A stretch of DNA of 64,000 nucleotides from Gordonia sp. KTR9 (GTDB taxonomy: Bacteria; Actinomycetota; Actinomycetes; Mycobacteriales; Mycobacteriaceae). The position numbers and the translations under genes are program-made. Numbering within the stretch: position 1 is the first letter of the stretch; every line of letters begins with the position of its first letter. The notes below the pieces were generated by a model. The model ran no database searches and was not told the DNA's origin. It saw only the letters and a program-made list of their open reading frames with translations. The DNA lies in assembly GCF_000143885.2 (NCBI RefSeq), contig NC_018581.1, positions 5,332,001-5,396,000 of the forward strand. Direction: 5' to 3'. Below, one piece after another: positions 1-64,000 of the stretch.

Positions 1-51
1 GCCACCGCCGAGGTCGAGATCGCAGCCGCCGACGATCCCGGCAAGAAGTAG
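1..51 (+). CDS. 3' end of an unidentified CDS (partial)
   Basis: The first 17 codons of the window read in one frame to a TAG stop and end in a short acidic then lysine-rich tail (DDPGKK). The gene starts outside the window, so the product cannot be named. A strong hairpin follows directly, which supports a real gene end here. Confidence 0.5.
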   Translation, partial: ATAEVEIAAADDPGKK

Positions 52-57
52 CGACAC

Positions 58-95
58 CCGGCGGGCGGCGCACGGCCTCCGGTGCCGCCCGCCGG
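58..95 (+). terminator. GC-rich hairpin after the partial gene
   Basis: Positions 58-69 and 84-95 form a perfect 12-bp stem with a 14-nt loop, 7 nt after the stop of the partial gene. There is no T-tract, as is usual for actinobacterial terminators. Confidence 0.55.
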
Positions 96-116
96 CGTGA
101 GGGTCCACCGTCGGGT

Positions 117-149
117 TGCGTTTTGTCCCGGTTTCCGGGACAAGACGCA
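117..149. repeat. Hairpin repeat, copy 1 (TTTGTCCCGG type)
   Basis: The arms 117-131 and 135-149 pair almost perfectly (one T-G wobble) around a TTT loop, with core TTTGTCCCGG. A closely similar hairpin lies at 1833-1864. It sits between the partial gene and the LapA-domain gene and may act as a second terminator. Confidence 0.5.
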
Positions 150-195
150 GCCGGATCGCAGACGGCCGCTGCTGGAAGCACCTAGAGTCCCAGAC

Positions 196-462
196 ATGGC
201 GAAAGACCGCGGCGCCCCGACGCCGGCATCCGGCAGACCCTCCACGTTGTCGAGAGTGTCACTGCCGCAATGGATTGCGCTCGGGCTGACGATTCTGGCG
301 GTGGTCTTCATCGTCCAGAACCGGACCACCGTGCGTATCGAGCTGTTCTGGGTGAGCGTCGAGTCGCCGTTGTGGTTCATCCTGGCCGTCGTCTTCGTCG
401 TCGGCTGGGTCGTGGGTGTGCTTGCCGCACGCGGCCGCTACCGTCAGCGCCGGCCGCACTGA
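196..462 (+). CDS. LapA/DUF1049-domain small membrane protein
   Basis: An 88-residue protein with two hydrophobic segments (about residues 24-42 and 56-78) separated by a short loop containing QNRTTVRIELFW, the pattern of the LapA (DUF1049) domain. The C-terminus is basic and probably cytoplasmic. Start: the ATG at 196 lies 7 nt after a TAGAGT box (183-188), which fits a leaderless transcript; the upstream in-frame extension is basic, crosses the hairpin repeat and was left out. In this phylum the exact role is unknown, and the LapA name comes from the family rather than from evidence of lipopolysaccharide assembly. Confidence 0.75.
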   Translation: MAKDRGAPTPASGRPSTLSRVSLPQWIALGLTILAVVFIVQNRTTVRIELFWVSVESPLWFILAVVFVVGWVVGVLAARGRYRQRRPH

Positions 463-495
463 GTTCCCGGGCTGTAAACGGACCCCGTTCTGGTC

Positions 496-1746
496 CTACG
501 ACGACCGGCCGGCCGGCAGCGCCTTTCGTGGAGTGAGGTGGCCCAGCAGCCAGTCGTAGATCACGTCGCTGTTCAGCAGGGTGAAGTGGTGCGCGCCACC
601 GATATGGAAACCCTCCTGGAACTTCAGAGCACGACGCCGGCGTGTGTGCTGCCCGCGCCCACTCGGTGCGAGCACGAGCCCGTCACCGAGCAGGCGCCCC
701 AACGGGTTGTCGGGATCGCGGGTGATCGTCGCGGTGACGAAGAGATGCCGTGCGCCCGCCAGCAGCGGGACGTCAGCACCGGGCGGCTGCGACCACGCGT
801 CGGGGTCCTGGCCCACCCAGTCGTCGTCGGTCAGGCTGCCGTGGAACAGGTCTCGCACCCCGGCACTCCGTCGACGCAGCAGGGAACCGATCGGACGCGT
901 GACCGGCGTCCGTCGCAGCGCATTCGTGGCCAGATGGACACCACGAGCCAGCGGCGCACCCAGATGCGGCGTGCCCAGGCACACCGTCTCCGACACCAGA
1001 CCCGTCCAGTACTCGCTGCGCTGAACGGCTGTGTGACAAGCACTTCGGATGACCAACCCGCCCATCGAGTGACCGATGAGGGTCAGCCGGGTCACCGGTG
1101 CGGGCCAGAGCAGTACGAGGTCGGCGAGGAGGTCGGCGAGCGCGCGGCCGTTCTCACTGATGTGGCGACCGGTGTTGTACCGGACCTGGACCTCGGTGGC
1201 GCCGATGTCGCCGGCCAGTTTCTCGCCGTAGGTCGCACGCTCACTTGAGGACCAGGCGAACTCCGACTCCATCAGTCCGTGCAGGAACACGACGATGTGT
1301 CCGCCCGCGTGGGGAAAGCCCGCGCGCAACGACTCGGCGTCGAGCGCGACCGGACGGCCGTCGACGCGGATCGACATGTCGGCCGTCAGGGGCGATTCCG
1401 CGGTCTCGAGTTCATCGCCGATGAGGCCGTTGAGGATGCCGAGGAGCACGGCGCCACGATGGGTGTGCGACGGTGCGCGGCCCTCCGGCCACGGCACGTG
1501 GTCCGCTGCCGACCTACCGGCGTCGAGCGCCGCGGCGATGGAGTTGTAGGTGCCCTCGCTGACGGCGTCGTGCACCATCTGTGCCGTGTCGACGGAACTC
1601 CCCAACACCGGCCGGAGCATCCGGAAGACACCACCGGCGATGACACGATGCATCGCTCCGACGCCTCGCGTGGCAGCGCCGGCTTCGTAGAGCCCGAGGT
1701 GGGTGAGCGCCCGCAGCTCGGCCTCACGCGTGGTCGTGGCGGTCAT
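496..1746 (-). CDS. Alpha/beta hydrolase, lipase/PGAP1-like
   Basis: A 416-residue protein with the serine-hydrolase nucleophile elbow GHSMGGL near residue 228, a preceding HGL oxyanion-type motif (VVFLHGLMES), and a late GGAHHFTLLN segment that could supply the catalytic His. The family includes esterases, lipases and GPI-deacylase-like enzymes; the substrate is not evident. No signal peptide is seen, so it is probably cytoplasmic. The start at 1746 (MTATTTREAE) was chosen over an ATG eight codons upstream because a near-palindromic operator candidate (1753-1772) lies just before it. The 3' end is close to the LapA gene on the opposite strand (convergent). Confidence 0.8.
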   Translation of the reverse strand: MTATTTREAELRALTHLGLYEAGAATRGVGAMHRVIAGGVFRMLRPVLGSSVDTAQMVHDAVSEGTYNSIAAALDAGRSAADHVPWPEGRAPSHTHRGAVLLGILNGLIGDELETAESPLTADMSIRVDGRPVALDAESLRAGFPHAGGHIVVFLHGLMESEFAWSSSERATYGEKLAGDIGATEVQVRYNTGRHISENGRALADLLADLVLLWPAPVTRLTLIGHSMGGLVIRSACHTAVQRSEYWTGLVSETVCLGTPHLGAPLARGVHLATNALRRTPVTRPIGSLLRRRSAGVRDLFHGSLTDDDWVGQDPDAWSQPPGADVPLLAGARHLFVTATITRDPDNPLGRLLGDGLVLAPSGRGQHTRRRRALKFQEGFHIGGAHHFTLLNSDVIYDWLLGHLTPRKALPAGRSS

Positions 1747-1752
1747 GGCCCC

Positions 1753-1772
1753 GAGTGTACAGATGTGCACTC
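1753..1772. promoter_or_regulatory. 20-bp near-palindrome before the hydrolase gene
   Basis: GAGTGTACAGATGTGCACTC has the form GAGTGnACAnnTGTnCACTC, with 16 of 20 bases symmetric. It ends 7 bp upstream of the hydrolase start, the placement of a repressor site (TetR-like size). No cognate regulator is adjacent. Confidence 0.45.
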
Positions 1773-1832
1773 AATTCCGGGGTGCAAGCGTTCGGCGTGC
1801 TCGTGTGCGTGTACACCTCGTCGAGATCAGGG

Positions 1833-1864
1833 TGCGATTTGTCCCGGTTCCGGGCCAGAACGCA
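1833..1864. terminator. Hairpin repeat, copy 2, after the methyltransferase gene
   Basis: TGCGATTTGTCCCGG pairs with a nearly complementary arm across a 2-nt loop. It lies 9 bp beyond the methyltransferase stop (minus strand) and resembles the hairpin at 117-149 in sequence and orientation. Confidence 0.55.
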
Positions 1865-1872
1865 ACTCGATC

Positions 1873-2517
1873 TCAGTCGGCCCGGCGCCGCGCCCGGAAC
1901 ACCACGTCGTGCGTGTGGTGGCCGCGTCCGGCAGCCTTCCCGCGTTCCCGCGTCTCGTCGGTCACGATGTCCCATCCGTCGCCGAGCAGATCCGCGAAAT
2001 CCCCGGGCTGGACGTACGCGTCGGGGTCGAACCCATGGGCCCGCACGCCCTCGGGGGCGTGGGCGACCACCAGCAGGGACCCGCCGGGCCCGACGGCGTC
2101 GACCAGTCGGCGAGCCGCGTCGACGTTCTCCTTCGGGATCGGGAAGTAGTGCGCCGTCACGAGATCGACGCCGGTCGCCGGCACGTCATCGGCGATCACG
2201 TCGGCACGCAACCAGGTGATCGACGGTCGTGGATCGATCTCTTGAGCCCGGTCGACGGCGACCTGGGAGATGTCGAGGGCGGTGACCTGCCATCCACGAT
2301 CGGCGAGCCAGCGGGCGTCGGCGCCCTCCCCCGACCCGACGTCGAGTGCGGTGCCCGGATCGATCCCGGACACCTCGGCGACCAGTGCCGGGTTGACGTC
2401 CGAAGTCCAGAGCCGGTCAGCGCTGCTGTACCGCGCATCCCAACCCTCGGCGGTACCCGGGTTGTCGGGTCTCGATGGCTCGGTCATGGTGTCGGGACGG
2501 CTGTTCTCGGTGGCCAT
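1873..2517 (-). CDS. Class I SAM-dependent methyltransferase
   Basis: A protein of about 214 residues with the SAM-binding motif I ALDVGSGEGADARWLADRG and a following acidic ALDIS segment, as in class I methyltransferases of the Methyltransf_25 type. It also resembles tellurite/thiopurine-resistance-like enzymes in having WDARY near the N-terminus. The substrate is unknown. Two starts are possible: ATG 2517 (MATENSRPD) and ATG 2487 (MTEPSRPD); neither has a clear ribosome site. It is transcribed divergently from the LLM oxidoreductase. Confidence 0.8.
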   Translation of the reverse strand: MATENSRPDTMTEPSRPDNPGTAEGWDARYSSADRLWTSDVNPALVAEVSGIDPGTALDVGSGEGADARWLADRGWQVTALDISQVAVDRAQEIDPRPSITWLRADVIADDVPATGVDLVTAHYFPIPKENVDAARRLVDAVGPGGSLLVVAHAPEGVRAHGFDPDAYVQPGDFADLLGDGWDIVTDETRERGKAAGRGHHTHDVVFRARRRAD

Positions 2518-2679
2518 GCAGTCGACTGTGGCACGCGCGGTCGCGGGTGGCCAGGACCGTTGCCGAACCCGCAAGAAGTCCGGCGCGGGGTCAGGGCGGA
2601 CACCGGCGGGGTCGGGGCATCACGGTCTCGCCGGTCGCCTTCGTCGACGATTGCGCCGACAGCAGGCAGACTGGTCGGC

Positions 2680-3471
2680 ATGGCATTCCCCATTCGCATC
2701 GGTGTCCAGATCCAGCCCCAGCACGCACCCGAGTACTCGTTGATCCGCGACGCGGTTCGACGCGCCGAGGACACGGGCGTCGACGTCGCATTCAACTGGG
2801 ATCACTTCTATCCGCTCTACGGCGCACCCGAAGGCGAACACTTCGAATGCTGGACGATGCTCGGCGCGTGGGCCGAGCAGACCTCCCGCGTGGAGATCGG
2901 CGCGCTCGTGACCTGCAACTCCTACCGCAATCCGGAATTGCTCGCCGACATGGCCCGCACGGTCGACCACATCAGTGGCGGCCGCCTGATCCTGGGCGTC
3001 GGAGCCGGCTGGTTCGAGAAGGACTACGACGAGTACGGATACGACTTCGGCACCGTCGGGTCCCGTCTGAACGATTTCGGCGCGGCGCTGCCGAGGATCA
3101 AATCGCGTCTGGCCAAGCTCAATCCGGCTCCCACCCGCAACATCCCGATCCTGATCGGTGGCAGCGGAGAGAAGAAGACACTGCGCTACATCGCCGAGCA
3201 CGGCGACGTCTGGCACGGCTTCAACGACGTCGAGCAGTACCGGCACAAGTCCAAGGTGCTGGCCGAGCACTGCGCGGCCGTGGGTCGTGACCCGGAGACC
3301 ATCGAACGGTCGTCCGGGGTGAACTTCAGCGGCGACACCGACGCACTGCTCCGCGACGCGGATGCGCTGGCCGACGAAGGCGTCACGCTGTTGACCGTCG
3401 GCGTCACGGGGCCCGACTATGACCTCACCGCCCTCGAGGCGCTGTGCCGGTGGCGCGACTCGCGGAACTGA
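2680..3471 (+). CDS. LLM-class F420-dependent oxidoreductase
   Basis: A 263-residue luciferase-like TIM-barrel protein. It begins IRIGVQIQPQH, contains WDHFYPLYG, the conserved GRLILGVGAGWFEKDYDEYG stretch and the IPILIGGSGEKKTLR phosphate-binding region typical of actinobacterial F420-dependent LLM enzymes. Shorter than the 330-350 residues of methylene-H4MPT reductases but normal for the TIGR03560-like group. The cofactor is probably F420, by family; the substrate is unknown. The ATG at 2680 begins the conserved N-terminal strand. No operon partner on either side. Confidence 0.85.
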   Translation: MAFPIRIGVQIQPQHAPEYSLIRDAVRRAEDTGVDVAFNWDHFYPLYGAPEGEHFECWTMLGAWAEQTSRVEIGALVTCNSYRNPELLADMARTVDHISGGRLILGVGAGWFEKDYDEYGYDFGTVGSRLNDFGAALPRIKSRLAKLNPAPTRNIPILIGGSGEKKTLRYIAEHGDVWHGFNDVEQYRHKSKVLAEHCAAVGRDPETIERSSGVNFSGDTDALLRDADALADEGVTLLTVGVTGPDYDLTALEALCRWRDSRN

Positions 3472-3594
3472 CCGCGTCGCGGGCGGCGCCGTATGGCGCC
3501 GCCCGTCATTCGCTCGGCCGGACGATTGCCCGGATGCAACACCCGACCCGATGCCTCGTCGGCATCGCACGTCTGCACGACTAGGTTTGTGATC

Positions 3595-5625
3595 ATGCAT
3601 CGAGTGCCGGCACTTCGGGAACTGCTGACACGTGTGGCTTCGGCGGCCGCGCTGGTAGGACTGCTGGGAGTCCTCGTGGCCCTCGCGTCACCCGGCGCGG
3701 CGTCCGCCGAACCGCCGACCCGGTTGCCGAACTACGTCGTCGACTCCGCGGACGCGATCAGTCCGGCACAACGCACCGAACTCGAGGCCGCGATCGACTC
3801 GCTCTACAGCGACCACGCGGTCCAGATGTGGATCGTGTACGTCCGCGACTTCGGCGGTCTCACCAGCGAGCAGTGGGCAGATCAGACCGCCGTCGCCAGT
3901 GAGCTGGGTGATCACGACGCCCTGCTCGCCGTCGCGACCGAGGATCGGGCGTACCGGTTGTTCGCGCCCGACAGCGCCGGCGGCCTGGATCAGTCGACGC
4001 TCGAAGAGGTTGCCAACGACGACGTCGTCCCGCAGCTGCGCGAGGAGAACTGGGCGGGAGCCGGACTGGCCGCGGTCAACGGTCTGTCCGGAGCACTCGA
4101 TCCGAGCCACACCGGCATCATCGCGGCCGGTGTCGTCGGCGGGGTGGTCGTCCTCGGCGGCGGCGGCGCGTACCTCTACTCGCGACGACGGAGGCAACGC
4201 CGAATCACCGAGGGCGTCGAGACGCTCCGCGAGCAGGAACTGACCGTCGACCAGTTGGCCGCCCAGCCCGTCGACGTGCTCGACCCGTGGTCGCGCGAGG
4301 TGCTCACCGACCTCGACAACGCGATCCGCACCAGCGAAGAAGAGCTGCAACTGGCCGTCGGCGAATTCGGAGAGGTCGAGACCGCACCGTTCACCGACTC
4401 CGTCCGGCAGGCCGAGCAGGCGCTGGCTCGGGCATTTGCGCTTCGGCAACGGCTCGACGACAACGTCGCCGAGACCGACGACGAGCGTCGATCGATCCTG
4501 GTGCAGATCATCACCATGTGCACCGAGATCGACAGTGTGCTGGACGATCAGGTCGACAACTTCGACGCGATGCGCAACCTTCTGATCAACGCGGACGCTC
4601 GATTCGACTCGATCACCCAGCAGCTGATCGGCCTGCGCGCCCGTCTGGAGACTGCCTCGCAGCAGCTGACCGATCTCGTCGGCAAGCACGGCGAGGGCAC
4701 ACTGACCTCGATTCTCGACAACGTCGACCTGGCCCGCTCCCAGATCGACTTCGCAGAGGCGACCGCGGATCAGGGCCGGGCCGCGATCACCGCACCGGTC
4801 GGTCAGCAGGGTCCGGCGGTCGCCGCCATCCGGTCGGCGGAGGGTTCGATCGAGCTGGCGACGGTGCTCCTCGACGCCATCGACCACGCGGATGCCAACA
4901 TTGCCGCCGCCCGCTCCCGGATGCCGGCGCTCGTCGCCGAGGTCGAGGAGGAACTCGCCGAGGCGAATGCCCTGGCCGAGGCCGGCGGCACGTCGCTGGT
5001 GACCGCGATCGAGACCGCGAGTGCGGCGGTCGCGGGTGCGCGCAGCAGCTTCGACACCGATCCCTTGGGGACCTTCACCGCGCTGGTCGACGCCGACGCC
5101 GACCTCGACGACGCACTTGCGGCAGCGCGTGATGCCGCCGCCGAGCGCGTCCGCCGCGCACAGGTCCTCACGGCCGCACTCGAATCAGCGGGCGCCAAGG
5201 TGACCGCCGCCGCCGACTTCATCGGCACCCGCCGCGGCGCCGTCCAGTCCACCGCCCGCACCCGGCTCGCCGAGGCGCAACGCCTCCTGCAGTCCGCGAC
5301 GGACGCCGCTGCCACCGACCCGCCGGCGGCGACCCAGACCGCTCGTCGCGCCGGATCTCTGGCCGACCAGGCCCTGATGGCCGCCCAGGGCGACGTGGTG
5401 AGCTGGCAGCAGTCTCAACAGCGACACCCGACCGGTTCATCGACCGCCGGCGCGGTCTTGGGCGGCATCCTCGTCGACAGTTTCCTGCGCGGCACCATCG
5501 GTGGGCGCGGCGGAGGCTTCGCCGGGGGCGGCTTCGGCGGGGGCTTCGGTAGTGGCGGACGCAGCCCCGGGTCGTTCGGCGGCTCCGGGTCCTCGGGACG
5601 GATCGGCACCGGCGGCCGCTTCTGA
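3595..5625 (+). CDS. TPM-domain membrane protein with coiled coil and Gly-rich tail
   Basis: A 676-residue protein: signal peptide (about 1-35, ending ASA), TPM domain (about 38-165, LPNYVVDSADAISPAQRTEL onward), one membrane segment (about 172-193) followed by RRRR, a long Ala/Glu-rich helical region (about 200-610, probably coiled coil), and a Gly/Ser-rich C-terminal tail. TPM domains occur in extracytoplasmic proteins linked to photosystem repair, phosphatase activity and envelope functions; here the role is unknown. Start: ATG 3595 lies 7 nt after a TAGGTT box (3582-3587), suggesting leaderless expression, and begins the signal peptide. Confidence 0.85.
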   Translation: MHRVPALRELLTRVASAAALVGLLGVLVALASPGAASAEPPTRLPNYVVDSADAISPAQRTELEAAIDSLYSDHAVQMWIVYVRDFGGLTSEQWADQTAVASELGDHDALLAVATEDRAYRLFAPDSAGGLDQSTLEEVANDDVVPQLREENWAGAGLAAVNGLSGALDPSHTGIIAAGVVGGVVVLGGGGAYLYSRRRRQRRITEGVETLREQELTVDQLAAQPVDVLDPWSREVLTDLDNAIRTSEEELQLAVGEFGEVETAPFTDSVRQAEQALARAFALRQRLDDNVAETDDERRSILVQIITMCTEIDSVLDDQVDNFDAMRNLLINADARFDSITQQLIGLRARLETASQQLTDLVGKHGEGTLTSILDNVDLARSQIDFAEATADQGRAAITAPVGQQGPAVAAIRSAEGSIELATVLLDAIDHADANIAAARSRMPALVAEVEEELAEANALAEAGGTSLVTAIETASAAVAGARSSFDTDPLGTFTALVDADADLDDALAAARDAAAERVRRAQVLTAALESAGAKVTAAADFIGTRRGAVQSTARTRLAEAQRLLQSATDAAATDPPAATQTARRAGSLADQALMAAQGDVVSWQQSQQRHPTGSSTAGAVLGGILVDSFLRGTIGGRGGGFAGGGFGGGFGSGGRSPGSFGGSGSSGRIGTGGRF

Positions 5626-5674
5626 GGCACCGGCGCCGGGAGCGTAGCGAGCGGACCCAATCGAAGCCTGGCGT

Positions 5675-5690
5675 TGTTCCACGTGGAACC
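5675..5690. other. parS-like centromere site
   Basis: TGTTCCACGTGGAACC matches the bacterial ParB-binding consensus TGTTnCACGTGnAACA at 15 of 16 positions, with a perfect 14-bp core palindrome (5676-5689). It is intergenic, 50 bp after the TPM gene, the usual setting for parS. It could instead be a short terminator hairpin. Confidence 0.5.
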
Positions 5691-5710
5691 AACAGGGGTG
5701 TTGGGTTGCC

Positions 5711-5743
5711 GTTCACACACGGGTAGCCATCGGTTCGCTTCGC
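5711..5743 (+). promoter_or_regulatory. PHO-box-like 11-bp repeats before phoX
   Basis: Three consecutive 11-mers read GTTCACACACG, GGTAGCCATCG and GTTCGCTTCGC. The first and third resemble the GTTCACC-type direct repeats bound by PhoP in Streptomyces. They lie about 65-100 bp before the PhoX start, consistent with phosphate control. The middle unit is a poor match. Confidence 0.35.
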
Positions 5744-5808
5744 CCTCCTAACGTGCTCTTCGTCGTGCGCCGGCCCCGTGGCGCGACCATGCTTCCAGAG
5801 GAGCCCGT

Positions 5809-7899
5809 GTGCGTATTCCGTTGCAGCTGTTCATGTCCACCGGTGAGGATGCCGGACGCTCGTCCCGCGCCTACGTGACCTGCCGATACAAGTGTGGCGA
5901 CGCGTGCCGCCACGACCCGGGAAACACCAGCGACAACACCTATTTCCGCGAGATCGTCCGGACCGCGGTGTCGCGTCGCAGCGTCCTCAAGACCTCCGCC
6001 GGTGCCGCGGTGGCCGTCGGCGCGACCTCGCTGCTGGCGGCGTGCGGGGACTCCGGATCATCGGACCCCGCATCCCCGAGCAGCGCATCGTCCGGAGATG
6101 CACTGCCCGGCATGAAGTTCGATGCCGTCGCACCCAATACCGAAGACGCCGTGGTGATCCCGGCGGGATACCGCCAAGAGGTCGTGATCAGATGGGGTGA
6201 TCCCATTCTGCCCGGTGCTCCCGAGTTCGACTTCGCCAATCAGACCCCGGAGGCGCAGGCCGGACAGTTCGGGTTCAACAACGACTTCGCGGGGCTCATC
6301 CCCGTGGACGGGGTCTCCGACCATCACTATCTGGTCGCCAACCTCGAGTATCCGACCGAGCCGTTCATGTTCGCCGGGTACACCGACGGCGAGCCCACCG
6401 AGCAGCAGGCCCGGATCGCCATGGCGTCGGTCGGCATAGCGATCGTCGAGGTCACCTCGAAGTCCGGGAGCGGTGCACTCACAACCGTTGTGGGACCGCG
6501 TAATCGGCGCCTCACCGCGTCCAGCCCGTTTCGCCTGACGGGACCAGCCGCCGGCAGCGAGTTCGTCAAGACCGCTGCCGACCCGGCCGGGACCACCGTC
6601 CTGGGGACCTTCGCCAACTGTTCCGGCGGACTGACCCCGTGGGGCACCATGCTCTCCGGTGAGGAGAACTTCAACAACTACTTCGCCAACCCGAGCACGA
6701 TCACCGATCCCAAGGCAGCGGAGCGACTCGAGCGCTACTCCTTCGAGGACGACGGGGACGAGCACCACTGGGGACGGTTCGACAAACGCTTCGATCTCGC
6801 TGTCGAACCGAACGAGGGCAATCGCTTCGGCTACATCGTCGAGGTCGACCCGCATGACCCGAATTCCGTTCCGGTCAAACACAGTTCGATGGGACGGTTC
6901 AAGCACGAGTCGGCGAACATCTATGTCGTCGGCAGCGGCCCGGACAAAGACACGGTCGTGGCCTACAGCGGTGACGACGAGAAGTTCGAGTACATCTACA
7001 AGTTCGTGTCCAGCCGGAAGATGAAGAGTGGTCTGTCACGGACCGCCCGCGAGCACAACATGGGCATCCTCGACGAGGGCACCCTCTACGTCGCCACCTT
7101 CACCGGAGACTCGACCGACCCCGTGGACGGGTCCGGAACCCCGCCCGCCTCAGGGAAGTTCACCGGCAAGGGTTCGTGGAAACCGCTGCTGACGGTCAAC
7201 GCCGACGGCTCGGCTCGCTCCTACATTCCGGGGATGACCCCGGCCGAGGTGGCGGTGTTCACGCGGCAGGCCGCCGACACTGTCGGTGCGACCAAGATGG
7301 ACCGTCCCGAAGACATCGAGCCGAACCCGAAGACCGGCAAGGTGTACTGCGCACTGACGAACAACGACGACCGCGGCACCGTCGGAGAGGCTGTTGCCGA
7401 CGCCGTCAATCCGCGTACCGAGAACAAGAACGGTCAGGTTCTGGAGATGACCGACGACCACACCGGGACCGAGTTCACCTGGGAACTGCTGCTGGTGTGC
7501 GGCGACCCCGCCGCCGCCGACACCTACTACGGCGGGTTCGACAAGACCGCGGTCAGCCCCATCTCGTGCCCGGACAACGTCGCCTTCGATCCGCACGGAA
7601 ACCTGTGGATCTCGACCGACGGCAACGCGCTCGACAGCAACGACGGCCTGTTCGCGGTTGCCCTCGACGGCGACCGGCGTGGGGAGACCAAGCAGTTCCT
7701 CACCGTCCCCAAGGGTGGCGAGACCTGCGGCCCGATCATCGACACCAACCGCGTCCTGATCGCCGTCCAGCACCCGGGTGAGCTCGACGATCACTCCGCG
7801 GACAACCCGGCTTCCCATTGGCCGGACGGCGGCGATTCTCAACCGCGTCCCTCCATCGTCGCCGTGTGGCGCGACGGCGGTGCCGAGATCGGGGCCTGA
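5809..7899 (+). CDS. phoX: PhoX-family alkaline phosphatase (DUF839), Tat-exported
   Basis: A 696-residue protein of the PhoX/DUF839 family, calcium- and iron-dependent phosphomonoesterases. A Cys-rich leader (TCRYKCGDACRHDPGNTSDN) of the type found in actinobacterial PhoX proteins precedes a twin-arginine signal (RRSVLKTSAGAAVAV) that ends in a lipobox-like LLAAC, so it may be a Tat-exported lipoprotein. The body has family landmarks such as GGLTPWGTMLSGEENFNNYF and RPEDIEPNPKTGKVY. The GTG at 5809 has an AGAGGAG ribosome site at 5797-5803. A PHO-box-like repeat lies upstream and a strong hairpin downstream. Confidence 0.88.
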   Translation: MRIPLQLFMSTGEDAGRSSRAYVTCRYKCGDACRHDPGNTSDNTYFREIVRTAVSRRSVLKTSAGAAVAVGATSLLAACGDSGSSDPASPSSASSGDALPGMKFDAVAPNTEDAVVIPAGYRQEVVIRWGDPILPGAPEFDFANQTPEAQAGQFGFNNDFAGLIPVDGVSDHHYLVANLEYPTEPFMFAGYTDGEPTEQQARIAMASVGIAIVEVTSKSGSGALTTVVGPRNRRLTASSPFRLTGPAAGSEFVKTAADPAGTTVLGTFANCSGGLTPWGTMLSGEENFNNYFANPSTITDPKAAERLERYSFEDDGDEHHWGRFDKRFDLAVEPNEGNRFGYIVEVDPHDPNSVPVKHSSMGRFKHESANIYVVGSGPDKDTVVAYSGDDEKFEYIYKFVSSRKMKSGLSRTAREHNMGILDEGTLYVATFTGDSTDPVDGSGTPPASGKFTGKGSWKPLLTVNADGSARSYIPGMTPAEVAVFTRQAADTVGATKMDRPEDIEPNPKTGKVYCALTNNDDRGTVGEAVADAVNPRTENKNGQVLEMTDDHTGTEFTWELLLVCGDPAAADTYYGGFDKTAVSPISCPDNVAFDPHGNLWISTDGNALDSNDGLFAVALDGDRRGETKQFLTVPKGGETCGPIIDTNRVLIAVQHPGELDDHSADNPASHWPDGGDSQPRPSIVAVWRDGGAEIGA

Positions 7900-7938
7900 C
7901 CGCAGAGCCCACGCTTCCGACGAGGAAGCCGCGACCTT

Positions 7939-7981
7939 CCGTATGAGGTTGTGCCCTGTTCACGGGCACAACCTCATACGG
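7939..7981. terminator. Perfect 18-bp-stem hairpin after phoX
   Basis: Arms 7939-7956 (CCGTATGAGGTTGTGCCC) and 7964-7981 pair perfectly around a 7-nt loop, 40 bp after the phoX stop. It probably terminates phoX and shields the MarR gene. Confidence 0.7.
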
Positions 7982-8059
7982 ATCCAGGGAGAGCACCGTG
8001 TGGCCCCGTCCGTAAGGAGCGTCACACCGTTGGCATGCATTACTTCGAAGTTCTAAGTA

Positions 8060-8072
8060 TTAGACTTGCTAA
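8060..8072. promoter_or_regulatory. TTAG-N5-CTAA operator candidate at the marR start
   Basis: TTAGACTTGCTAA is an interrupted palindrome ending 2 bp before the GTG start of the MarR gene. MarR proteins commonly bind such sites in their own promoters, so autorepression is likely. Confidence 0.5.
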
Positions 8073-8074
8073 AC

Positions 8075-8548
8075 GTGTCCGCTTCCGACCCCGCCCAACT
8101 CGCCCAGGCCCTGCGGCCGACGATCACGAGGCTCTACCTCGCTCTTCGTCGTCGTGCACCGTCGGTCGAGTTGACCGCGGCGCAATCGTCCGCCCTGAGC
8201 GTCCTCGCCGACCACGGGCCGATGCGCATGGGTGAGTTCGCCGACCGCGAATCCATCCGCATGCCGACAGCGACGTCGGTGATCGACGGACTCACGAAAC
8301 ACGAGATGGTCGAACGCAGACCCGATCCGGTTGACCGTCGAGCCGTGCTCGTCGGCCTCACCGACCACGGGCGCACTCTCGTCGGGCGGATCCGTGAGCA
8401 ACGCGACGTCGTCCTGACGGGCGCGCTCGCCGAACTCAGCGATCAGCAACGCGAAGCCATCGCCGCGGCCGGACCCGCCCTGCTGGCCCTGCGCGACCAA
8501 CTCGACAACCATCCGGCATCACACGCCGCGTCCCCCGCACGCGTGTGA
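8075..8548 (+). CDS. MarR-family transcriptional regulator
   Basis: A 157-residue winged-helix protein. The recognition region reads LTAAQSSALSVLADHGPMRMGEF, then SVIDGLTKHEMVERRPDPVDRRAVLVGLTDHGRTL, the conserved MarR wing (DxRxxxxxLT-type). It probably controls itself and the MFS transporter that starts 55 bp downstream, a common MarR-efflux arrangement. GTG 8075 is preferred over a TTG three codons earlier because the operator-like palindrome ends just before it. The ligand is unknown. Confidence 0.85.
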   Translation: MSASDPAQLAQALRPTITRLYLALRRRAPSVELTAAQSSALSVLADHGPMRMGEFADRESIRMPTATSVIDGLTKHEMVERRPDPVDRRAVLVGLTDHGRTLVGRIREQRDVVLTGALAELSDQQREAIAAAGPALLALRDQLDNHPASHAASPARV

Positions 8549-8603
8549 GCGGGAGCCGGCGCGTCGCCGCCGGCCACCCCGCCTTGATCTGGCAAAGGAC
8601 CCC

Positions 8604-9890
8604 ATGACCGTCACCGAACACACCCCGAGCGACACCGTCGCGAGCGGAGCCGACCGCACCGAGGCCGAGCCGTCGATGCTCGCCTCCCTGCGCGCGCAAC
8701 CGCGCGCGGTGTGGATCACCGCATTCGCCGCCGTCATCGCCTTCATGGGCATTGGCCTCGTCGATCCGATCCTGCACAGCATCGCCGAAGCGCTGAATGC
8801 CCCGCCCGAGAAGCTCACGCTCCTGTTCGGTGTCTACGTCGGCGTGCAGTGCGTAGCGATGCTGCTGACCGGCTGGGCCGCATACCGTTTCGGTCCCCGA
8901 CGAACTCTCACCGTCGGCTTGGTCCTCATCGTCGTCGCCGCCGGCGTCTCGGCCCTCGCCGACAACATCGACCAGCTCATCGCGTTGCGGGTGATCTGGG
9001 GCCTCGGAAACGCGTTGTTCCTCGCCACCGCACTGGCTTTCATCGTCCAGTCCGCGGTCGGCAACCGCAACAGCGCCATCATGATGTACGAGGCCGCACT
9101 GGGAATCGGCCTGGCGGTCGGCCCGCTCCTGGGCGCCACACTCGGCGAATGGACCTGGCGCGCACCGTTTGCCGGTACCGCGCTGCTCATGCTGGCCGGC
9201 GCCGTCCTCTGCGCCGTCATGCTCCCCGCCGACGGCCCGCGATCCGAACGCATCCAGGTGCGGATCGTCGACCCGCTCAAGGTCCTCCGCAACCGCACCC
9301 TCTTCGTCACCTCCGTCGGCTCGGCGTTCTACACGGGCGCGCTGTTCACCGTGATCGCCTGGGCGCCGATCGCGATGGGTCTGCGTCCCATGTACGCGGG
9401 ACTGGTGTTCTTCGGCTGGGGTCTGCTCACCGCTATTGCGGGCGTCTTCGTCGCACCGCTGCTCGCACGGCTCATCGGTGAGAAGTCAGGTGTCCTCGTA
9501 GCCGTCTCGGTCTACGGGCTGGTGATGGTGCTGGCCGGGATCGGCACCGCAACCGACCAGGTCTGGCTGATCGGTCTGGCCGTGATCCTGTCCGGCTTCC
9601 CGTCGGGCGTGCTCAACACCCTCTTCACCGACGTCGCCATGTCGGCGGTCGGCGGCGACACCCCGCGCTCGGTCTCGAGCGCCGGGTTCAGCTTCCTCCG
9701 CTGGATGGGTGCCGCGATCGCGGCCGTACTCGTCGCCTACCTCGCCAAGTGGACCGGCTCGGAGGCGACCCCGTGGTGGTTCGCCGCCGCGTACTGCGTC
9801 GTCGCCCTCGTCGCGGTGTCGCTGGCCAAGGTCGCCCACGATCGCAAGGTCGCCGACGACGCCGCACTCATCGGCGCCGAGGAGTTCTAG
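8604..9890 (+). CDS. MFS transporter (drug/small-molecule efflux)
   Basis: A 428-residue major facilitator with about 12 membrane helices. The loop between helices 2 and 3 has the MFS motif A region (GWAAYRFGPRRTLTVG). A 35-residue polar N-terminus precedes helix 1. It resembles DHA1-type efflux proteins of Actinobacteria. ATG 8604 follows AAAGGA at a normal distance. Its position after a MarR gene suggests inducible export of a toxic compound; the substrate cannot be read from the sequence. Confidence 0.85.
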   Translation: MTVTEHTPSDTVASGADRTEAEPSMLASLRAQPRAVWITAFAAVIAFMGIGLVDPILHSIAEALNAPPEKLTLLFGVYVGVQCVAMLLTGWAAYRFGPRRTLTVGLVLIVVAAGVSALADNIDQLIALRVIWGLGNALFLATALAFIVQSAVGNRNSAIMMYEAALGIGLAVGPLLGATLGEWTWRAPFAGTALLMLAGAVLCAVMLPADGPRSERIQVRIVDPLKVLRNRTLFVTSVGSAFYTGALFTVIAWAPIAMGLRPMYAGLVFFGWGLLTAIAGVFVAPLLARLIGEKSGVLVAVSVYGLVMVLAGIGTATDQVWLIGLAVILSGFPSGVLNTLFTDVAMSAVGGDTPRSVSSAGFSFLRWMGAAIAAVLVAYLAKWTGSEATPWWFAAAYCVVALVAVSLAKVAHDRKVADDAALIGAEEF

Positions 9891-9945
9891 GCGCCGATCT
9901 GCCAATCGGTGACCAGCGCGTGAATCGCCGGGTACCGTCCGCGGG

Positions 9946-10632
9946 GTGACGGATTCGAAGGTGATCGTTGCCATCCGGGGCGATGCGCCGACCCTCGCCG
10001 ATGCCGATGTCCTCGTCCGGGGTTGTGCCGCCGCGGGCGCGACGCGCGTCCAGGTCAACCTCGGCGACGACCTGGTGTCGGGAGCCATGCGCATCGACGA
10101 ACTCGACCCGCCGATCGCTGCGGTGCTGGCGTTCTGGGCCCCCGAGCCCGGCCCTGTCCTGGCGGCCGCCGACGACCACCTCGGCGTTCGGATCGATGCC
10201 TGGGCGGTCACCGATCGAGCGCCGCTGGATCCGGAACTACCCGCCGACGGAACGCGCATCGACGCGCTGTCCAACATCGCGTTCCTGCGTCGTCCCGACG
10301 AACTCGACCGCGACGAGTGGCTCCGTCGGTGGTTGGACGACCACACCCAGGTCGCCATCGACACCCAGGCCACGTTCGGATATGTCCAGAACATCGTCGA
10401 ACGACCGTTGACCGAGAACGCCCCGCCGGTCGCGGCCATCGTCGAAGAACTGTTCCCGATGGAGGCGGTCAACGACATCCACGCCTTCTACGGAAGCGGC
10501 GGGGACCAGCAGGAACTCGAACGCCGGATGACCCTCATGCTCCAGAGCGTGGCCCGGTTCGGCGCGGACCGGAATCTCGACGTGGTGCCGACGTCGCGCC
10601 ACGACTTCGATCTCAGCGGGTCGCGCACGTGA
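9946..10632 (+). CDS. EthD-domain-like protein
   Basis: A 228-residue soluble protein. The C-terminal half (about 122-228) has the pattern of actinobacterial EthD-domain proteins: DEWLRRWLDDHTQVAIDTQ, TFGYVQNIVERPLT, IVEELFP and a final LDVVPTSRHDF. EthD domains are dimeric alpha-beta barrels found with P450 systems, but most members have no assigned reaction. The GTG at 9946 sits 7 nt after TACCGT (9933-9938), a leaderless-type arrangement. No clear partner is adjacent; it converges on the XRE-cupin gene. Confidence 0.65.
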   Translation: MTDSKVIVAIRGDAPTLADADVLVRGCAAAGATRVQVNLGDDLVSGAMRIDELDPPIAAVLAFWAPEPGPVLAAADDHLGVRIDAWAVTDRAPLDPELPADGTRIDALSNIAFLRRPDELDRDEWLRRWLDDHTQVAIDTQATFGYVQNIVERPLTENAPPVAAIVEELFPMEAVNDIHAFYGSGGDQQELERRMTLMLQSVARFGADRNLDVVPTSRHDFDLSGSRT

Positions 10633-10642
10633 GCCATTCGTC

Positions 10643-11290
10643 TCAGACGGCCGAGTCCGGGAATGCGATCACCGACAGGAAACGCACCGGCAGCTCGACG
10701 AGTTCGACAGGCCCGTGCGCTCCCTCGCCGTCGAGCTGAAGCGAGTCGCCCGGATGCATCCGGTACACCGAGCGGCTGTGGGCGTAGTCCATCACGCCCT
10801 CGAGGACGTACAGGAATTCGGTTCCCGCGTGCTGGAACAGCGGCTGGGTGACCGACTTCTCGGTCAGCGTGACGAGTAGGCACTCGAGCCGTTTGTGCTC
10901 ACCGCGCAACGAACCGAGCAGCTCGTACTCGTGGCCCTCCCGAGACCCCTCGCGGATGATCTCCGAGCCCTCACCCGATTTGACGAACACGGCCGACCGT
11001 TCCATCTCGGCGCCGCGGAACAGCGAGGTCACCGACACGTCGAACCCGTTGGCCAGGCGGGCCAGCGTACTGAGACTGCACGAGGTCTGGGCGTTCTCGA
11101 TCTTCGACAACATCGCCTTGGAGATGCCGACGCGAGTCGCCATGTCCCCCACCGACAGTCCCTGCTGGCGTCGCAGACGCCGCACGTTGTGCGCGATCGC
11201 CGTCTCCAGCTCCAGCTCCTCGACCGACTGGTCGACGGGCCGCTCTCGCGCTGTGCCGGATTGATTCCGGATCAAAGGGTCGTCCGTCAC
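10643..11290 (-). CDS. XRE-family regulator with C-terminal cupin
   Basis: A 215-residue protein with an N-terminal Cro/C1-type HTH (about 32-90: IAHNVRRLRRQQGLSVGDMA then SKAMLSKIENAQTSCSLSTL) and a C-terminal cupin (about 140-208: HAGTEFLYVLEGVMDY). This two-domain type usually senses a small metabolite and controls adjacent amine or amino-acid catabolism. It lies directly downstream of the FAD oxidoreductase of the amine module and is read in the same direction. GTG 11290 is 6 nt after TATGCT, so the transcript is probably leaderless. A GAAAC-N3-GTTTC palindrome between -35 and -10 suggests autoregulation. Confidence 0.85.
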   Translation of the reverse strand: MTDDPLIRNQSGTARERPVDQSVEELELETAIAHNVRRLRRQQGLSVGDMATRVGISKAMLSKIENAQTSCSLSTLARLANGFDVSVTSLFRGAEMERSAVFVKSGEGSEIIREGSREGHEYELLGSLRGEHKRLECLLVTLTEKSVTQPLFQHAGTEFLYVLEGVMDYAHSRSVYRMHPGDSLQLDGEGAHGPVELVELPVRFLSVIAFPDSAV

Positions 11291-11296
11291 GCTGCC

Positions 11297-11335
11297 AGCA
11301 TAGTGAGAAACAACGTTTCCTGACAGTTGACACAC
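11297..11335 (-). promoter_or_regulatory. Promoter and operator of the XRE-cupin gene
   Basis: On the minus strand a CTGTCA-type -35 and a TATGCT -10 (11302-11297) flank the palindrome GAAACAACGTTTC (plus-strand 11307-11319). The -10 lies 6 nt from the GTG start. Confidence 0.5.
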
Positions 11336-11384
11336 GAAGTCGGCTCCCGTCGACGGTCGGGCATCAGGTCATCGGAAGGCCGGG

Positions 11385-12575
11385 TCAGCGCATCTCGCCG
11401 GCTCCGACATACGGGAAGCGTGTCGTCAGCAGGTCTCCCTCGGCGAACCGAGAGAAACGGAAGTCCGACTCGGGGATACGAGGGTCCGCGCTGCGCCCGT
11501 CGACGACCAGATCGGCGATCAACCGGCCGACCGCCGGTGAGATCTTGAACCCGTGCCCACTGAATCCGGCTGCGAGCACGAGCCCGTCCAGCGGTCCACG
11601 GGAGATGATCGGGTTCCAGTCCGGCGTGACGTCGTAACACCCGGCATAGCTCGTGGTGATCGCCGGCGCGGAGAAACCGGGGAATCGCGTGCCGACCTTG
11701 TCGACCGTGAGGTCGATGAAGTCCGAATCCGCGCGATTGCGGTAGTCGTCCGGATCCGCGATGTCGAGGGCGGCCAGATCGCTGTTGCCGAACAAGATCT
11801 CACCGCGGACGTCGGGACGGACGTACTGCAGTGACACCAGGTCCGAGAAGACCGGCACCTCGCCGAGGTCCTCACCCGGGTCGATCATCACGATCTGTTC
11901 GCGATGCACCTCGATCGGGACGTCGATCCCGTAGGGGGCGAGGAACGGCCTGGACCAGACGCCGGTCGCGACCACGACGGTGTCCGCGGAGATCGTCGAG
12001 CCGTCGGCGAGGCGGACGCCGGTCACCCTGTCCTTGTCGACGACGAGGCCGGTCACCTTCGTGCCCTGACGGATTCGGATTCCCGTCGCCCGTGCGGAGG
12101 CCGCGAAGGCCTGCGCGGTCTGATACGCGTCGCCGTACCCGCCCCGTTCCTCCCATCCGAAGGCCGCGAACGGTTCGAGGTCGGCGGTCGGCCACATCGC
12201 GGCGACGTCGGCGACGTCGATCTCCTCGGTCTGCACACCCATCACGCGTTGTGCCGCGAGGCTCTTGCGCATGTTCTCGACATTCGCCTCCCCCACGCCC
12301 ACCACGTACCCGGTCTGCCGGAAACCGATGTCCGTTCCGAAGATCTCCTCGGCCTTCTCGAAGACCTCGAGCCCGATCGCGGCCATGGCTGCCAGTGAGC
12401 CGACACCGTAGTGGCAGCGGACGATTCCCGACGACTTCCCCGTCATCCCACCGCCGACGGTGTCGCGCTCACAGACGATCACATCGGTGACGCCGCGCTG
12501 TCCCAACGCCCACGCGGCGGCCGCGCCCTCGAGACCCCCGCCGACGATGACGACCGACGCGGACTCCGGGTTCAC
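11385..12575 (-). CDS. FAD-dependent oxidoreductase (DAO, sarcosine-oxidase-beta-like)
   Basis: A 396-residue flavoprotein of the D-amino-acid/sarcosine oxidase superfamily. It has the N-terminal dinucleotide fold VVIVGGGLEGAAAAWALGQRG, a substrate-domain middle, and the late PIISRGPLDGLVLAAGFSGHGFK region typical of the family. Members oxidise N-methyl or secondary amines; the context suggests N-methylglutamate or a related N-alkyl amino acid as substrate, which is inference. Its GTG start overlaps the stop of the FMN glutamate-synthase-like gene (GTGA at 12572-12575), so it is the last gene of the glnT-glx operon. Confidence 0.85.
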   Translation of the reverse strand: MNPESASVVIVGGGLEGAAAAWALGQRGVTDVIVCERDTVGGGMTGKSSGIVRCHYGVGSLAAMAAIGLEVFEKAEEIFGTDIGFRQTGYVVGVGEANVENMRKSLAAQRVMGVQTEEIDVADVAAMWPTADLEPFAAFGWEERGGYGDAYQTAQAFAASARATGIRIRQGTKVTGLVVDKDRVTGVRLADGSTISADTVVVATGVWSRPFLAPYGIDVPIEVHREQIVMIDPGEDLGEVPVFSDLVSLQYVRPDVRGEILFGNSDLAALDIADPDDYRNRADSDFIDLTVDKVGTRFPGFSAPAITTSYAGCYDVTPDWNPIISRGPLDGLVLAAGFSGHGFKISPAVGRLIADLVVDGRSADPRIPESDFRFSRFAEGDLLTTRFPYVGAGEMR

Positions 12576-13903
12576 AGCCCGGACCCCGGAATCCAGTTCG
12601 TCCCGGCGAGCGGGACGCGGGCCATCGCCGACGCCTCGATCGAGATCGCCACGAGGTCTTCGGGTTCCAGATGCTGCAGATGTGCCTTCCCGCACGCACG
12701 CGCGATTGTCTGGGCCTCCATCGTCATCACGCGCAGGAAGTTCGCGAGTCGCTTTCCGCCGAGGACCGGGTCGAAGCGGGCGGACAGTTCCGGGTCCTGC
12801 GTGCTGATGCCTGCGGGATCGCGCCCGTCCTGGAAGTCGTCGTAGAAGCCGGCGGCCGAGCCCAACGCCTCGTATTCTTCGGCGTATCGGGGGTCGTTGT
12901 CACCCAACGCGATCAGCGCGGCGGTTCCGATGGCGACGGCGTCGGCGCCCAGCGCCATCGCCTTCGCGACATCTGCTCCGTTGCGGATCCCACCCGAGAC
13001 GATCAGCTGCACCTCTCGATGAACTCCCAACTCCTGCAGGGCCTGCACTGCCTGAGGGATCGCGGCGAGGGTCGGGATGCCCACGTGTTCGATGAAAACG
13101 TCCTGGGTGGCGGCCGTTCCGCCCTGCATGCCGTCGACCACGACGACGTCGGCGCCGGAGTGCACCGCGAGCTTGACGTCGTAGTAGGTGCGGGTGGCGC
13201 CGACCTTCACGTAGATCGGCTTCTCCCAGTCGGTGATCTCGCGCAACTCGTTGATCTTGATCGCGAGGTCGTCGGGCCCGGTCCAATCCGGATGACGGCA
13301 CGCGCTGCGCTGGTCGATACCCTGCGGCAGGGTACGCATCCCGGCGACCCGTTCGGAGATCTTCTGTCCCAGCAGCATTCCCCCTCCGCCGGGTTTGGCG
13401 CCCTGCCCCAGAACGATCTCGATCGCGTCGGCCTTACGCAGGTCGTCGGGGTTCATCCCGTACCGCGACGGGAGATACTGGTAGACAAGATGCTTCGACT
13501 GCCCCCGCTCTTCGGGCGTCATCCCGCCGTCACCGGTGGTCGTGGAGGTGCCGACCTCCGAGGCGCCGCGACCGAGTGCTTCCTTAGCCGAGGCCGACAA
13601 TGCACCGAAGCTCATCCCGGCGATCGTCACCGGGGTGGCGAGATGCAACGGGTACTTCGCATTTCGGCTACCGAGGACGACGTCGGTGTCGCAGCGCTCG
13701 CGGTAACCCTCCAGTGGATAGCGGGACATCGACGCGCCGAGGAACAGCAGATCGTCGAAATGCGGCAGCTTGCGCTTGGCGCCCCAGCCGCGGATGTCGT
13801 AGATGCCGGTCTCGGCGGCGCGCTGGATCGCGGCGATGGTCGTGCGGTCGAATGTGGCCGACTCGCGCAGGCCACGCTGTTCGATGCTCAGGTTGTCGGT
13901 CAT
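12572..13903 (-). CDS. glxD: FMN-binding glutamate synthase-like subunit (GlxD/MgsC type)
   Basis: A 443-residue protein of the Glu_synthase FMN/FeS domain family. Landmarks are PVTIAGMSFGALSASAKEAL, GEGGM-equivalent TGDGGMTPEER, GQGAKPGGGG, KVGATRTYYDV and VVVDGMQGGT. In N-methylglutamate synthase (MgsABC) and in rhizobial GlxBCD, this subunit carries out the synthase half-reaction with ammonia or methylamine from the amidotransferase subunit. The large GltB protein is split here into three genes. It is followed by the FAD oxidoreductase with a 4-bp overlap and preceded by a 231-bp gap containing tandem repeats, unlike the other tight junctions of this operon. Confidence 0.85.
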   Translation of the reverse strand: MTDNLSIEQRGLRESATFDRTTIAAIQRAAETGIYDIRGWGAKRKLPHFDDLLFLGASMSRYPLEGYRERCDTDVVLGSRNAKYPLHLATPVTIAGMSFGALSASAKEALGRGASEVGTSTTTGDGGMTPEERGQSKHLVYQYLPSRYGMNPDDLRKADAIEIVLGQGAKPGGGGMLLGQKISERVAGMRTLPQGIDQRSACRHPDWTGPDDLAIKINELREITDWEKPIYVKVGATRTYYDVKLAVHSGADVVVVDGMQGGTAATQDVFIEHVGIPTLAAIPQAVQALQELGVHREVQLIVSGGIRNGADVAKAMALGADAVAIGTAALIALGDNDPRYAEEYEALGSAAGFYDDFQDGRDPAGISTQDPELSARFDPVLGGKRLANFLRVMTMEAQTIARACGKAHLQHLEPEDLVAISIEASAMARVPLAGTNWIPGSGL

Positions 13904-13952
13904 GACGGTTCTCTTTCGTCGTGTGGTGGGCGACGGTGGGGCCCTTCGAGGC

Positions 13953-14130
13953 TCGTCGCTATCGCTCCTCGCACCTCAGGGAGCAGTGGGTCGGCGCGCT
14001 TACGCTTCTCGCACCTCAGGGAGCAGTGGGTCGGCGCGCTTGCGCTCCTCGCACCTCAGGGAGCAGTGGGTCGGCGCGCTTGCGCTCCTCGCATCTCAGG
14101 GAACGGGATGGTCGCACCTCAGGGAGCAGT
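13953..14130. repeat. 40-bp tandem repeats inside the glx operon
   Basis: The core CTCGCACCTCAGGGAGCAG recurs with a 40-bp period: GCACCTCAGG begins at 13971, 14011 and 14051, a diverged copy (GCATCTCAGG) at 14091, and a partial copy at 14113. Units run on with TGGGTCGGCGCGCTTGCGCTC. Each contains a short inverted repeat (GCTCC...GGAGC). The leading segment CCCTTCGAGGCTCGTCGCT (from about 13942) looks like part of the same family. It lies between glxC and glxD. Confidence 0.8.
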
Positions 14131-14134
14131 TGGC

Positions 14135-14884
14135 TCAGTACGCGGACGTGTTGTCGACCTTGAAGTGGTACAGCTCGCGGGCCGATCCGTAGCGGGTGTA
14201 GTCGCGGGGGTCGTCATCGCCGAAACCGGCGGCCTTGAGCAGTCCGGTCAGCTCCTCGAGGTGTTCGGCGCGCATGGGCTTGGCGATGCAGTCGGCACCG
14301 AGCGAGGCGACATCGCCGCGCACATAGATGCGGGTCTCGTAGATCGAGTCGCCGAGCCCGTCACCCGCGTTTCCGCGGACGACCAGACGGCCGGCCTGTG
14401 CCATGAAAGCGCTGTTGTGCCCGACGTTTCCACCGACGACGATGTCGACGCCCTTCATCGAGATGCCGCACCGTGCCGCGGCGTCGCCCTCGACGACGAG
14501 GAACCCGCCGTGCGCGGTGGCGCCCGCCGACTGGGAGGCGTTGCCCTTCACGATGACGCTGCCGCTCATCATGTTCTCGGCGACACCGGTACCGGCGTTG
14601 CCGTTGATCGTGACCTCGGCCTGCTGGTTCATCCCGGCCGCGTAGTAGCCGACGTGGCCGTTGATGGTGATCTTCAGCGGGAGGTTGACCCCGGCCGCGA
14701 CGCTGTGGGCGCCGGCCGGGTTCTCGATGACGACCTCTCCCGAGATGTCGCCGTGCAACGCCGAATTGATCTCGCGCAGCGGGGTGCCGGCGAGGTCGAA
14801 GGTGTGGTTGGGGCTCATCGTCTCAGCTTTCGCCGTGTCGGTGGAGGCGGGAACGGTAGGGGTGGTTGCCAACTCGGCGGTCAT
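14135..14884 (-). CDS. glxC: GXGXG-domain glutamate synthase-like subunit (GlxC/MgsB type)
   Basis: A 249-residue beta-helix protein matching the C-terminal GXGXG domain of glutamate synthase. Repeating Gly motifs are visible: GDISGEVVIENPAGAHS, GYYAAGMNQQAEVTINGNAG, GFLVVEGDAAARCGISMKG, GGNVGHNSAF and GNAGDGLGDS. In split GltB enzymes this is a structural subunit. Its ATG at 14884 overlaps the stop of glxB (ATGA), so translation is coupled; an in-frame ATG three codons earlier is possible. Downstream is the 40-bp repeat array and then glxD. Confidence 0.87.
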   Translation of the reverse strand: MTAELATTPTVPASTDTAKAETMSPNHTFDLAGTPLREINSALHGDISGEVVIENPAGAHSVAAGVNLPLKITINGHVGYYAAGMNQQAEVTINGNAGTGVAENMMSGSVIVKGNASQSAGATAHGGFLVVEGDAAARCGISMKGVDIVVGGNVGHNSAFMAQAGRLVVRGNAGDGLGDSIYETRIYVRGDVASLGADCIAKPMRAEHLEELTGLLKAAGFGDDDPRDYTRYGSARELYHFKVDNTSAY

Positions 14885-15777
14885 CGCGTCCATGCGTACA
14901 CGACCTCCGGCTCGGGCTCCCAGATGCGGGCGTTCTCCACGCCGGGCAGTGTGGTCAGCGCGCGGTACTCACTCGCCATGGCCACCCAGTCGTCGGTCTC
15001 GGCGATCACCGCCGGTTTGCACGCGATGGCGTCGCGGACCACGGCGAACGAGTCGCGGTTGGACACCAGCAGGGTGTAGAAGCCGTCGAAGTTGGCGCAC
15101 ACCTCTTTCAGAGCTGTCTCCACGTCCTTACCCGCCGCCAGCTGGTGCGCGACGAACCGCGCGCCCACCTCGGTGTCGTTCTCGCTGTCGAATTCCACTC
15201 CCGCGGCGCGGAGTTCGCGTCTGATCGTGGCGTGGTTGGCGAACGAGCCGTTGTGGACCAGGCACTGCTCGGGACCGACTGCGAACGGGTGCGCGCCCGA
15301 GGAGGTGACGGCTGATTCCGTCGCCATCCTGGTGTGGCCGACCCCCTGCCACCCCGACGCTGCTGCGAGTCCCCAGGATCGGGTCAGTTCCCGTGGCGCT
15401 CCGACGCCCTTGAGGACGGTGAGGTCCGACCCGAAGCCCGCGACGAGTGCGTGGGGATATGCGGCGCGTGCGGCGGCGAGCAGTTCGTCGGCCGTCACCG
15501 GGGCGGAGATCACGAGCGTGACGTCTGTCGCCTGCGCCGCGACCGCCACCCCGAGCGCCGCGCTCAGAGTCGCGGACACCTCCTCGGGGATCACGTCGAG
15601 TTCGAGGAGGGAGATGCAGCCGTGCCCCGGCGGCGCCCACGCGGGGTTTCCGTAGACGGCGATACCCGCCGAATCCGCGCCGCGGTCCTGCATCTCGCCG
15701 AGCATCTCGGCGAGCAACTCGCCGAGCCGGGGGTGGAGGTCCGGGTTGCGCAGATGCAGCCCGACGATTCCGCACAT
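14881..15777 (-). CDS. glxB: Class II glutamine amidotransferase (GlxB/MgsA type)
   Basis: A 298-residue Ntn-hydrolase glutamine amidotransferase. MCGIVGLH places the nucleophile Cys at residue 2 after Met removal, and further landmarks are DRGADSAGIAVYG, GVGHTRMATES and VHNGSFANHATIRREL. By homology it hydrolyses glutamine (or gamma-glutamylmethylamide) to deliver ammonia (or methylamine) to the FMN subunit. It starts 66 bp after the glnT stop and overlaps glxC by 4 bp. Confidence 0.88.
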   Translation of the reverse strand: MCGIVGLHLRNPDLHPRLGELLAEMLGEMQDRGADSAGIAVYGNPAWAPPGHGCISLLELDVIPEEVSATLSAALGVAVAAQATDVTLVISAPVTADELLAAARAAYPHALVAGFGSDLTVLKGVGAPRELTRSWGLAAASGWQGVGHTRMATESAVTSSGAHPFAVGPEQCLVHNGSFANHATIRRELRAAGVEFDSENDTEVGARFVAHQLAAGKDVETALKEVCANFDGFYTLLVSNRDSFAVVRDAIACKPAVIAETDDWVAMASEYRALTTLPGVENARIWEPEPEVVYAWTR

Positions 15778-15843
15778 GGTCAGGTCCTTACGTCGAGAGG
15801 TGGATGTTGCTGTCGGAGAAACGCTTCGCTCAGGGATCGACGG

Positions 15844-17202
15844 TCAGAACGCCGTCAGGTACTTGTCGACCTCCCACGGCGTGACCGCCGCGTGCCAGTC
15901 GAAGAACTCGTCGCGCTTGAGTCCGGCGAAGTACGCCGAGACCCGCTGCTGATCGTCCGGCCAGTCCTCCGGGAGTGCGGCGTCGAGCGCGCCGGCGACC
16001 ACCGTGTCGGTCTCGAGCGCCTCCACCGCGTGCAGCAGGGTGAGCGGGAGTTCGGCGATGTGGCCGGGACAGTTCCCGACGGCACCGGGATCGAGACTCC
16101 GCTTGATGCCGTCGAGTCCCGCTCCCAGGAGGGCGGCGACGGCCAGGTACGGATTCGCCGAACCGTCGCCACCGCGCAGTTCCACGCGTTGCTCGTCGGG
16201 CACCCGGATGTAATGCGTGCGGTCGTTGCCGCCGTAGGTGGCCCGCCGCGGAGCCCAGGACGCCCCCGAGCGGGTCGCGGTCGCCCCGGTTCGCTTGTAC
16301 GAGTTGACCGTCGGTGCGATGACGGCCTGGAGCGCGGGCGCGTGCTCCAGGATTCCGCCGATGAATCCGTAGGCCGTCTCCGACAGCCCCAGGCCGCGTT
16401 CGTCGTCGGTGACCTCGGGGAACACCGGGTCACCCGCCCGCGTCAGCGACAGGTGGAAGTGCAATCCCGATCCGGTGCGCTCGGCGAAGGGCTTCGGCAT
16501 GAAGGTCGCGATCATGCCCCGCTCCGCGGCCAGGGCCGAGAGCAGGTAGCGGAGCGTGACGACGCGGTCGGCGGTCGTCAGAGCGTCGGAGTAGGCGAAG
16601 TTCTGCTCGAACTGACCGTTGCCGTCTTCGTGGTCGTTGGCGTAGTTGCTCCAGCCGAGCTGGTTCATCGCGGTGGACACGGTGGTCAGGTGCTCGTACA
16701 TGCGGGTCAGCCCGCGGACGTCGTAGCACGGCTGATCCGAGTCGTCGGCGGCGTCGGCGGTCACCAACGACCCGTCGGCAGCCCGCTTGAGGAGGAAGTA
16801 CTCGACCTCCGCGCCGACCCACGGCTCGAAGCCTGCGTCCGCGGTCTGCGCGATGAGGGCCTTGAGGATGTTGCGGGGCGCGAAGGGCCAGGGCTTGCCC
16901 TCGACATGCGGATCGCACTGGACGACGGCGAGGCCCTCTTTGATGAACGGGATGGGCAGGAAGGAACGGACGTCGGGGATGGCGATGAGGTCGGGGTCCT
17001 TCGGCTCCTGCCCGATGGCACCGACGGCGTATCCGGCGAAACCGACTCCATCGGTGGCCAATTCGTCCACGGCCTCCACCGGCACCAGCTTGGCGCAGGG
17101 TTTGCCGCGGAGATCGACGAACATCGCGAGGATGAACTTGGTGCCGTGCGTCGCGCAGAGATCGGCGAGGTCGCCGGTCGTCGTCTCGGTGGTTGTCATC
17201 AT
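15844..17202 (-). CDS. glnT: Glutamine synthetase-like, GlnT / gamma-glutamylmethylamide synthetase type
   Basis: A 452-residue glutamine synthetase-superfamily enzyme. It has the beta-grasp N-terminus (LRGKPCAKLVPVEAV) and catalytic motifs EVEYFLLKR, NDHEDGNGQFEQNF, GSGLHFHLSL, APTVNSYKR and RVELRGGDGSANPYLAVAAL. The gene neighbours (glxB, glxC, glxD) match glnT-type clusters and the methylotroph gmaS-mgsABC cluster, where the enzyme ligates methylamine or another amine to glutamate. Either true glutamine synthesis or amine ligation is possible. GGAGCAC before the double ATG is a weak ribosome site. It is the first gene of the operon, under a GlnR-type box. Confidence 0.87.
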   Translation of the reverse strand: MMTTTETTTGDLADLCATHGTKFILAMFVDLRGKPCAKLVPVEAVDELATDGVGFAGYAVGAIGQEPKDPDLIAIPDVRSFLPIPFIKEGLAVVQCDPHVEGKPWPFAPRNILKALIAQTADAGFEPWVGAEVEYFLLKRAADGSLVTADAADDSDQPCYDVRGLTRMYEHLTTVSTAMNQLGWSNYANDHEDGNGQFEQNFAYSDALTTADRVVTLRYLLSALAAERGMIATFMPKPFAERTGSGLHFHLSLTRAGDPVFPEVTDDERGLGLSETAYGFIGGILEHAPALQAVIAPTVNSYKRTGATATRSGASWAPRRATYGGNDRTHYIRVPDEQRVELRGGDGSANPYLAVAALLGAGLDGIKRSLDPGAVGNCPGHIAELPLTLLHAVEALETDTVVAGALDAALPEDWPDDQQRVSAYFAGLKRDEFFDWHAAVTPWEVDKYLTAF

Positions 17203-17261
17203 GTGCTCCGGGGGTCGACTCTAGGGGCTTTCGGTCCGCGTGTCCACTCTTGTGAACCTTT

Positions 17262-17278
17262 GTCTATTATTAGTAGAC
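17262..17278. promoter_or_regulatory. 17-bp inverted repeat in the glnT promoter region
   Basis: GTCTATTATTAGTAGAC consists of perfect GTCTA/TAGAC arms around 7 AT-rich bases. On the minus strand this AT-rich stretch is also the best -10 candidate for glnT, so a bound repressor would block the promoter. The XRE-cupin protein is a possible ligand, by inference. Confidence 0.45.
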
Positions 17279-17287
17279 CTACTGGTT

Positions 17288-17325
17288 GTTTCGACCCTGT
17301 TTCGGCTCCGTGAGCGGTACGTGTC
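17288..17325 (-). promoter_or_regulatory. GlnR-type operator upstream of glnT
   Basis: Read on the minus strand: GACAC-N6-CTCAC-N6-GAAAC-N6-GAAAC, four half-sites at exact 11-bp steps. GlnR of Streptomyces and Mycobacterium binds GnnAC/GAAAC half-sites with 6-bp spacers. It lies 86-123 bp upstream of the glnT start, the place for an activator. Confidence 0.6.
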
Positions 17326-17362
17326 GGTTTGTCCGACAACGATGTCCGCGCGGGAGCAACGC

Positions 17363-17407
17363 AGACGGCTCGGGGGCCCACCGTCGAACGGTGGACCCCC
17401 GAGCCGT
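17363..17407 (-). terminator. Terminator after amt
   Basis: Arms 17363-17383 and 17387-17407 form a 20-bp stem with one C/A mismatch and a CGA loop, starting 17 bp past the amt stop. It separates the demethylase-amt operon from the glnT promoter. There is no U-tract. Confidence 0.75.
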
Positions 17408-17423
17408 CGTGTGCAGGCGTCGA

Positions 17424-18794
17424 TCAGACCCCGGCCGGTGGTGCCGAGGCCGGCGAGGACGCCGGCATCGCCTCCTCCACCCGTTCTGCCGCTCGAGCCG
17501 GTGACATCGTCGAGAGTCCGCCGGCGTGTCCGACAGAAGCGCTGGGGATCTCGTAGGCGGTCTCGGCGTGCAGTACGGCGTCGAGACCGGTCATCTCGGT
17601 CTCCTCGTCGACGCGCAGGCCCATCAGCTTGTCCAGTCCCTTGGCGATCAGCCAGGTCATCACGAACGAGTAGGTGCAGGTGATGACGATGCCGGCGAGT
17701 TCGCGCCAGACGATGTCGACGGGCCCGCCGAACAGGATTCCCTGGACACCGGCCGGCGCCGCCTCGGTGGCGAACAGCACGATGCAGAGGGTTCCGACGA
17801 TGCCGCCGACACCGTGCACGGCGAAGGCGTCCAGCGTCTCGTCGATCTTGAGCCTGTTCTTGAAGCTCAGCAGGAATGCGACGACCGCGGCGGCGAAGAT
17901 GCCGACGAGGAGCGCACCGAGCGGTGCCATGCTGCTGGCCGCGGGGGTGATGCCGACGAGGCCGGCGATGGTGCCGGTGATCATGCCGAGCGAGGTGACG
18001 TGCCCCTCACGCCACTTCTCGATGATCGCGAAGCCGATCATGCCCGCCGAGCCGGCCAGCAGCGTGTTCAGGATGACGGCCTGCGCCAGGAAGTTAGCGC
18101 CGAGCGCACAGCTGCCGTTGAACCCGAACCAGCCGAAGAACAGGATGCCGCCGCCCATGATGGTCATCGGCACGTTGTGTGGACGTTCCATCCGTCGCTT
18201 GCGGGCACCGAGCACCACCGCCAGCGCGAGTGCTGCGACACCGGCGTTCATGTGGACCGCGGTTCCGCCCGCGTAGTCGACGATCTCGAGGTCGTTGAGC
18301 AGGAAGCCGCCGCTGTAGTTGTCGTCGACGTCGGCCGCGAAGACCCAGTGCGCCACCGGGAAGTACACCACCAGAAGCCAGATCGGAGCGAAGACGAGCC
18401 AGGACGAGAACTTCATCCGGCCGGCCGCGCCGCTGGCCACGATCGCGATCGTGATGGCCGCGAACAGGATGAACCAGGCTGCGAAGTACAGGGTCTGGGT
18501 GGCGCCGGAGGCGTCGTCGGTGAGCCAGTTGGTCAGTCCGATGTAGTCGGTCGGGTTGCCGATGATGCCCCACCCGCCTACCGACGGACCGGACACCAGC
18601 CCGTGTCCGATCACGACGTAGAGAACCGCCGTGATCGCCAGGGTGGACATGACCATCGTCATGATGTTGAGGACGTTCTTCGATCCGACCATGCCACCGT
18701 AGAAGAAGGCCAGGCCGGGGAACATCAGCAGGACGAAGACGAAGGCCGCCAGCATCCATGCCAGGTCGGCATTGGCGGCGAGTATGGGTTCCAT
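17424..18794 (-). CDS. amt: Ammonium transporter (Amt/MEP family)
   Basis: A 456-residue membrane protein with 11 expected helices. Family landmarks include FFYGGMVGSKNVLNIMTMV, GGTAVHMNAGVAALALAVVLG, GWFGFNGSCALGAN and DAFAVHGVGGIVGT, which hold the conserved pore His residues. It imports ammonium and possibly methylammonium. It begins 65 bp after the second N-demethylase gene, so it is probably the last gene of the cupin-demethylase operon, and it ends at a strong terminator. The C-terminal tail is polar and slightly long. Confidence 0.9.
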   Translation of the reverse strand: MEPILAANADLAWMLAAFVFVLLMFPGLAFFYGGMVGSKNVLNIMTMVMSTLAITAVLYVVIGHGLVSGPSVGGWGIIGNPTDYIGLTNWLTDDASGATQTLYFAAWFILFAAITIAIVASGAAGRMKFSSWLVFAPIWLLVVYFPVAHWVFAADVDDNYSGGFLLNDLEIVDYAGGTAVHMNAGVAALALAVVLGARKRRMERPHNVPMTIMGGGILFFGWFGFNGSCALGANFLAQAVILNTLLAGSAGMIGFAIIEKWREGHVTSLGMITGTIAGLVGITPAASSMAPLGALLVGIFAAAVVAFLLSFKNRLKIDETLDAFAVHGVGGIVGTLCIVLFATEAAPAGVQGILFGGPVDIVWRELAGIVITCTYSFVMTWLIAKGLDKLMGLRVDEETEMTGLDAVLHAETAYEIPSASVGHAGGLSTMSPARAAERVEEAMPASSPASAPPAGV

Positions 18795-18859
18795 GAGCGA
18801 TCTTTCGGTTCAGGGACTCTACGAGAAGTCGAGGTGTTCGGGACCTGAGCTCACGGGCA

Positions 18860-19861
18860 TCATTGACCGCGTAGATATGCGACGACGCTGTCGCGGTAGT
18901 CGAGGAATCCCTTGTAGGCGGCGATGTCCTCGCCGAGCGTCTCGATGACGGTCGCCAGCTGACCGGCCCACTCGGGTATTCGCTTCACGTCCTCGAGTGA
19001 GGCCATGAATGTCCGAATATTGAACGTCACCGCACCCGACATCGGCAACCGGACGAAGTGTTCGAGCTCGATTCGCAGTCGTGCGCGGGCGAAATCGCCG
19101 TCGGCGACCATGCCCGGGACGTCGGCTGCCCACTCCGGCAGTTCCTCGAGGCTGACGTCGAGCTTGTGCGAGTCCGACGCCGACAGCGTCCAGTTCACCC
19201 GGCGATACACCTGATCGGCGGGTAGCCTGCGCAGGAACTGCTCGGCGCGGGCGACGATGCCTTCGCGGAGCATGCGGGGAACGGGCGCGTGGATCTGGTA
19301 CATGTCCATGCCGACGTCGAACGACACCGACCAGGCGGCGGCGAACGTGACCACGCCTGCATCGAAGTACAGGTGTCCGTCGCGTTCGGTGACGAGGAGC
19401 AGGTCGTCGGGTACCTCCCGCGCCAGGAACTCCATCGGTCCGCACGGGAGAGTGGCCGCGTCGCCGAGGACGAACTCCTGGTCTGTGCCGAGAAGCCGGT
19501 TGCGCCAATGCAATCGGCCGTCGCCGTGCTCGGTCAAGGTCATATCGTCGGGATAGGCGTGGCCGAGATCGCGGAGGTAGTACAGCAGCAGGTCCCAGCA
19601 CGCGAGTTCCATACCGGGGAGCACCCGCACCCGTGTCGGATCGGCGTCGAGGATGCGACGCCGCTCGGCCATGATCTCCAGATACTCCGCACCGCCCAGA
19701 TCGACCAGGTGCCTGCCCCATTCGCCCGCACGCGTCGCGTGGGGGATGCGCGCCGGTTCGACGTTCACGCTGTAGGAGAACTCTTCCAGGTCGTCCGGGA
19801 AGGGCCAGGGCAGGTTCGCCAGGTGATCCACCTTCCGGGTCGGAAACGAATCGATGCTCAC
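18860..19861 (-). CDS. Heme-dependent oxidative N-demethylase-like subunit (DUF3445), second copy
   Basis: A 333-residue DUF3445 protein, the family of the heme PAS-fold subunit of dimethylamine N-demethylase (HODM). It starts SIDSFPTRKVDHLANLPWPF and has ARIPHATRAGEWGRHLVDLGG, FDAGVVTFAAAWSVSFDVGM, IHAPVPRMLREGIVARAEQF and YRRVNWTLSAS, stretches also found in the other DUF3445 protein of this operon. Its GTG start overlaps the stop of reductase 2 (GTGA, 19858-19861). It lacks the C-terminal Cys domain present in the paralogue. Expected reaction: oxidative removal of an N-methyl group as formaldehyde; the substrate is inferred. Confidence 0.85.
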   Translation of the reverse strand: MSIDSFPTRKVDHLANLPWPFPDDLEEFSYSVNVEPARIPHATRAGEWGRHLVDLGGAEYLEIMAERRRILDADPTRVRVLPGMELACWDLLLYYLRDLGHAYPDDMTLTEHGDGRLHWRNRLLGTDQEFVLGDAATLPCGPMEFLAREVPDDLLLVTERDGHLYFDAGVVTFAAAWSVSFDVGMDMYQIHAPVPRMLREGIVARAEQFLRRLPADQVYRRVNWTLSASDSHKLDVSLEELPEWAADVPGMVADGDFARARLRIELEHFVRLPMSGAVTFNIRTFMASLEDVKRIPEWAGQLATVIETLGEDIAAYKGFLDYRDSVVAYLRGQ

Positions 19862-20856
19862 AGGTCCACCTCGATGTCCTGGCCGCGCGACACACAGCAC
19901 AACAAGGCGTCGCCCATGGCCTTCTCGTCGTCGGTCAATACGAAGTCGCGGTGCTCGATCCGGCCGCGTCGGACGGGGATTCGGCATTCGCCGCACACGC
20001 CCTGACGGCACCGGTTGGGCACCGGGACCCCGTTGTCGAGCAGCCGCTGCAACAGTGACACACCCGCGGGTACGTCGACACGGGCACCGGAGGACGCGAC
20101 GGTCACCGTGAACGGATCGCCGGGGTCCTGTTCCGGCGCCGTGAAGCGCTCGAGATGGACCCGCGCGCTCGGCCACCCGGCGGCCTCCGCGAGCTGTGTG
20201 TAGGTCTCGAGCAGCGACGTGGGACCGCAGGCGTAGGCGTGCGTGCCGAGCGGCTGGGCACGCAACCGGTCGGCGATGACCTCCACGGTGGCCGCGGCAC
20301 CGGACACCTCGTGCAGGGTCACGGTGGGTTGCGCCGCGAGTGCACGCAGGTCGTCGATGTGCGCACCGCACCCCCGACGATAGGAGTACACGATGTCCGC
20401 CCGACGTCCGTCGCGAGCGAGCGCACGGGCGTGGGACAACACCGGGGTCACCCCTATCCCGCCCGCCACCAGCAGCGCACCGTGCTGGTCGAGGACCGGC
20501 GGGAACATCGAACGCGGGCCCTCGATCTCGACGACGGCGTCCTCGACGAGGTTGTCGTGCAACCAGTCCGAGCCGCCGCCGGCACCGCGTCGCATCACCG
20601 AGATGCCGTAGCTCGTCGGGTACATCCCGTCGTCGACGAGCGAGTACGCATTCCGCTGCCCGCCGGCGGACACGATCAGATGACTGCCCGGCTGGTATGA
20701 GGTGAGGTACGGCGCCGCGTCGTCGGCCGGCCCGAACCGGAAGTGTGTCACCTCGTCGGTGAGCCGTCGTACCGCGAGGACCCGCATCGGTCGCGGACCC
20801 GTCACATAGGCGGGATGGAGGTGGGCCGGGTACTCCCCCACGACGACCGCGGTCAT
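19858..20856 (-). CDS. PDR/VanB-type oxidoreductase (flavin, NAD, 2Fe-2S), second copy
   Basis: A 332-residue one-component reductase in the order flavin-binding, NAD-binding (GGIGVTPVLS) and C-terminal plant-type 2Fe-2S ferredoxin domain (CRQGVCGEC, Cys283/288/291 and 321). The flavin domain carries RNAYSLVDDG. This matches the reductase of dimethylamine monooxygenase and phthalate-dioxygenase-type systems. It would pass electrons from NAD(P)H to the adjacent heme demethylase. ATG 20856 overlaps the preceding stop (ATGA) and its stop overlaps the next start (GTGA), so it is tightly coupled to both DUF3445 genes. Confidence 0.88.
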   Translation of the reverse strand: MTAVVVGEYPAHLHPAYVTGPRPMRVLAVRRLTDEVTHFRFGPADDAAPYLTSYQPGSHLIVSAGGQRNAYSLVDDGMYPTSYGISVMRRGAGGGSDWLHDNLVEDAVVEIEGPRSMFPPVLDQHGALLVAGGIGVTPVLSHARALARDGRRADIVYSYRRGCGAHIDDLRALAAQPTVTLHEVSGAAATVEVIADRLRAQPLGTHAYACGPTSLLETYTQLAEAAGWPSARVHLERFTAPEQDPGDPFTVTVASSGARVDVPAGVSLLQRLLDNGVPVPNRCRQGVCGECRIPVRRGRIEHRDFVLTDDEKAMGDALLCCVSRGQDIEVDL

Positions 20857-22385
20857 GCGTCGTCTCCCACGGCGGAACCGAGGAAGCCACCGATCACGGG
20901 CGAATGATGTTCGTGCACCTCGAGATCCCGAGCACAACCGGGACACGCGACGGTACCGCCGACGACCGCGTCGACACGGAAGGTGTCACGACAGTGCGCG
21001 CAGTAGAGCGGCAGGTCGCGCGTGTGGGTGACGTACGACGACAACTCCGCCGCCACCGCGCCGGCGGCACGCGCCATCGCCAGCGCGGTCAGCACCTCGT
21101 ACTGCCCACCGGTCACCAGGATCCGGGTGCCGGTGCGGCACTCGTCCAGGGCCGAGCGCAGGGCGGAACGGTCGTGCGACCCGACGAGCGTGTCCAGGAC
21201 CAGCAACCGCGTCTGGCCGGCCGCCTCGGCCGCTCCGACCCAGTTCCGGGACACGTGCGCGACTTCGGCGTCGTCCCCGATCGCCACGATGAGAAAGGCC
21301 GAGCCGGTGGTGTCGACGGCCGGCGGCGAGGCGGGCCAGCGTGGCATGCCGGGTCCGGGTGTCGCGGTCGGCGCGGGTGCGGCGGCACGAAGCCACTGTG
21401 CCGCACGATCGCGGAACTTGATGATGCCCTTGTAATCGGCCATGTCGCCGGGCAATTCGGCCAGCACCTCGGCGGATCGTCGACGCCACGCCTCGACGGT
21501 CGCGAGTTGTTCGAGCGATAGCATGTAGGTCCGGATCAGGAACATCACCGCACCCGAATCGGGGAGCCGGATGAGATGTTGCACCTCGACGCGGAGATGC
21601 ACTCGCCTGCCGAACTCGTCGTCGGGCACCTGCTGGATCGTCTCCCGGTCGGGTCCCCACTCGTGATAGATCTCGGTCGAGACGTCGAGTCGGCGGTCGA
21701 TCGTCAGGGTCCAGTTGGTCCGTCGGTAGGGCTCATGGGGTTGGAGACGTTTGAGGAATTCGTGCGCGCGCGTGATGACGCCCTCCTGGCGTACGCGCGG
21801 CACCGGCCCGTGGATCTCGAGAAAGCTCATCCCGACGTCGAATCCGAAGCTCCAGTCGGCGGCGAAGGTGACGACCCCGGCGTCGACGAAGAGCTGATCG
21901 TTGCGCTGGTCGAGGAGTGCGATGTCCTCCTGGACCTGAGAGGTGATGTACCGCAACGGCTCCTCGGGGAGAGTCGCGGGGTCGCCGTAGCGGAAGTGCT
22001 GCTCGATCCCCAGGATGTCGTTGCACCACGACCAGGTGTCGGCTCCGGTCGACCGGAGCCGCATCTGGTCGGGGTAGGTCGCGTCGAGCTCGCGCATCAT
22101 GGTCAACATCGCATCCCACGCGGCCGGGACCATGTGCGGCAACACCGCGTGACGGGTCGGATCGGTGGCGAGGATCATCGCACGCCGGTCGAGCTCGGCG
22201 CGGTACTCCGAATCGACGTCGACGACTGCAGCACCCCACCGGCCCGCGGCGGTGGTCACCGGCACCTGGGCCGGCTCGACGTTCGTGCTGTACCGATAGC
22301 GGTCTTCGGGGAACGGGAACGGGAAACCGGCGACGAGGTCCGGCATCGTGCCGGCTCCGGTCGGCGGGTCGAACAGGGTCGTCAC
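20853..22385 (-). CDS. DUF3445 N-demethylase subunit fused to a DmmA-like Cys domain
   Basis: A 510-residue fusion. Residues 1 to about 340 are a DUF3445 heme N-demethylase subunit (PFPFPEDRYRYSTNVEPAQV; FVDAGVVTFAADWSFGFDVG). A Pro/Ala linker follows, then a domain (about 365-510) that parallels the neighbouring DmmA-like protein and ends with two CxxC pairs (Cys462/465 and 481/484: CAHC and CPGC). The Cys pairs suggest a metal or Fe-S site. GTG 22385 overlaps the stop of reductase 1 (GTGA). Fusion of two subunits that are separate in the same operon supports their physical association. Confidence 0.85.
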   Translation of the reverse strand: MTTLFDPPTGAGTMPDLVAGFPFPFPEDRYRYSTNVEPAQVPVTTAAGRWGAAVVDVDSEYRAELDRRAMILATDPTRHAVLPHMVPAAWDAMLTMMRELDATYPDQMRLRSTGADTWSWCNDILGIEQHFRYGDPATLPEEPLRYITSQVQEDIALLDQRNDQLFVDAGVVTFAADWSFGFDVGMSFLEIHGPVPRVRQEGVITRAHEFLKRLQPHEPYRRTNWTLTIDRRLDVSTEIYHEWGPDRETIQQVPDDEFGRRVHLRVEVQHLIRLPDSGAVMFLIRTYMLSLEQLATVEAWRRRSAEVLAELPGDMADYKGIIKFRDRAAQWLRAAAPAPTATPGPGMPRWPASPPAVDTTGSAFLIVAIGDDAEVAHVSRNWVGAAEAAGQTRLLVLDTLVGSHDRSALRSALDECRTGTRILVTGGQYEVLTALAMARAAGAVAAELSSYVTHTRDLPLYCAHCRDTFRVDAVVGGTVACPGCARDLEVHEHHSPVIGGFLGSAVGDDA

Positions 22386-23383
22386 AGCGGAACCTCCAGT
22401 GTGGTTGCGGCGGCCGCGCGTGAGACGCACGGCATGATGGCGTTGCCCGCGTCCTTCTCCTCGGTGCTCAGGTAGAGGTCACGGTGGATCGGGGCGCCAC
22501 CGACAACGGGTATGCGGCACTGCCCGCACACCCCCTGCCGGCAGAGGTTCGGCACGGCGACGCCGTCGCTCTCGAGGGCATCCAGCATGCTGGTCCCCGA
22601 CGGCACGTCGACCGTTCGGCCCGAGGCCGTCAGCGCCACGCGGAACGGGTCGCCGTCGTCGAGGGCGCCGACACCGAACCGCTCGAAATGCACTCGCGAC
22701 CCGGGCCAGCCGGCATCCGTGGCGGCGGCGACCACCGCATCGATCATCGCGGACGGTCCGCAGACGTACAGGTGCGTCCCGATCGGTTGCCGCCGAAGTG
22801 CGTGTGACAGGCGGTCGGTGAAAGAGACACGGTCGGTGAACAATTCGGCACGCGACCCGGCGAGTGCGGTGACCTCGTCGAGATGCGCCGCCGCCGACTC
22901 GCGAAAGACGTAGAGAAGCTGGACATCACGATGCCAACGGGCCGCCGCGCGGAGGTGTGACACCATCGGCGTGATCCCGATCCCACCGGCGATCAGGAGG
23001 TGTTTGCGCGCCCGGGCGATCGGTGCGAACGCGCTGCGCGGCAGCCCCACCGGCACGACCGCGCCGACGTCGAGTTCGTCGTGAAGCCACCGTGATCCAC
23101 CGTTCCCGTCGTGGAGGCGGAGCACCGAGATCGAGTACTCCGACGGATGTGTGCCGTCGCCGGTGAGGCTGTAGGCGTTGGTGGCGGCGCCCGCGTGCAC
23201 GACCAGGTGGCTGCCCGGGACGTAGCCGGGCAGCGGCCGTCCGCCCGGGTCGGCGAAGGTGATCGTGCGGATGTCTCGCGACGGCGCGCTGACGGCGGTC
23301 ACGACGAGGTCCATCGTCGTCGCGGCGGATGCCCGGCGCGGGACGGACTCGGTCATGCTCATCTCGGCGACTCCGGTGTTCAT
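22382..23383 (-). CDS. PDR/VanB-type oxidoreductase (flavin, NAD, 2Fe-2S), first copy
   Basis: A 333-residue reductase with flavin domain (TNAYSLTGDG), NAD domain (GGIGITPMVSHLR) and C-terminal 2Fe-2S domain with Cys281, 286, 289 (CRQGVCGQC) and 319. It is a clear paralogue of the reductase at 19858-20856. In dimethylamine monooxygenase this protein type supplies electrons to the heme subunit. ATG 23383 overlaps the DmmA-like stop (ATGA); its stop overlaps the fusion gene start (GTGA). Confidence 0.88.
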   Translation of the reverse strand: MNTGVAEMSMTESVPRRASAATTMDLVVTAVSAPSRDIRTITFADPGGRPLPGYVPGSHLVVHAGAATNAYSLTGDGTHPSEYSISVLRLHDGNGGSRWLHDELDVGAVVPVGLPRSAFAPIARARKHLLIAGGIGITPMVSHLRAAARWHRDVQLLYVFRESAAAHLDEVTALAGSRAELFTDRVSFTDRLSHALRRQPIGTHLYVCGPSAMIDAVVAAATDAGWPGSRVHFERFGVGALDDGDPFRVALTASGRTVDVPSGTSMLDALESDGVAVPNLCRQGVCGQCRIPVVGGAPIHRDLYLSTEEKDAGNAIMPCVSRAAAATTLEVPL

Positions 23384-23949
23384 GAGACGGGTTCCTCGAC
23401 TGATTCGGTGTCCGGACAGGCCGGCTGGGCGGTCTCGGCGTCGACCATGAACCCCAGATAATGTCCGGTTCGGCGCGAGACGTGGTGGTACACGAGCAGG
23501 TCACGCCGGCATCCGGCGCACGGGACGACGTCGTCGACAGACGCGGTCGCGCGGGTGACCGATCGGCAGTGCGCGCAGAAGACCTCCACGACGACCTCCG
23601 GCGCAGAAGTCACCGGTACGACCGAGATCTCGTCGTCCTCGAGTCCGGCGCCGAGCGCGACCGCCCGCAGGGTCAGCGCCGATCCCGCATCCGCGGTTAT
23701 CCACACCCGCACGCCGACAACGGCTTCGGCCAAGGTGCCGGCGAGCTGGGCAGCAGCGGAGTCGGCGTCGGCGTGGATACGCGTGGTGGCACGCGGAGGC
23801 AGCGCTGATTCCCAGCGTGCGAGGGTCTCGACGACGTCCCCGACACCGACCAGCACGTAGGAGCTGCCGGTCGGCGCGGGCGTCGTTTCCTCGCTCGGAT
23901 CACCGGGGCGTGCCCATGTCGGCACGCTGGAGAAGGCGATCTGCGACAT
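23380..23949 (-). CDS. DmmA-like dimethylamine monooxygenase subunit
   Basis: A 189-residue protein with an alpha/beta N-terminal part and a C-terminal Cys module: CAHC (Cys125/128) and CAGC (Cys144/147), then RRDLLVYHHVSRRTGHYLGF. The same module ends the DUF3445 fusion protein two genes downstream. It corresponds to the small subunit annotated DmmA in dimethylamine monooxygenase systems; its role (electron transfer or assembly) is not established here. It starts 9 nt after the cupin stop and overlaps the reductase by 4 bp. Nothing else in the sequence gives a substrate. Confidence 0.72.
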   Translation of the reverse strand: MSQIAFSSVPTWARPGDPSEETTPAPTGSSYVLVGVGDVVETLARWESALPPRATTRIHADADSAAAQLAGTLAEAVVGVRVWITADAGSALTLRAVALGAGLEDDEISVVPVTSAPEVVVEVFCAHCRSVTRATASVDDVVPCAGCRRDLLVYHHVSRRTGHYLGFMVDAETAQPACPDTESVEEPVS

Positions 23950-23958
23950 GGCCGCGGC

Positions 23959-24342
23959 TCAGAGGAGCGTGGCGTCGCGCAGCCCGGTGTAGAAGGCGAG
24001 CGCGTAGTCGGGGGTGCTGAAGTAGATCTTCGAGCCCTTCGGGAAGAAGATCGCGTCCTTGGCCTTGGCCACCGTCTTCTGCCCGGTCTCCTTGTTCTCG
24101 AGGAGGAACTCGCCTTCGAGGACCACCTTCATCTCGTCGTACTCGTATTCGTAGTACAGCGGTTCGTCGGTGTGGCGCAGCTCGAAATAGCCGCTGCACA
24201 TGGGACTTCCGTCCGGGTTCTCGTAGACGTCGCCGATGAAGCCCTGGGTGCCCGGGTACTCGGCCTCGGGCATCTTGGGCAGATCCTCATATCCGCCGCT
24301 CGTCACGCGGAACTCCAACGCCTTGGCACTCTCGATGGTCAC
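23959..24342 (-). CDS. Cupin protein (EutQ-like)
   Basis: A 127-residue single-domain cupin with the motif region YYEYEYDEMKVVLEGEF and a later DAIFFPKGSKIYFSTPDYAL. It resembles EutQ-like cupins found with ethanolamine and methylated-amine genes. It is the first gene of the N-demethylase operon, 9 nt before the DmmA-like gene, so a role in the same pathway is likely, for example handling formaldehyde or an amine adduct; this is inference. A TGGAGGAGCAAC ribosome site lies just before the ATG at 24342. Confidence 0.78.
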   Translation of the reverse strand: MTIESAKALEFRVTSGGYEDLPKMPEAEYPGTQGFIGDVYENPDGSPMCSGYFELRHTDEPLYYEYEYDEMKVVLEGEFLLENKETGQKTVAKAKDAIFFPKGSKIYFSTPDYALAFYTGLRDATLL

Positions 24343-24456
24343 GTTGCTCCTCCATATGTTTCACGGGGCGTACTCGCGGAAGGTGATACGTCGATGACGT
24401 CGCCGTACCACCCGCGACGCGGTCGACTCCCCTCAGTGGACTTTGTCCCCTGTTAT

Positions 24457-24475
24457 GAAACAAGCGTCGTGTTTC
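24457..24475. promoter_or_regulatory. 19-bp inverted repeat before the cupin-demethylase operon
   Basis: GAAACAAGCGTCGTGTTTC has perfect 6-bp arms (GAAACA/TGTTTC) around 7 bp. The half-site GAAAC also forms the palindrome in the XRE-cupin promoter, so this may be its second target. It overlaps one half-site of the GlnR-type box. Confidence 0.4.
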
Positions 24476-24497
24476 GGAAGTGTGACGACTCTGTAAT
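24471..24497 (-). promoter_or_regulatory. GlnR-type box before the cupin-demethylase operon
   Basis: On the minus strand: ATTAC-N6-GTCAC-N6-GAAAC. The last two half-sites fit the GTnAC-N6-GAAAC form of the GlnR consensus exactly. It lies 129-155 bp upstream of the cupin start. Confidence 0.55.
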
Positions 24498-24828
24498 GGC
24501 GTGCTACGCGACTCGCCCACCTCCCCGAGCGACGGCACTCGCGCACGATGATGTCCGGCCGCCGCGCCCCGGCGAGCGCTGTCCGTTTCGGACCCCAGCG
24601 CCCCGGGTACCGCGGTCGGCAAGCCGGTTCAGCCCCTCGCGAGCGATCCGGCCCAGGTGCCCGGTTGAGAACCCAGCCGGGCACCGCCCCGGCGTCCCGT
24701 TCTCTCCGAACCTGCGACCGTCTCGTTCGGTCCCGCTTTTCGCCCAGCGCGGCAACGTATCCCGCGACCTTGTTGCGTCTGCGACCAGACTCTGACAACA
24801 TACGTTCTCAGTTTGATCGGAGGGCTCT

Positions 24829-25221
24829 GTGGGACATCGTCGTCAGTGGGTGACGGTTGCCGTCGCGGCCGGAGAAGCGGACGCGACAGTTTGTGCGAGT
24901 GACGTCGTCGACCGCGGTGGGTCGTCTGACGTGCGTCCCACCTGTACCTCGAACCCGGACGCGTGGTTCCCGGAACAGGCCGCCGGACCCCGGAGCCTGG
25001 CGAACCGTCAAGCCCTCGACGGGTGCGTCCGCTGTCCGATCCGTTCCAGCTGCGCCCGACTCGCCCTCGACGATCCGACCCATCTGACCGGGATCTGGGC
25101 GGGTGTCTACGTTCCCCCGCCGGGGAACCAGCACCGGGCGCGCACCCATGCGCTGAACCGCCTGCAATCCATCGGCTTTCCGCAGACGCACCCGCACGAG
25201 GACCGCCGGACCACAGCGTGA
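24829..25221 (+). CDS. WhiB-family iron-sulfur transcription factor
   Basis: A 130-residue WhiB-like protein. Four Cys that would bind a 4Fe-4S cluster are visible: one in PTCTSNPDAWFP and three in GCVRCPIRSSC. After them comes TGIWAGVYVP, the turn that contacts the sigma factor, and then a basic C-terminal tail rich in Arg and His for DNA binding. The turn reads GIWAG rather than the common GVWGG, so the paralogue cannot be assigned with certainty. GTG 24829 follows GGAGGG by 4 nt. It stands alone, with no obvious operon partner. Confidence 0.85.
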   Translation: MGHRRQWVTVAVAAGEADATVCASDVVDRGGSSDVRPTCTSNPDAWFPEQAAGPRSLANRQALDGCVRCPIRSSCARLALDDPTHLTGIWAGVYVPPPGNQHRARTHALNRLQSIGFPQTHPHEDRRTTA

Positions 25222-25347
25222 ACCGGAACAGGTGATCGACGCCCCACGCTCGCCGACCGCGGGAGTCGCGATTACCTGAGAGGTAGTGGCTTTCACGACG
25301 CCCCGCGCCGAATCTGGGATCAGGACGATTCCCGGAGAAGGTGTCCG

Positions 25348-25698
25348 ATGACCGCCGCACCGACCATTGCGAGCACACCGACCATCGCGAGCACGAGGCC
25401 GCCCACGCTCGTCGCACCCACGACCTCGAGCCCACGCTGGCTGACTGCGGTGATGCGGTGCGACCGGGCCCTGTCGTCCTGGTTCATCGGAGCAGGGTTC
25501 TTCTTCGCGCCGATCCTGCTGGTTCTCGACCCGTGGCCGGTCGCCGTAGCCATCGCCTGGGTGGCGATCTCGGTGTCCGGGTTGTGGCTCGGCCTGCTCG
25601 GCGCGTTCATGGCCGCCGGTCTCGCCCAGGTGCTGCGCGCGGGCGACGAGATACCCGACGAGTTCTGGTCCGGCCTGCTGGACTACCGAACCCGGTGA
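25348..25698 (+). CDS. Small two-helix membrane protein, unknown function
   Basis: A 116-residue protein with a Thr/Pro/Ala-rich N-terminus containing a repeated APTIAST/TPTIAST, then two hydrophobic helices (about 45-62 and 66-92) and a short polar tail. No family was recognised. The ATG at 25348 follows a GAGAAGG sequence. It lies between whiB and the MFS gene, convergent with the latter. Coding is likely because of length and helix pattern, but there is no direct proof. Confidence 0.6.
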   Translation: MTAAPTIASTPTIASTRPPTLVAPTTSSPRWLTAVMRCDRALSSWFIGAGFFFAPILLVLDPWPVAVAIAWVAISVSGLWLGLLGAFMAAGLAQVLRAGDEIPDEFWSGLLDYRTR

Positions 25699-25723
25699 AC
25701 GGGCGGACCCGGAAGCCGGAACG

Positions 25724-27199
25724 CTAGGCCGGCTCGGGTACTCCGACCTTCGGCGCACCGGTTCGGCCTCGGACGAGCGCGGCCGCCGCGATGAGCACGA
25801 GCGACAGGCAGGCCGCGACGACAAACGCGAGATGAATGCCGTCGGCACCCGCCTGCAGCGGGTCCACCCCGTCGTCGACGGCCGACTGCGTACCCCGCGA
25901 CATCAGCGTGATGAACAAGGCGGTCCCGGCCGCCCCGGCGACCTGCTGAACCGTGCTGACCGTCGCGCTCCCGTGCGAGTACAGTTCCGGGCTCAGCGAT
26001 CCCAGCGCCGAGGTCATCAGCGGGGTCAGACCGAAAGCGATTCCGGCACTGAGGATCACGTGGGCCGCGATCACCATGCCCAACGACGATCCGGCGTCGA
26101 GCGTGGTGAGCAACCACGTACCCGCGCTGACGGCCACCGTGCCGGGCAGAACCAGCGGTCGCGCGCCGACCTTGTCGAACAGCGCTCCCACGAACGGTGC
26201 GAGCAATCCCATCACGAGACCGCCGGGCAACAACACGAGGCCGGTGGTCAGGACGTCCTTGCCCATCACATTCTGTAGATACAGAGGCAGCAGGATGAGA
26301 GCGCCGAAGAGGGTCAGCATGAAGCCGGCCATCAGCACGACGGCCAGGCGGAACGGCGCGATCGCGAAGGTCCGAAGATCGAGCAGCGCCAGGCCGCGGT
26401 CGGCGAGCTTGAGCTGTCGCACGACGAAGAGGGCCAGCGCGATGGCGCCGACGAGCAGCGGCACCCAGGCCGGGATCGGGGCGTGACCGCCCGCCGACTC
26501 TCCGATGCTGCTCAGGCCGTAGACGACTCCACCGAAGCCCAGTGCCGACAGCGGGACCGAGATGATGTCGAGCTGTGCGGGCCGCCGCTCGGTGACATTG
26601 CGGACGAACACCCCGCCGAGGACCAGCGCGCCGATCGCGATGGGCAGCACGATCCAGAACATGGCCCGCCAGCTGAGGGACTGCAGGATCAGACCGGACA
26701 CCGTCGGTCCGACGGCCGGTGCGACGGCGATGACGATGGAGACCAGTCCCATCGTCCGGCCGCGGTTCTGCTCCGGGACGACGTTGAGGATCGTCGTCAT
26801 GAGCAGCGGAACCATCAACGCGGTGCCGGATGCCTGGACCACGCGCGCGATGATCAGCAGCTCGAATCCCGGCGCGAGGGCGGCGACGAGGGTACCGACG
26901 GTGAACAGGGTCATCGCCGCGATGTAGATCGACCGGAGGGTGAACCGCTGCATCAGATAGCCGGTGATCGGGATGACGATCGCCATGGTCAGCAGGAAGC
27001 CGCTGGTGAGCCACTGCGCGGTGGCGGCGGTGATGTCGAGGTCGGTCATCAGGGTGGGTAACGCGACGCTGAGGATCGTCTCGTTGAGGATCACCACGAA
27101 GGCTGCGACGAGCAGCACACCGATGAGCAGCACGGCGCTGCGATCCGTGCCGGTGTCGGTTCGATTGTCGGTGCCCTGCAGGGCGGCGTTCTCGGTCAC
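25724..27199 (-). CDS. MFS transporter, DHA2 (EmrB/QacA) type
   Basis: A 491-residue efflux protein with about 14 membrane helices. The DHA2 signature is visible after helix 1 (ILNETILSVALPTLMTDL) together with motif C-like GLVSIVIAVAPAVGPTVSG. It probably exports drugs or hydrophobic metabolites using the proton gradient. It is divergent from the TetR gene at 27321, and a double palindromic operator lies between them, so TetR-controlled efflux is the likely arrangement. Confidence 0.88.
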   Translation of the reverse strand: MTENAALQGTDNRTDTGTDRSAVLLIGVLLVAAFVVILNETILSVALPTLMTDLDITAATAQWLTSGFLLTMAIVIPITGYLMQRFTLRSIYIAAMTLFTVGTLVAALAPGFELLIIARVVQASGTALMVPLLMTTILNVVPEQNRGRTMGLVSIVIAVAPAVGPTVSGLILQSLSWRAMFWIVLPIAIGALVLGGVFVRNVTERRPAQLDIISVPLSALGFGGVVYGLSSIGESAGGHAPIPAWVPLLVGAIALALFVVRQLKLADRGLALLDLRTFAIAPFRLAVVLMAGFMLTLFGALILLPLYLQNVMGKDVLTTGLVLLPGGLVMGLLAPFVGALFDKVGARPLVLPGTVAVSAGTWLLTTLDAGSSLGMVIAAHVILSAGIAFGLTPLMTSALGSLSPELYSHGSATVSTVQQVAGAAGTALFITLMSRGTQSAVDDGVDPLQAGADGIHLAFVVAACLSLVLIAAAALVRGRTGAPKVGVPEPA

Positions 27200-27257
27200 T
27201 GTCGTTCTTCCATCACGTCGGTCGTCCGGTCGATCACACGACGAAGCTACCGGATCA

Positions 27258-27281
27258 TGGCAGCGTCTGCCAAAGTGGCAG
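27258..27281. promoter_or_regulatory. TetR operator between the MFS and TetR genes
   Basis: TGGCAGCGTCTGCCA is a palindrome with perfect 6-bp arms (27258-27272), followed by a third half-site TGGCAG (27276-27281). It is centred between the divergent genes, 59 bp from the MFS start and 40 bp from the TetR start. Confidence 0.65.
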
Positions 27282-27320
27282 AAAATGACACCTCGACGAG
27301 GTGCGCGCTAGGCTCGACGC

Positions 27321-27932
27321 ATGCCAGATTCCTCCGAGACCGGTGGGTTGCGCGCCCGCCGTCGGGATGCGACCCGCATGGAGATCCATGAGGCCGCGGT
27401 GGACTTGTTCGAGCGCAACGGTTTCGACGAGACGACGGTCGACGAGATCGCCACCGCCGCAGGGGTCTCGCCGCGGACCTTCTTCCGCTACTTTCCGACC
27501 AAGGAAGAGTGCGTGCTCTTCGACCGCTTCGGCTTCGAGCAGGCACTGGACGCGCGTCTGGCCGACATCGATCCCGACAGCCTGGCGCTCGCCGACATCG
27601 AGAGCGTCTATCGGGCGCGCCTGGAGGGGTTCGACGACCGCAGCGACGACGTGTCGGCACACTTCCTTCGAGTGCAGAAGCTGGTGCTGGCGACCCCGAC
27701 CCTGAGCCGCGCGGCACTCGGCCGACACGCCGACACCTGTCGGCGACGACCCGAGTCGCTCGGCGACCGCAGCTCGGCGCGGACCAAGAGTCAGATCCGG
27801 ATGATTCTCGAGATCGCCAACCTCGAGGTCCAGTGCGCGTTCGAGGAGTGGGTCGAGTTGAACGAAACCGGCCAGGGCCCCTCACTGCTGGACGTCTACG
27901 ACGATGTCTGTCGTCGTATCCGGGAGTTGTGA
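27321..27932 (+). CDS. TetR-family transcriptional regulator
   Basis: A 203-residue regulator with a classic N-terminal HTH (about 12-57: RMEIHEAAVDLFERNGFDET then VDEIATAAGVSPRTFFRYFP TKEE). The C-terminal ligand domain has no informative motif. The ATG is 6 nt after TAGGCT (27309-27314), a leaderless start. It is divergent from the DHA2 transporter with a shared operator and so probably represses the transporter and itself. The opposite-strand DUF1254 gene ends 9 bp away. Confidence 0.88.
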   Translation: MPDSSETGGLRARRRDATRMEIHEAAVDLFERNGFDETTVDEIATAAGVSPRTFFRYFPTKEECVLFDRFGFEQALDARLADIDPDSLALADIESVYRARLEGFDDRSDDVSAHFLRVQKLVLATPTLSRAALGRHADTCRRRPESLGDRSSARTKSQIRMILEIANLEVQCAFEEWVELNETGQGPSLLDVYDDVCRRIREL

Positions 27933-27941
27933 GGCGAGGAG

Positions 27942-29231
27942 CTATCCGATCCGGACGATCGCCGGCGGCGCCCACGACACGTCCCGCGGACCGTACAACC
28001 GAAGCATCACTCGGAACTCGTCGGGCGGACACGGGAGCCAGTTCGCCGCAAATGACGGACTCGCGTTCTGGATGAGGAGGGCGAGCGTCCCGTCGCGGCT
28101 CGTCCGGAGGCCGGGCGTCCGGTCGGTGATCGCGTGTCGCCCGATGACGTTCTCGCACAGGAGTCCTCGCCGGTGGTACATGGTGAGCGACCAGAAGTGA
28201 TCCGCAGGGGGCAGGTCGTCCGGCGCGAACGTGATCGAGTAGCGATGTGCTCCGGTCAGGGAACGACCGAGATCGTCCGTCTCACATACCGGATAGACCG
28301 CCTCGGCGGCCGGATTGACGTAGATCTGCGAATGGGCCACCGCCGCTCGGAGGAGGTGATCGTCCCCGAAGTCCGTGCCCGACTCGTTGATCGCCCAACC
28401 GTTGACGGTGCGGCCGAGCGCCGAGACGTGTTGCGCGATCCGGTCGAGCCCCGCGGCGAGGCCACGGGCGACCAGCGCCCTCCCGTCGCCTGTCGCGTCG
28501 TCGGCCAGCGACTTCCGTAAACGTAGCCGTGCCTCGACGACCCACGGAGGTATGTCAGCCATCGGCAACCCGGCCATCGCGGAGTCGAGCGAGTCGAGGA
28601 ACCCTTCGGGGCTGAGTACCTCCTCGTCGCGACTCCGGTGCACGAGTGCGACGAACGCCTGGTCCGACTCAATCGGCGGCGACGGCGGACCGACCAGTTC
28701 GATCAGATCTTGAAGTCGTTGCGCTGCAATCAGGTCCGTCGGCACGGCGGGGTCGACGAGCACACGGATCGCCACCATGACGTACCGCGACCTGCATTCG
28801 AGACGGTGACCGGCGTGCGCGAGGCCCGACCCTCGGGTCAGCCGCAGGGGCGGCATCGTCGCGCCGTGCGTCCGGAACCCCATCACGGCCGCCGTCGACG
28901 AGTCCGCCTCCCCGACCTGCACGCTGTAGTAGCGACTGCCGAAGTCGGGCAGCCGCAGTTCGAAGTCCCCGGAGTCGAGGTCGAGAAAGGCCAGCGAGTA
29001 GAGGGTGTCGACGTTGGGCGCGACGCCCGCCGTCAAGGTGTGGTCGGACAGGCGACGCTGATGCCCGAGCTGGTTGAGCGGCGCGCCTGCCGAGGTCGGC
29101 GGCCGCGGCGCGAGCGGGTCGAGCGGGCACGTGAAGCGAAGACGCAGTCGCTGCGCGAAGACCAACGGATAGCCCCAGATCTGTAGATCCCGGGCCGTCT
29201 CCACCACGGCAGACGAGTGAAACGTGGTCAT
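27942..29231 (-). CDS. DUF1254/DUF1214 protein, paralogue 1
   Basis: A 429-residue protein with a DUF1254 domain in the N-terminal half (YPLVFAQRLRLRF, VAPNVDTLYSLAFLDLDSGD, YYSVQVGEA) and a DUF1214 domain in the C-terminal part (YSITFAPDDLPPADHFWSLTMY). No signal peptide is seen, unlike many family members that are exported. Function is unknown; the family is common in soil bacteria. It is divergent from the DUF202 pair across the palindrome at 29254-29271, which may repress it. Confidence 0.8.
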   Translation of the reverse strand: MTTFHSSAVVETARDLQIWGYPLVFAQRLRLRFTCPLDPLAPRPPTSAGAPLNQLGHQRRLSDHTLTAGVAPNVDTLYSLAFLDLDSGDFELRLPDFGSRYYSVQVGEADSSTAAVMGFRTHGATMPPLRLTRGSGLAHAGHRLECRSRYVMVAIRVLVDPAVPTDLIAAQRLQDLIELVGPPSPPIESDQAFVALVHRSRDEEVLSPEGFLDSLDSAMAGLPMADIPPWVVEARLRLRKSLADDATGDGRALVARGLAAGLDRIAQHVSALGRTVNGWAINESGTDFGDDHLLRAAVAHSQIYVNPAAEAVYPVCETDDLGRSLTGAHRYSITFAPDDLPPADHFWSLTMYHRRGLLCENVIGRHAITDRTPGLRTSRDGTLALLIQNASPSFAANWLPCPPDEFRVMLRLYGPRDVSWAPPAIVRIG

Positions 29232-29253
29232 GATTGACTCCCGTCAGGGTAGT

Positions 29254-29271
29254 TGAAGTAAGTTCACTTCA
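29254..29271. promoter_or_regulatory. 18-bp palindromic operator candidate, copy A
   Basis: TGAAGTAAGTTCACTTCA has perfect 6-bp arms (TGAAGT/ACTTCA). It resembles the palindrome at 31183-31200 (12 of 18 bases identical). It lies 23 bp before the DUF1254 start and 14 bp before the DUF202 start. Confidence 0.5.
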
Positions 29272-29284
29272 GTAAGTAGGTTTG

Positions 29285-29689
29285 ATGAGCGGGTTCGACG
29301 AGGGAGTGACGTTGCCGCAGAACCAGACACCCACAGCCCGCCGCCGACCCCGGTGGGTGTACGCCGCTGGAAGGGAACCGGATGCCCGGTTCAGCCTCGC
29401 GAACGAGCGAACGTACCTTGCCTGGATCCGGACATCGCTGGCGCTCATGGCCGCCGGCGTCGCGTTGCAGGCCTTCGAGATCGGGGGCGGTTCCGTCGCG
29501 GGCGTCGTGGCGTCGTTGCTCCTCCTCGGCACATCCATCTGGTTGCCAGTGCAGGCGTGGTGGAGTTGGGCACGCACCGAACGACAGTTGCGGCGGGAGC
29601 GCCCCCTTCCCGCACCGCACATGACGGTGCCGCTCTCGGTGCTTCTCGCCGTCATCGGCTCTCTCGTGATCTGGGCGGTTCTCGGATGA
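29285..29689 (+). CDS. DUF202/YidH-type inner membrane protein 1
   Basis: A protein of about 134 residues with the DUF202 signature AAGREPDARFSLANERTYLAWIRTSLALM followed by three hydrophobic segments, as in YidH. Function is unknown. The start is uncertain because the first 25 residues are polar; the ATG at 29285 gives the longest reasonable form. The stop overlaps the next start (ATGA), so the two DUF202-type genes are a translationally coupled pair, the same arrangement as yidH-yidG in enterobacteria. Confidence 0.78.
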   Translation: MSGFDEGVTLPQNQTPTARRRPRWVYAAGREPDARFSLANERTYLAWIRTSLALMAAGVALQAFEIGGGSVAGVVASLLLLGTSIWLPVQAWWSWARTERQLRRERPLPAPHMTVPLSVLLAVIGSLVIWAVLG

Positions 29690-30063
29690 CCGCGGCGGGG
29701 GCGCCTCCACCCCGGATCACCGATGGTGGACTACAAGTCGAGCGCACCAGTCTCGCGTGGCAGCGGACAGGATGTTCCATCGTCGTCCTCGTGGGCGTCG
29801 GCGTACGTCTCGCCGCACATCTCGATTCCGCGTGGATCACGACAGTGGTATCCATGGTGGGTCTCGTTGCGGCCCTTGCGGTTCTGACCATCATCCGCCA
29901 GACCATGCCGGACCGGCGGGCTCTTGCCCTCGACAACGACACCGGGCAGGTGTACGTGCGGAGCACTGCCGCGACCCGGGGCCTGCTCATGAGTGCAGTC
30001 GTGGCCGCGATGGGTGCCGCCGCGCTGCTCGGCGTGCTCGCCATGGCTTTCGCCGGCCGTTGA
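29686..30063 (+). CDS. DUF202/YidG-like membrane protein 2
   Basis: A 125-residue protein with LQVERTSLAWQRTGCSIVVLVGVGV, the short DUF202 motif of the YidG type, and three hydrophobic segments. It overlaps the preceding gene by ATGA. It converges with the substrate-binding protein gene. Role unknown; co-occurrence with its partner suggests a two-subunit membrane assembly. Confidence 0.78.
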   Translation: MTAAGAPPPRITDGGLQVERTSLAWQRTGCSIVVLVGVGVRLAAHLDSAWITTVVSMVGLVAALAVLTIIRQTMPDRRALALDNDTGQVYVRSTAATRGLLMSAVVAAMGAAALLGVLAMAFAGR

Positions 30064-30121
30064 TCGCGCAGCAGAGCAGAGGCCTCGGTCCTCCTCGGCT
30101 CCGAGGCCTCCGCCCCTGGCA

Positions 30122-31168
30122 CTACCCGGTGAACATCTGCTGCCACGCCTGCGAACGTTGCTTGACGTAGTCCGGCGTCAGTTGACCGGGGTCGGGCGAC
30201 CGGATGGCTTTCGCGTCGGCTGTCGACCCCGGGATCCCCGGTAGCGCAGTGGCGACGCCGATCGCCTGCGCTGCTTGCCCTTCCGGACTGACCAGAAAAT
30301 CCGCGAGCAACTGGGCCGCGTTCGGATGTGGCGCCACCGCGGTGATGTGCCCGAAGAACGGTGTGCCCCAGGACGGGTTGGGCAGCGCCCAGTCCACCGG
30401 CGCACCGGTGGCCGCCTCCTGCACGAGCGGTTGGACCATCGGCGAGACGACGACCTCGCCGGACGTCAGCGCCTGTGCGACACCGATCGCACTCGGGAAG
30501 ATGCGCGGTTCGAGACCTGCCAGCTTCTCCTCGAAATCTGCACCGAAGTGCTGACCGTAGAAGTCGTAGAGGTCGACGAATGAGGCGACCCCGTTCGGGT
30601 TCACGATTCCGATCCGGCCTCGAAACTCCGGTTTCAGTACATCCTGCGGATTCGTCAGGCCGGCGGGAACGGCGTCGGTGTTCCATCCCATGCCGAAGGT
30701 CGCTGCCACGGTGAGGAAGAAGTCACCGTTGCGAATACTCGTGTCGGGCTCGTAGTCGGGATTGTCGAAGGCCGGTCCGCGCACGGACTGCGAGAAGTCG
30801 CCGGATTCGCCCGCTGACGAGATCCAGGAGGTGTCGGTGACGACGTGAACGTCAGCCGCGCCCCGACCGGTTCGATTCTCCGTCTCGATCCTCGGATTCA
30901 GGTCCGCGTCCGTACCTCGGACGAACTCCATCGTGATGCCCGGATACTTCTTGCTCCAGGCCTTCTTCACGTTCTCGAGAATCACGGAGTTCTGGCTCGA
31001 GTACAGCAGCACCGAGCCCTCTTCTTCTGCAGCCGCGACCACATCGTCCCAACTGCCCTCGACGGCCGTTGTCGTTCCCGAACTGCCACCACACGCCACT
31101 GTCGTCACCGCGACGGCAGCGGTAACTGTGGCGCACGCGAGGTGCTTGACCAGTGTTCTGACCCGCAC
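30122..31168 (-). CDS. ABC transporter substrate-binding lipoprotein (iron/AfuA-like fold)
   Basis: A 348-residue lipoprotein precursor. A signal peptide of about 25 residues ends in a lipobox VTTVAC followed by GGSSG. The mature part begins WDDVVAAAEEEGSVLLYSSQNS and has LKPEFRGRIGIVNPNG and PFFGHITAVAPHPNAAQLLADFL, typical of class II binding proteins of the Fe3+/thiamine/2-aminoethylphosphonate groups. No permease or ATPase gene is nearby, so it is an orphan in this window. The GTG start at 31168 has a very good AAGGAGGG site (31173-31180). The perfect palindrome 31183-31200 overlaps its promoter. Confidence 0.85.
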   Translation of the reverse strand: MRVRTLVKHLACATVTAAVAVTTVACGGSSGTTTAVEGSWDDVVAAAEEEGSVLLYSSQNSVILENVKKAWSKKYPGITMEFVRGTDADLNPRIETENRTGRGAADVHVVTDTSWISSAGESGDFSQSVRGPAFDNPDYEPDTSIRNGDFFLTVAATFGMGWNTDAVPAGLTNPQDVLKPEFRGRIGIVNPNGVASFVDLYDFYGQHFGADFEEKLAGLEPRIFPSAIGVAQALTSGEVVVSPMVQPLVQEAATGAPVDWALPNPSWGTPFFGHITAVAPHPNAAQLLADFLVSPEGQAAQAIGVATALPGIPGSTADAKAIRSPDPGQLTPDYVKQRSQAWQQMFTG

Positions 31169-31182
31169 GTTCCCTCCTTAGT

Positions 31183-31200
31183 TGAACTGACATCAGTTCA
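31183..31200. promoter_or_regulatory. 18-bp perfect palindrome, copy B
   Basis: TGAACTGACATCAGTTCA has perfect 8-bp arms with a 2-bp centre. It is 15 bp before the binding-protein start and 76 bp before the divergent DUF1254 gene, so it could control both. It is related to copy A at 29254-29271. Confidence 0.6.
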
Positions 31201-31212
31201 CCAGCTACTGTA

Positions 31213-31228
31213 AGTGATGTCAATCACT
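31213..31228. promoter_or_regulatory. Second inverted repeat in the same divergent promoter
   Basis: AGTGATGTCAATCACT has perfect 6-bp arms around GTCA. It differs in sequence from the 18-bp palindromes and may be a separate operator. It lies 48 bp before the DUF1254 gene at 31276. Confidence 0.4.
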
Positions 31229-31275
31229 CGGCTGTCCGAGGGTGGGTACAGCCCGATTTCCAAGGGAGCGGAATC

Positions 31276-32682
31276 GTGACGCGTGTCGAGAACGACCGGG
31301 GATACACCACGTACGACCCGGCAACCGCCGACCAGCTGACGTGCTCATCGGCAGATGACGTGCGTCCGATATCGCCTTGGGCGCGACGATCACTGGCGCG
31401 AGCGGTGGCCCAGCAGGCAGTCATCTACGGGCTGCCGTCGGTGTATCAGTACGCCTCGATGTGCGCGCAGTGTGCACCGGACGACGAGGAGGCACCTTGG
31501 CGACTCAACGAGCTCGAGCACGCGCGCCGACCCGCAGATGCCCGGTACCAACCTTTCCGAGTTCCCAATGTCGACACCCTGTACTCGAACGGATGGCTCG
31601 ACCTCACTGCCGGGCCCGTGATCATCGATCTTCCCGACTTCGGCGACCGCTACTACACGCTGAACTTCCTGGACGCCTACAGCAACGCCAGCAACGTGAG
31701 CGCGCGGACGCATCCCGTGCAGCCGCGCCGACTCATGGTGGCCACGACCACCTGGGCCGGTGACATCCCGGCGACCGTCGATCTACTGCGTGTGGCGACT
31801 CCCGTGATGTGGCTACTGTTGCGGATCCAGTACTTCGACGTCCATGAGGACCTGCATGTGGTCCATCAGATCCAGGATGATGTGGCAGTCAACGCACCCG
31901 CGACCGGTACACGTCGATGGCCTGTCGTCGATCAGGGCACCGTCGAGACGTCGCCAGACGAGTTCCTGGTTGCACTGAACGCGTCGTTGCGGATCAACGG
32001 CGTGCCGCACACCGACGCCGCACACGTCGACCAGTTCCGCATCCTGGGCGTGTCCCCCTCGCCTGCGGTCACCAGACCAGAGGCCGATCCGGATGTCGTG
32101 CAGGGCATCCGGGACGGTTTCCACGACGCCATGCGCCTGTTGAAGGAGTCCAGACCGCTCTTGGGACGCAAGACCGCGAGCGGCTGGACACGGGTGCTGG
32201 ACAAGGGCGCCCACGGCACCAACTTCGTCGCCAGGGCAGTGATGAACCTGGTCGGGCTGGGCGCGAATGTCGTCGAGGAGAACTGCTCGTACAACACCTA
32301 CGTCGACGCCAACGCAACCGTTCTCGACGGTGGTGTGGCCAGCTACCGAATCGGTTTGTCGACACCCCCACCCGCGCACGCCTTCTGGAGCATCACCCTG
32401 TACGACGCCGACACCGGCTTGTTGTACGACGCACCCGGCGGACGTCACAGCATCGGTACCGCGGTCAACCGTACTGACGAGCACGACGGATTCCCCGACA
32501 TCGTCGTCTCCACCGATCGACCGCAAGCTGCGGACCAGGAGTGGTTGCCGTGCCCGGCGAAACCCTTCTTCCTCGTGCTGAGGATCTACCAACCCGCGCG
32601 CTCGGCGCTCCGCGAGGAGTGGACCCCGCCACCGGTCGAGAAGCTCGAGGAGCGCGCGACGGCGAAGCCGAACAGCGCGTAG
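31276..32682 (+). CDS. DUF1254/DUF1214 protein, paralogue 2
   Basis: A 468-residue protein with DUF1254 (YGLPSVYQYASM, PNVDTLYSNGWLDLTAGPVI, YYTLNFLDAYSN) and DUF1214 (YRIGLSTPPPAHAFWSITLYD, WLPCPAKPFFLVLRIYQP) domains in the usual order. No signal peptide. The GTG start at 31276 follows GGGAGCGG. It shares a divergent promoter with the substrate-binding lipoprotein, which hints at a common inducer. It is clearly related to, but well diverged from, paralogues 1 and 3. Reaction unknown. Confidence 0.82.
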   Translation: MTRVENDRGYTTYDPATADQLTCSSADDVRPISPWARRSLARAVAQQAVIYGLPSVYQYASMCAQCAPDDEEAPWRLNELEHARRPADARYQPFRVPNVDTLYSNGWLDLTAGPVIIDLPDFGDRYYTLNFLDAYSNASNVSARTHPVQPRRLMVATTTWAGDIPATVDLLRVATPVMWLLLRIQYFDVHEDLHVVHQIQDDVAVNAPATGTRRWPVVDQGTVETSPDEFLVALNASLRINGVPHTDAAHVDQFRILGVSPSPAVTRPEADPDVVQGIRDGFHDAMRLLKESRPLLGRKTASGWTRVLDKGAHGTNFVARAVMNLVGLGANVVEENCSYNTYVDANATVLDGGVASYRIGLSTPPPAHAFWSITLYDADTGLLYDAPGGRHSIGTAVNRTDEHDGFPDIVVSTDRPQAADQEWLPCPAKPFFLVLRIYQPARSALREEWTPPPVEKLEERATAKPNSA

Positions 32683-32694
32683 CGAGTCCGACTG

Positions 32695-34035
32695 TCAGTC
32701 AAGCCAATCCAGCACCGACGCCGCGGTCCAGCTCTGCTGCATACTGCCGAGCGGCTCACCGGTGAACGGCTCGTAGTACTCCGCGAACGAACCGTCGGTG
32801 GCCTGACGGAGTCCCTCCTCGCGCAGACGCGCGGACCGCTCGGTCCAGCCGCGTCGGGCGAAGGCCCAACTGAAGAGCCAGGTCATCACCGGCCAGACCG
32901 GACCGCGCCAGTACTCGCGGGGGCGGAAGTCCGCCGAGATCGGTGACGTCGACGGCGGGACCGCGTAGCGCAGGTCCGGGTGGCCGCAATACCGCGGACC
33001 GTCGAAGAGGCGCAGCAGAGCGCGTTCGCGTTCCCGGGAGAGGCCGCCGCACAGCAGCGGCGCGAACACCGCGATCGTCTCGGTGTTGATCCACGAGTTG
33101 GCCCGCAGGTCGAAATCCCTTGCGGCGCCGTTGCGGTCGTTGGCGGCAGAGACAACACCGGCCCGGAAGCGGTCGGCCCACGCGCGGAGGTCCCGCACAT
33201 CCGACCGCGGCTTGGAGTAGTCCTCGCCGATCGTCGCGAGCACGTCGCAGGCGACGGCGAAGATCGCGCTGACGAAGACGTCCTCGACGGCGAAGCTCAT
33301 CGCCTTCGGGAGCAGCTCGTCGTCGTAATTCGCGCGCTTCATCTGCTCGACGAGCCAGATGTAGCGGTCGTATTCGAGGTCGGTGGGACGCATCGAGAAG
33401 TCGTCGACATGGTCGAGGTCGGCGCGCTGGTACGGCGGAAGGTCCGCCCCAGGAACGACATTGGCGTATGCCGAATCCCAGCGGGGGGAATTGTCCATAC
33501 CCGATTCCCAGCCGTGGAAGATCGTGATCCGGCCGCGCCCGTTGGGATCCCGTGCGTGCGCGAGCCAGCGGTGCCATCGGACGAGGGAACTCCAGCGCCG
33601 GTCGATGAACTCGTTGGCGACGGCACGCGTGGTGCGACCGTGGCGCCGGGAGTGATCGAGGATCCGCTGTACCGCGATCGCGTGTACCGGTGGCTGGGTG
33701 ATGCCGGAGGTGTCGGGGAAATCCGGCGCGCACTCGGCCAGCCGGGCGCACTCCCAGCGACCCGGCCCGGGGAAGTAGCCGTCGCGACCGTTCGCGAACA
33801 CGATGTGCGGGATCATGCCGTTGCGCCACTGCGCCGACAGCAGGGTGTCCATCTCGATGACAGCCCGCTCGACCGACAACGGTGCGAGGCCGACCGTCAC
33901 GAACGCCGCATCCCAGCTCCACATGTGCGGATACAACTTCGGTGCAGCGCTTGTCATCGTGCCCAGGTCATTGCCTCGGAGCAGGTACGCGGCACGTGCC
34001 GACAACTGCGTTGGGGTGAATCCGTACCTGGCCAC
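32695..34035 (-). CDS. ggh: Glucosylglycerate hydrolase (GH63)
   Basis: A 446-residue (alpha/alpha)6-barrel glycoside hydrolase. It closely resembles mycobacterial glucosylglycerate hydrolase: FTPTQLSARAAYLLRGND, YPHMWSWDAAFV, GITQPPVHAIAVQRIL, GWESGMDNSPRWDSAYANV and REYWRGPVWPVMTWLFSW, ending FAEYYEPFTGEPLGSMQQSW. The length equals that of the characterised enzyme as I recall it. It hydrolyses glucosylglycerate, a compatible solute accumulated by mycobacteria under nitrogen limitation, releasing glucose and glycerate. The GTG start at 34035 gives the expected N-terminus. It is divergent from the SDR gene. Confidence 0.88.
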   Translation of the reverse strand: MARYGFTPTQLSARAAYLLRGNDLGTMTSAAPKLYPHMWSWDAAFVTVGLAPLSVERAVIEMDTLLSAQWRNGMIPHIVFANGRDGYFPGPGRWECARLAECAPDFPDTSGITQPPVHAIAVQRILDHSRRHGRTTRAVANEFIDRRWSSLVRWHRWLAHARDPNGRGRITIFHGWESGMDNSPRWDSAYANVVPGADLPPYQRADLDHVDDFSMRPTDLEYDRYIWLVEQMKRANYDDELLPKAMSFAVEDVFVSAIFAVACDVLATIGEDYSKPRSDVRDLRAWADRFRAGVVSAANDRNGAARDFDLRANSWINTETIAVFAPLLCGGLSRERERALLRLFDGPRYCGHPDLRYAVPPSTSPISADFRPREYWRGPVWPVMTWLFSWAFARRGWTERSARLREEGLRQATDGSFAEYYEPFTGEPLGSMQQSWTAASVLDWLD

Positions 34036-34052
34036 GTCGACGATTGTGCACC

Positions 34053-34088
34053 GCCCCGTCGGCCTCTGCTCATCGAGCCCGACGGGGC
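34053..34088. promoter_or_regulatory. 10-bp-arm inverted repeat between ggh and the SDR gene
   Basis: GCCCCGTCGG (34053-34062) pairs perfectly with 34079-34088 across 16 bp. It sits in the 85-bp divergent promoter region. It may be an operator or a cruciform-forming element. Confidence 0.45.
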
Positions 34089-34120
34089 TCCCGGTCACCG
34101 AACCCCAGTAGGGTCGGGGT

Positions 34121-34801
34121 GTGCCCACCGCGTTGATCACCGGGGCGAGCCGTGGCCTCGGAGCCGAGATCGCCCGCCAGCTCGCACCGACCCACGACCT
34201 CCTGCTGGGCGGTCGCCCCTCCACCGAACTCGATCGACTGGCCACCGAACTCGACGGCGCGAGCACCTTCGCCGTCGACCTCACCGAATACGACGAGGTC
34301 GAGGCCGCCGTGGAGGCCATCAGCGAACTCGACGTGCTCGTCCACAACGCCGGGGTGGCCAGCAGCCTCGAGCCGGTCGCGGAGACCCCGGTCGAGGAAT
34401 GGCACCACATCCTCGAGGTGAACCTCGTCGCCGTCGCCGAACTCACGCGGCTGCTCCTGCCCGCCCTGCGGGCGGCCGGCGGCCACGTGGTCTTCATCAA
34501 CTCGGGTGCGGGACGCCGGGTGAACGCCGGATGGACACCGTATGCCGCGAGCAAGTTCGGGGTCCGCGCTCTCGCCGACGGTTTACGCGCCGAGGAACCG
34601 GCCCTCCGGGTGACGTCCGTCTTCCCCGGGCGGATCGACACGGACATGCAGCGCGACATCGTCGCCATCGAAGGAAACGAGTACGACGGGTCGAAGTTCT
34701 TGCGTCCCGCGACCGTCGCCCGTGCGGTCGTACAGGCCGTCCACACCCCGGCCGACGCCCATCCGGAGGAGATCGTGCTGAGGCCCACGGGCCGGGGCTG
34801 A
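34121..34801 (+). CDS. Short-chain dehydrogenase/reductase (SDR)
   Basis: A 226-residue classical SDR: cofactor motif TALITGASRGLGAEIA, the NAG strand (VHNAGVAS), catalytic Ser in FINSGAG and YAASK (Tyr and Lys). The chain is somewhat short and has no extra domain. Substrate unknown. The GTG start is 6 nt after TAGGGT (34109-34114), so it is probably leaderless. It is divergent from ggh and convergent with DUF1254 paralogue 3. Confidence 0.85.
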   Translation: MPTALITGASRGLGAEIARQLAPTHDLLLGGRPSTELDRLATELDGASTFAVDLTEYDEVEAAVEAISELDVLVHNAGVASSLEPVAETPVEEWHHILEVNLVAVAELTRLLLPALRAAGGHVVFINSGAGRRVNAGWTPYAASKFGVRALADGLRAEEPALRVTSVFPGRIDTDMQRDIVAIEGNEYDGSKFLRPATVARAVVQAVHTPADAHPEEIVLRPTGRG

Positions 34802-34831
34802 CCCGTCCGAACCGGCTTCGCCCGAACCGGT

Positions 34832-36220
34832 CTAGGACGACCGGACGATGTCACCCAGTTTCCAGCTCCGGTCGAAGTAGCTCTCCAGCGGACCGTACAG
34901 GCGGAAGTACGAGAACCAGTGCTGACCGGGGACGGTCTGTATCCAGTTGCTCTCCCGGCCGGCCGGTGCGTGCGGCCCGAAACAGAGGTCCACGGAGCCG
35001 TCGTCGTTGTAGTCGAGATCGGCGTCTCGCGATCCGCGGTCGCCGCGCTGCTGCTCGTTGTCGACGAGACATCGCGTGTCGGCGTCGTACACCGTTGCCG
35101 ACCAGAACAGTTTCGCCGGCGGGTCTGCGGGGACGCGCAGGGTGTAGTCCTGTCCGCCGTCGAGCCATTGGTCGTCACTGTCGGTGTAGCAACTCAGATA
35201 CGCCTGCCCGAGCCCTGGGGTCGTGCTCTTCATCGCTGCGGAGAAGCTCACCGCCTCGTAGAACCACGCGGCCCTCTCGAGGAGCTGATCGTGGAATCGG
35301 GCACGCTGGCTCGACTGGTCCAGTGCCAGCACGAGGTCCCAGTGCCGATCCGGCCAGTACGTCGAACCCGGGAACCGTTTGGCGAAGGTATTCGCCTGAG
35401 CCATCAGTTCCCCGGCGGCAGCAGCGGTCTCGAGGATCGACGTCACCCGGGAGTCGGGCTCGAACGGTTTGCCTTTCTCGATGCCCAGCGCGGCGAGCAT
35501 GGCCATGTAGAACCGGTCGCGCTCGTCGACGACTTCGCGTTGATAGATGTCGTGCAACCGGACCCAGTAGTCGAGTCCCCGGGGTTGATCCCCCGACCAG
35601 GGCCGTCCCTCGGGAGACACCACCCTCGTCGCCGGCGGAGCGGCCCGGTCGGCGAACGGGTAGATCCGGACCTGCTCGACGAGGTGCTGGGCTCGCGCTG
35701 GGTCCGGGTCAAGGGTGCGAAAACCGAACATGATGTTCATCCCGCTGGCGTGCTGGACGTAGACACCGTCAGCCGAATCGGGCACAGTCCCGCCCGGAGG
35801 GATGACGAGGTGCTTGCCCCCCATCCCACCATCGGGCCCCATCTCCCCCATGACCCCGATCTCTCGCTGCCAGAAGTCCGACAGGCCGCCTGCGGTCGGT
35901 CCCGGTGGGAGCTCGATCACCAGCGGACCGGTCTCACCCAGGTCGAAGAAGTTCAGGATGTACGGGGTGGTGGCATTGGCGGTGATCAGGCCGAGCCGAT
36001 CCCGGTAGGTCACATAGTGGACGATGTCGGATTCCGTGGCGCCGAACACCTCCCGGTGGACCTTCTGCCACTGCGCATACGACACCAACGGCAGCGCCCA
36101 GAGGTAGACCTGACAAGCCATCTGATAGTCGAGTTCTTCGAACACGAGGGGTAGGTCGTCCCGGTGCGGGAGTTCGCCGTCGCGGCGAACCTGCCCCAAT
36201 CGACCCGGCAATGCACTCAC
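34832..36220 (-). CDS. DUF1254/DUF1214 protein, paralogue 3
   Basis: A 462-residue protein of the same family as those at 27942 and 31276: DUF1254 (CQVYLWALPLVSYAQW, ATTPYILNFFDL, GPLVIELPPGPTAGG) and DUF1214 (YTLRVPADPPAKLFWSATVYD, NWIQTVPGQHWFSYFRLYGP). It is closest to the long DUF1254 form in which the C-terminal domain binds the core tightly. The GTG start at 36220 follows GGAGGTTCCT; upstream codons are low-complexity and were left out. No partner gene is read with it. Confidence 0.8.
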   Translation of the reverse strand: MSALPGRLGQVRRDGELPHRDDLPLVFEELDYQMACQVYLWALPLVSYAQWQKVHREVFGATESDIVHYVTYRDRLGLITANATTPYILNFFDLGETGPLVIELPPGPTAGGLSDFWQREIGVMGEMGPDGGMGGKHLVIPPGGTVPDSADGVYVQHASGMNIMFGFRTLDPDPARAQHLVEQVRIYPFADRAAPPATRVVSPEGRPWSGDQPRGLDYWVRLHDIYQREVVDERDRFYMAMLAALGIEKGKPFEPDSRVTSILETAAAAGELMAQANTFAKRFPGSTYWPDRHWDLVLALDQSSQRARFHDQLLERAAWFYEAVSFSAAMKSTTPGLGQAYLSCYTDSDDQWLDGGQDYTLRVPADPPAKLFWSATVYDADTRCLVDNEQQRGDRGSRDADLDYNDDGSVDLCFGPHAPAGRESNWIQTVPGQHWFSYFRLYGPLESYFDRSWKLGDIVRSS

Positions 36221-36457
36221 AGGAACCTCCGGACTTCGGCACGCGCGACGACGTGGGTTGCCAGAACGCCGGCACGGCCGACCATGCCAGTGTGCATCAG
36301 CACGGCGCAGCGACACGGCCTTTGCGGCAGTCGGCGCGGCGCCGGCGAGCCAGGTGTCCGAAGCTGGACGACGCTGGGGAATGGGACGTACAGTTCGTGC
36401 TCAGGTGCATCGGGACCCGTCGCCTTCGTGCTGCGGACCGCCTACCTCCCGGTGAAC

Positions 36458-37249
36458 ATGGTGATCACACCCCCGCCGTCGCTGACGGTTCGGATTGCGT
36501 TGTTCGAGTACGGATGCTGTCGCACACCGCCTGCGGTCGGGGAGACCGTCGCGGGCACACTCTTCGCCCATCCCACCACGTCTGATCGGTCGCCGGTACG
36601 CGTGGCCAGCTGGGACCGCGATCGCGACCTGATCACTGTCGATGGAGGGATCGCGCGGTGGGAACCGACCCGCGGCAACCCCTTCGACCAACCCGTCGGC
36701 ATCTGGCTGTCCTGGCACTCCGACGGCGTACCCGGCGTCGAGGCCACGGCAACCAGCACCCGCGTCGGCCAGATCTACCTCGGCACGACTGCCGACCCAG
36801 CCGGCGAGACCGTCCGGCCGGCGGAGCGCGTCGAGAGGTTTCCCGAACCCCTGATCACCCCGGCCGGCGCGTTCGAACCGAGCGGCGCCCTCGTGACCCT
36901 CACCGACCTCGTGCTCGCCGAACCCACCCCACAGCAGATCACCGACTATCGGGCAGAACTGGAAATCGCCAGGCGAACACTCCACATCACCGCACCACCG
37001 ACGTATTTCGGGCCCACCGTTGCTGACCGCGGGGACCGGATCGCCGTCGACCTCGACAATCCCGCGGCCCAGATCAGAAACCGGCCTCCCGGCATCGGCG
37101 GACTCGTCACCGGCGTCATACGCCAGATCGACGAAGCTGTCCCCGGCCCGGCCGGAATAATCGCCTACCGGCGCGCACCAGCCGGCACCCCCACGTCGGA
37201 CATCACCAACAACATGTTCGTCGCCTTGGTCCTCGACGAGCCATCATGA
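36458..37249 (+). CDS. Hypothetical protein, N-terminal region DUF6578-like
   Basis: A protein of about 263 residues, not firmly recognised. The N-terminal stretch RIALFEYGCCRTPPAVGETVAGTLF resembles the beta-barrel opening of actinobacterial DUF6578 proteins (a weak resemblance). The rest is Pro/Thr-rich with no motif, and no membrane segment is seen. The frame is open far upstream, so the start is uncertain: ATG 36458 and GTG 36452 are the best candidates. Confidence 0.5.
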   Translation: MVITPPPSLTVRIALFEYGCCRTPPAVGETVAGTLFAHPTTSDRSPVRVASWDRDRDLITVDGGIARWEPTRGNPFDQPVGIWLSWHSDGVPGVEATATSTRVGQIYLGTTADPAGETVRPAERVERFPEPLITPAGAFEPSGALVTLTDLVLAEPTPQQITDYRAELEIARRTLHITAPPTYFGPTVADRGDRIAVDLDNPAAQIRNRPPGIGGLVTGVIRQIDEAVPGPAGIIAYRRAPAGTPTSDITNNMFVALVLDEPS

Positions 37250-37362
37250 CCCAGCGGCAACATCCCCAGCGAGGACGGAGTCCATTTCAAGGCGATCGCA
37301 GTCGTTGGCGCAGAGACGAAGTGGACATCTGAGTGAGGTCGGCCCGAGTGTTGCGGCCGGGG

Positions 37363-37785
37363 TCAGGCGACGTCGCCGTCCTGCCGGCGGCGTCGGCGTT
37401 CGAGTTCACCTAGCCGGCGCTGCTCCTCAGCGCGTGCGCGGACCTGTCGCAGGAACTCCGCATCTGCGGCCGGGTCCTGCGGCACATACCTGCCCGGCCG
37501 GTCATACTCCGGAAACTCCGACACCACTGCCCGCGACGCTCGACGCTCACCCGGGCCACGTGGCGCTCGGCGCCGACGGCGAGCACGAGGACGGCCGAAG
37601 ATCAGCCACACCACTGTCCCGACGATCGGCACGGCGATGACCATCAACAGCCATCCCCACCGCGGGAACAACCGCACGCCGGTGTCGTCGCGGCACAACA
37701 CATCGATCAATCCGACCACCCACGCCAACAGGACCAGACCAACAATCACCGAGGAGTAGGGCAGCGCCGGACTACCGATCATCAT
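37363..37785 (-). CDS. PLD nuclease N-terminal-domain (PLDc_N) membrane protein
   Basis: A protein of about 140 residues: helix 1 (VIVGLVLLAWVVGLIDVL), a loop with RDDTGVRLFPRWGW, helix 2 (LLMVIAVPIVGTVVWLIFGRP), then a basic tail (RARRRRRAPRG) and an Arg/Glu-rich C-terminus that is probably helical. The two-helix unit matches the PLDc_N family, which anchors cardiolipin synthases but also exists as a stand-alone protein of unknown role. Starts at 37785 (ATG) and 37800 (GTG) are both possible. Confidence 0.7.
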   Translation of the reverse strand: MMIGSPALPYSSVIVGLVLLAWVVGLIDVLCRDDTGVRLFPRWGWLLMVIAVPIVGTVVWLIFGRPRARRRRRAPRGPGERRASRAVVSEFPEYDRPGRYVPQDPAADAEFLRQVRARAEEQRRLGELERRRRRQDGDVA

Positions 37786-38021
37786 CAGATCCCACAACAC
37801 CGCGTGCCCACCCACTTCACCCGAACCGACACCAACCTCCGCGCATGCTTTCACACCCGGAACGAAACGGATAGACACAGTTTCGAGGACAACTCGCCGG
37901 GCCCGGGCCGGGAGTTCCCGTTTCTGTGAAAGCCCGCAAATATCCCCACTATTGGGCCTGAATTGATATAGTTAGCTCTGCAAAGCATCGTGTTGACAGC
38001 GCAGCTATTCGGGGAGCAGCA

Positions 38022-38279
38022 ATGGCAACAAATGAAACGCCGAGCGAGGAAACGGCCGCGCATTCTCAGGGAGGCGTCGCACGTCCCGGCTGGAGCCTGG
38101 GGACGCGAGCAACCATTGTTCTGGCCGCAGTCACAGTCGTGCTGTTTGTCCTACATGTTGTTGTGTCAGCTCCTGCATGGCTCGTGTGGATAGCCGGCGG
38201 GTTCACGCTGGCTGCGTTCGTCGGGGCGTTGATCCGACGAGCGCAACGCTCCGCCGAGCTTGAGCAAGACCTCTACTGA
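38022..38279 (+). CDS. Small two-helix membrane protein
   Basis: An 85-residue protein: polar N-terminus of about 27 residues, helix 1 (ATIVLAAVTVVLFVLHVVV), helix 2 (AWLVWIAGGFTLAAFVGALI), and a polar tail RRAQRSAELEQDLY. No family was recognised. GGGGAG is a good ribosome site 8 nt before ATG 38022, and a TTGACA element at 37992 could be part of the promoter. Confidence 0.6.
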   Translation: MATNETPSEETAAHSQGGVARPGWSLGTRATIVLAAVTVVLFVLHVVVSAPAWLVWIAGGFTLAAFVGALIRRAQRSAELEQDLY

Positions 38280-38790
38280 GAACCGCCTGGCCGCGGGCAG
38301 GCATGTGGTGGCGGACCTTCCTGGGTTCTGCATACTTTCGTCACTGGTGGCGAACTATTCTGCCGTGCAATGTGATTCGCCGAATCTACTTCGGCTACCA
38401 CACAGACCTGGCGCGCGGCCATCTGCCGTGCGCGCGAATCCCCTCGCCTGGCACCAGCGAAGAGCTCGTCGAGCTGGGTTTGCACTGCCCCGCCGGCGGT
38501 AGTGCACGGATCATCCGGACCCGGCGACTGCACGGTAGCCAACCGCTGGACCTCGGCACCCATGCAGTCGTGCTCAACCCCACCCCGACCCTCACACAGC
38601 TATTCGTTCTGTACGCGGGGACATAACCGAGCCGCCTCCCCTCGACATGTCACGCAGAATGCTTTTCCCTCAGTCGCTTCCAGTGTCGACGCAACACTTA
38701 ACTAGCACGTTGCGTAGCCTCAGTGCCCGGCTCTCGTAGGTACTCAATGACATTCGCCTGAACCACTAAGGTCGTTCTGTTGAGGGCGAG
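38280..38790. other. 511-bp stretch without a supported gene before the IS256 element
   Basis: Frames of 107 codons (plus) and 96 codons (minus) exist around 38273-38626 but have no recognisable motif, domain or ribosome site. Composition is less GC-rich than the neighbours. It may be remnant DNA of the mobile region. Confidence 0.5.
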
Positions 38791-40213
38791 GGGACTGTCG
38801 TGAGAACGGTGTAAGTGGCCTTACCGCCCTCGGTGTGTCGGGGGCAGGAAGGTCGCATCATGACCGACACTCTGGTGGCTGTGGAGCCATCTGATGAACA
38901 CGATGACGGGATCGTCGAGGTGCCTGCGGACCGCAGCGTCGATGAACTCGAGGTAGCCCGCGAGCTGGTCCGCCAGGCCCGGGAGGCCGGGGTCCGCCTG
39001 ACCGGTCCGGATGGGTTGCTCAAAGCGATGACCAAAACGGTGCTCGAGACGGCGCTCGATGAAGAGATGTCTGAGCATCTCGGTTACGACAAGCACGACC
39101 AGCGTGGTCGCGGGAGTGGCAACTCGCGCAACGGGTCTCGGTCGAAGACCGTGCTGACTGATGCGTGTGGGCAGGTCGAGATCGATGTCCCGCGGGATCG
39201 GGCGGGCACCTTCGAGCCGCAGATCGTGAAGAAGCGCCAACGCCGCTTGACTGATGTGGATGAGGTGGTGTTGTCGCTGTATGCCCGTGGGCTCACCACC
39301 GGTGAAATCAGCGCCCATTTCGCCGACATCTACGGTGCTGCGGTCTCCAAAGACACGATCAGCCGGATCACCGACCGGGTGCTCGAAGAGATGGCCACCT
39401 GGCATGCCCGTCCGCTCGAACGCGTCTACGCCGCGGTGTTCATCGACGCCATCCATGTCAAAATCCGCGATGGGCAGGTAGGGCCCCGGCCGATCTACGC
39501 CGCGATCGGGGTGGATCTGGCCGGGCATCGTGACGTGCTCGGGATGTGGGCAGGTGAAGGCGATGGTGAGTCGGCAAAGTACTGGCTGGCGGTGCTTACC
39601 GAGCTGAAGAACCGGGGTGTAGCCGACATCTTCTTCCTCGTCTGCGACGGGCTAAAAGGCCTGCCGCAATCGGTCGGGGCGGTCTTTCCCGACACGGTGG
39701 TGCAGACGTGTGTCATCCATCTGATCCGGGGCACATTCCGCTATGCCGGCCGCCAGCACCGCGATGCTATCGCCAAGGCGATCAAACCGATCTACACCGC
39801 CCCCACCGCTGCAGCCGCGGCCGAGGCGCTGGATGCGTTCGACGCCGAGTGGGGGCACCGGTACCCGGCAGCTATCCGGTTGTGGCGCAACGCATGGCAA
39901 GAATTCATACCGTTCCTCGACTACGACATCGAGGTCCGTAAGGTGATCTGCTCGACGAATGCGATCGAGTCACTCAACGCCCGCTACCGGCGCGCAGTGC
40001 GGGCTCGTGGGCATTTCCCGAACGAGCAGTCGGCGCTAAAGTGCCTGTACCTGGTGACCCGGTCGCTCGATCCGACCGGCACCGGACAGAAACGATGGAC
40101 AATGCGGTGGAAACCAGCACTCAACGCATTCGCCATCACCTTCGCCGACCGCATGCCGGCCAGCGAAGACAACTAACCGAAAACGCCACTTACACCGTTA
40201 GTCTGATACTCCC
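38791..40213 (+). mobile_element. IS256-family insertion sequence, complete (1423 bp)
   Basis: The ends form an imperfect inverted repeat of about 29 bp, starting GGGACTGTC on the left and (reverse complement) GGGAGTATC on the right, and sharing the inner AACGGTGTAAGTGGC (38805-38819 and 40185-40199). The element is flanked by an 8-bp direct repeat AGGGCGAG at 38783-38790 and 40214-40221, the target duplication size of this family. It contains one intact transposase gene. Confidence 0.9.
38860..40176 (+). CDS. IS256-family transposase (mutator type)
   Basis: A 438-residue DDE transposase. Catalytic residues are in VFIDAIHVKIRDGQ (D), FLVCDGLKGLPQSV (D) and CSTNAIESLNARYRR (E), with the family CVIHLIR motif between the last two. 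The reading frame is intact, so the element may be active. The start at ATG 38860 follows GGAAGG. It resembles actinobacterial IS256 members such as those of Rhodococcus. Confidence 0.93.
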   Translation: MTDTLVAVEPSDEHDDGIVEVPADRSVDELEVARELVRQAREAGVRLTGPDGLLKAMTKTVLETALDEEMSEHLGYDKHDQRGRGSGNSRNGSRSKTVLTDACGQVEIDVPRDRAGTFEPQIVKKRQRRLTDVDEVVLSLYARGLTTGEISAHFADIYGAAVSKDTISRITDRVLEEMATWHARPLERVYAAVFIDAIHVKIRDGQVGPRPIYAAIGVDLAGHRDVLGMWAGEGDGESAKYWLAVLTELKNRGVADIFFLVCDGLKGLPQSVGAVFPDTVVQTCVIHLIRGTFRYAGRQHRDAIAKAIKPIYTAPTAAAAAEALDAFDAEWGHRYPAAIRLWRNAWQEFIPFLDYDIEVRKVICSTNAIESLNARYRRAVRARGHFPNEQSALKCLYLVTRSLDPTGTGQKRWTMRWKPALNAFAITFADRMPASEDN

Positions 40214-40337
40214 AGGGCGAGCAGTAATGCAGTCCCAGTCCATCGCCTAAATGACAGTACCTGTCGTCATCCGCTCGGTATGTCGTCGACGGTGTGCCCG
40301 ATCCAGCGTTCGTAATGATCGGCGGGCGCTAGCTTAG

Positions 40338-41993
40338 CCTGGATCTTTCACGTGAGGTTGGGGCGGGTGGGGTTGTGGTGTGGGCGTGCGGGGGTTCCGG
40401 CGTGTGGCCGGTTCTTCGGGTCCTGGGTTTGTCGGGTGTGGGGCTGCAGAGACTGAGTGCGTGGTCGTTGGGGTGCTCAGGTGGTGTGTAGTGCGGTCCA
40501 GCCGGTGGTGATGGTCTCCAGGTGGGGCCAGTTGGTCGGTAGTCGCAGGAGTTGGCGTCGTCCGGAGTGGATGATGCGCCCGGCCACGGCGAGGATGCGT
40601 AGGCGTAGTTGTTTGGGTTCCCATCGGCGGATTGTGGCGTGAGGGCCCCAACATAGGGTTTGGGTCCATACCAGTAGTTCTGTTGCCAGACAGACTATTT
40701 CCAGCCAGATCTGGTTCTTGGTGAACGCCTGGAACGGCAGGTTGGCCAGTCCGGTGTCTTTGAGGTTGCGGATGCGGTCCTCGGCGCGGGCGCGTTGGCG
40801 GTGGCGTACGTTCGAGGGTGCGGTAGCGTCCAGCCGGTGCCGCGGGTGTTGGTGGCGAACACGGTGTAGCGGCGGCCATCGATATCGGTCAACCGTAGTT
40901 GGGCCCCGGAGTGGGGGTACTCGCGGCGGACGATGACGCGCATCCCTGCCGGCCATGAGGGGGCATCAGCGTTGGCCAGGGCGGGAATCGTGCTGGTCAG
41001 CTCGGCGACGTGGGCGTCGAGTCGAGGTTCACCGTGGGTGTCGATGGCTGGTTGCCAGGCCTGTTCGGGTAGTCGGGCCAGTGCGGTTTTGATGGTGTCG
41101 GAGACGATGTAGCCGATCGAGTACTGCAATCCGGCGTCGGTGATGTGGGCCAGGAACTCTTTGGAACATCCCGCGGCGTCGGTGCGGACGAGTACCTGGC
41201 CGCGTTCACCGGCCGGTAGCTGGTCCAACGCGGCGCTCAGCGTGGTGATGTGCAGGTCAGCGCCTTGGGGTGAGGCGCCGCCGCGGCGGAGGTCGCAGAT
41301 GAGTGGTTCACCGGTGCCGTACTGGCCGTGATCGAGCAGTGCGCACATCGGGGCGTGGCCGTACTGGCGTTTGTAGTTGATTTCGGCGTGTTCTTTGTCC
41401 GAGTGCGCGGTCACGGTGGTGGCGTCGAGATCGATGATGACCTGCCCGCCGTCGAAGCTGACCGGTCGTCCCTCCAGGGGCCGTCGCCGCGCCCACACGC
41501 GTTCTCGGCAGTGTGCGCGGGCCTGGCGGATGGCGGCCACGGCTGCGGTGGAGTCCTCGGCGAGTGTGTTGATCAGGCGAGAGGCTGTCGGGTCCGAGGC
41601 GACGGTGCCGAACAGGGCGGGTTGGGCGCGCACGATCGCCAGATCAGACACACAGTCACCGCCCACGGCGACCGCGGTCGCGAGGTCGAGCAGCACTTTG
41701 GCGGGGTGGTGCACGGTGCGCGAGGTTGTCCACGGCATCAATGCCGCGCTCAGGGCGGTATCGAGACCGGCGATCTGCATGGTCTTGCGTAGCAGGACCG
41801 CGCCGGTGGTGCTGGTCAGTGACTCACTGCGGTCGGTATCGACAACCAGATGTGGGTAGCGGTTATGCTTCACGTGCGAAGTGCCTCTCTGCGCCAGGAT
41901 CATTGTCTTGTGGTGATTCAATAATCCACTGGCAGACAGGCACTTTCGCGTATTCACACGCCGACAACCCCACACGCCCATGAAAGATCCAGG
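40338..41993 (-). mobile_element. IS1380-family insertion sequence (1656 bp)
   Basis: Terminal inverted repeats CCTGGATCTTTCA (40338-40350) and its complement (41981-41993) bound the element. A direct duplication CTTAG lies at 40333-40337 and 41994-41998. The clean duplication shows a simple and probably recent transposition into the hypothetical gene. Confidence 0.92.
40477..41873 (-). pseudogene. IS1380-family transposase with a frameshift
   Basis: The first part (41873 to about 40840) reads HNRYPHLVVDTDRSESL through VSFDGGQVIIDLDATTVTAHSDKEH (DDE core) to VFATNTRGT. The continuation DATAPSNVRHRQRARAEDRI and NLKDTGLANLPFQAF is in another frame and ends at 40477. A single base appears to be missing near 40833-40845. 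The joined product would be about 465 residues, the normal family size. The start is probably GTG 41873. The element is likely inactive unless the shift is a sequencing error or is bypassed. Confidence 0.82.
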
Positions 41994-43326
41994 CTTAGGG
42001 AAAAACTCCCGCCGAAGGTCGGCGATGAGTTCCACATAGTCAGAGTCCCCGGTGAGGGCCGCGGTCCGTAGTGTCCTGAACACTGCGGTGAGCGGTTCCT
42101 CGCTGGTGGCTTCGACCATGGCTGTAACCGCATAGGTGCTGGCTAGGGGTGTCACCTCGCCGGTATCGGTAGTGGTCCGCAGTTCGATTCTGCTGTCGGC
42201 GTTGAATGCATCCCACGCGTTCGTTGTGTGCGGTTCGTCGAAGGGAGGTGGTAGTGGTGTCCTGTTGTCCAACGCGTCGAGGGCCTCGCGTATCCATTCG
42301 ATATCGGCTACGCCGGCGATTGTGTATGCGCGGCGAGCGGCCCATGCCGCGATCCTGCGTAATTTTGGTTCTCTGGCCCGGGTCATTGCATCGACAAGCA
42401 TCCTGTCGTGACCAGCGAATTCTCTGGCGTAAGCCACCCGACGGAGCTTGTCGGTAGGTGGTCGTCCGCCCCAATCGATCGCTTCTTGTTTGGCCCAGAT
42501 CGCCGTTTGCTCGTAGCCGTACTTGATGTGCATGGTTGCATCCGCTGCCGGATCGGGGTCCCACCAGTTCCGTGTCTTATGGATGTTGATGTCGTCGTTC
42601 CATGCCGCATCGGACTTGTGAAGCCGGCGCATCGCAGCGGGCTGGGTGGCCCTCCATATCTGCACGAGGTACGACTCGGTGGGTTCGTCGACCTTCAAGT
42701 CCCAGTTGGCATCGCGCCCTCGAGCAGACACACGAAACGTATTGATGCCTTTGAGAATCGGGAGCGTGGGAAAATCGGGTGCCAGCTCACCATCCAACGT
42801 GATGACCCGGATGGGTTTGCTGACTCTGATGGTGGCTTCCTCGACCACCTCCCAGTCGTTGGAGGTGACATCAATATCGTCAGGCTGTCCATCTAACACT
42901 TCCACCGTCAATGACACCGGACCGTAGGCGACGCCGGTCTTGATGGTGACGAAGTTCGGGCCAATCTCCATCGCGCTGCCAGTCACGGCTGGCTTGTAGG
43001 TTTCAGCGGAGGGCGCCCCCACGACGAACTGATGGTGGTCAACCACCACAGTCCCAGAGAACGTCATCAGACCAGTCTCCACGGCTGTCGAGTTTGAAGA
43101 CAGAAAGAATGCCTCGTCGTCGCTCTGGAGTTTCGATCACCGTGCTGTCGGCTCAGGATCGTCGGTGCTGTGGGCTTGTCGCAGCCGGCCTCACGTCATC
43201 GTCACCTTGCGTTCATAGCCGAGGCCGACGGCGATCGGGCCTCGCAGCCACCGGGCCCCCAGCAGTGCCACCGCTACCGCCGAGGACGAGGAAGCCCGGC
43301 TGTGCCCTCCGACGCCGTCGCTTCCG

Positions 43327-43716
43327 TCAGAGCTGCTTCAGATCCGACTGCTGCCACACCGCGCGCATCGTCGACACCTTGCCGTCGGCATCGAAGACCA
43401 TGATGTCGACGGGGGTGATCTCGAAGGCCAGTCCGGCGGTCTTGGTGACCAGGGTGAACTCGAAGACGGCGGTGTCGCCGGCGATCTTCTTCCATTTGAG
43501 CGTTGCGGTGCGCTCGTCCATACCGGTGATCACCGAGTAGAACTCGACGAGCTGCTCGCGGGTGTCGCGGATGTCTGCGCCGATGGGGTCCTCGACGGTC
43601 GCGTCGGGCGCGTAGAGGTCGGCGATCTGTTCGGCGGTACCCGAATTGAGCAGTTCGATGTAGGCGTCGACGGCCGCCTCGATCTTCTCGGCGAGCCCGG
43701 CTTGTTCCACGGTCAT
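43327..43716 (-). CDS. Steroid delta-isomerase-like SnoaL/NTF2-fold protein
   Basis: A 129-residue NTF2-like protein: AAVDAYIELLNSGTAEQIADLYAPDATVEDPIG is the conserved opening of ketosteroid-isomerase-like proteins, with Tyr and the Asp/Glu region at usual positions, and AGLAFEITPVDIMVFDADGK near the end. It resembles mycobacterial delta-5-3-ketosteroid isomerase-like proteins. A KstR-type operator 15 bp upstream supports a role in sterol breakdown. ATG 43716 has GGAGGATTC before it. Confidence 0.8.
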   Translation of the reverse strand: MTVEQAGLAEKIEAAVDAYIELLNSGTAEQIADLYAPDATVEDPIGADIRDTREQLVEFYSVITGMDERTATLKWKKIAGDTAVFEFTLVTKTAGLAFEITPVDIMVFDADGKVSTMRAVWQQSDLKQL

Positions 43717-43728
43717 GAATCCTCCACA

Positions 43729-43748
43729 AATTAGAACGTGTTCTAATT
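43729..43748. promoter_or_regulatory. KstR-type operator before the isomerase gene
   Basis: AATTAGAACGTGTTCTAATT is a palindrome with perfect 9-bp arms whose centre TAGAACGTGTTCTA (43732-43745) matches the KstR consensus TnnAACnnGTTnnA exactly. It lies 12 bp upstream of the isomerase ATG, in the divergent region with the membrane-protein operon. Confidence 0.75.
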
Positions 43749-43863
43749 CGGCACCGTAGCACGGCGTCCGTCAACCGGTGGATGATTCCGGTGCACCGTC
43801 GGAGTTGTTTGATACGTTCGCCGCACAGTTCTCCCTGCGCGGAAAGGCCGGTGCACCTTCTCG

Positions 43864-44949
43864 ATGTCCGAGCCGCCGCACGCACCGACGCCGCCTGCCG
43901 GCGCGTCTCCGTGGCGGCCGCCCGACGTCTCCGATGAATGGAGCCCGATCCCCGAGGCCGGGACACGGCCACACCCGATCGCGCCCGGGCCGCAGCCGGC
44001 GTGGGGGTCGGCGCAGCACGGCGGGTGGCCGACTGGCCGGCAAGGGTGGTCGGAATGGATGCCCGCGCACCACCCCACGACGGCCAGCGCCCTGTTGCAG
44101 CGCATCTTCTCGACCGTTGTCACTGCACCCCGTATCTTTCTCGGGCTCGTCGCGATGACGTGGGTGGTGGCGGCACCGCCCCTTGCCGGAGCCACATTCT
44201 GGTTGAACACCACAGATCTGGCCGTCGACGACCCGAGCGACTGGGCATCGATCATCGCTCCTCTCGCTGCGATCGTCTGCGTCGTCTTCGTTCAGTGGAT
44301 CGTGGTGGCCGGGACGCTCACCGGTCTCGCCGCACACCCCGTGGCGCGCGTTCGTGCCGGCTCTCGGCCCGCCTTCGACGACACGCTGCGGTACGCATGG
44401 CGTGCCCTCCCCAGGCTCCTGGCCTGGACCGTGCTCCTGGGGTTCGCAGTCGCAGCGGCTTTCACACCCGCCGTCGCGCTCTTCGGTCTGGGCGCCGCGT
44501 CCGGCGGATTCGTGCTGCTCACCGGGAGCCTGCTCCTCGCCCTCGTCGCTGTCGTCCCGGTGGCCTGGCTGCTGGTCCGCGCGGTGTTCACCGCACCGGC
44601 GATCGTGCTCGACGGACTCACTGTGCGAGAGGCGGTCGCCCGCTCGGGTTCGTTGGCCGCGCAGCGATTCTGGCGGGCCTTCGGCGTCCTGGCGGTCATG
44701 CTCGTGCTGGCGTGGGTCGCGATGACCACGATGATGTATCCGTTCGATCTCCTCGGATCCTTCGCCGGCACATGGTTCGACGACGCGGACGCCGACACGT
44801 ACGAGACCGTCGTCTCGGTGGTCGGCTCAGTCGTCGCGTCGATCGTCGTGCAACCGGTGCTGACCGTCGTGCCGGCCGTCCTCTACGACGACGCGCGCGC
44901 CGCCGAGTCGGCAGCGACACCGGCTGTCCCGGGACGGGGCGACCGGTGA
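43864..44949 (+). CDS. Multi-helix membrane protein at the head of the moxR operon
   Basis: A 361-residue protein with a Pro-rich polar N-terminus (about 75 residues) and about six hydrophobic segments, including LGLVAMTWVVAAPPLAG, AAIVCVVFVQWIVVAGTL and LAWTVLLGFAVAAAFTPAVAL. The helix pattern and SGSLAAQRFWRAFGVL resemble the membrane domain found in glycerophosphodiester-phosphodiesterase-like proteins. Role unknown; its stop overlaps the next start (GTGA), so it belongs to the MoxR/DUF58 operon. Confidence 0.75.
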   Translation: MSEPPHAPTPPAGASPWRPPDVSDEWSPIPEAGTRPHPIAPGPQPAWGSAQHGGWPTGRQGWSEWMPAHHPTTASALLQRIFSTVVTAPRIFLGLVAMTWVVAAPPLAGATFWLNTTDLAVDDPSDWASIIAPLAAIVCVVFVQWIVVAGTLTGLAAHPVARVRAGSRPAFDDTLRYAWRALPRLLAWTVLLGFAVAAAFTPAVALFGLGAASGGFVLLTGSLLLALVAVVPVAWLLVRAVFTAPAIVLDGLTVREAVARSGSLAAQRFWRAFGVLAVMLVLAWVAMTTMMYPFDLLGSFAGTWFDDADADTYETVVSVVGSVVASIVVQPVLTVVPAVLYDDARAAESAATPAVPGRGDR

Positions 44950-45626
44950 TCGGAATCCTCGCCGCGCCCCTGGACCCCGCCAATGACGAGGCACGCCGGT
45001 GGGCCGAACAGGAGCTCTCCGAACCCGACTACCAACCGCCCGAGCCGTCATGGTTCGACCGCTTCGGTGAGCGCCTCTGGGAGTGGATCGCCGACAACGT
45101 CTTCGGCTGGTTCGGCGGCTCCGACACGCTGCGCGCCATCGTGATCGTCCTGGCGATCGCGCTTGTCCTCGGACTCGTCGTCGTGGTCATCCGTCATCTC
45201 CGTCGCAACCCGCGCATCCCCCGGCCCACCGGTGCCGCGCCATCCGAATCGGTGCTGACCGGTCCGGCTCGGTCAGCGGCCGAGTTCCGGTCCGACGCCG
45301 ACACCGCATTCGCGGCGGGACAGTACGACGCGTGCGTGCTTGCCGCCGTGCGCGCCGTGGCCCGCCGCGGAATCGAGCGCGGACTGCTGGCCGACGAGCC
45401 GTCCCTCACCGCCCACGAGGTGGCCCTCGACCTCGGACCCCGCTTCCCCGCACACGATGCCGGATTACGCAGGGCCACAGACCTCTTCGACGCCATCGCC
45501 TACGGCGACCGGCACGCGTCCGCCGAATACGCGCGTAAGGTTCTCGAACTCGAGCGCGCGGTCTCGTCCGCGCGACCAGCCGAGCCGGATGTCAACCGAC
45601 CGCGCCGCCAGGCGGTGCCCCGATGA
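44946..45626 (+). CDS. DUF4129-domain membrane protein
   Basis: A 226-residue protein with one central membrane helix (RAIVIVLAIALVLGLVVVVI) and a C-terminal DUF4129 domain (about 115-205: DADTAFAAGQYDACVLAAVRAVARRGIERG, then LTAHEVALDL and DLFDAIAYGDRHASAEYARKV). DUF4129 proteins accompany MoxR ATPases and resemble transglutaminase-associated proteins. The GTG start overlaps the previous stop and the stop overlaps the next ATG. Confidence 0.85.
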   Translation: MIGILAAPLDPANDEARRWAEQELSEPDYQPPEPSWFDRFGERLWEWIADNVFGWFGGSDTLRAIVIVLAIALVLGLVVVVIRHLRRNPRIPRPTGAAPSESVLTGPARSAAEFRSDADTAFAAGQYDACVLAAVRAVARRGIERGLLADEPSLTAHEVALDLGPRFPAHDAGLRRATDLFDAIAYGDRHASAEYARKVLELERAVSSARPAEPDVNRPRRQAVPR

Positions 45627-46894
45627 CCGGCACCCTGCAGGCCGCCCCGCCGCTGCGTCCCCCGCCCGCGAAGAACAGGACACCGGCCTGGGTCTGGGTG
45701 GTCATCGTCGTGGTGATCGTCGTCGTTGTCGCCGGCATCGGCCTCCTCGGTGTCACCGCGCTCACCGGGGTGCGGGGTACGCCCGGGCCCGGGGTGAGCA
45801 ACGACCCCGACAACGCCCAACCCGGCGGGTCGCGGGCGCTCGCGCAGATCCTCGACGACCACGGTGCCGACCTCCGGCTGGTGCGCGGACTCGACGAGTT
45901 CACCGACGCTCCGCGCCCCGACGCGGAAACCACGGTGGTGGTGAGCTCGACGTCGTCGTTGAATCCCGGTACCACCGAGCAGTTCCGCGACCGCGTGCAG
46001 GACGCCGACCGCGTGATCCTGATCGCACCGGACAACACCGTCCTGACCGCGCTCGACCTCCCGGTCACATCCTCCTACGGCGACGGCCCCTCCGCGGTCG
46101 CCGCCGGATGCCGGACACCCGGGATCGACGAGACCGACATCGTCGGCTTCACCCCCTTCGGCTACTCGTCCACCTCGCCCTCGGCCACCGCCTGTTTCAC
46201 CGCCGGCACGACGTCGGATCTCGTCGTCGTACCGCGAACCGCCGAGCGACCCGAGTTCGTCGTGATCAGCGGCGGGATGCTCACCAACGAGCAACTCGCG
46301 CAACAGGACAACGCGGGCGTGGCGATACGCGTGTTCGCCGGTTCCGATGACATCCTCTGGTACGTACCGTTCTTCACCGACCAGGTGGCATCCGACGACG
46401 AAGAGTCCGACATCCCGGCGGCGGTCGGGCCGCTCATCGTGTTGACCGTCTTCGCGGTTCTCGCCTTGATGCTCTGGCGGGGCAGGCGATTCGGATCGCT
46501 GGTCACCGAGCCGTTGCCCGCCGTCGTCAAGGCGGTCGAGACCACCCGTGCGCGGGGCCGGATGTATCACCGCGCCGGAGCCGACGCACGGGCCGCTGCG
46601 GCGTTGCGCATCCACACGCTGGGCTCGCTGGCGTCGTATCTCGGCCTGCCGTTCGACGCGGCACGGGCCACCGATGCACTGTCGCAACCAGACTGGGACG
46701 CCGTCGTCGCGCCACAAGAGACCGCGGACCCGACGGTGTCGGCGATCGTCATCGCCGTGGCCGGGGCGACCCATCGCGACCTCGGCGAGATCCGTTCACT
46801 GCTCGCCGGTCCGCTGCCCACCACCACCGCCCAGCTCGTGCGCTTCACCGCCGATCTGACCAACCTCGAGAAGGAAGTCCGACACACACCATGA
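45623..46894 (+). CDS. DUF4350-domain membrane protein
   Basis: A 423-residue protein: an N-terminal membrane helix (VWVVIVVVIVVVVAGIGLLG), an extracytoplasmic DUF4350 domain (about 55-245, starting NAQPGGSRALAQILDDHGAD, a GATase-like fold) and a second helix (LIVLTVFAVLALMLWRG) followed by a cytoplasmic region. This is the standard partner between DUF4129 and MoxR genes in Actinobacteria. It overlaps both neighbours by 4 bp. Confidence 0.87.
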   Translation: MTGTLQAAPPLRPPPAKNRTPAWVWVVIVVVIVVVVAGIGLLGVTALTGVRGTPGPGVSNDPDNAQPGGSRALAQILDDHGADLRLVRGLDEFTDAPRPDAETTVVVSSTSSLNPGTTEQFRDRVQDADRVILIAPDNTVLTALDLPVTSSYGDGPSAVAAGCRTPGIDETDIVGFTPFGYSSTSPSATACFTAGTTSDLVVVPRTAERPEFVVISGGMLTNEQLAQQDNAGVAIRVFAGSDDILWYVPFFTDQVASDDEESDIPAAVGPLIVLTVFAVLALMLWRGRRFGSLVTEPLPAVVKAVETTRARGRMYHRAGADARAAAALRIHTLGSLASYLGLPFDAARATDALSQPDWDAVVAPQETADPTVSAIVIAVAGATHRDLGEIRSLLAGPLPTTTAQLVRFTADLTNLEKEVRHTP

Positions 46895-47970
46895 CCGTCG
46901 ACCCGTCCCGCGACCCTGGCCCCGGTCCGTTCACCCCAGACCCTTTCACCCCAGACCCGTTCACGAAAGCAACTCCCGGCCGGCCACCGGAGAACGCCCA
47001 CCACCGGCCCGGCGGGGCGCCGAACCGCGCACGCGATGCGCTCGGGGCCGTCCGCGGTGAGGTCGCCAAGGCCGTCGTCGGTCAGGACCCGGCAGTGGCA
47101 GGCATCCTGATCGCGCTGCTCTGCCGCGGGCACATCCTGCTCGAAGGCGTTCCCGGCGTTGCCAAGACGCTGCTCGTCCGGTCGGTGGCCGCCGCGCTCG
47201 ACGTCGAGACGAAGCGTGTGCAGTTCACTCCGGACCTCATGCCCGGCGATGTCACCGGATCGCTCGTGTTCGATTCCGCCAGCTCTGAGTTCACGTTCCG
47301 CGAGGGACCGGTGTTCACCAATCTCCTGCTGGCCGACGAGATCAACCGCACCCCGCCGAAGACGCAGGCATCGCTGCTGGAGGCGATGGAGGAACGTCAG
47401 GTCACCGTCGACGGTGATCCGCGCCCGCTACCCAGCCCGTTCCTCGTCGCCGCGACCCAGAACCCCGTCGAGTACGAGGGCACGTACCCTCTGCCCGAAG
47501 CGCAGCTCGATCGGTTCCTGCTGAAGGTCACGTTGCCGCTCCCGCCTCGCGACGACGAGATCACCGTGCTCACGCGGCACGCATCCGGATTCGATCCGCG
47601 CAACCTGTCCGCCGCAGGGCTCCGGCCGGTCGCCACGGCCGCCGACGTTGAGGCCGGCGCCGAGCAGGTCCGTCGGGTGACGGTCGCTCCGCAGGTCACC
47701 GCCTACATCGTCGACATCGCTCGGGCCACCCGGTTCTCACCGTCGCTGGCACTCGGCGTCAGCCCGCGAGGAGCCACCGCCCTACTGGGCACGAGCCGCG
47801 CATGGGCGTGGTTGAACGGCCGCGACTTCGTGACCCCCGATGACGTGCAGGCGCTCGCCCAATCGACGCTGGCGCACCGCCTGTCGTTGCGCCCGGAGGC
47901 CGAACTCGAGGGGGTGTCGGTGGGCTCGGTGCTCGACGCCGCCATCAACTCGGTGCCCGTCCCCCGCTGA
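46891..47970 (+). CDS. moxR: MoxR-family AAA+ ATPase
   Basis: A 359-residue MoxR ATPase. A variable N-terminus contains a three-fold FTPDPFT-like repeat, then Walker A (GVPGVAKTLLVRS), Walker B (LLADEINRTPPKTQ), sensor 1 (AATQNPVEYEGTYPLPEAQLDRF) and the C-terminal lid. MoxR proteins act as chaperones for metal-protein or von Willebrand-factor-type partners. Here the partner would be the adjacent DUF58 protein. It is in the tight operon with ATGA and TGATG overlaps. Confidence 0.92.
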   Translation: MTVDPSRDPGPGPFTPDPFTPDPFTKATPGRPPENAHHRPGGAPNRARDALGAVRGEVAKAVVGQDPAVAGILIALLCRGHILLEGVPGVAKTLLVRSVAAALDVETKRVQFTPDLMPGDVTGSLVFDSASSEFTFREGPVFTNLLLADEINRTPPKTQASLLEAMEERQVTVDGDPRPLPSPFLVAATQNPVEYEGTYPLPEAQLDRFLLKVTLPLPPRDDEITVLTRHASGFDPRNLSAAGLRPVATAADVEAGAEQVRRVTVAPQVTAYIVDIARATRFSPSLALGVSPRGATALLGTSRAWAWLNGRDFVTPDDVQALAQSTLAHRLSLRPEAELEGVSVGSVLDAAINSVPVPR

Positions 47971-49262
47971 TGTTCCTCACCGGCCGCTTCCTGATCCTGG
48001 TGCTGCTCGGCGCAGTGCCCGTCCTGATCTGGCCGAATTACGCGGTCCCCGTTCTGTGGACGATGTTCTGCGTCCTGCTCATGTGCCTCGACATCGCGCT
48101 GGCGGGGTCCACGAAGTCGATCACCATGTCGCGTTCGGCGCCCGGCCCGATCCGGCTCGGTCAGAGCACGACATGTTCGATCACGGTCACGAACCACGGC
48201 TCGGGGACCTTCCGTGGCGTGCTTCGCGACAGCTGGCAGCCTTCGGCCGGTGCGTCGGAGAACACCCATCGGGTGACGATCCCGCGTGCGGAGGCACGTT
48301 CGGTGACAACGACTCTCGCCCCCACGCGCCGCGGTGACCGGCTCGCCGTCCGGGTCGCCGTGCGGCGACTGGGACCGCTGGGCGTCGCCGGACGCCAACG
48401 GTCGGTACCCCTGCCGGGCCGCGTTCGCGCACTCCCACCCTTCGACTCGAGACGGTTGCTGCCCTCTCGGCTGGCCCATCTCCGCCAGCTCGACGGCAGA
48501 TCCGCGGTGCGGGTACGGGGTCAGGGCACCGAATTCGATTCCCTTCGTGACTATGTCGAGGGTGACGACGTCCGTAGCATCGACTGGCGGGCCACCGCCC
48601 GGCGCCGTTCGACGGTGGTCCGTACCTGGCAGCCGGAGAAGGACCGCCACATCGTCATCGTCTTGGACACCTCACGGACGTCAGCCGGGCGCGTGGGCGA
48701 CACCCCTCGACTCGACGCCGCGATGGACGCCGCCCTGCTGCTGGCCGCCCTCGCGTCGCACGCCGGTGACCGGGTGGATCTCATCGCCGGTGACCGCCGA
48801 GTCCATCGACGGGTGGTCGGCGTCGGCCGCACCATGCTGCTCAACAGTCTCGTCACCGCCATGGCCGACCTCCAACCCGCTCTCCTGGAGGCGGATTGGC
48901 CGCTGCTCGGTGCCGAGGTCGCCAAGATCGGTCGCCAGCGCGCGTTGCTGGTGCTGCTCACACCCCTCGAACCCGCAGCCGTCGAGGAGTCGCTCCTCCC
49001 CCCACTGGCAGTACTCGCGCAGCGCTACAAGGTCATCATCGGCTCCGTCGCCGACCCTGCACTCGACGCGATGCTGACCGAGCGCGACGACGCCACCCAG
49101 ATCTACGACGCCGCGGCCGCGGCACGCACGCTCACCCTGCGCGATCGGACCGCCACCGCGGTGGGCCGGCTCGGCGTCGACGTGGTGGACGCGGCCCCCG
49201 ACAAGCTGCCCGCGAAGCTCGCCGATCATTATCTGCTGCTCAAGTCGCGGGGATTGCTGTAA
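47970..49262 (+). CDS. DUF58-domain protein
   Basis: A 430-residue protein with two N-terminal membrane helices (about 1-45) and a DUF58 domain with the signature LRDYVEGDDVRSIDWRATAR near residues 190-210, followed by a vWA-like fold (HIVIVLDTSRTSAGR). DUF58 proteins pair with MoxR. The ATG overlaps the MoxR stop (TGATG). It is the last gene of the operon and is followed by the hairpin repeat at 49294. In mycobacteria the next gene is the SpoIIM/DUF95 membrane protein, which here lies 9.4 kb away. Confidence 0.9.
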   Translation: MFLTGRFLILVLLGAVPVLIWPNYAVPVLWTMFCVLLMCLDIALAGSTKSITMSRSAPGPIRLGQSTTCSITVTNHGSGTFRGVLRDSWQPSAGASENTHRVTIPRAEARSVTTTLAPTRRGDRLAVRVAVRRLGPLGVAGRQRSVPLPGRVRALPPFDSRRLLPSRLAHLRQLDGRSAVRVRGQGTEFDSLRDYVEGDDVRSIDWRATARRRSTVVRTWQPEKDRHIVIVLDTSRTSAGRVGDTPRLDAAMDAALLLAALASHAGDRVDLIAGDRRVHRRVVGVGRTMLLNSLVTAMADLQPALLEADWPLLGAEVAKIGRQRALLVLLTPLEPAAVEESLLPPLAVLAQRYKVIIGSVADPALDAMLTERDDATQIYDAAAAARTLTLRDRTATAVGRLGVDVVDAAPDKLPAKLADHYLLLKSRGLL

Positions 49263-49293
49263 CCGGTCGCGGTCGTCCGGCCCCCGCGCTGCA

Positions 49294-49350
49294 GAGTGCG
49301 GGATGCGTAGCGGTTTCCTCTACGCATCCCGCACCCTGGTCAACGGGCCG
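49294..49350 (+). repeat. 57-bp hairpin direct repeat, left copy (terminator of DUF58)
   Basis: Arms 49294-49311 and 49321-49338 (GAGTGCGGGATGCGTA type) pair with one mismatch. A tail TGGTCAACGG follows. The same 57-bp segment, 50 of 57 bases identical and in the same orientation, lies at 58274-58330. The copies bound the RidA-to-RraA block. Confidence 0.85.
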
Positions 49351-49357
49351 GCGGCAG

Positions 49358-49768
49358 TCAGTCGAGGATCGCCGTGGCCTCTACTTCGACGAGGACATCG
49401 GGTTCGAAGAGGTAGTCCACGCCGATCAACGAGGCCGGTGGCATGGGAGACGGCAAACCGATGTCCTCGGCGACGCGCTCGACACCGGCCATGAAGTCGG
49501 CGATCTTCTCGGGCGCCCAGTCGGTCACGTAGAACGTCAACCGCAGGACGTCGCCGAAAGTGGCTCCTGCCCCTGAAAGTCCAGTCGCGGTGTTTCGCAA
49601 CGCCTGAGCAACCTGGCCCGCCAGGTCACCCGGTGCCACGGGCGATCCGTCGGCCGTTCGAGCGATCTGGCCACTGACGTGCACGTGACGCGTCCCCGTG
49701 CCCACAGCGACGTGGTGGTACGGCGTCGGCTGGGTCATGCCCCGCGGGGTCGAGTAGTCAACGGTCAT
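49358..49768 (-). CDS. RidA-family protein
   Basis: A 136-residue RidA/YjgF/UK114-fold protein with HVSGQIARTADGSPV, GDLAGQVAQALRNTATGL, FGDVLRLTFYVTD and a C-terminal VLVEVEATAIL. RidA proteins hydrolyse reactive enamine/imine intermediates; many members keep a conserved Arg near the end of the chain that is not clear here, so the activity is uncertain. ATG 49768 has an excellent AAGGAGAACACC ribosome site. It is divergent from the HxlR regulator and probably controlled by it. Confidence 0.85.
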   Translation of the reverse strand: MTVDYSTPRGMTQPTPYHHVAVGTGTRHVHVSGQIARTADGSPVAPGDLAGQVAQALRNTATGLSGAGATFGDVLRLTFYVTDWAPEKIADFMAGVERVAEDIGLPSPMPPASLIGVDYLFEPDVLVEVEATAILD

Positions 49769-49795
49769 GGTGTTCTCCTTAGCGGCGTCCAATCG

Positions 49796-49810
49796 GTATA
49801 TCTTTGATAC
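49796..49810. promoter_or_regulatory. HxlR operator candidate
   Basis: GTATATCTTTGATAC carries GTAT-N7-ATAC arms, a form used by HxlR-type regulators. It lies between the divergent ridA-like and hxlR-like genes, 28 bp and 38 bp from their starts. Confidence 0.45.
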
Positions 49811-49847
49811 TTGGTGGCTGCAGGACACTTCAAGGAGACGTGGTTTC

Positions 49848-50240
49848 ATGACCGATACCGGTGGACAGTCCGTCGAGCTCGCGATCAGCGCACCACATCG
49901 CGAACTGCTCGATCAGGTGCTCGACAAATGGTCGTTGGCGGTCTTGAACGAACTCTGCGAGCAACCCTGCCGCTTCAACGGTTTGCGGCGCGCCATCCCA
50001 ACGGTCACCCAGAAATCGCTCACCGCGACATTGCGCAAGCTCGAGCGGAACGGCATCGTCGAACGGGTACTGCTGAGCTCGCGTCCGGTTGCGGTCGAGT
50101 ACCGAATCACAGCGCTGGGCAAGACACTTCGTCCACCGATCGATGTGATCCTCGAATGGGCGAAGGCACATATGCCTGACATCGAACGTGCTCGGGCGGC
50201 ATTCGACACCGCCGAGGACGATGCAGCCGGCGGGCGCTGA
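49848..50240 (+). CDS. HxlR-family transcriptional regulator
   Basis: A 130-residue winged-helix regulator with the HxlR pattern LDKWSLAVLNELCEQPCRFNG then QKSLTATLRKLERNGIVERV and a VEYRITALGKTL wing. ATG 49848 follows AAGGAG at a slightly long spacing. It is divergent from the RidA gene and convergent with the aconitase gene. HxlR proteins often sense aldehydes, thiols or reactive species; the ligand is unknown here. Confidence 0.88.
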   Translation: MTDTGGQSVELAISAPHRELLDQVLDKWSLAVLNELCEQPCRFNGLRRAIPTVTQKSLTATLRKLERNGIVERVLLSSRPVAVEYRITALGKTLRPPIDVILEWAKAHMPDIERARAAFDTAEDDAAGGR

Positions 50241-50339
50241 CTCATGCTTGCCACCGCGCACTGTGCGCGCAAGCGAGCCCGAAGCTGGGTGGTTCCGAGC
50301 GAACCGCGGCATCCACGAGCGTCCCCGGTTCGTAGTCCG

Positions 50340-52937
50340 TCATCTCCCGAGTTGCTCGTCCAGAATGCTGGGGATGACACCGCCCCGTCGAAGAAGTCGG
50401 CGGTCCAGGTCGGTCTCTACGGCGACCTGAGCGTCGAAGCGCACTTCGGTCCCGTCGACCCGCCGGACCACGACCGCCACCGTCCCGCGGTCGACGGCGT
50501 CGGCGGTGCCGACGATGTGCAGCAGGTCTCCCGGCCGCAGGTCCTGCAGCCCGCCGTCGACATCGGCGGGAATGAGCAACGGCAGGACGCCCACCCCGAT
50601 CAGGTTGGACCGGTGGATACGTTCGAAACTGCGCGCGAGCACCGCCCGCACTCCGAGTAGACGCACCAGCTTTGCCGCCCAGTCGCGCGAGCTGCCCATT
50701 CCGTACCGTTCACCGGCCACGATCACCACCGCGTCGCCGTCGTCGGCATACCGCCGGGCGGCGTCCGGGAGGGACAAGACCGTGCCGGTGGGTGCATGTA
50801 CGGTCTGCGCGGGTCCTGCGTGCGGGGCGAGTGCGTTGTGGACGTTCTTGTTCTGGAAACCGCCCCGCAGCATGGCTTCCCAGTTGCCGCGCCGAGACGC
50901 GTAGACATTGAGGTCGCCCGAGGCCTCACCCCGCTCCACGAGGTATCGACCGGTCGGACTGTCGACGTGGATGGCCCCGGCCGGCGAGATGTGGTCGGTG
51001 GTGATGTCATCGGCGAGGACGAGCAGCGGGTGGGCGTGGTAATCGCCCAGCATGCTGTGCGCGAAGTCGTCATCGGCGAAGGGCGGACGTCGCAGCGCCG
51101 TCGACGACGGATCCCACGGAAACAGCGGCCCATCCGGCACATCGAGTGCGTCCCACGCCGGATTGCGGGACGCCGCTGCGAAGTCGTCGACGACATCGCG
51201 CGGCCGTCGCGCCGCATCCGTGAGGGCATTGATCTCCTCCGGGGCGGGCCACAGGTCGGCGAGCATCACGTCCCGTCCGTCGGCGTCGATGCCGATCGGT
51301 TCGGACATGGGGTCGATGCCCGCATCACCCGCGAGCGCGAAGACGATCACCATCGGCGGTGACATCAGCAGGCCCAGTTCGAGGTCCGGGTGGACGCGCC
51401 CGGGGAAGTTGCGATTGCCGCTGAGGACCGCCACCGGCTTCCGCGTGCGCGCCGCAGCCACCGCGATGATCTCCGCCGGCAGCGGACCCGAGTTGCCGAT
51501 ACAAGTGGCACAACCGAATCCGACGATATCGAACCCGACCGCGGACAGGTCGTCGACCAGACCGGCTCGCTCCAGTACGCCGGCGGCAGAGGGCGAACCC
51601 GGCGCGAGGGAGGTCTTCACATACGGCGGCACCTGCATCCCCCGCTCCCGCGCGCGGCGGGCAACCAGGCCGGCGGCGATCAGGAGGCGTGGGTCAGAGG
51701 TGTTGGTACAGCTCGTGATCGACGCGATGGCGACGGGGAAGGCAGGCATCTCGGTCTCGTCATCACACCGAGGTGGTCCCTCGGCGCGAAAGGTCGCCGG
51801 GAGGTCGGTCACCGGCACCAGATCCTGCGGACGGCGCGGACCGGCCACGGAAGGAACCACCGCGTCCAGGTCGATGTCGATCGTGCGCGTGAAGCGCGGT
51901 GCGGCGTCGGGATCGAACCACAGGCCGAGACGACGTGTCACCGACTCGACGAGATCACAGTGCTCTGTCGAACGCCCGGTGTCGGCAAGGTATTCGACGG
52001 TCCGCGCGTCGACGGGGAAGAACCCGGTGGTGGCACCGTATTCCGGGGCCATGTTGGCGATCACGGCCCGCTCACCCACCGACAGTCCCGATACGCCCGG
52101 TCCGAAGAACTCGACGAACTCGCCCGTGACCCCGATCTCGCGCAGACGGTGGGTGACCACCAGCGCGAGGTCCGTGGCCATCACGCCCGCGGAGAGCGTC
52201 CCGGTGAGGCGCACTCCGACCACCTCCGGGATTCGAAGTGTGGTCGGCATGCCGAACATCACCGTTTCAGCTTCCAAACCACCTATACCCCAGCCCAATA
52301 CACCGAGTCCGTTGATCATGGGCGTATGGCTGTCGGTGCCGAGCATCATGTCGGGTACCGCGTGGTCGACGCCGTCGATCGCCTCCACCGTCACCACGGT
52401 GGCGAGCTGTTCGAGGTTGATCGTGTGCATGATCCCGGTGCCCGGCGGGTTGATGTGCACGGTGTCCATGGTCTTCGACGCCCACGACAGAAAGCGGTAC
52501 CGCTCCGCGTTGCGACGCATGTCATGGGCCAGGTTGATGACAGCGGCATCGCGGCGCGCGAACGACTCGACCGCGAGGGAATGGTCCACCGAGACCTCCA
52601 CCGGTAGGCGCGGACTCAACGCCGTCGGGTCCCCACCTCGAGCGGCAACCGCGTCACGCATGGCGGCGATGTCGACCAGGGCGGGCGTGCTGGTCGTGTC
52701 GTGCATCAACAACCGACCTGGTACATAAGGGATCTCGGCCTCACTCGTGCCGGTACGAAGCCACCGGGTCATGTCGTCCAGGGCCCGATCCCGCGTCTCG
52801 GCGTCGGCATGGCGACTCACGTTCTCGGCGAGCAGACGAATGACTGTGGGCCACTGCCGGTACACGTCGGCTCCGACCCGTCGCGCGACGTCGACCACCG
52901 GCAAATCGGATCGCCCGTGGTACTCAGTTCTGCTCAT
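50340..52937 (-). CDS. Aconitase-family hydratase (AcnA-like)
   Basis: An 865-residue aconitase superfamily enzyme. The 4Fe-4S ligands are in SITSCTNTSDP (one Cys) and GFGCATCIGNSGPL (two Cys); the active-site GSSRDWAAK loop and RIHRSNLIGVGVLP are present in the swivel domain, and SVDHSL is near the start. It is slightly shorter than housekeeping AcnA (about 930). Context (GntR regulator, Tct transporter, RraA-family aldolase) suggests a dedicated catabolic role on an imported tricarboxylate; a second citric-acid-cycle aconitase cannot be excluded. A GntR operator is 13 bp before the start. Confidence 0.88.
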   Translation of the reverse strand: MSRTEYHGRSDLPVVDVARRVGADVYRQWPTVIRLLAENVSRHADAETRDRALDDMTRWLRTGTSEAEIPYVPGRLLMHDTTSTPALVDIAAMRDAVAARGGDPTALSPRLPVEVSVDHSLAVESFARRDAAVINLAHDMRRNAERYRFLSWASKTMDTVHINPPGTGIMHTINLEQLATVVTVEAIDGVDHAVPDMMLGTDSHTPMINGLGVLGWGIGGLEAETVMFGMPTTLRIPEVVGVRLTGTLSAGVMATDLALVVTHRLREIGVTGEFVEFFGPGVSGLSVGERAVIANMAPEYGATTGFFPVDARTVEYLADTGRSTEHCDLVESVTRRLGLWFDPDAAPRFTRTIDIDLDAVVPSVAGPRRPQDLVPVTDLPATFRAEGPPRCDDETEMPAFPVAIASITSCTNTSDPRLLIAAGLVARRARERGMQVPPYVKTSLAPGSPSAAGVLERAGLVDDLSAVGFDIVGFGCATCIGNSGPLPAEIIAVAAARTRKPVAVLSGNRNFPGRVHPDLELGLLMSPPMVIVFALAGDAGIDPMSEPIGIDADGRDVMLADLWPAPEEINALTDAARRPRDVVDDFAAASRNPAWDALDVPDGPLFPWDPSSTALRRPPFADDDFAHSMLGDYHAHPLLVLADDITTDHISPAGAIHVDSPTGRYLVERGEASGDLNVYASRRGNWEAMLRGGFQNKNVHNALAPHAGPAQTVHAPTGTVLSLPDAARRYADDGDAVVIVAGERYGMGSSRDWAAKLVRLLGVRAVLARSFERIHRSNLIGVGVLPLLIPADVDGGLQDLRPGDLLHIVGTADAVDRGTVAVVVRRVDGTEVRFDAQVAVETDLDRRLLRRGGVIPSILDEQLGR

Positions 52938-52949
52938 GCCCCCATCATA

Positions 52950-52966
52950 GGTTATAACCTATAACT
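52950..52966. promoter_or_regulatory. GntR operator, copy 1
   Basis: GGTTATAACCTATAACT fits GGTTATA-N3-TATAACC with one mismatch at the last base. It lies between the divergent aconitase and GntR genes. A perfect copy is before tctC (53771-53787). Confidence 0.75.
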
Positions 52967-53043
52967 TGCACCACCGATGCTATCATCTCGGAGTCCGCTC
53001 GCGCCGGATCTCGACGCCCATGACCACTGCCGGGAGGCCCGCC

Positions 53044-53724
53044 ATGACGACACCGGGCGGGATGTTCACCAAGAATGATTACGCATACGCAGAACTCCAG
53101 CGACGAATCCTGACCGGCGTACTGCCGGCCGGCGCGGTGATCCCCCAGGCCAAGCTCGCCGCCGAGATCGGTGTCAGCACCACACCTCTCCGCGAGGCGA
53201 TCCGCCGGCTGTCCGCCGAGGGCATGGTCGAGCTCGAGGCCCACCGAGACGCCCGGGTGACCCCGGTGTCCGCCGACGAGGCGCGTCACCTGTACCAGGT
53301 GCGCGAGAACCTCGACCCGCTCGCGGCGGCGCTGGCCGCGCGAACCCGCACATCCTCCGACATCGCGGCCATCAGCGACGCCTTCGACCGCCTGTCGCCC
53401 ATCGCCAGCGCATCCGATCTCGATGCCCTTGTCCGCCACCGGGAGTTTCACCGCACCGTGTATCGCGCGTCGGGTAATCCCGTCCTGATCGACATCCTCG
53501 AACGACTCTGGGACAAGGCGGACCGCTACCGCGTCATCGGCCTCTCCCACCGAGGCGACTCACCCGCCGACCGGTCGCGGGTCACCGCCGAGCACCGGGC
53601 GATCATGGAGGCCGTCGCCGACGGCGACGCCGGTCGAGCGGATGCGGTGATGCGCGAGCACATCGGCAACAGCCTGGGCCGTCGCGCGATCGATGCGCTC
53701 GGCGAGGATTCCGCAACCGCCTGA
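53044..53724 (+). CDS. GntR/FadR-family regulator (FCD domain)
   Basis: A 226-residue regulator with an N-terminal winged helix (YAELQRRILTGVLPAGAVIP, LAAEIGVSTTPLREAIRRLS, GMVELEAHRDARVTPVS) and an FCD ligand domain (RENLDPLAAALAARTR, HREFHRTVYRASGNPVLID, EHRAIMEAVADGDAGRADA). The His/Asp pattern fits metal-assisted binding of a carboxylate. ATG 53044 has GGGAGG; ATG 53020 is a weaker alternative. The operators at 52950 and 53771 indicate control of the aconitase, itself and the Tct operon. Confidence 0.9.
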   Translation: MTTPGGMFTKNDYAYAELQRRILTGVLPAGAVIPQAKLAAEIGVSTTPLREAIRRLSAEGMVELEAHRDARVTPVSADEARHLYQVRENLDPLAAALAARTRTSSDIAAISDAFDRLSPIASASDLDALVRHREFHRTVYRASGNPVLIDILERLWDKADRYRVIGLSHRGDSPADRSRVTAEHRAIMEAVADGDAGRADAVMREHIGNSLGRRAIDALGEDSATA

Positions 53725-53770
53725 CAGCCACATCAGCGTTTTGTGCGATGTGGCCCGCGTCACGGTCATA

Positions 53771-53787
53771 GGTTATAATCTATAACC
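53771..53787. promoter_or_regulatory. GntR operator, copy 2, before tctC
   Basis: GGTTATAATCTATAACC is a perfect GGTTATA-N3-TATAACC inverted repeat, 190 bp before the tctC start and 47 bp after the gntR stop. It is the same motif as copy 1. Confidence 0.78.
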
Positions 53788-53977
53788 AGCACTCGCCTGA
53801 CCGCGCAAAAAGCGCAAAACGATACTTATGCGCCTAAGCGTGATCGTGATGCCGGTTACACGAACACTCCTGATGTGACCACCGACGTGATTGTCCTCAC
53901 ATCCGATCCAGAAGCGAGAAGACGATGTTGGTAGCACTCGGCCTCGGCGACCGACCCCGAATGGAAACGAGGAACGC

Positions 53978-55024
53978 ATGACCTCACCACCTCCCCGTGC
54001 CGACGAACCGGCCGAGACCCCACCGGCAGCCTCCACCCCGAGGCGTCTGCCCACGTTCGTCAAGGCACTCGGCGCTTTGGTGGCTGCGGCGATCATCGCC
54101 GTCGGTGTCATCGACGCGGCCGGGAGTGAGGGCGGCGCGGACGCTCGGTCGCAACTGACCCTGATCGCGCCCGCCGCCGCCGGCGGAGGTTGGGACGGCG
54201 CGGCGCGTGAGATGCAGCAGGCGATGCGAGCGCAGAACATCGTCAACAACTCGCAGGTCGTCAACATCCCCGGCGCCGGGGGCACCATCGGACTCAGCCA
54301 GTTCGCCGGCATGACGGGCGACGCCACCACGATCATGGTCATGGGCATCACGATGCTGGGCGCGATCAACATCAACGGATCCGACGTGGATCTCGGTGAC
54401 GTCACCCCCATCGCGCGCCTTGCCGATGACTACGACGTGGTCGTCGTACCGGACGATTCCCCGATCACGACCATCGACGAGCTGATGGCCGCGTGGAAGA
54501 AGGACCCGAAGGGATTCACCTTCGGTGGCGGGTCGCTGGGCAGCGTGGATCAGATGATCATCAGCCAGATGGCTCGCGAAAACGGCGTCGACCCTGCCGC
54601 GGTCAACTACATCGCGTACTCCGGCGGCGGCGAACTGGCGACCTCGCTCATGTCGGGGACGATCAAGGCATCGGTCAGCGGCTACGAGGACTTCGTCGAC
54701 CAGATCGCCGCCGGAAATCTACGCGCGCTGGCGATCTCGGCCCCCGATCCGGTTCCGGCCATCGATCTGCCGACGCTGTCGGAGTTGGGTTTCGACGTCA
54801 CCCTCACCAATTGGCGCGGCGTGGTCGCACCGCCGGGGATCACCGACGACGAGCGGACCGAACTCGAGGCGATCGTCACCGAGGTCGTCGAGTCACCGGA
54901 GTGGCGCGACGCGCTGCAGCGCAACAACTGGTCCGACACGTTCACGCCCGGCAACGGATTCACCCAGGTCATCGACCAGCAATCGGAGTTCGTCCGCGGC
55001 ATCTGGGCCGATCTCGGGTACTGA
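53978..55024 (+). CDS. TctC-type tricarboxylate-binding protein
   Basis: A 348-residue periplasmic-type binding protein of the tripartite tricarboxylate transporter (TTT). After a Pro-rich N-terminus there is one membrane anchor (FVKALGALVAAAIIAVGVID) with no lipobox. The body shows IAPAAAGGGWDGAAREMQ, NIPGAGGTIGLSQFAG, FTFGGGSLGSVDQM and TLSELGFDVTLTNWRGVVAPPG, the TctC pattern. ATG 53978 follows GAGGAACGC. It is the first gene of a tctC-uspA-tctB-tctA-rraA operon. Confidence 0.88.
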   Translation: MTSPPPRADEPAETPPAASTPRRLPTFVKALGALVAAAIIAVGVIDAAGSEGGADARSQLTLIAPAAAGGGWDGAAREMQQAMRAQNIVNNSQVVNIPGAGGTIGLSQFAGMTGDATTIMVMGITMLGAININGSDVDLGDVTPIARLADDYDVVVVPDDSPITTIDELMAAWKKDPKGFTFGGGSLGSVDQMIISQMARENGVDPAAVNYIAYSGGGELATSLMSGTIKASVSGYEDFVDQIAAGNLRALAISAPDPVPAIDLPTLSELGFDVTLTNWRGVVAPPGITDDERTELEAIVTEVVESPEWRDALQRNNWSDTFTPGNGFTQVIDQQSEFVRGIWADLGY

Positions 55025-55082
55025 CCCTCGAACCCGGCCCGGACCGCATCACCCCTGCCCCACACGACATCACGGAGACCCC

Positions 55083-55481
55083 ATGACCATCCTTGTCGCC
55101 TTCGCCCATACCCCCGAAGGTCGAGCTGCGCTCGAGCACGGCCGGCGCCTCGCGAACAGCGAGAACACTCCACTCATCGTCTTCGACATGGACACCGCTG
55201 CTGTCGAGGACGACGGCGGCATCACCGAACCCGACTTCGCGCGTGCCGGAAACGCGGTCGACGGCAACGCGATTCGTTGGCTCGGCCATCGTCGCGAGGA
55301 CTCCGACCCGGCCGCCGAACTCATCGACGTCTCCGAGGAGTTGTCCGCCGATCTCATCGTCGTCGGCCTGCGCCGACGGTCGCGCGTCGGGAAGCTTCTG
55401 CTCGGTTCGAATGCCCAACGCATCCTCATCGATGCCGAGGTCCCGGTACTGGCAGTGAAGGCGGCCCATCATGACGACTGA
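55083..55481 (+). CDS. Universal stress protein (UspA family) within the Tct operon
   Basis: A 132-residue UspA-fold protein: ILVAFAHTPEGRAALEHGRRL at the start, LSADLIVVGLRRRSRVGKLLLGS (nucleotide-binding G-x2-G-x9-G-S type loop) and NAQRILIDAEVPVLAVK at the end. Usp genes do occur inside TTT operons and may tune the transporter, but this is not proven. It begins 59 bp after tctC and its end overlaps tctB by 11 bp. Confidence 0.85.
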   Translation: MTILVAFAHTPEGRAALEHGRRLANSENTPLIVFDMDTAAVEDDGGITEPDFARAGNAVDGNAIRWLGHRREDSDPAAELIDVSEELSADLIVVGLRRRSRVGKLLLGSNAQRILIDAEVPVLAVKAAHHDD

Positions 55482-56034
55482 CAACGCGGCGGCCCAGCCC
55501 GCCGGCACGCCGCTCGACGACCGGCCGGACCGCGCACGCCGACCGCTCACCGGACGAAGCGGCCTGGTCGTCGCAGGAATGATGCTCGCGCTTGCCGTCT
55601 ACCTGACCGCCGGCATCATCGGGATGGACATCCCAGGCAGCGCAGCAACTCCCGGACCGGCATTCTTCCCGATCATCTTGACGATCTGCGCCTACCTCAT
55701 CGCCGGTCTCCTGACCGTCCAGACGCTACGTCACCCGGACGAGCCCGATCCCGACATCGTGCCGCCGGCGACCGGGCAGTGGCGCACGCAGAGTGACTGG
55801 CGTGCAATGGGTCTCGTCCTGGGCGGGCTGATCGCCTTCACCGTGCTGCTGATCCCCCTGGGTTGGATCCTGTCGGCCGCACTGCTGTTCTGGATCGTCG
55901 CCCACGCCATGGGTTCCACCCGCCCGGTTCTCGACATCGCGGTGTCCCTCGTCGTCTCCTGCGCGGTGCAGGCGTTCTTCTCGGCGGGTCTGGGACTGAA
56001 TCTGCCCGCCGGCATCCTGGGAGGACTGTTCTGA
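55471..56034 (+). CDS. TctB-type small permease subunit
   Basis: A 187-residue membrane protein with four hydrophobic segments and the TctB features GSAATPGPAFFPIILTICAY near helix 2 and LNLPAGILGGLF at the end. It forms the permease with TctA. It overlaps uspA upstream and tctA downstream (TGATG). Confidence 0.86.
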   Translation: MTTDNAAAQPAGTPLDDRPDRARRPLTGRSGLVVAGMMLALAVYLTAGIIGMDIPGSAATPGPAFFPIILTICAYLIAGLLTVQTLRHPDEPDPDIVPPATGQWRTQSDWRAMGLVLGGLIAFTVLLIPLGWILSAALLFWIVAHAMGSTRPVLDIAVSLVVSCAVQAFFSAGLGLNLPAGILGGLF

Positions 56035-57539
56035 TGGACAACATCTCGCTCCTGTTGGAGGGGTTCTCCCAGGCGCTCACCCCGATGAACCTGCTCTGGG
56101 TCTTCATCGGCGCGCTGCTCGGCACCGCGGTGGGGGTGCTCCCCGGTCTCGGTTCGGCGATGGCCGTCGCGCTGTTGCTACCGGTGACCTTCACGCTCGA
56201 CCCCACTGCCGCGTTCATCATGTTCGCCGGCGTGTACTTCGGCGGCCTGTTCGGCGACTCGACCATGGGCATCCTGATGAACACGCCCGGGGGGTCCACG
56301 GCTATCGCGACATCATTCGAAGGTCACCGGATGGCCAAGCGCGGGAGGGCCGCGCAGGCGCTGGCCACGGCCGCCATCGGCGCCTTCATCGGCGGCATGA
56401 TCGCGACGACCATCGTCGTGTTCTTCGCGCCCAAGCTCGCCGACCTCGCGATCCAGTTCGGTCCCGCCGAGTACTTCGCACTCGCCGTCTTCGCCTTCAT
56501 CGCGATCGCGTCGGTGGTCTCCGACTCCGTCATCAAGGGCCTGACCGGGCTGCTCATCGGCTTGATCCTCGCGGTCATCGGGATCGACGGGATCTCGGGC
56601 ACCCAGCGCTTCACCATGGGCGCACCCGAGTTGTTCGACGGCATCAGCATCATCGTGATCACCGTCGGCACCCTGGCCCTGGGCGAGGTCATCTACGTCG
56701 CGTCTCGCATCCATCGCACGCGTGCCCCGGATACGGACGCCGTCATCGGGCGGCCCTTCCTCAAGCGCGCCGAGTTCCGTGAGGCGCTCCCGGCGTGGTT
56801 GCGCGGCACGGGTTTCGGTGTTCCTTTCGGCGTCATCCCGGTCGGTGGCGCGGAGGTGCCCACGTTCCTCGCCTACGGGACCGAGCGGCGTCTCGACCGC
56901 AAGCGCCCCGACCCCCAGTTCGGACAGGGCGCCATCCGCGGCGTCGCCGGACCGGAGGCGGCGGGCAACGCGACGTCGGGCACCGCGATGGGGGCCTTGC
57001 TCGCGATGGGCCTGCCCACTTCCGCCACCGCGGCGATCATGCTGGCCGCGTTCCAGCAGTACGGTCTGCAGCCCGGCCCCCTGCTCTTCGAACGCAACGC
57101 CGATCTCGTCTGGACGCTCATCGCCAGCCTGTTCATCGGACTGGTCATGCTGCTGATCCTCAACATGCCGTTCGCGGCCATCTGGGCGAAGTTGCTGTTG
57201 ATCCCCAGGCACTACCTCTACGCGGGTATCGCGGTGTTCTGTGTCCTCGGCGTGTACGCCACATCGGCCGCGATCACCGATCTCATCCTGGTCATCGCTA
57301 TCGCCTTCGTCGGATATCTACTGCGCCGCTACGGGTTCCCGCTCGCTCCGGTCATGATCGGCGTCGTCCTCGGCCCCCTCGCCGAGACCAGCCTGCGCAA
57401 CGCGATGATGTCGAGCGGCGGTGATCCGAGCGTACTGATCGGCAGCGCGATCACGTGGGTCCTCTACGGCGTTCTCGCCGTCGTGGTCCTGTTCACCGCG
57501 TTCCGCCGCCTACGGATGCGTACGCGCCAGGACACGTGA
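56034..57539 (+). CDS. TctA-type large permease subunit
   Basis: A 501-residue permease with about 12 helices. Signature regions are GTAVGVLPGLGSAMAVALLL and the second repeat GPEAAGNATSGTAMGALLAMG, plus GGLFGDSTMGILMNTPGG. It transports citrate or another tri/dicarboxylate with cation coupling. ATG overlaps the tctB stop. Confidence 0.9.
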   Translation: MDNISLLLEGFSQALTPMNLLWVFIGALLGTAVGVLPGLGSAMAVALLLPVTFTLDPTAAFIMFAGVYFGGLFGDSTMGILMNTPGGSTAIATSFEGHRMAKRGRAAQALATAAIGAFIGGMIATTIVVFFAPKLADLAIQFGPAEYFALAVFAFIAIASVVSDSVIKGLTGLLIGLILAVIGIDGISGTQRFTMGAPELFDGISIIVITVGTLALGEVIYVASRIHRTRAPDTDAVIGRPFLKRAEFREALPAWLRGTGFGVPFGVIPVGGAEVPTFLAYGTERRLDRKRPDPQFGQGAIRGVAGPEAAGNATSGTAMGALLAMGLPTSATAAIMLAAFQQYGLQPGPLLFERNADLVWTLIASLFIGLVMLLILNMPFAAIWAKLLLIPRHYLYAGIAVFCVLGVYATSAAITDLILVIAIAFVGYLLRRYGFPLAPVMIGVVLGPLAETSLRNAMMSSGGDPSVLIGSAITWVLYGVLAVVVLFTAFRRLRMRTRQDT

Positions 57540-57591
57540 TCCGACGGCAGTTCCCCCGGTTCCACCCGTTCTCACCGAAAGTCTGCAGCTG

Positions 57592-58269
57592 ATGCCCACC
57601 CGCACAACCACCGATCGCGCACTCATCCGCTCCCGGTTCCTCACCGTCGATGTCGCGAATGTCGCCGACGTCCTCGATGACCTCGGCCACCGCGATCAGG
57701 CACTCGCCACCGACGTCACGTGTGTGGCCGGGCGCGAGCGTCTGGCCGGGTGGGCGTTCACGATCTCGGGCGCGATGAGCGACACCCCGGGACGAGACCC
57801 GCTGAAAGCGCGGGCGTGCAACCAGATCGGCCCGGACGAGGTGTCCGTGTGGCAGGGGAACGGGCGCGGCGTCTGTTACTTCGGTGAACTCGTCGCGATC
57901 GGGATGATGCAGCGGGGTTCCCCCGGCGCAGTGCTCGACGGCGGTGTGCGCGACAAGAAGTGGCTGCACGAGATCGGTTTCACGACGTTCTCCCGCTATC
58001 CGGCCTCGGTCCAGACCAGCGGCCGCTGGCGCGTCAGTGCGTGGCAGACGACCGTCACCCTGCCGGGTGCGTCCGGGAAACCGGTCGTCATCGAACCCGG
58101 GGACTTCATCCTCGGCGACGACGACGGTGTCATCGTCATCCCCGGTGGGGTCGTCGACGTCGTGCTCGAGGCGGCCGAAGCCATGACCGAGAAGGAGGTC
58201 GACGTCCGTGCCGCGATCCGCAACGGCATGACCCTCGCCGACGCGATGGCGGAGTTCGGTCGAATCTGA
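57592..58269 (+). CDS. RraA-family aldolase/decarboxylase
   Basis: A 225-residue RraA-fold protein (formerly annotated as dimethylmenaquinone methyltransferase). It has VANVADVLDDLGHRDQAL at the start and the active-site motif VLDGGVRDKKWLHE with the DGGVRD core, then ADDDGVIVIP-type GDDDGVIVIPGGVVDVVLE. Family enzymes include 4-hydroxy-4-methyl-2-oxoglutarate / 4-carboxy-4-hydroxy-2-oxoadipate aldolases with oxaloacetate decarboxylase activity. Its place after TctCBA suggests cleavage of the imported acid or its hydration product to pyruvate or oxaloacetate (inference). Confidence 0.83.
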   Translation: MPTRTTTDRALIRSRFLTVDVANVADVLDDLGHRDQALATDVTCVAGRERLAGWAFTISGAMSDTPGRDPLKARACNQIGPDEVSVWQGNGRGVCYFGELVAIGMMQRGSPGAVLDGGVRDKKWLHEIGFTTFSRYPASVQTSGRWRVSAWQTTVTLPGASGKPVVIEPGDFILGDDDGVIVIPGGVVDVVLEAAEAMTEKEVDVRAAIRNGMTLADAMAEFGRI

Positions 58270-58273
58270 TCAC

Positions 58274-58330
58274 AGAGTGCGGGATACGTACCGGTTTCCG
58301 GCACGCATCCCGCACTCTGGTCAACGGACC
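58274..58330 (+). repeat. 57-bp hairpin direct repeat, right copy (terminator of the tct operon)
   Basis: A hairpin (58273-58319, stem of 23 pairs with two mismatches and a TTT loop) plus the TGGTCAACGG tail. It is 50/57 identical to the copy at 49294-49350, same orientation, and starts 5 bp after the RraA-family stop. The loop GTTTCC is shared. Confidence 0.85.
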
Positions 58331-58334
58331 CGCG

Positions 58335-58610
58335 TCAGCCGCGTGCCAGCGCCGCCCGGTACCCGAGGAAACCCAGGTAGCCGGCGAGGCCGATGAGGCC
58401 CAGCCGCCGGGTCCGCGGCGACACCAGCGCGAGGCCGATCGCGGTCTCGGAGGCACCGTTGCGGTAGGTCCAGGTGGTGGTGTCGTCAGGGAACACCGGC
58501 GCGGTGATCGGAGCGAAGACCTGCGGCGCCACGAAGTGCGCCACGCCGGTCGCGGCCAGTCCCCCGCCCAGCAGCGAGACAGCGTCCAGTGATCCCTTGC
58601 GAGTGGCCAT
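58335..58610 (-). CDS. Small DoxX-like membrane protein
   Basis: A 91-residue protein with hydrophobic segments (AVSLLGGGLAATGVAHFV; TAIGLALVSPRTRRLGLIGLAGYLGFLGY). GVAHFVAPQVFAP resembles the opening of actinobacterial DoxX-like proteins. ATG 58610 follows GAAGGGAACACTCTG. Function unknown. It lies just outside the right copy of the hairpin repeat, converging on it. Confidence 0.65.
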   Translation of the reverse strand: MATRKGSLDAVSLLGGGLAATGVAHFVAPQVFAPITAPVFPDDTTTWTYRNGASETAIGLALVSPRTRRLGLIGLAGYLGFLGYRAALARG

Positions 58611-58688
58611 CAGAGTGTTCCCTTCGTCGTCGTCGACTCTCCCGGAGATCGTAAGCGCCGGCACGTCGCGACCGGACCCCGACAGGCG

Positions 58689-59684
58689 CTATCTCACCGT
58701 CGGCACCGTGAGTCCGCGGTCGGCCTCGTCGAGGTCACCGGTGTCCCCGTACTCGTGAGCGCGACGGCCGGCGACGAAGACGTAGGCCATGAACAGCGAC
58801 CAGGCCGTCACACCGATCCCGATGCGCGCCCAGGTCGGCAGCGGGGACGGCGTGACGAATGCCTCGATGACCCCGCACAGCAACAGCACGACCACCAGAC
58901 CCAGTGCGACTCCGACCGCCGCCCGGCCCTCCTCCCCGAGAGCCGTTGCACGCGTCCGATTTCCCGGGGACACCCACGCCCAGAAGATCCGCAGACCCAC
59001 CCCCGCGGCGACGAACAGGCAGGTCAACTCGAGCATCCCGTGCGGCAGGATCAGTCCGAAGAAGAGGTCGCCGCGACCGTGGCGAATCATGATCGACGCC
59101 ACGACCACCAGATTCAGGACGTTCGTATAAAGCATCCAGATCACCGGGAAGCCGAACACCCCCAAGGCGATACACAGGGCGGCCAGCCAGAAGTTGTTGG
59201 TCCACACCCGCGCGGCGAACGACGTCGCCTCGTATTCGCTGTAGTAGTTCTCGAAGTCGTTGGTGACGAGGCTTTCGATCTCGGCGGGCGACGCGAACGA
59301 GCTCTCGATGCGCGGATGGGCCAGAACCCACCACGTCATGATCGCCGCTGCGCCGAGCGACCCACCCATCACCGACAGCCACCACCAGCGCATCCGGTAC
59401 AGGGCGGCGGGGAACGACCGGGTGAAGAACTCGATCACCGTCGTCGGCGTGCTGACGCGGGTTCCGGTCGCACGGCCGCGGGCGCGAGCCAGGAGAGCCG
59501 ACAGGTACGCGACGAGCGACGCGTCGGGGGCGGTCGACCGGATGACCGACAGATGGGTGGCCACGCGCTGATAGGTGTCGATCATCTCGTCGGCCTCGGC
59601 ACCGGTGAGTCGGCGACGCCGGGATAGCGCGTCGAGCCGCTCCCACGTCGCGCGGTGCGCGGACACATAGGCGTCGAGATCCAC
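58689..59684 (-). CDS. SpoIIM/DUF95-family membrane protein
   Basis: A 331-residue protein of the stage II sporulation M (DUF95) family. A cytoplasmic helical N-terminus (AHRATWERLDALSRRRRLTG) precedes about five membrane segments, with the family regions NNFWLAALCIALGVFGFPVIW and PHGMLELTCLFVAAGVGLRIFW. In non-sporulating Actinobacteria it neighbours RDD and MoxR/DUF58 genes. It is divergent from the RDD gene. Confidence 0.88.
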   Translation of the reverse strand: MDLDAYVSAHRATWERLDALSRRRRLTGAEADEMIDTYQRVATHLSVIRSTAPDASLVAYLSALLARARGRATGTRVSTPTTVIEFFTRSFPAALYRMRWWWLSVMGGSLGAAAIMTWWVLAHPRIESSFASPAEIESLVTNDFENYYSEYEATSFAARVWTNNFWLAALCIALGVFGFPVIWMLYTNVLNLVVVASIMIRHGRGDLFFGLILPHGMLELTCLFVAAGVGLRIFWAWVSPGNRTRATALGEEGRAAVGVALGLVVVLLLCGVIEAFVTPSPLPTWARIGIGVTAWSLFMAYVFVAGRRAHEYGDTGDLDEADRGLTVPTVR

Positions 59685-59793
59685 GCGGCCAGGGTATCCG
59701 GCATTCGCGCGACCGCGGCACGTGTCATTCAGCGGGACCTCGCGGGTGTGTGTTCCCGACGCCGCGTCGCGGTATCGCGTCGTAGGGTGAGGC

Positions 59794-60639
59794 GTGATGT
59801 CTCATCCCGTGCCGCCGCGACCCCCAGTATGGGGTGCGGGCGCCACGACGACGGTCGGCGTCGGGCGCGACGACCTGGTCTCCGGCGAAGCCGTCGCTCT
59901 CGCACTGCCGCCGGCCAACCTCGGCTACCGGATTCTGTCGGGCATCCTCGACGTCCTGCTCGGTTTCGGCCTGTGGTTGTTCCTGTGGTGGATGTCGTTC
60001 AAGGTCGCCGGCGAGGCGAGTGACGCGTGGCGCGGAACCATCAACACGTTGATTCCCATCCTCGCCGTCGTCGCTCTTCCGACACTGCTGGAGACCGTCA
60101 CCCCGGGAAAGTCCGTGGGCCACCTCGTCCTCGGCCTCCGGACGGTCCGAGATGACGCCGGTCCGACGGGTTTCCGGCACTCGCTGACCCGCGCGCTGAT
60201 CGGGTTCATCGAGCTCTACGCCTGTCTGGGACTCCCGGCGCTCATCTCGGCGGCCATCTCCCGACGAAACAAGCGCCTGGGTGATCTGCTCGCCGGGACC
60301 TACGTGATCCGCGACCGTCATCGGCTCGTCGAACAGGCCCCCATCGACATGCCGCCGGGTCTGCGGTCATGGGCCGTCTCCGCCGACATGGCCGCACTTC
60401 CCGACCCGCTCGCGGTGGTCATCAGGCAGTTCCTCAACGGCCGGCACGGCATGAAGCCCGAACCACGGGCGTACGCCGCCCGCCGGATCGTGTTCGACGT
60501 CGCACCGTTCGTCGCCCCCGCTCCCCCGCCCGGTGCCCAGTTCGAGGACGTGTTGTCGGCGATCATGGCCGAGCGCCGGCGCCGAGACACCGAACGCCTG
60601 GTGCGCGAAGCCCAACTGCGGGAACGTCTGCTGCGCTGA
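59794..60639 (+). CDS. RDD-family membrane protein
   Basis: A 281-residue protein with an RDD domain (about 40-185): LGYRILSGILDVLLGFGLWLFL, then GKSVGHLVLGLRTVRDDAG and NKRLGDLLAGTYVIRDR. The C-terminal 100 residues are soluble and charged. It is likely an envelope protein or transporter accessory. GTG 59794 is 5 nt after TAGGGT (59783-59788); the ATG right after it is the alternative. It is paired divergently with SpoIIM, as in mycobacteria. Confidence 0.85.
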   Translation: MMSHPVPPRPPVWGAGATTTVGVGRDDLVSGEAVALALPPANLGYRILSGILDVLLGFGLWLFLWWMSFKVAGEASDAWRGTINTLIPILAVVALPTLLETVTPGKSVGHLVLGLRTVRDDAGPTGFRHSLTRALIGFIELYACLGLPALISAAISRRNKRLGDLLAGTYVIRDRHRLVEQAPIDMPPGLRSWAVSADMAALPDPLAVVIRQFLNGRHGMKPEPRAYAARRIVFDVAPFVAPAPPPGAQFEDVLSAIMAERRRRDTERLVREAQLRERLLR

Positions 60640-60700
60640 TCCGTGCCGCGGCAGGGCTCAGCCCGGCACGCGACCCATCCATCGCGGCTAGGCTGCTGGG

Positions 60701-61942
60701 GTGACGGTGACACTGACCGCGAAGGACAAGAGCCGAGCCGCTGGCCGACGACTGGCCTCCGGCCTCCTGGTTGTCGGAATGGCCTGTGCCGCAGTCCTCA
60801 CCGGCGCCGCCCCGTCGTGGGCAGCGCCGAGCGAGGGATCGGTGACCGTCTCGCACGTGGTCCCTCGCATCATCGACACCGAGATGGTGGCCGACCGGAC
60901 TGTCGCCCTACCCCAGGCTGATTCGACGCTGCGCGTGCGATACACCTCGACCTCGATCCGCGGCGTGCCGACGGTCATGTCCGGAACCCTCCTCACCCCG
61001 CCGACGCCGCCACCCGCAGGTGGCTGGCCCCTTGCCGTGTGGAACCACATGACCGTGGGGGCAGCCGACGCGTGCGCCCCGTCGGTTGCCCACGCCGGCC
61101 ACAGCGAACTACCCCGCATGACGTCCGGCGATGGCATCGTCGCCCGGCTGCTCGACGCCGGTTTCGTCGTGGTGCGCCCGGACTTCGAGGGTATCGGCGG
61201 GCCGGGGCCACATCCTTATCTCATCGGGGACTCGTTGGCGCGGTCGGCGATCGACATGGCGCTCGCGGCGGCCGATCACGATCCGCGCATCGGTCGCGAC
61301 GTCGTCGTGGCGGGCCATTCGGAGGGAGCCGTCGCCGCACTGTCGGCCGCTGCTCGTCCGTCATCGGAGTGGGGACCCCTGCGGTTACGGGCCGTGTCGG
61401 CGCTGGCACCACCGACACGAGTCGCCGGCCTGCTCGACGGCGCGTCCAACGTCCCCGTCGCCGGGCCGGCCGTCAACGAACTCATGGGACTGGCCGCGCT
61501 GATCGGGAGCGGTGCGGCTGCAGCTGATCCCGCGTTCGACGAACTGATGGACAACGGCGGACTCAGCGCCCGGGCGCGCGAACTGCGTCCTCAGGTCGAG
61601 ACCCGCTGCTACGCAGACCTGACGGCAGCGGATTCGTTCGGCGGTCTCGCACCCACCCAGCTGCTGGGACCCCGCGGCGAGGAGATGAAGCAGCGGCTGC
61701 TGACGACCCTTCGCAACAACGATGTTGCGCGACTTCGCTTCTCGAAGGCTCTTCCGGTCCGGGTCGACTCCGGCACCGTCGACACCGTGTCCCCGCAACC
61801 GCTGGTGGCCGGTCTGGTCGACACCTACCGACGGTCGGGGGTGTCGGTGACCTATACCGATCATTTCACCGGACACCCAGGGGTGGCGACCGATCCCCGC
61901 AACGCCGCGACCATCGCCGACTGGCTCATCGGCCGGGTGTGA
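60701..61942 (+). CDS. Secreted lipase (LIP family, alpha/beta hydrolase)
   Basis: A 413-residue protein with a signal peptide (about 1-42, ending SWAAPS) and a secretory-lipase catalytic domain: WPLAVWNHMTVGAADACAPS, FVVVRPDFEGIGGPGPHPYL and the nucleophile elbow VVVAGHSEGAVAAL. The last part has VSPQPLVAGLVDTYR with a candidate Asp and a late His (TDHFTGHPG). It resembles triacylglycerol lipases of the LIP family, which act on exogenous lipids. GTG 60701 is 6 nt after TAGGCT (60689-60694), a leaderless start. Confidence 0.85.
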   Translation: MTVTLTAKDKSRAAGRRLASGLLVVGMACAAVLTGAAPSWAAPSEGSVTVSHVVPRIIDTEMVADRTVALPQADSTLRVRYTSTSIRGVPTVMSGTLLTPPTPPPAGGWPLAVWNHMTVGAADACAPSVAHAGHSELPRMTSGDGIVARLLDAGFVVVRPDFEGIGGPGPHPYLIGDSLARSAIDMALAAADHDPRIGRDVVVAGHSEGAVAALSAAARPSSEWGPLRLRAVSALAPPTRVAGLLDGASNVPVAGPAVNELMGLAALIGSGAAAADPAFDELMDNGGLSARARELRPQVETRCYADLTAADSFGGLAPTQLLGPRGEEMKQRLLTTLRNNDVARLRFSKALPVRVDSGTVDTVSPQPLVAGLVDTYRRSGVSVTYTDHFTGHPGVATDPRNAATIADWLIGRV

Positions 61943-61963
61943 GGTTCCCGGCTCGGTGCGCGA

Positions 61964-63211
61964 TCAGGCGGCCGGGCCCAGCCAGGTCCGCGCGGCGACG
62001 ACCTGCGCGCGCACCCCGATCGACAGCGTCGGATCGATGACCGGCGCGTAGTGCGGCGAATGGTTGGACGGAACCTTCAACAGGGCCGGATCCGTCATGT
62101 CACCGGTCGTGAAGAGAGTCGGGTCCGCTCCGCCGAGCAGCCAGTACGAGAGCGGCGCTCCGCAGCTCGTCGCGAGGATCCCCACGTCTTCGCTCCCCGC
62201 GCCCGCGCCTGGATCGAGAATGTTGTTCTCCCCCAACCAGTCCGCGAACGCACCGAGTGTCGTGGAAAGCGCAGCGGCGTCGTTCGTCACCACCGGGAAG
62301 CGTTCGATCTCGGTGATGGTCGGTTCTTCCGGTGCACCCGATGCTGCAGCCTCACCGCGCACGATGCGCTCGACACTGTCGAGGATCCTACTGCGCACGC
62401 TCTCTTCGTAACTGCGGATGTTCAGCTGTATTTCCGCCTCTCCCGGAATGACATTCGCGGCATCCCCGGCGTGGATGGATCCCACGGTCAGCACGGCCGT
62501 CGCCGTGCTCGGGATCTCCCGCGAGATCACGGTCTGCAATCGCAGCACCGTCGAGGCCGCCAACACGATGGGGTCGACGGAGGCCTCCGGCATCGAGCCG
62601 TGCGCACCTCGACCCACCAGACGTATCCGCAGAGAATCCGAGCCGGCGTACGATGCGCCCGCGTGACCGGCGATCTTCCCGGCCGGCAGTGGTGACACGT
62701 GTTGACCGAGAACGACATCCGGCTTCGGAAACCTGTCCCACAGGCCGTCGTCGACCATCGCCTGGGCTCCGGCACCCAACTCTTCGGCAGGTTGGAACAC
62801 GACGATCAAGGTGCCCGACCACGCGGATATCTCACCCGCCAGGACAGCAGCCGCACCGAGAAGGCAGGTGGTGTGCAGATCGTGACCGCAGGCGTGCGCG
62901 ACCGGAACCGACTCACCGTCGCCGTCGATGGCGGTGGCGGTGCTGGCGTAGTCGAGACCGGTGTCCTCTCGCACGGGTAGCGCATCCATGTCCGCCCGGG
63001 ACACCACGGTGGGCCCGTCCCCGTTTCGGAGGACACCGACGACACCTGTCTTGCCCACCCCGGTGGTGACCTCGAATCCCGATGCGCGGAGGTGATCCAC
63101 GACGATCGAAGCGGTCCGACCTTCTCGAAAACCCAACTCCGGATTACGGTGCAGGTCCTTGTACAGGTCGATCAGTGACGGATCGATCGTGATGTTGTCG
63201 GGTGCGGTCAT
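61964..63211 (-). CDS. M20-family amidohydrolase (hippurate/N-acyl amino-acid hydrolase type)
   Basis: A 415-residue metallohydrolase with HRNPELGFREGRTA, the metal motif VAHACGHDLHTTCLLGAA, FQPAEELGAGAQAMVDDGLW and GSIHAGDAANVIPGEAEIQL, the M20D landmarks. The lid domain is present (about 185-300). It probably removes an acyl group from an amino acid or peptide-like substrate. ATG 63211 follows GGAGGTGG. It is read in the same direction as the acyl-CoA dehydrogenase that ends 130 bp upstream of its start. Confidence 0.87.
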   Translation of the reverse strand: MTAPDNITIDPSLIDLYKDLHRNPELGFREGRTASIVVDHLRASGFEVTTGVGKTGVVGVLRNGDGPTVVSRADMDALPVREDTGLDYASTATAIDGDGESVPVAHACGHDLHTTCLLGAAAVLAGEISAWSGTLIVVFQPAEELGAGAQAMVDDGLWDRFPKPDVVLGQHVSPLPAGKIAGHAGASYAGSDSLRIRLVGRGAHGSMPEASVDPIVLAASTVLRLQTVISREIPSTATAVLTVGSIHAGDAANVIPGEAEIQLNIRSYEESVRSRILDSVERIVRGEAAASGAPEEPTITEIERFPVVTNDAAALSTTLGAFADWLGENNILDPGAGAGSEDVGILATSCGAPLSYWLLGGADPTLFTTGDMTDPALLKVPSNHSPHYAPVIDPTLSIGVRAQVVAARTWLGPAA

Positions 63212-63340
63212 GCCACACCACCTCCGATGGATGGGTGCTCGGTCAGGGCGCCTGGTTCGGCCCTCGTCCTTCCCCATCGTCACACTCGGACATCCGAGAT
63301 GTGTCCGGTTTGCGCATTAGAGTTCGCCAACCGCGAACCA

Positions 63341-64000
63341 CTACCTCAAATCCGCGGAGGTCTTGCCCAGCACACGTCGGGCGATGATCAGCTGCTGGAT
63401 CTGCTGCGTCCCTTCGAAGATGTCCAGGATCTTCGAGTCGCGAGCCCATTTCTCCACCAGCGACGTCTCCGAATAGCCCGCGGTGGCTCCGATCTCGACG
63501 GTCTTGTTGGTGATGTCGGTGACCGTACGGCCGGCCTTCGCCTTCGACATCGACGCCTCGGTCGAGTTCGGCTGCTTGTTGTCGGCCATCCACGCTGCCC
63601 GCACCGTGTGCAACCACGATGCCTCCCAGTCGGATTCGAGTCGGATGAACTCGGCGACGGTGGCGTGCTGCGACGAGGCGGGGCGGTCGTAATCGATCTC
63701 GTGGCCCGCCTCCTCCAGCATTCGACGCAGCTCCTCCAGAGATGCGCGGCCGAGTCCGATGGCCATCGCGGCGACGACCGGGCGGGTGTTGTCGAAGGTC
63801 TGCATGACCCCGCCGAAGGCCTTCTTGGTGTCGATCTCCGGCGAACCCAACAGATTCTCGGCCGGAACCCGAGCATTCTCGAACCGGACCACCGCAGTAT
63901 CGGAAGCCTTGATGCCGAGCTTGTGCTCGAGGCGGGCCACGGTGACACCGTCGGTGGTCATCGGCACGACGAAGCTCTTGATGGCCGCGCGGCCGACGCT
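63341..64000 (-). CDS. Acyl-CoA dehydrogenase, C-terminal part (partial)
   Basis: The last 219 codons of a FadE-type flavoprotein; the N-terminus lies beyond the window. Visible are SFVVPMTTDGVTVARLEHKL with the KASDTAVVRFENARVPAENLLG segment, a helical C-terminal domain and the end RDSKILDIFEGTQQIQQLII, typical of acyl-CoA dehydrogenases. The specific chain-length class and the catalytic Glu cannot be assigned from this part. Confidence 0.88.
   Translation of the reverse strand, partial: SVGRAAIKSFVVPMTTDGVTVARLEHKLGIKASDTAVVRFENARVPAENLLGSPEIDTKKAFGGVMQTFDNTRPVVAAMAIGLGRASLEELRRMLEEAGHEIDYDRPASSQHATVAEFIRLESDWEASWLHTVRAAWMADNKQPNSTEASMSKAKAGRTVTDITNKTVEIGATAGYSETSLVEKWARDSKILDIFEGTQQIQQLIIARRVLGKTSADLR

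Follow-up and report, generated by a model that had tools for sequence, protein, structure and literature searches.

A gene cluster of Gordonia sp. KTR9 with two tandem haem N-demethylase trios, a candidate nitrogen-scavenging module for methylated amines

Gene content and organisation of the cluster

The window analysed, a stretch of 64,000 nucleotides from Gordonia sp. KTR9, carries on its minus strand a cluster of 13 genes extending from position 24342 to 10643 (Table 1). All 13 were assigned to named families using Pfam and NCBIfam, which bears out the gene content of the original prediction, and internal stop codons were found in none of them. The accompanying claim that nearly all of the genes overlap by 4 bp was too strong: with GTG 22385 taken as the start of C1-A2, 4-bp overlaps occur at just 5 of the 12 junctions (A1/B1, B1/C1, A2/B2, B2/C2 and MgsC/DAO), the other seven comprising one overlap of 13 bp and six gaps of 9, 65, 221, 66, 231 and 49 bp. 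The synteny of the cluster recurs within Gordonia and in other actinobacteria, and the arrangement is therefore not due to chance. The EutQ-like gene lies close to dmm genes in many relatives. For the XRE-cupin regulator the best NCBIfam match was PuuR, at 48 bits, which is under the PuuR cut-off of 211.

Table 1. Features of the cluster; the HODM_asu-like (PF11927) cut-off is 25 bits
Feature	Position	Strand	Evidence
EutQ-like small cupin, first gene	23959..24342	-	PF06249, 50.9 bits
DmmA1, DmmA-family subunit of demethylase 1	23380..23949	-	NF041259, 111.5 bits (cut-off 60)
DmmB1, flavin/2Fe-2S PDR-type reductase of demethylase 1	22382..23383	-	Fer2, NAD_binding_1, DmmA-like_N
DmmC1, haem N-demethylase alpha subunit, fused in frame to DmmA2	20853..22385	-	PF11927, 226.3 bits, and NF041259 in a single ORF
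DmmB2, reductase of demethylase 2	19858..20856	-	Fer2, NAD_binding_1, DmmA-like_N
DmmC2, divergent haem N-demethylase alpha subunit	18860..19861	-	PF11927, 198.7 bits
Amt, ammonium/methylammonium transporter	17424..18794	-	PF00909, 357.9 bits
GMAS/GlnT, gamma-glutamylmethylamide synthetase type	15844..17202	-	TIGR03105 (type III glutamate-ammonia ligase), 597.6 bits (cut-off 469.6)
MgsA, GATase subunit	14881..15777	-	PF13522/PF13537
MgsB, GXGXG subunit	14135..14893	-	PF01493, 41.2 bits
MgsC, glutamate-synthase-like FMN subunit	12572..13903	-	PF01645, 304 bits
DAO, single-subunit FAD amine oxidoreductase, proposed N-methylglutamate oxidase/dehydrogenase	11385..12575	-	PF01266, 214 bits
XRE-cupin regulator, PuuR-like	10643..11335	-	HTH_3 and Cupin_2
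GlnR-like box upstream of eutQ	24470..24486	-	GnnACn6GnAACA match
GlnR-like box upstream of glnT	17287..17303	-	overlapping second core at 17298-17311

Two demethylase trios and the substrate of the second

The two DUF3445 proteins had been described in the original prediction as subunits, that is, as parts of one enzyme. A second DmmA domain, overlooked at that point, was identified at the C-terminus of C1 (NF041259, 100.1 bits, cut-off 60, residues 424-521), and with this domain counted the DUF3445 proteins belong to a tandem pair of complete DmmABC-type enzymes, in the order A1 B1 C1~A2 B2 C2 with A2 fused to C1. In set 1 the haem N-demethylase alpha subunit, the PDR-type reductase and the DmmA subunit are adjacent. 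A single enzyme containing both C1 and C2 was rejected, because separate A and B partners accompany each of them. The cluster shares its A, B and C subunits and their domains with DmmABC/HODM (PDB 5lte; Ruegeria dmmDABC, PMC5520151), but differs from it in having two tandem trios, the C1-A2 fusion and a divergent C2. Unlike Ruegeria dmmDABC, the Gordonia cluster has no DmmD (GcvT) gene, and DmmD was therefore rejected as a cluster member.

Among 36 two-set loci the order A1B1C1A2B2C2 was found in 27 and A2B2C2A1B1C1 in eight, the remaining one being interrupted by a contig end. Nocardioides-type relatives have the order A2B2C2-A1B1C1 with A2 free, and in Gordonia the C1-A2 fusion is present at 19 of the 20 two-set loci. 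A2 accompanies set 2 in 35 of the 36 loci and B2 in all 36. A2, B2 and C2 each group as a single clade (SH-aLRT 97, 100 and 100, respectively), the stem of the C2 clade having a length of 1.48, and the A/B/C trios are co-duplicated.

Both alpha subunits matched the solved haem N-demethylase 5lte_A (C1, E 8.9e-98; C2, E 1.3e-68). Residues H99, Q165, Q167, F203, H207 and Q284 are identical in all 81 C1 sequences and in the two proteobacterial DmmC sequences, these being the only two proteobacterial rows; His285 is absent from both. Relative to C1 and these two DmmC, C2 carries five fixed changes (H99G, Q165E, Q167P, F203M and Q284E, each in 36/36, with H207 retained) and nearly fixed changes at Q175 and D192. 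C1 resembles the known dimethylamine monooxygenase, and the most likely reaction of set 1 is demethylation of dimethylamine to methylamine. Because C2 has lost residues common to known DmmC, set 2 was not classed as a dimethylamine monooxygenase; it would act on an N-methylated amine other than that of set 1. A search of the open-licence literature for DmmC paralogues gave, among the matches listed, no paper dealing with DmmC. With a second haem N-demethylase altered and equipped with its own partners, C1 and C2 would offer a natural pair for the study of amine choice in a rare PAS-type enzyme.

A possible, though doubtful, assignment is direct oxidative N-demethylation of trimethylamine to dimethylamine by A2B2C2, which would replace the usual branch of Tmm and Tdm and place two enzymes in series. 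Across 80 loci, Tdm matches were confined to one-set Streptomyces loci (L109, L112 and L114), and Tmm matches to the same three and to the one-set Nesterenkonia loci L092 and, as fragments, L093. Genome-wide, Tmm was found in 15/34 one-set but 1/15 two-set non-Gordonia genomes (Fisher p 0.018, with kinship ignored and one-set status judged at the locus only, so that these genomes may carry C2 elsewhere), and in none of 31 two-set Gordonia genomes. The residue changes of C2, fixed and nearly fixed, agree with such a shift, although none of them is linked to a substrate. The anticorrelation of set 2 and Tmm, good in raw counts, failed on correction for kinship: over five independent pairs, Tmm changed in the same direction as set 2 in a mean of 1.0, and in the opposite direction in 0.3, with no difference in 3.7. 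If anything, these pairs lean against an anticorrelation. Moreover, locus L071 carries set 2 together with Tmm, the 11 Tmm-bearing Gordonia have neither GMAS nor HODM, and the two one-set Gordonia likewise have no Tmm. Tmm was itself rejected as the entry enzyme in the KTR9 genome, where the best FMO, at 4.37 Mb, gave no match to a Tmm structure at E 1e-30; Rhizobium Tmm does match one at that threshold and, used as a query, finds nothing in the KTR9 genome at E 1e-60. A trimethylamine HODM was not found in the open-licence literature. It is rather unlikely that A2B2C2 represents an undescribed direct haem-PAS demethylase of trimethylamine (a tertiary amine), in a cluster that would take trimethylamine to glutamate through two haem-dependent and one flavin-dependent oxidative N-demethylation, bypassing trimethylamine N-oxide, with the single-subunit FAD enzyme opening N-methylglutamate.

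Tentatively, the substrate of set 2 may be a different N-methylated amine, for example a substituted secondary or tertiary one such as N-methylethanolamine, with GMAS receiving the methylamine formed from it or another primary amine. This would suit the long separation of the C2 clade, which is accompanied by a dedicated reductase and DmmA, and its altered conserved residues, the membership of an EutQ-like cupin in the cluster, and the acceptance of ethylamine and propylamine by the Rhodovulum GMAS, as given in the substrate data of PMC7948447. Nothing, however, points positively to any particular amine. Neighbouring genes were rejected as a clue to the substrate, since no recurring neighbour cluster (at least five loci) was restricted to two-set loci across genera.

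Amine assimilation and the DAO flavoprotein

The chemistry of DmmABC, GMAS and MgsABC is known from their families. In the cluster, MgsABC is encoded as three separate glutamate-synthase-like subunits adjoining GMAS. The GMAS and MgsABC of the proteobacterial GmaS-MgsABC-MgdABCD pathway are both present, together with Amt, and in Rhizobium (L126) and on a P. aeruginosa plasmid (L127) glnT and mgsABC likewise stand beside dmmABC. In contrast to the proteobacterial pathway, Gordonia has one FAD enzyme for the four-subunit dehydrogenase, and neither folD nor purU is among the 13 genes. The cluster thus departs from the textbook pathway in two respects, its two complete and adjacent haem demethylases and its use of one flavin enzyme where other bacteria have a four-part one.

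GMAS residues K30, A48, Y147, D177, E179, E186, N188, W300 and R312, numbered after the residue account of PMC7948447, are kept in the window and in 43/43 relatives. Ala48 replaces the ammonia-binding Asp of glutamine synthetase, and Trp300 and the catalytic D177, E186 and R312 are present. At position 175, which belongs to the RhGmaS methylamine pocket, the window and all 43 relatives have Ala and not Gln, the other pocket residues being kept; a W189F change also occurs. These two changes could favour a role of GlnT-MgsABC-DAO in the use of another primary amine, or of ammonia under nitrogen limitation, the demethylases being linked to it through shared regulation only. Gordonia G026, which has GMAS and DAO without HODM, would fit such a role, as would the growth results reported in PMC4222082, where methylamine as nitrogen source failed to support growth of M. 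smegmatis but ethanolamine supported growth that depended on GlnR. We nevertheless regard it as improbable, given that among 59 Gordonia genomes HODM is present in 33 of the 34 with GMAS and in 0/25 others, that GMAS carries Trp300 and, at position 48, Ala where glutamine synthetase binds ammonia through Asp, and that the dmm clusters of Rhizobium and P. aeruginosa have the same glnT-mgsABC neighbours.

In the same 59 genomes DAO was found in the identical 34 that carry GMAS and in 0/25 others, counts that come from one genus and are not independent. Type 1 DAO is present in 25 of the 34 and type 2 in nine, none having both; the GMAS tree implies approximately five changes of type, of which supported branches force at least four. 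Type-2 DAO lies within a HutD-M20-DAO block and, in 3/9 genomes, on a contig other than that of GMAS, and its principal function could therefore be a different one. At the Nesterenkonia locus L092, MgsC is followed instead by a DAO of the N-methyltryptophan/sarcosine-oxidase type.

The DAO domain is common to the sarcosine oxidase beta subunit and monomeric sarcosine oxidase family, and the best solved match was 1y56_B (E 1.4e-39). Gordonia DAO differs from that family in having no neighbouring oxidase subunits, no covalent-FMN His and a proposed substrate, N-methylglutamate, towards which it would act as an oxidase or dehydrogenase. The His is absent in 40/40 DAO rows, the window included (Ala in 39, Gly in one), and is kept in the SoxB of KTR9 and Rhizobium; we take the aligned beta-subunit His to be the covalent-FMN site of MgdABCD/SoxB. 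An N-methylglutamate oxidase was not found under either name in the open-licence literature.

MgdABCD comprises four subunits, one of them SoxD-like, and Pfam searches revealed no such enzyme in the cluster. N-methylglutamate might be oxidised by an enzyme of the MgdABCD/SoxBDAG type encoded elsewhere, with DAO doing something else: at ~1.35 Mb the KTR9 genome carries a SoxD-type locus, including SoxA-like genes, which could supply this activity in trans, and the pathway account in PMC5023230 assigns distant MgdABCD homologues in Mycobacterium. This is highly improbable. SoxD was not found in 21 of the 34 GMAS-bearing Gordonia, where the usual MgdABCD is therefore probably absent; DAO tracks GMAS exactly; and the KTR9 sox locus adjoins a PDR-type reductase and an 818-aa protein combining DAO and GCV_T, and was read as serving betaine/dimethylglycine breakdown. 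If DAO is indeed the N-methylglutamate enzyme, actinobacterial methylamine use would become readable from genomes without MgdABCD, and the pathway would be simpler to engineer.

Proposed role and regulation

On the sequence evidence, we consider it likely (probability about 0.75) that the cluster serves to scavenge nitrogen from methylated amines, with two haem demethylases, GMAS-MgsABC, and DAO replacing MgdABCD. A1B1C1 and A2B2C2, as three-subunit haem (PAS-type) oxidative N-demethylases, would strip methyl groups as formaldehyde, the fate of which we can only infer. Set 1 would deliver methylamine, probably also imported by Amt, and set 2 would demethylate its different amine. GMAS would join methylamine to glutamate, MgsABC would rearrange the resulting gamma-glutamylmethylamide to N-methylglutamate, and DAO, standing in for MgdABCD, would release glutamate and formaldehyde. 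The original prediction had proposed this route from dimethylamine; the match of GMAS and DAO across genomes, the 21 genomes in which SoxD was not found and the GMAS active-site residues speak for it, and the non-growth of M. smegmatis on methylamine against it. In M. smegmatis the amt1-glnT-GATase-FwdC-glutamate-synthase-oxidoreductase genes are GlnR-dependent according to the regulatory results of PMC4222082, and its oxidoreductase, msmeg_6264, may not be a DAO of the Gordonia kind.

In Mycobacterium sp. 141/155 a Gma-MgsABC cluster with EutQ has been described (PMC5023230, section 3.3.1), an actinobacterial combination shared with Gordonia. That section differs from the present account in assigning Mgd to distant genes and in leaving HODM and DAO unnamed; Tmo is its sole dimethylamine monooxygenase candidate, a ferredoxin/flavodoxin-type gene is proposed as Tmd, and no dedicated dimethylamine gene is given. 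The Gordonia cluster would thus provide a testable methylated-amine nitrogen route for soil actinobacteria.

Use as a nitrogen rather than a carbon source had been predicted from missing formaldehyde-oxidising genes, which in a 64-kb window is weak evidence alone. The RuMP hexulose-phosphate synthase (HPS) was above its cut-off in 0/59 Gordonia genomes; weak matches occurred in 57, the best reaching 28.7 bits against a cut-off of 200, and RuMP methylotrophy was rejected on these grounds. Together with GlnR-like boxes, this argues for a nitrogen-scavenging role. Matches to the GlnR box consensus GnnACn6GnAACA (PMC3662644) were found in 13/55 eutQ and 14/44 glnT upstream regions, compared with a background of 33/4000, the count within the window alone being unremarkable. 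With boxes before both eutQ and glnT, the cluster may form two transcription units. Its expression is probably controlled by nitrogen limitation through GlnR and by the local XRE-cupin regulator. An ACAAG-TCC-type motif was present in 6/54 eutQ, 12/45 glnT, 10/36 amt and 0/44 mgsA upstream regions (0.6 or less expected in each), which gives only a hint of an XRE-cupin operator.

Gene order and the two demethylase sets

The window lies in a genome of 5.9 Mb rated 100% complete, in which the haem N-demethylase domain occurs in two copies, both inside the cluster. They belong to DmmABC-type sets of haem-dependent oxidative N-demethylase (HODM), each comprising DmmA, a reductase and the HODM alpha subunit: A1B1C1 (set 1) and A2B2C2 (set 2). 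The original prediction had nearly all genes joined by 4-bp overlaps; a four-base overlap was found at just 5 of the 12 junctions. The C-terminus of C1 carries the second DmmA domain (NCBIfam).

Genes of the cluster in order of transcription, with window positions
Order	Gene	Position	Strand
1	eutQ-like cupin	24342-23959	-
2	dmmA1	23949-23380	-
3	dmmB1	23383-22382	-
4	dmmC1 fused to dmmA2	22385-20853	-
5	dmmB2	20856-19858	-
6	dmmC2	19861-18860	-
7	amt	18794-17424	-
8	glnT/gmaS	17202-15844	-
9	mgsA	15777-14881	-
10	mgsB	14893-14135	-
11	mgsC	13903-12572	-
12	DAO	12575-11385	-
13 (last)	XRE-cupin	11335-10643	-

The loci compared were the best 80 of 154 contig stretches encoding a relative, ranked by likeness to C1, so that loci with C2 alone could be missing. 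C2 was present in 36 and absent from 44, and nine of these 44 span less than 20 kb and could be truncated. The order A1B1C1A2B2C2 was found in 27 of the 36 two-set loci (20 Gordonia and 7 others) and A2B2C2A1B1C1 in eight (Nocardioides, Millisia and a Pimelobacter bin); the remaining locus is truncated at a contig end. C1 and A2 form one uninterrupted reading frame in 19 of the 20 Gordonia loci of the first order and in 0/7 non-Gordonia loci of that order. These two orders and frame counts assign A2 to the set of B2 and C2, the fusion being a consequence of gene order.

Subunit trees were built on subsamples of 56 rows each, drawn from 119 C, 115 B and 107 A rows. Set-2 rows formed one clade per subunit, with SH-aLRT values of 100 (C), 100 (B) and 97 (A), the A and B trees having long outgroup branches and the A tree carrying a program warning of possible false grouping between the set-2 and outgroup branches. 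The C2 stem measures 1.48 changes per column, and the tree is compatible with an origin either inside or beside C1. H99G, Q165E, Q167P, F203M and Q284E were changed in 36/36 C2, the original residue being identical in 81/81 C1 and two proteobacterial rows; D73G, Q175E and D192A were nearly fixed C2 changes relative to the same rows. His207 was conserved in every C1, C2 and proteobacterial row, and His285 was kept in C1 and C2 and missing from both proteobacterial rows. Since residues are fixed in C2 but altered relative to C1, C2 appears to be under constraint, though for another site than C1.

A protein search with C2 returned 431 proteins at E 1e-30; the best 120 of these, all with at least 65% identity, included Gordonia, Nocardioides, Aeromicrobium, Mycobacterium shigaense, M. 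smegmatis MKD8, Rhodococcus globerulus, Raineyella and Pseudarthrobacter. C2 is rare, because among 396 phylum-wide genomes only the two sampled HODM-bearing Gordonia had orthologues (≥84%). Within the same order, three actinobacteria with large genomes (L018, L019, L023) carry an HODM alpha gene with 56-58% identity to C1, and no further cluster gene was found across the 19-20 kb examined.

DAO and the amide ligase

DAO, a single FAD enzyme of two types, is proposed to act on N-methylglutamate in place of the four-subunit MgdABCD. It was found in 36 of the 42 loci having mgsC, part of the glutamate-synthase-like set MgsABC. Among the others, L070 and L100 end ≤0.7 kb from mgsC, and Gordonia L059 and L063 carry DAO on a different contig. 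The final two are Nesterenkonia: L092 has a different DAO directly 3' of mgsC, nearest to N-methyltryptophan oxidase and monomeric sarcosine oxidase and below both cut-offs, and L093 has a similar gene ~2 kb away.

The gamma-glutamylmethylamide synthetase-type ligase (GMAS) was present in 34 of 59 Gordonia genomes and DAO in the identical 34. Type-1 DAO begins 4.2 to 4.8 kb from the glnT start on the same contig in 24 of 25 copies, the remaining case (G049) being split between contigs. Type 2 (52-54% identity) replaces it in nine genomes. Three of the nine have DAO and glnT on separate contigs, and in each of these three a HutD-like and an M20-amidohydrolase-like gene adjoin DAO. Five type switches were counted on the GMAS tree, at least four by supported branches; this is a quick tree with long outgroup and G033 branches, and glnT transfer would blur the count. 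These repeated switches are a stronger argument than a raw Fisher test of co-occurrence, which overstates the evidence because sequences from a single genus share ancestry. Of the MgdABCD subunit types, SoxD was detected in 13/34 GMAS-bearing and 3/25 other Gordonia. At the position which we take to be the covalent-FMN His of heterotetrameric sarcosine oxidase, 40/40 DAO rows have Ala or Gly, and the host's own SoxB and a Rhizobium SoxB have His. The simplest reading is that DAO would be an FAD-dependent N-methylglutamate oxidase or dehydrogenase that works without partner subunits.

Type-2 DAO lies next to allantoate-amidohydrolase-like M20 and HutD-like genes at L207:9922-12987, L208:7763-10866, L209:6662-9685 and L053:17400-20413. 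An M20 relative also lies 3' of mgsC in Rhodococcus/Nocardia-type loci (L108, L117, L118, L120 to L123).

The window ligase scored above the type III cut-off of the glutamate-ammonia ligase profile, and its best solved relatives were RhGmaS (7cql) and 9qur, a glutamate-methylamine ligase. From the GmaS residue set of PMC7948447, K30, A48, Y147, Y174, D177, E179, E186, N188, W300 and R312 were kept in the window and in 43/43 actinobacterial rows, and Y191 in the window and 42/43. Where RhGmaS has Gln175 and Trp189, the window and each of the 43 rows have Ala and Phe, which could alter the amine pocket of actinobacterial GMAS. In one one-set Gordonia locus, a GH1 glucosidase-like ORF lies between amt and glnT (L016:14476-16044).

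Excerpts of earlier reports describe Gma-MgsABC with EutQ in two Mycobacterium strains (PMC5023230, whose section 3.3.1 gives no separate dimethylamine candidate and leaves DAO and HODM unnamed), the establishment of dmmABC (PMC5520151), and dmm genes in Nesterenkonia (PMC8875376) and in Aminobacter (PMC9800807) and Ruegeria (PMC13390433), both with mgdABCD. No mention of tandem DmmABC, or of one enzyme replacing MgdABCD, was met in the literature surveyed, which was covered mostly as search listings and otherwise as excerpts. A puuR, glnT-mgsABC-amt-dmmABC-gcvT cluster occurs on the large plasmid 1 of P. aeruginosa RW109 (L127:3431-14159), and a Candidatus Mycobacterium methanotrophicum plasmid (L125:12191-16690) has eutQ-dmmAB, an unlisted dmmC and an APC permease amid transposase genes.

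Trimethylamine, nitrogen and regulation

Set 2 might demethylate trimethylamine directly, bypassing Tmm and Tdm of the usual branch. Neither gene was found in two-set loci within the flanks examined (up to 10 kb), and Tmm occurred genome-wide in 1/15 two-set versus 15/34 one-set non-Gordonia genomes (n=49, drawn from 59 loci, with one-set status judged at the locus only and L075, L082, L084, L085, L088, L089, L104, L111, L119 and L124 outside the count). We consider this reading rather unlikely, because the contrast had no support once corrected for kinship. Three Streptomyces loci (L109, L112, L114) hold Tmm, Tdm, one DmmABC, GMAS, MgsABC and DAO together, apparently the textbook trimethylamine route ending in DAO. 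Tmm was found in 11/59 Gordonia (in two pieces in G052), and 0/11 have HODM or GMAS.

Hexulose-phosphate synthase was above the cut-off in 0/59 Gordonia genomes, which makes carbon assimilation via RuMP unlikely in this genus. According to two M. smegmatis studies, msmeg_6259 (amt1) to msmeg_6264 are GlnR-dependent (PMC4222082) and some of them go up under nitrogen limitation (PMC4617892). The former also records no growth on methylamine, the chief result against methylamine serving as a nitrogen source.

The GlnR consensus GnnACn6GnAACA (from PMC3662644) was found upstream of eutQ in 13/55 loci, glnT in 14/44, amt in 3/37 and XRE-cupin in 1/33, against a background of 33/4000 random stretches from the compared loci. 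There were no matches upstream of DmmA (0/33), the two reductases (0/80 and 0/36), C1 (0/80), C2 (0/36), MgsA (0/44), MgsB (0/42), MgsC (0/42) or DAO (0/39). The window alone, with 3 matches versus 1.16 expected, was unremarkable. GACAAAG followed by TCCAC or TTCAC lies upstream of both eutQ and glnT (window 24436-24447 and 17252-17264), and this shared motif is a possible XRE-cupin operator.
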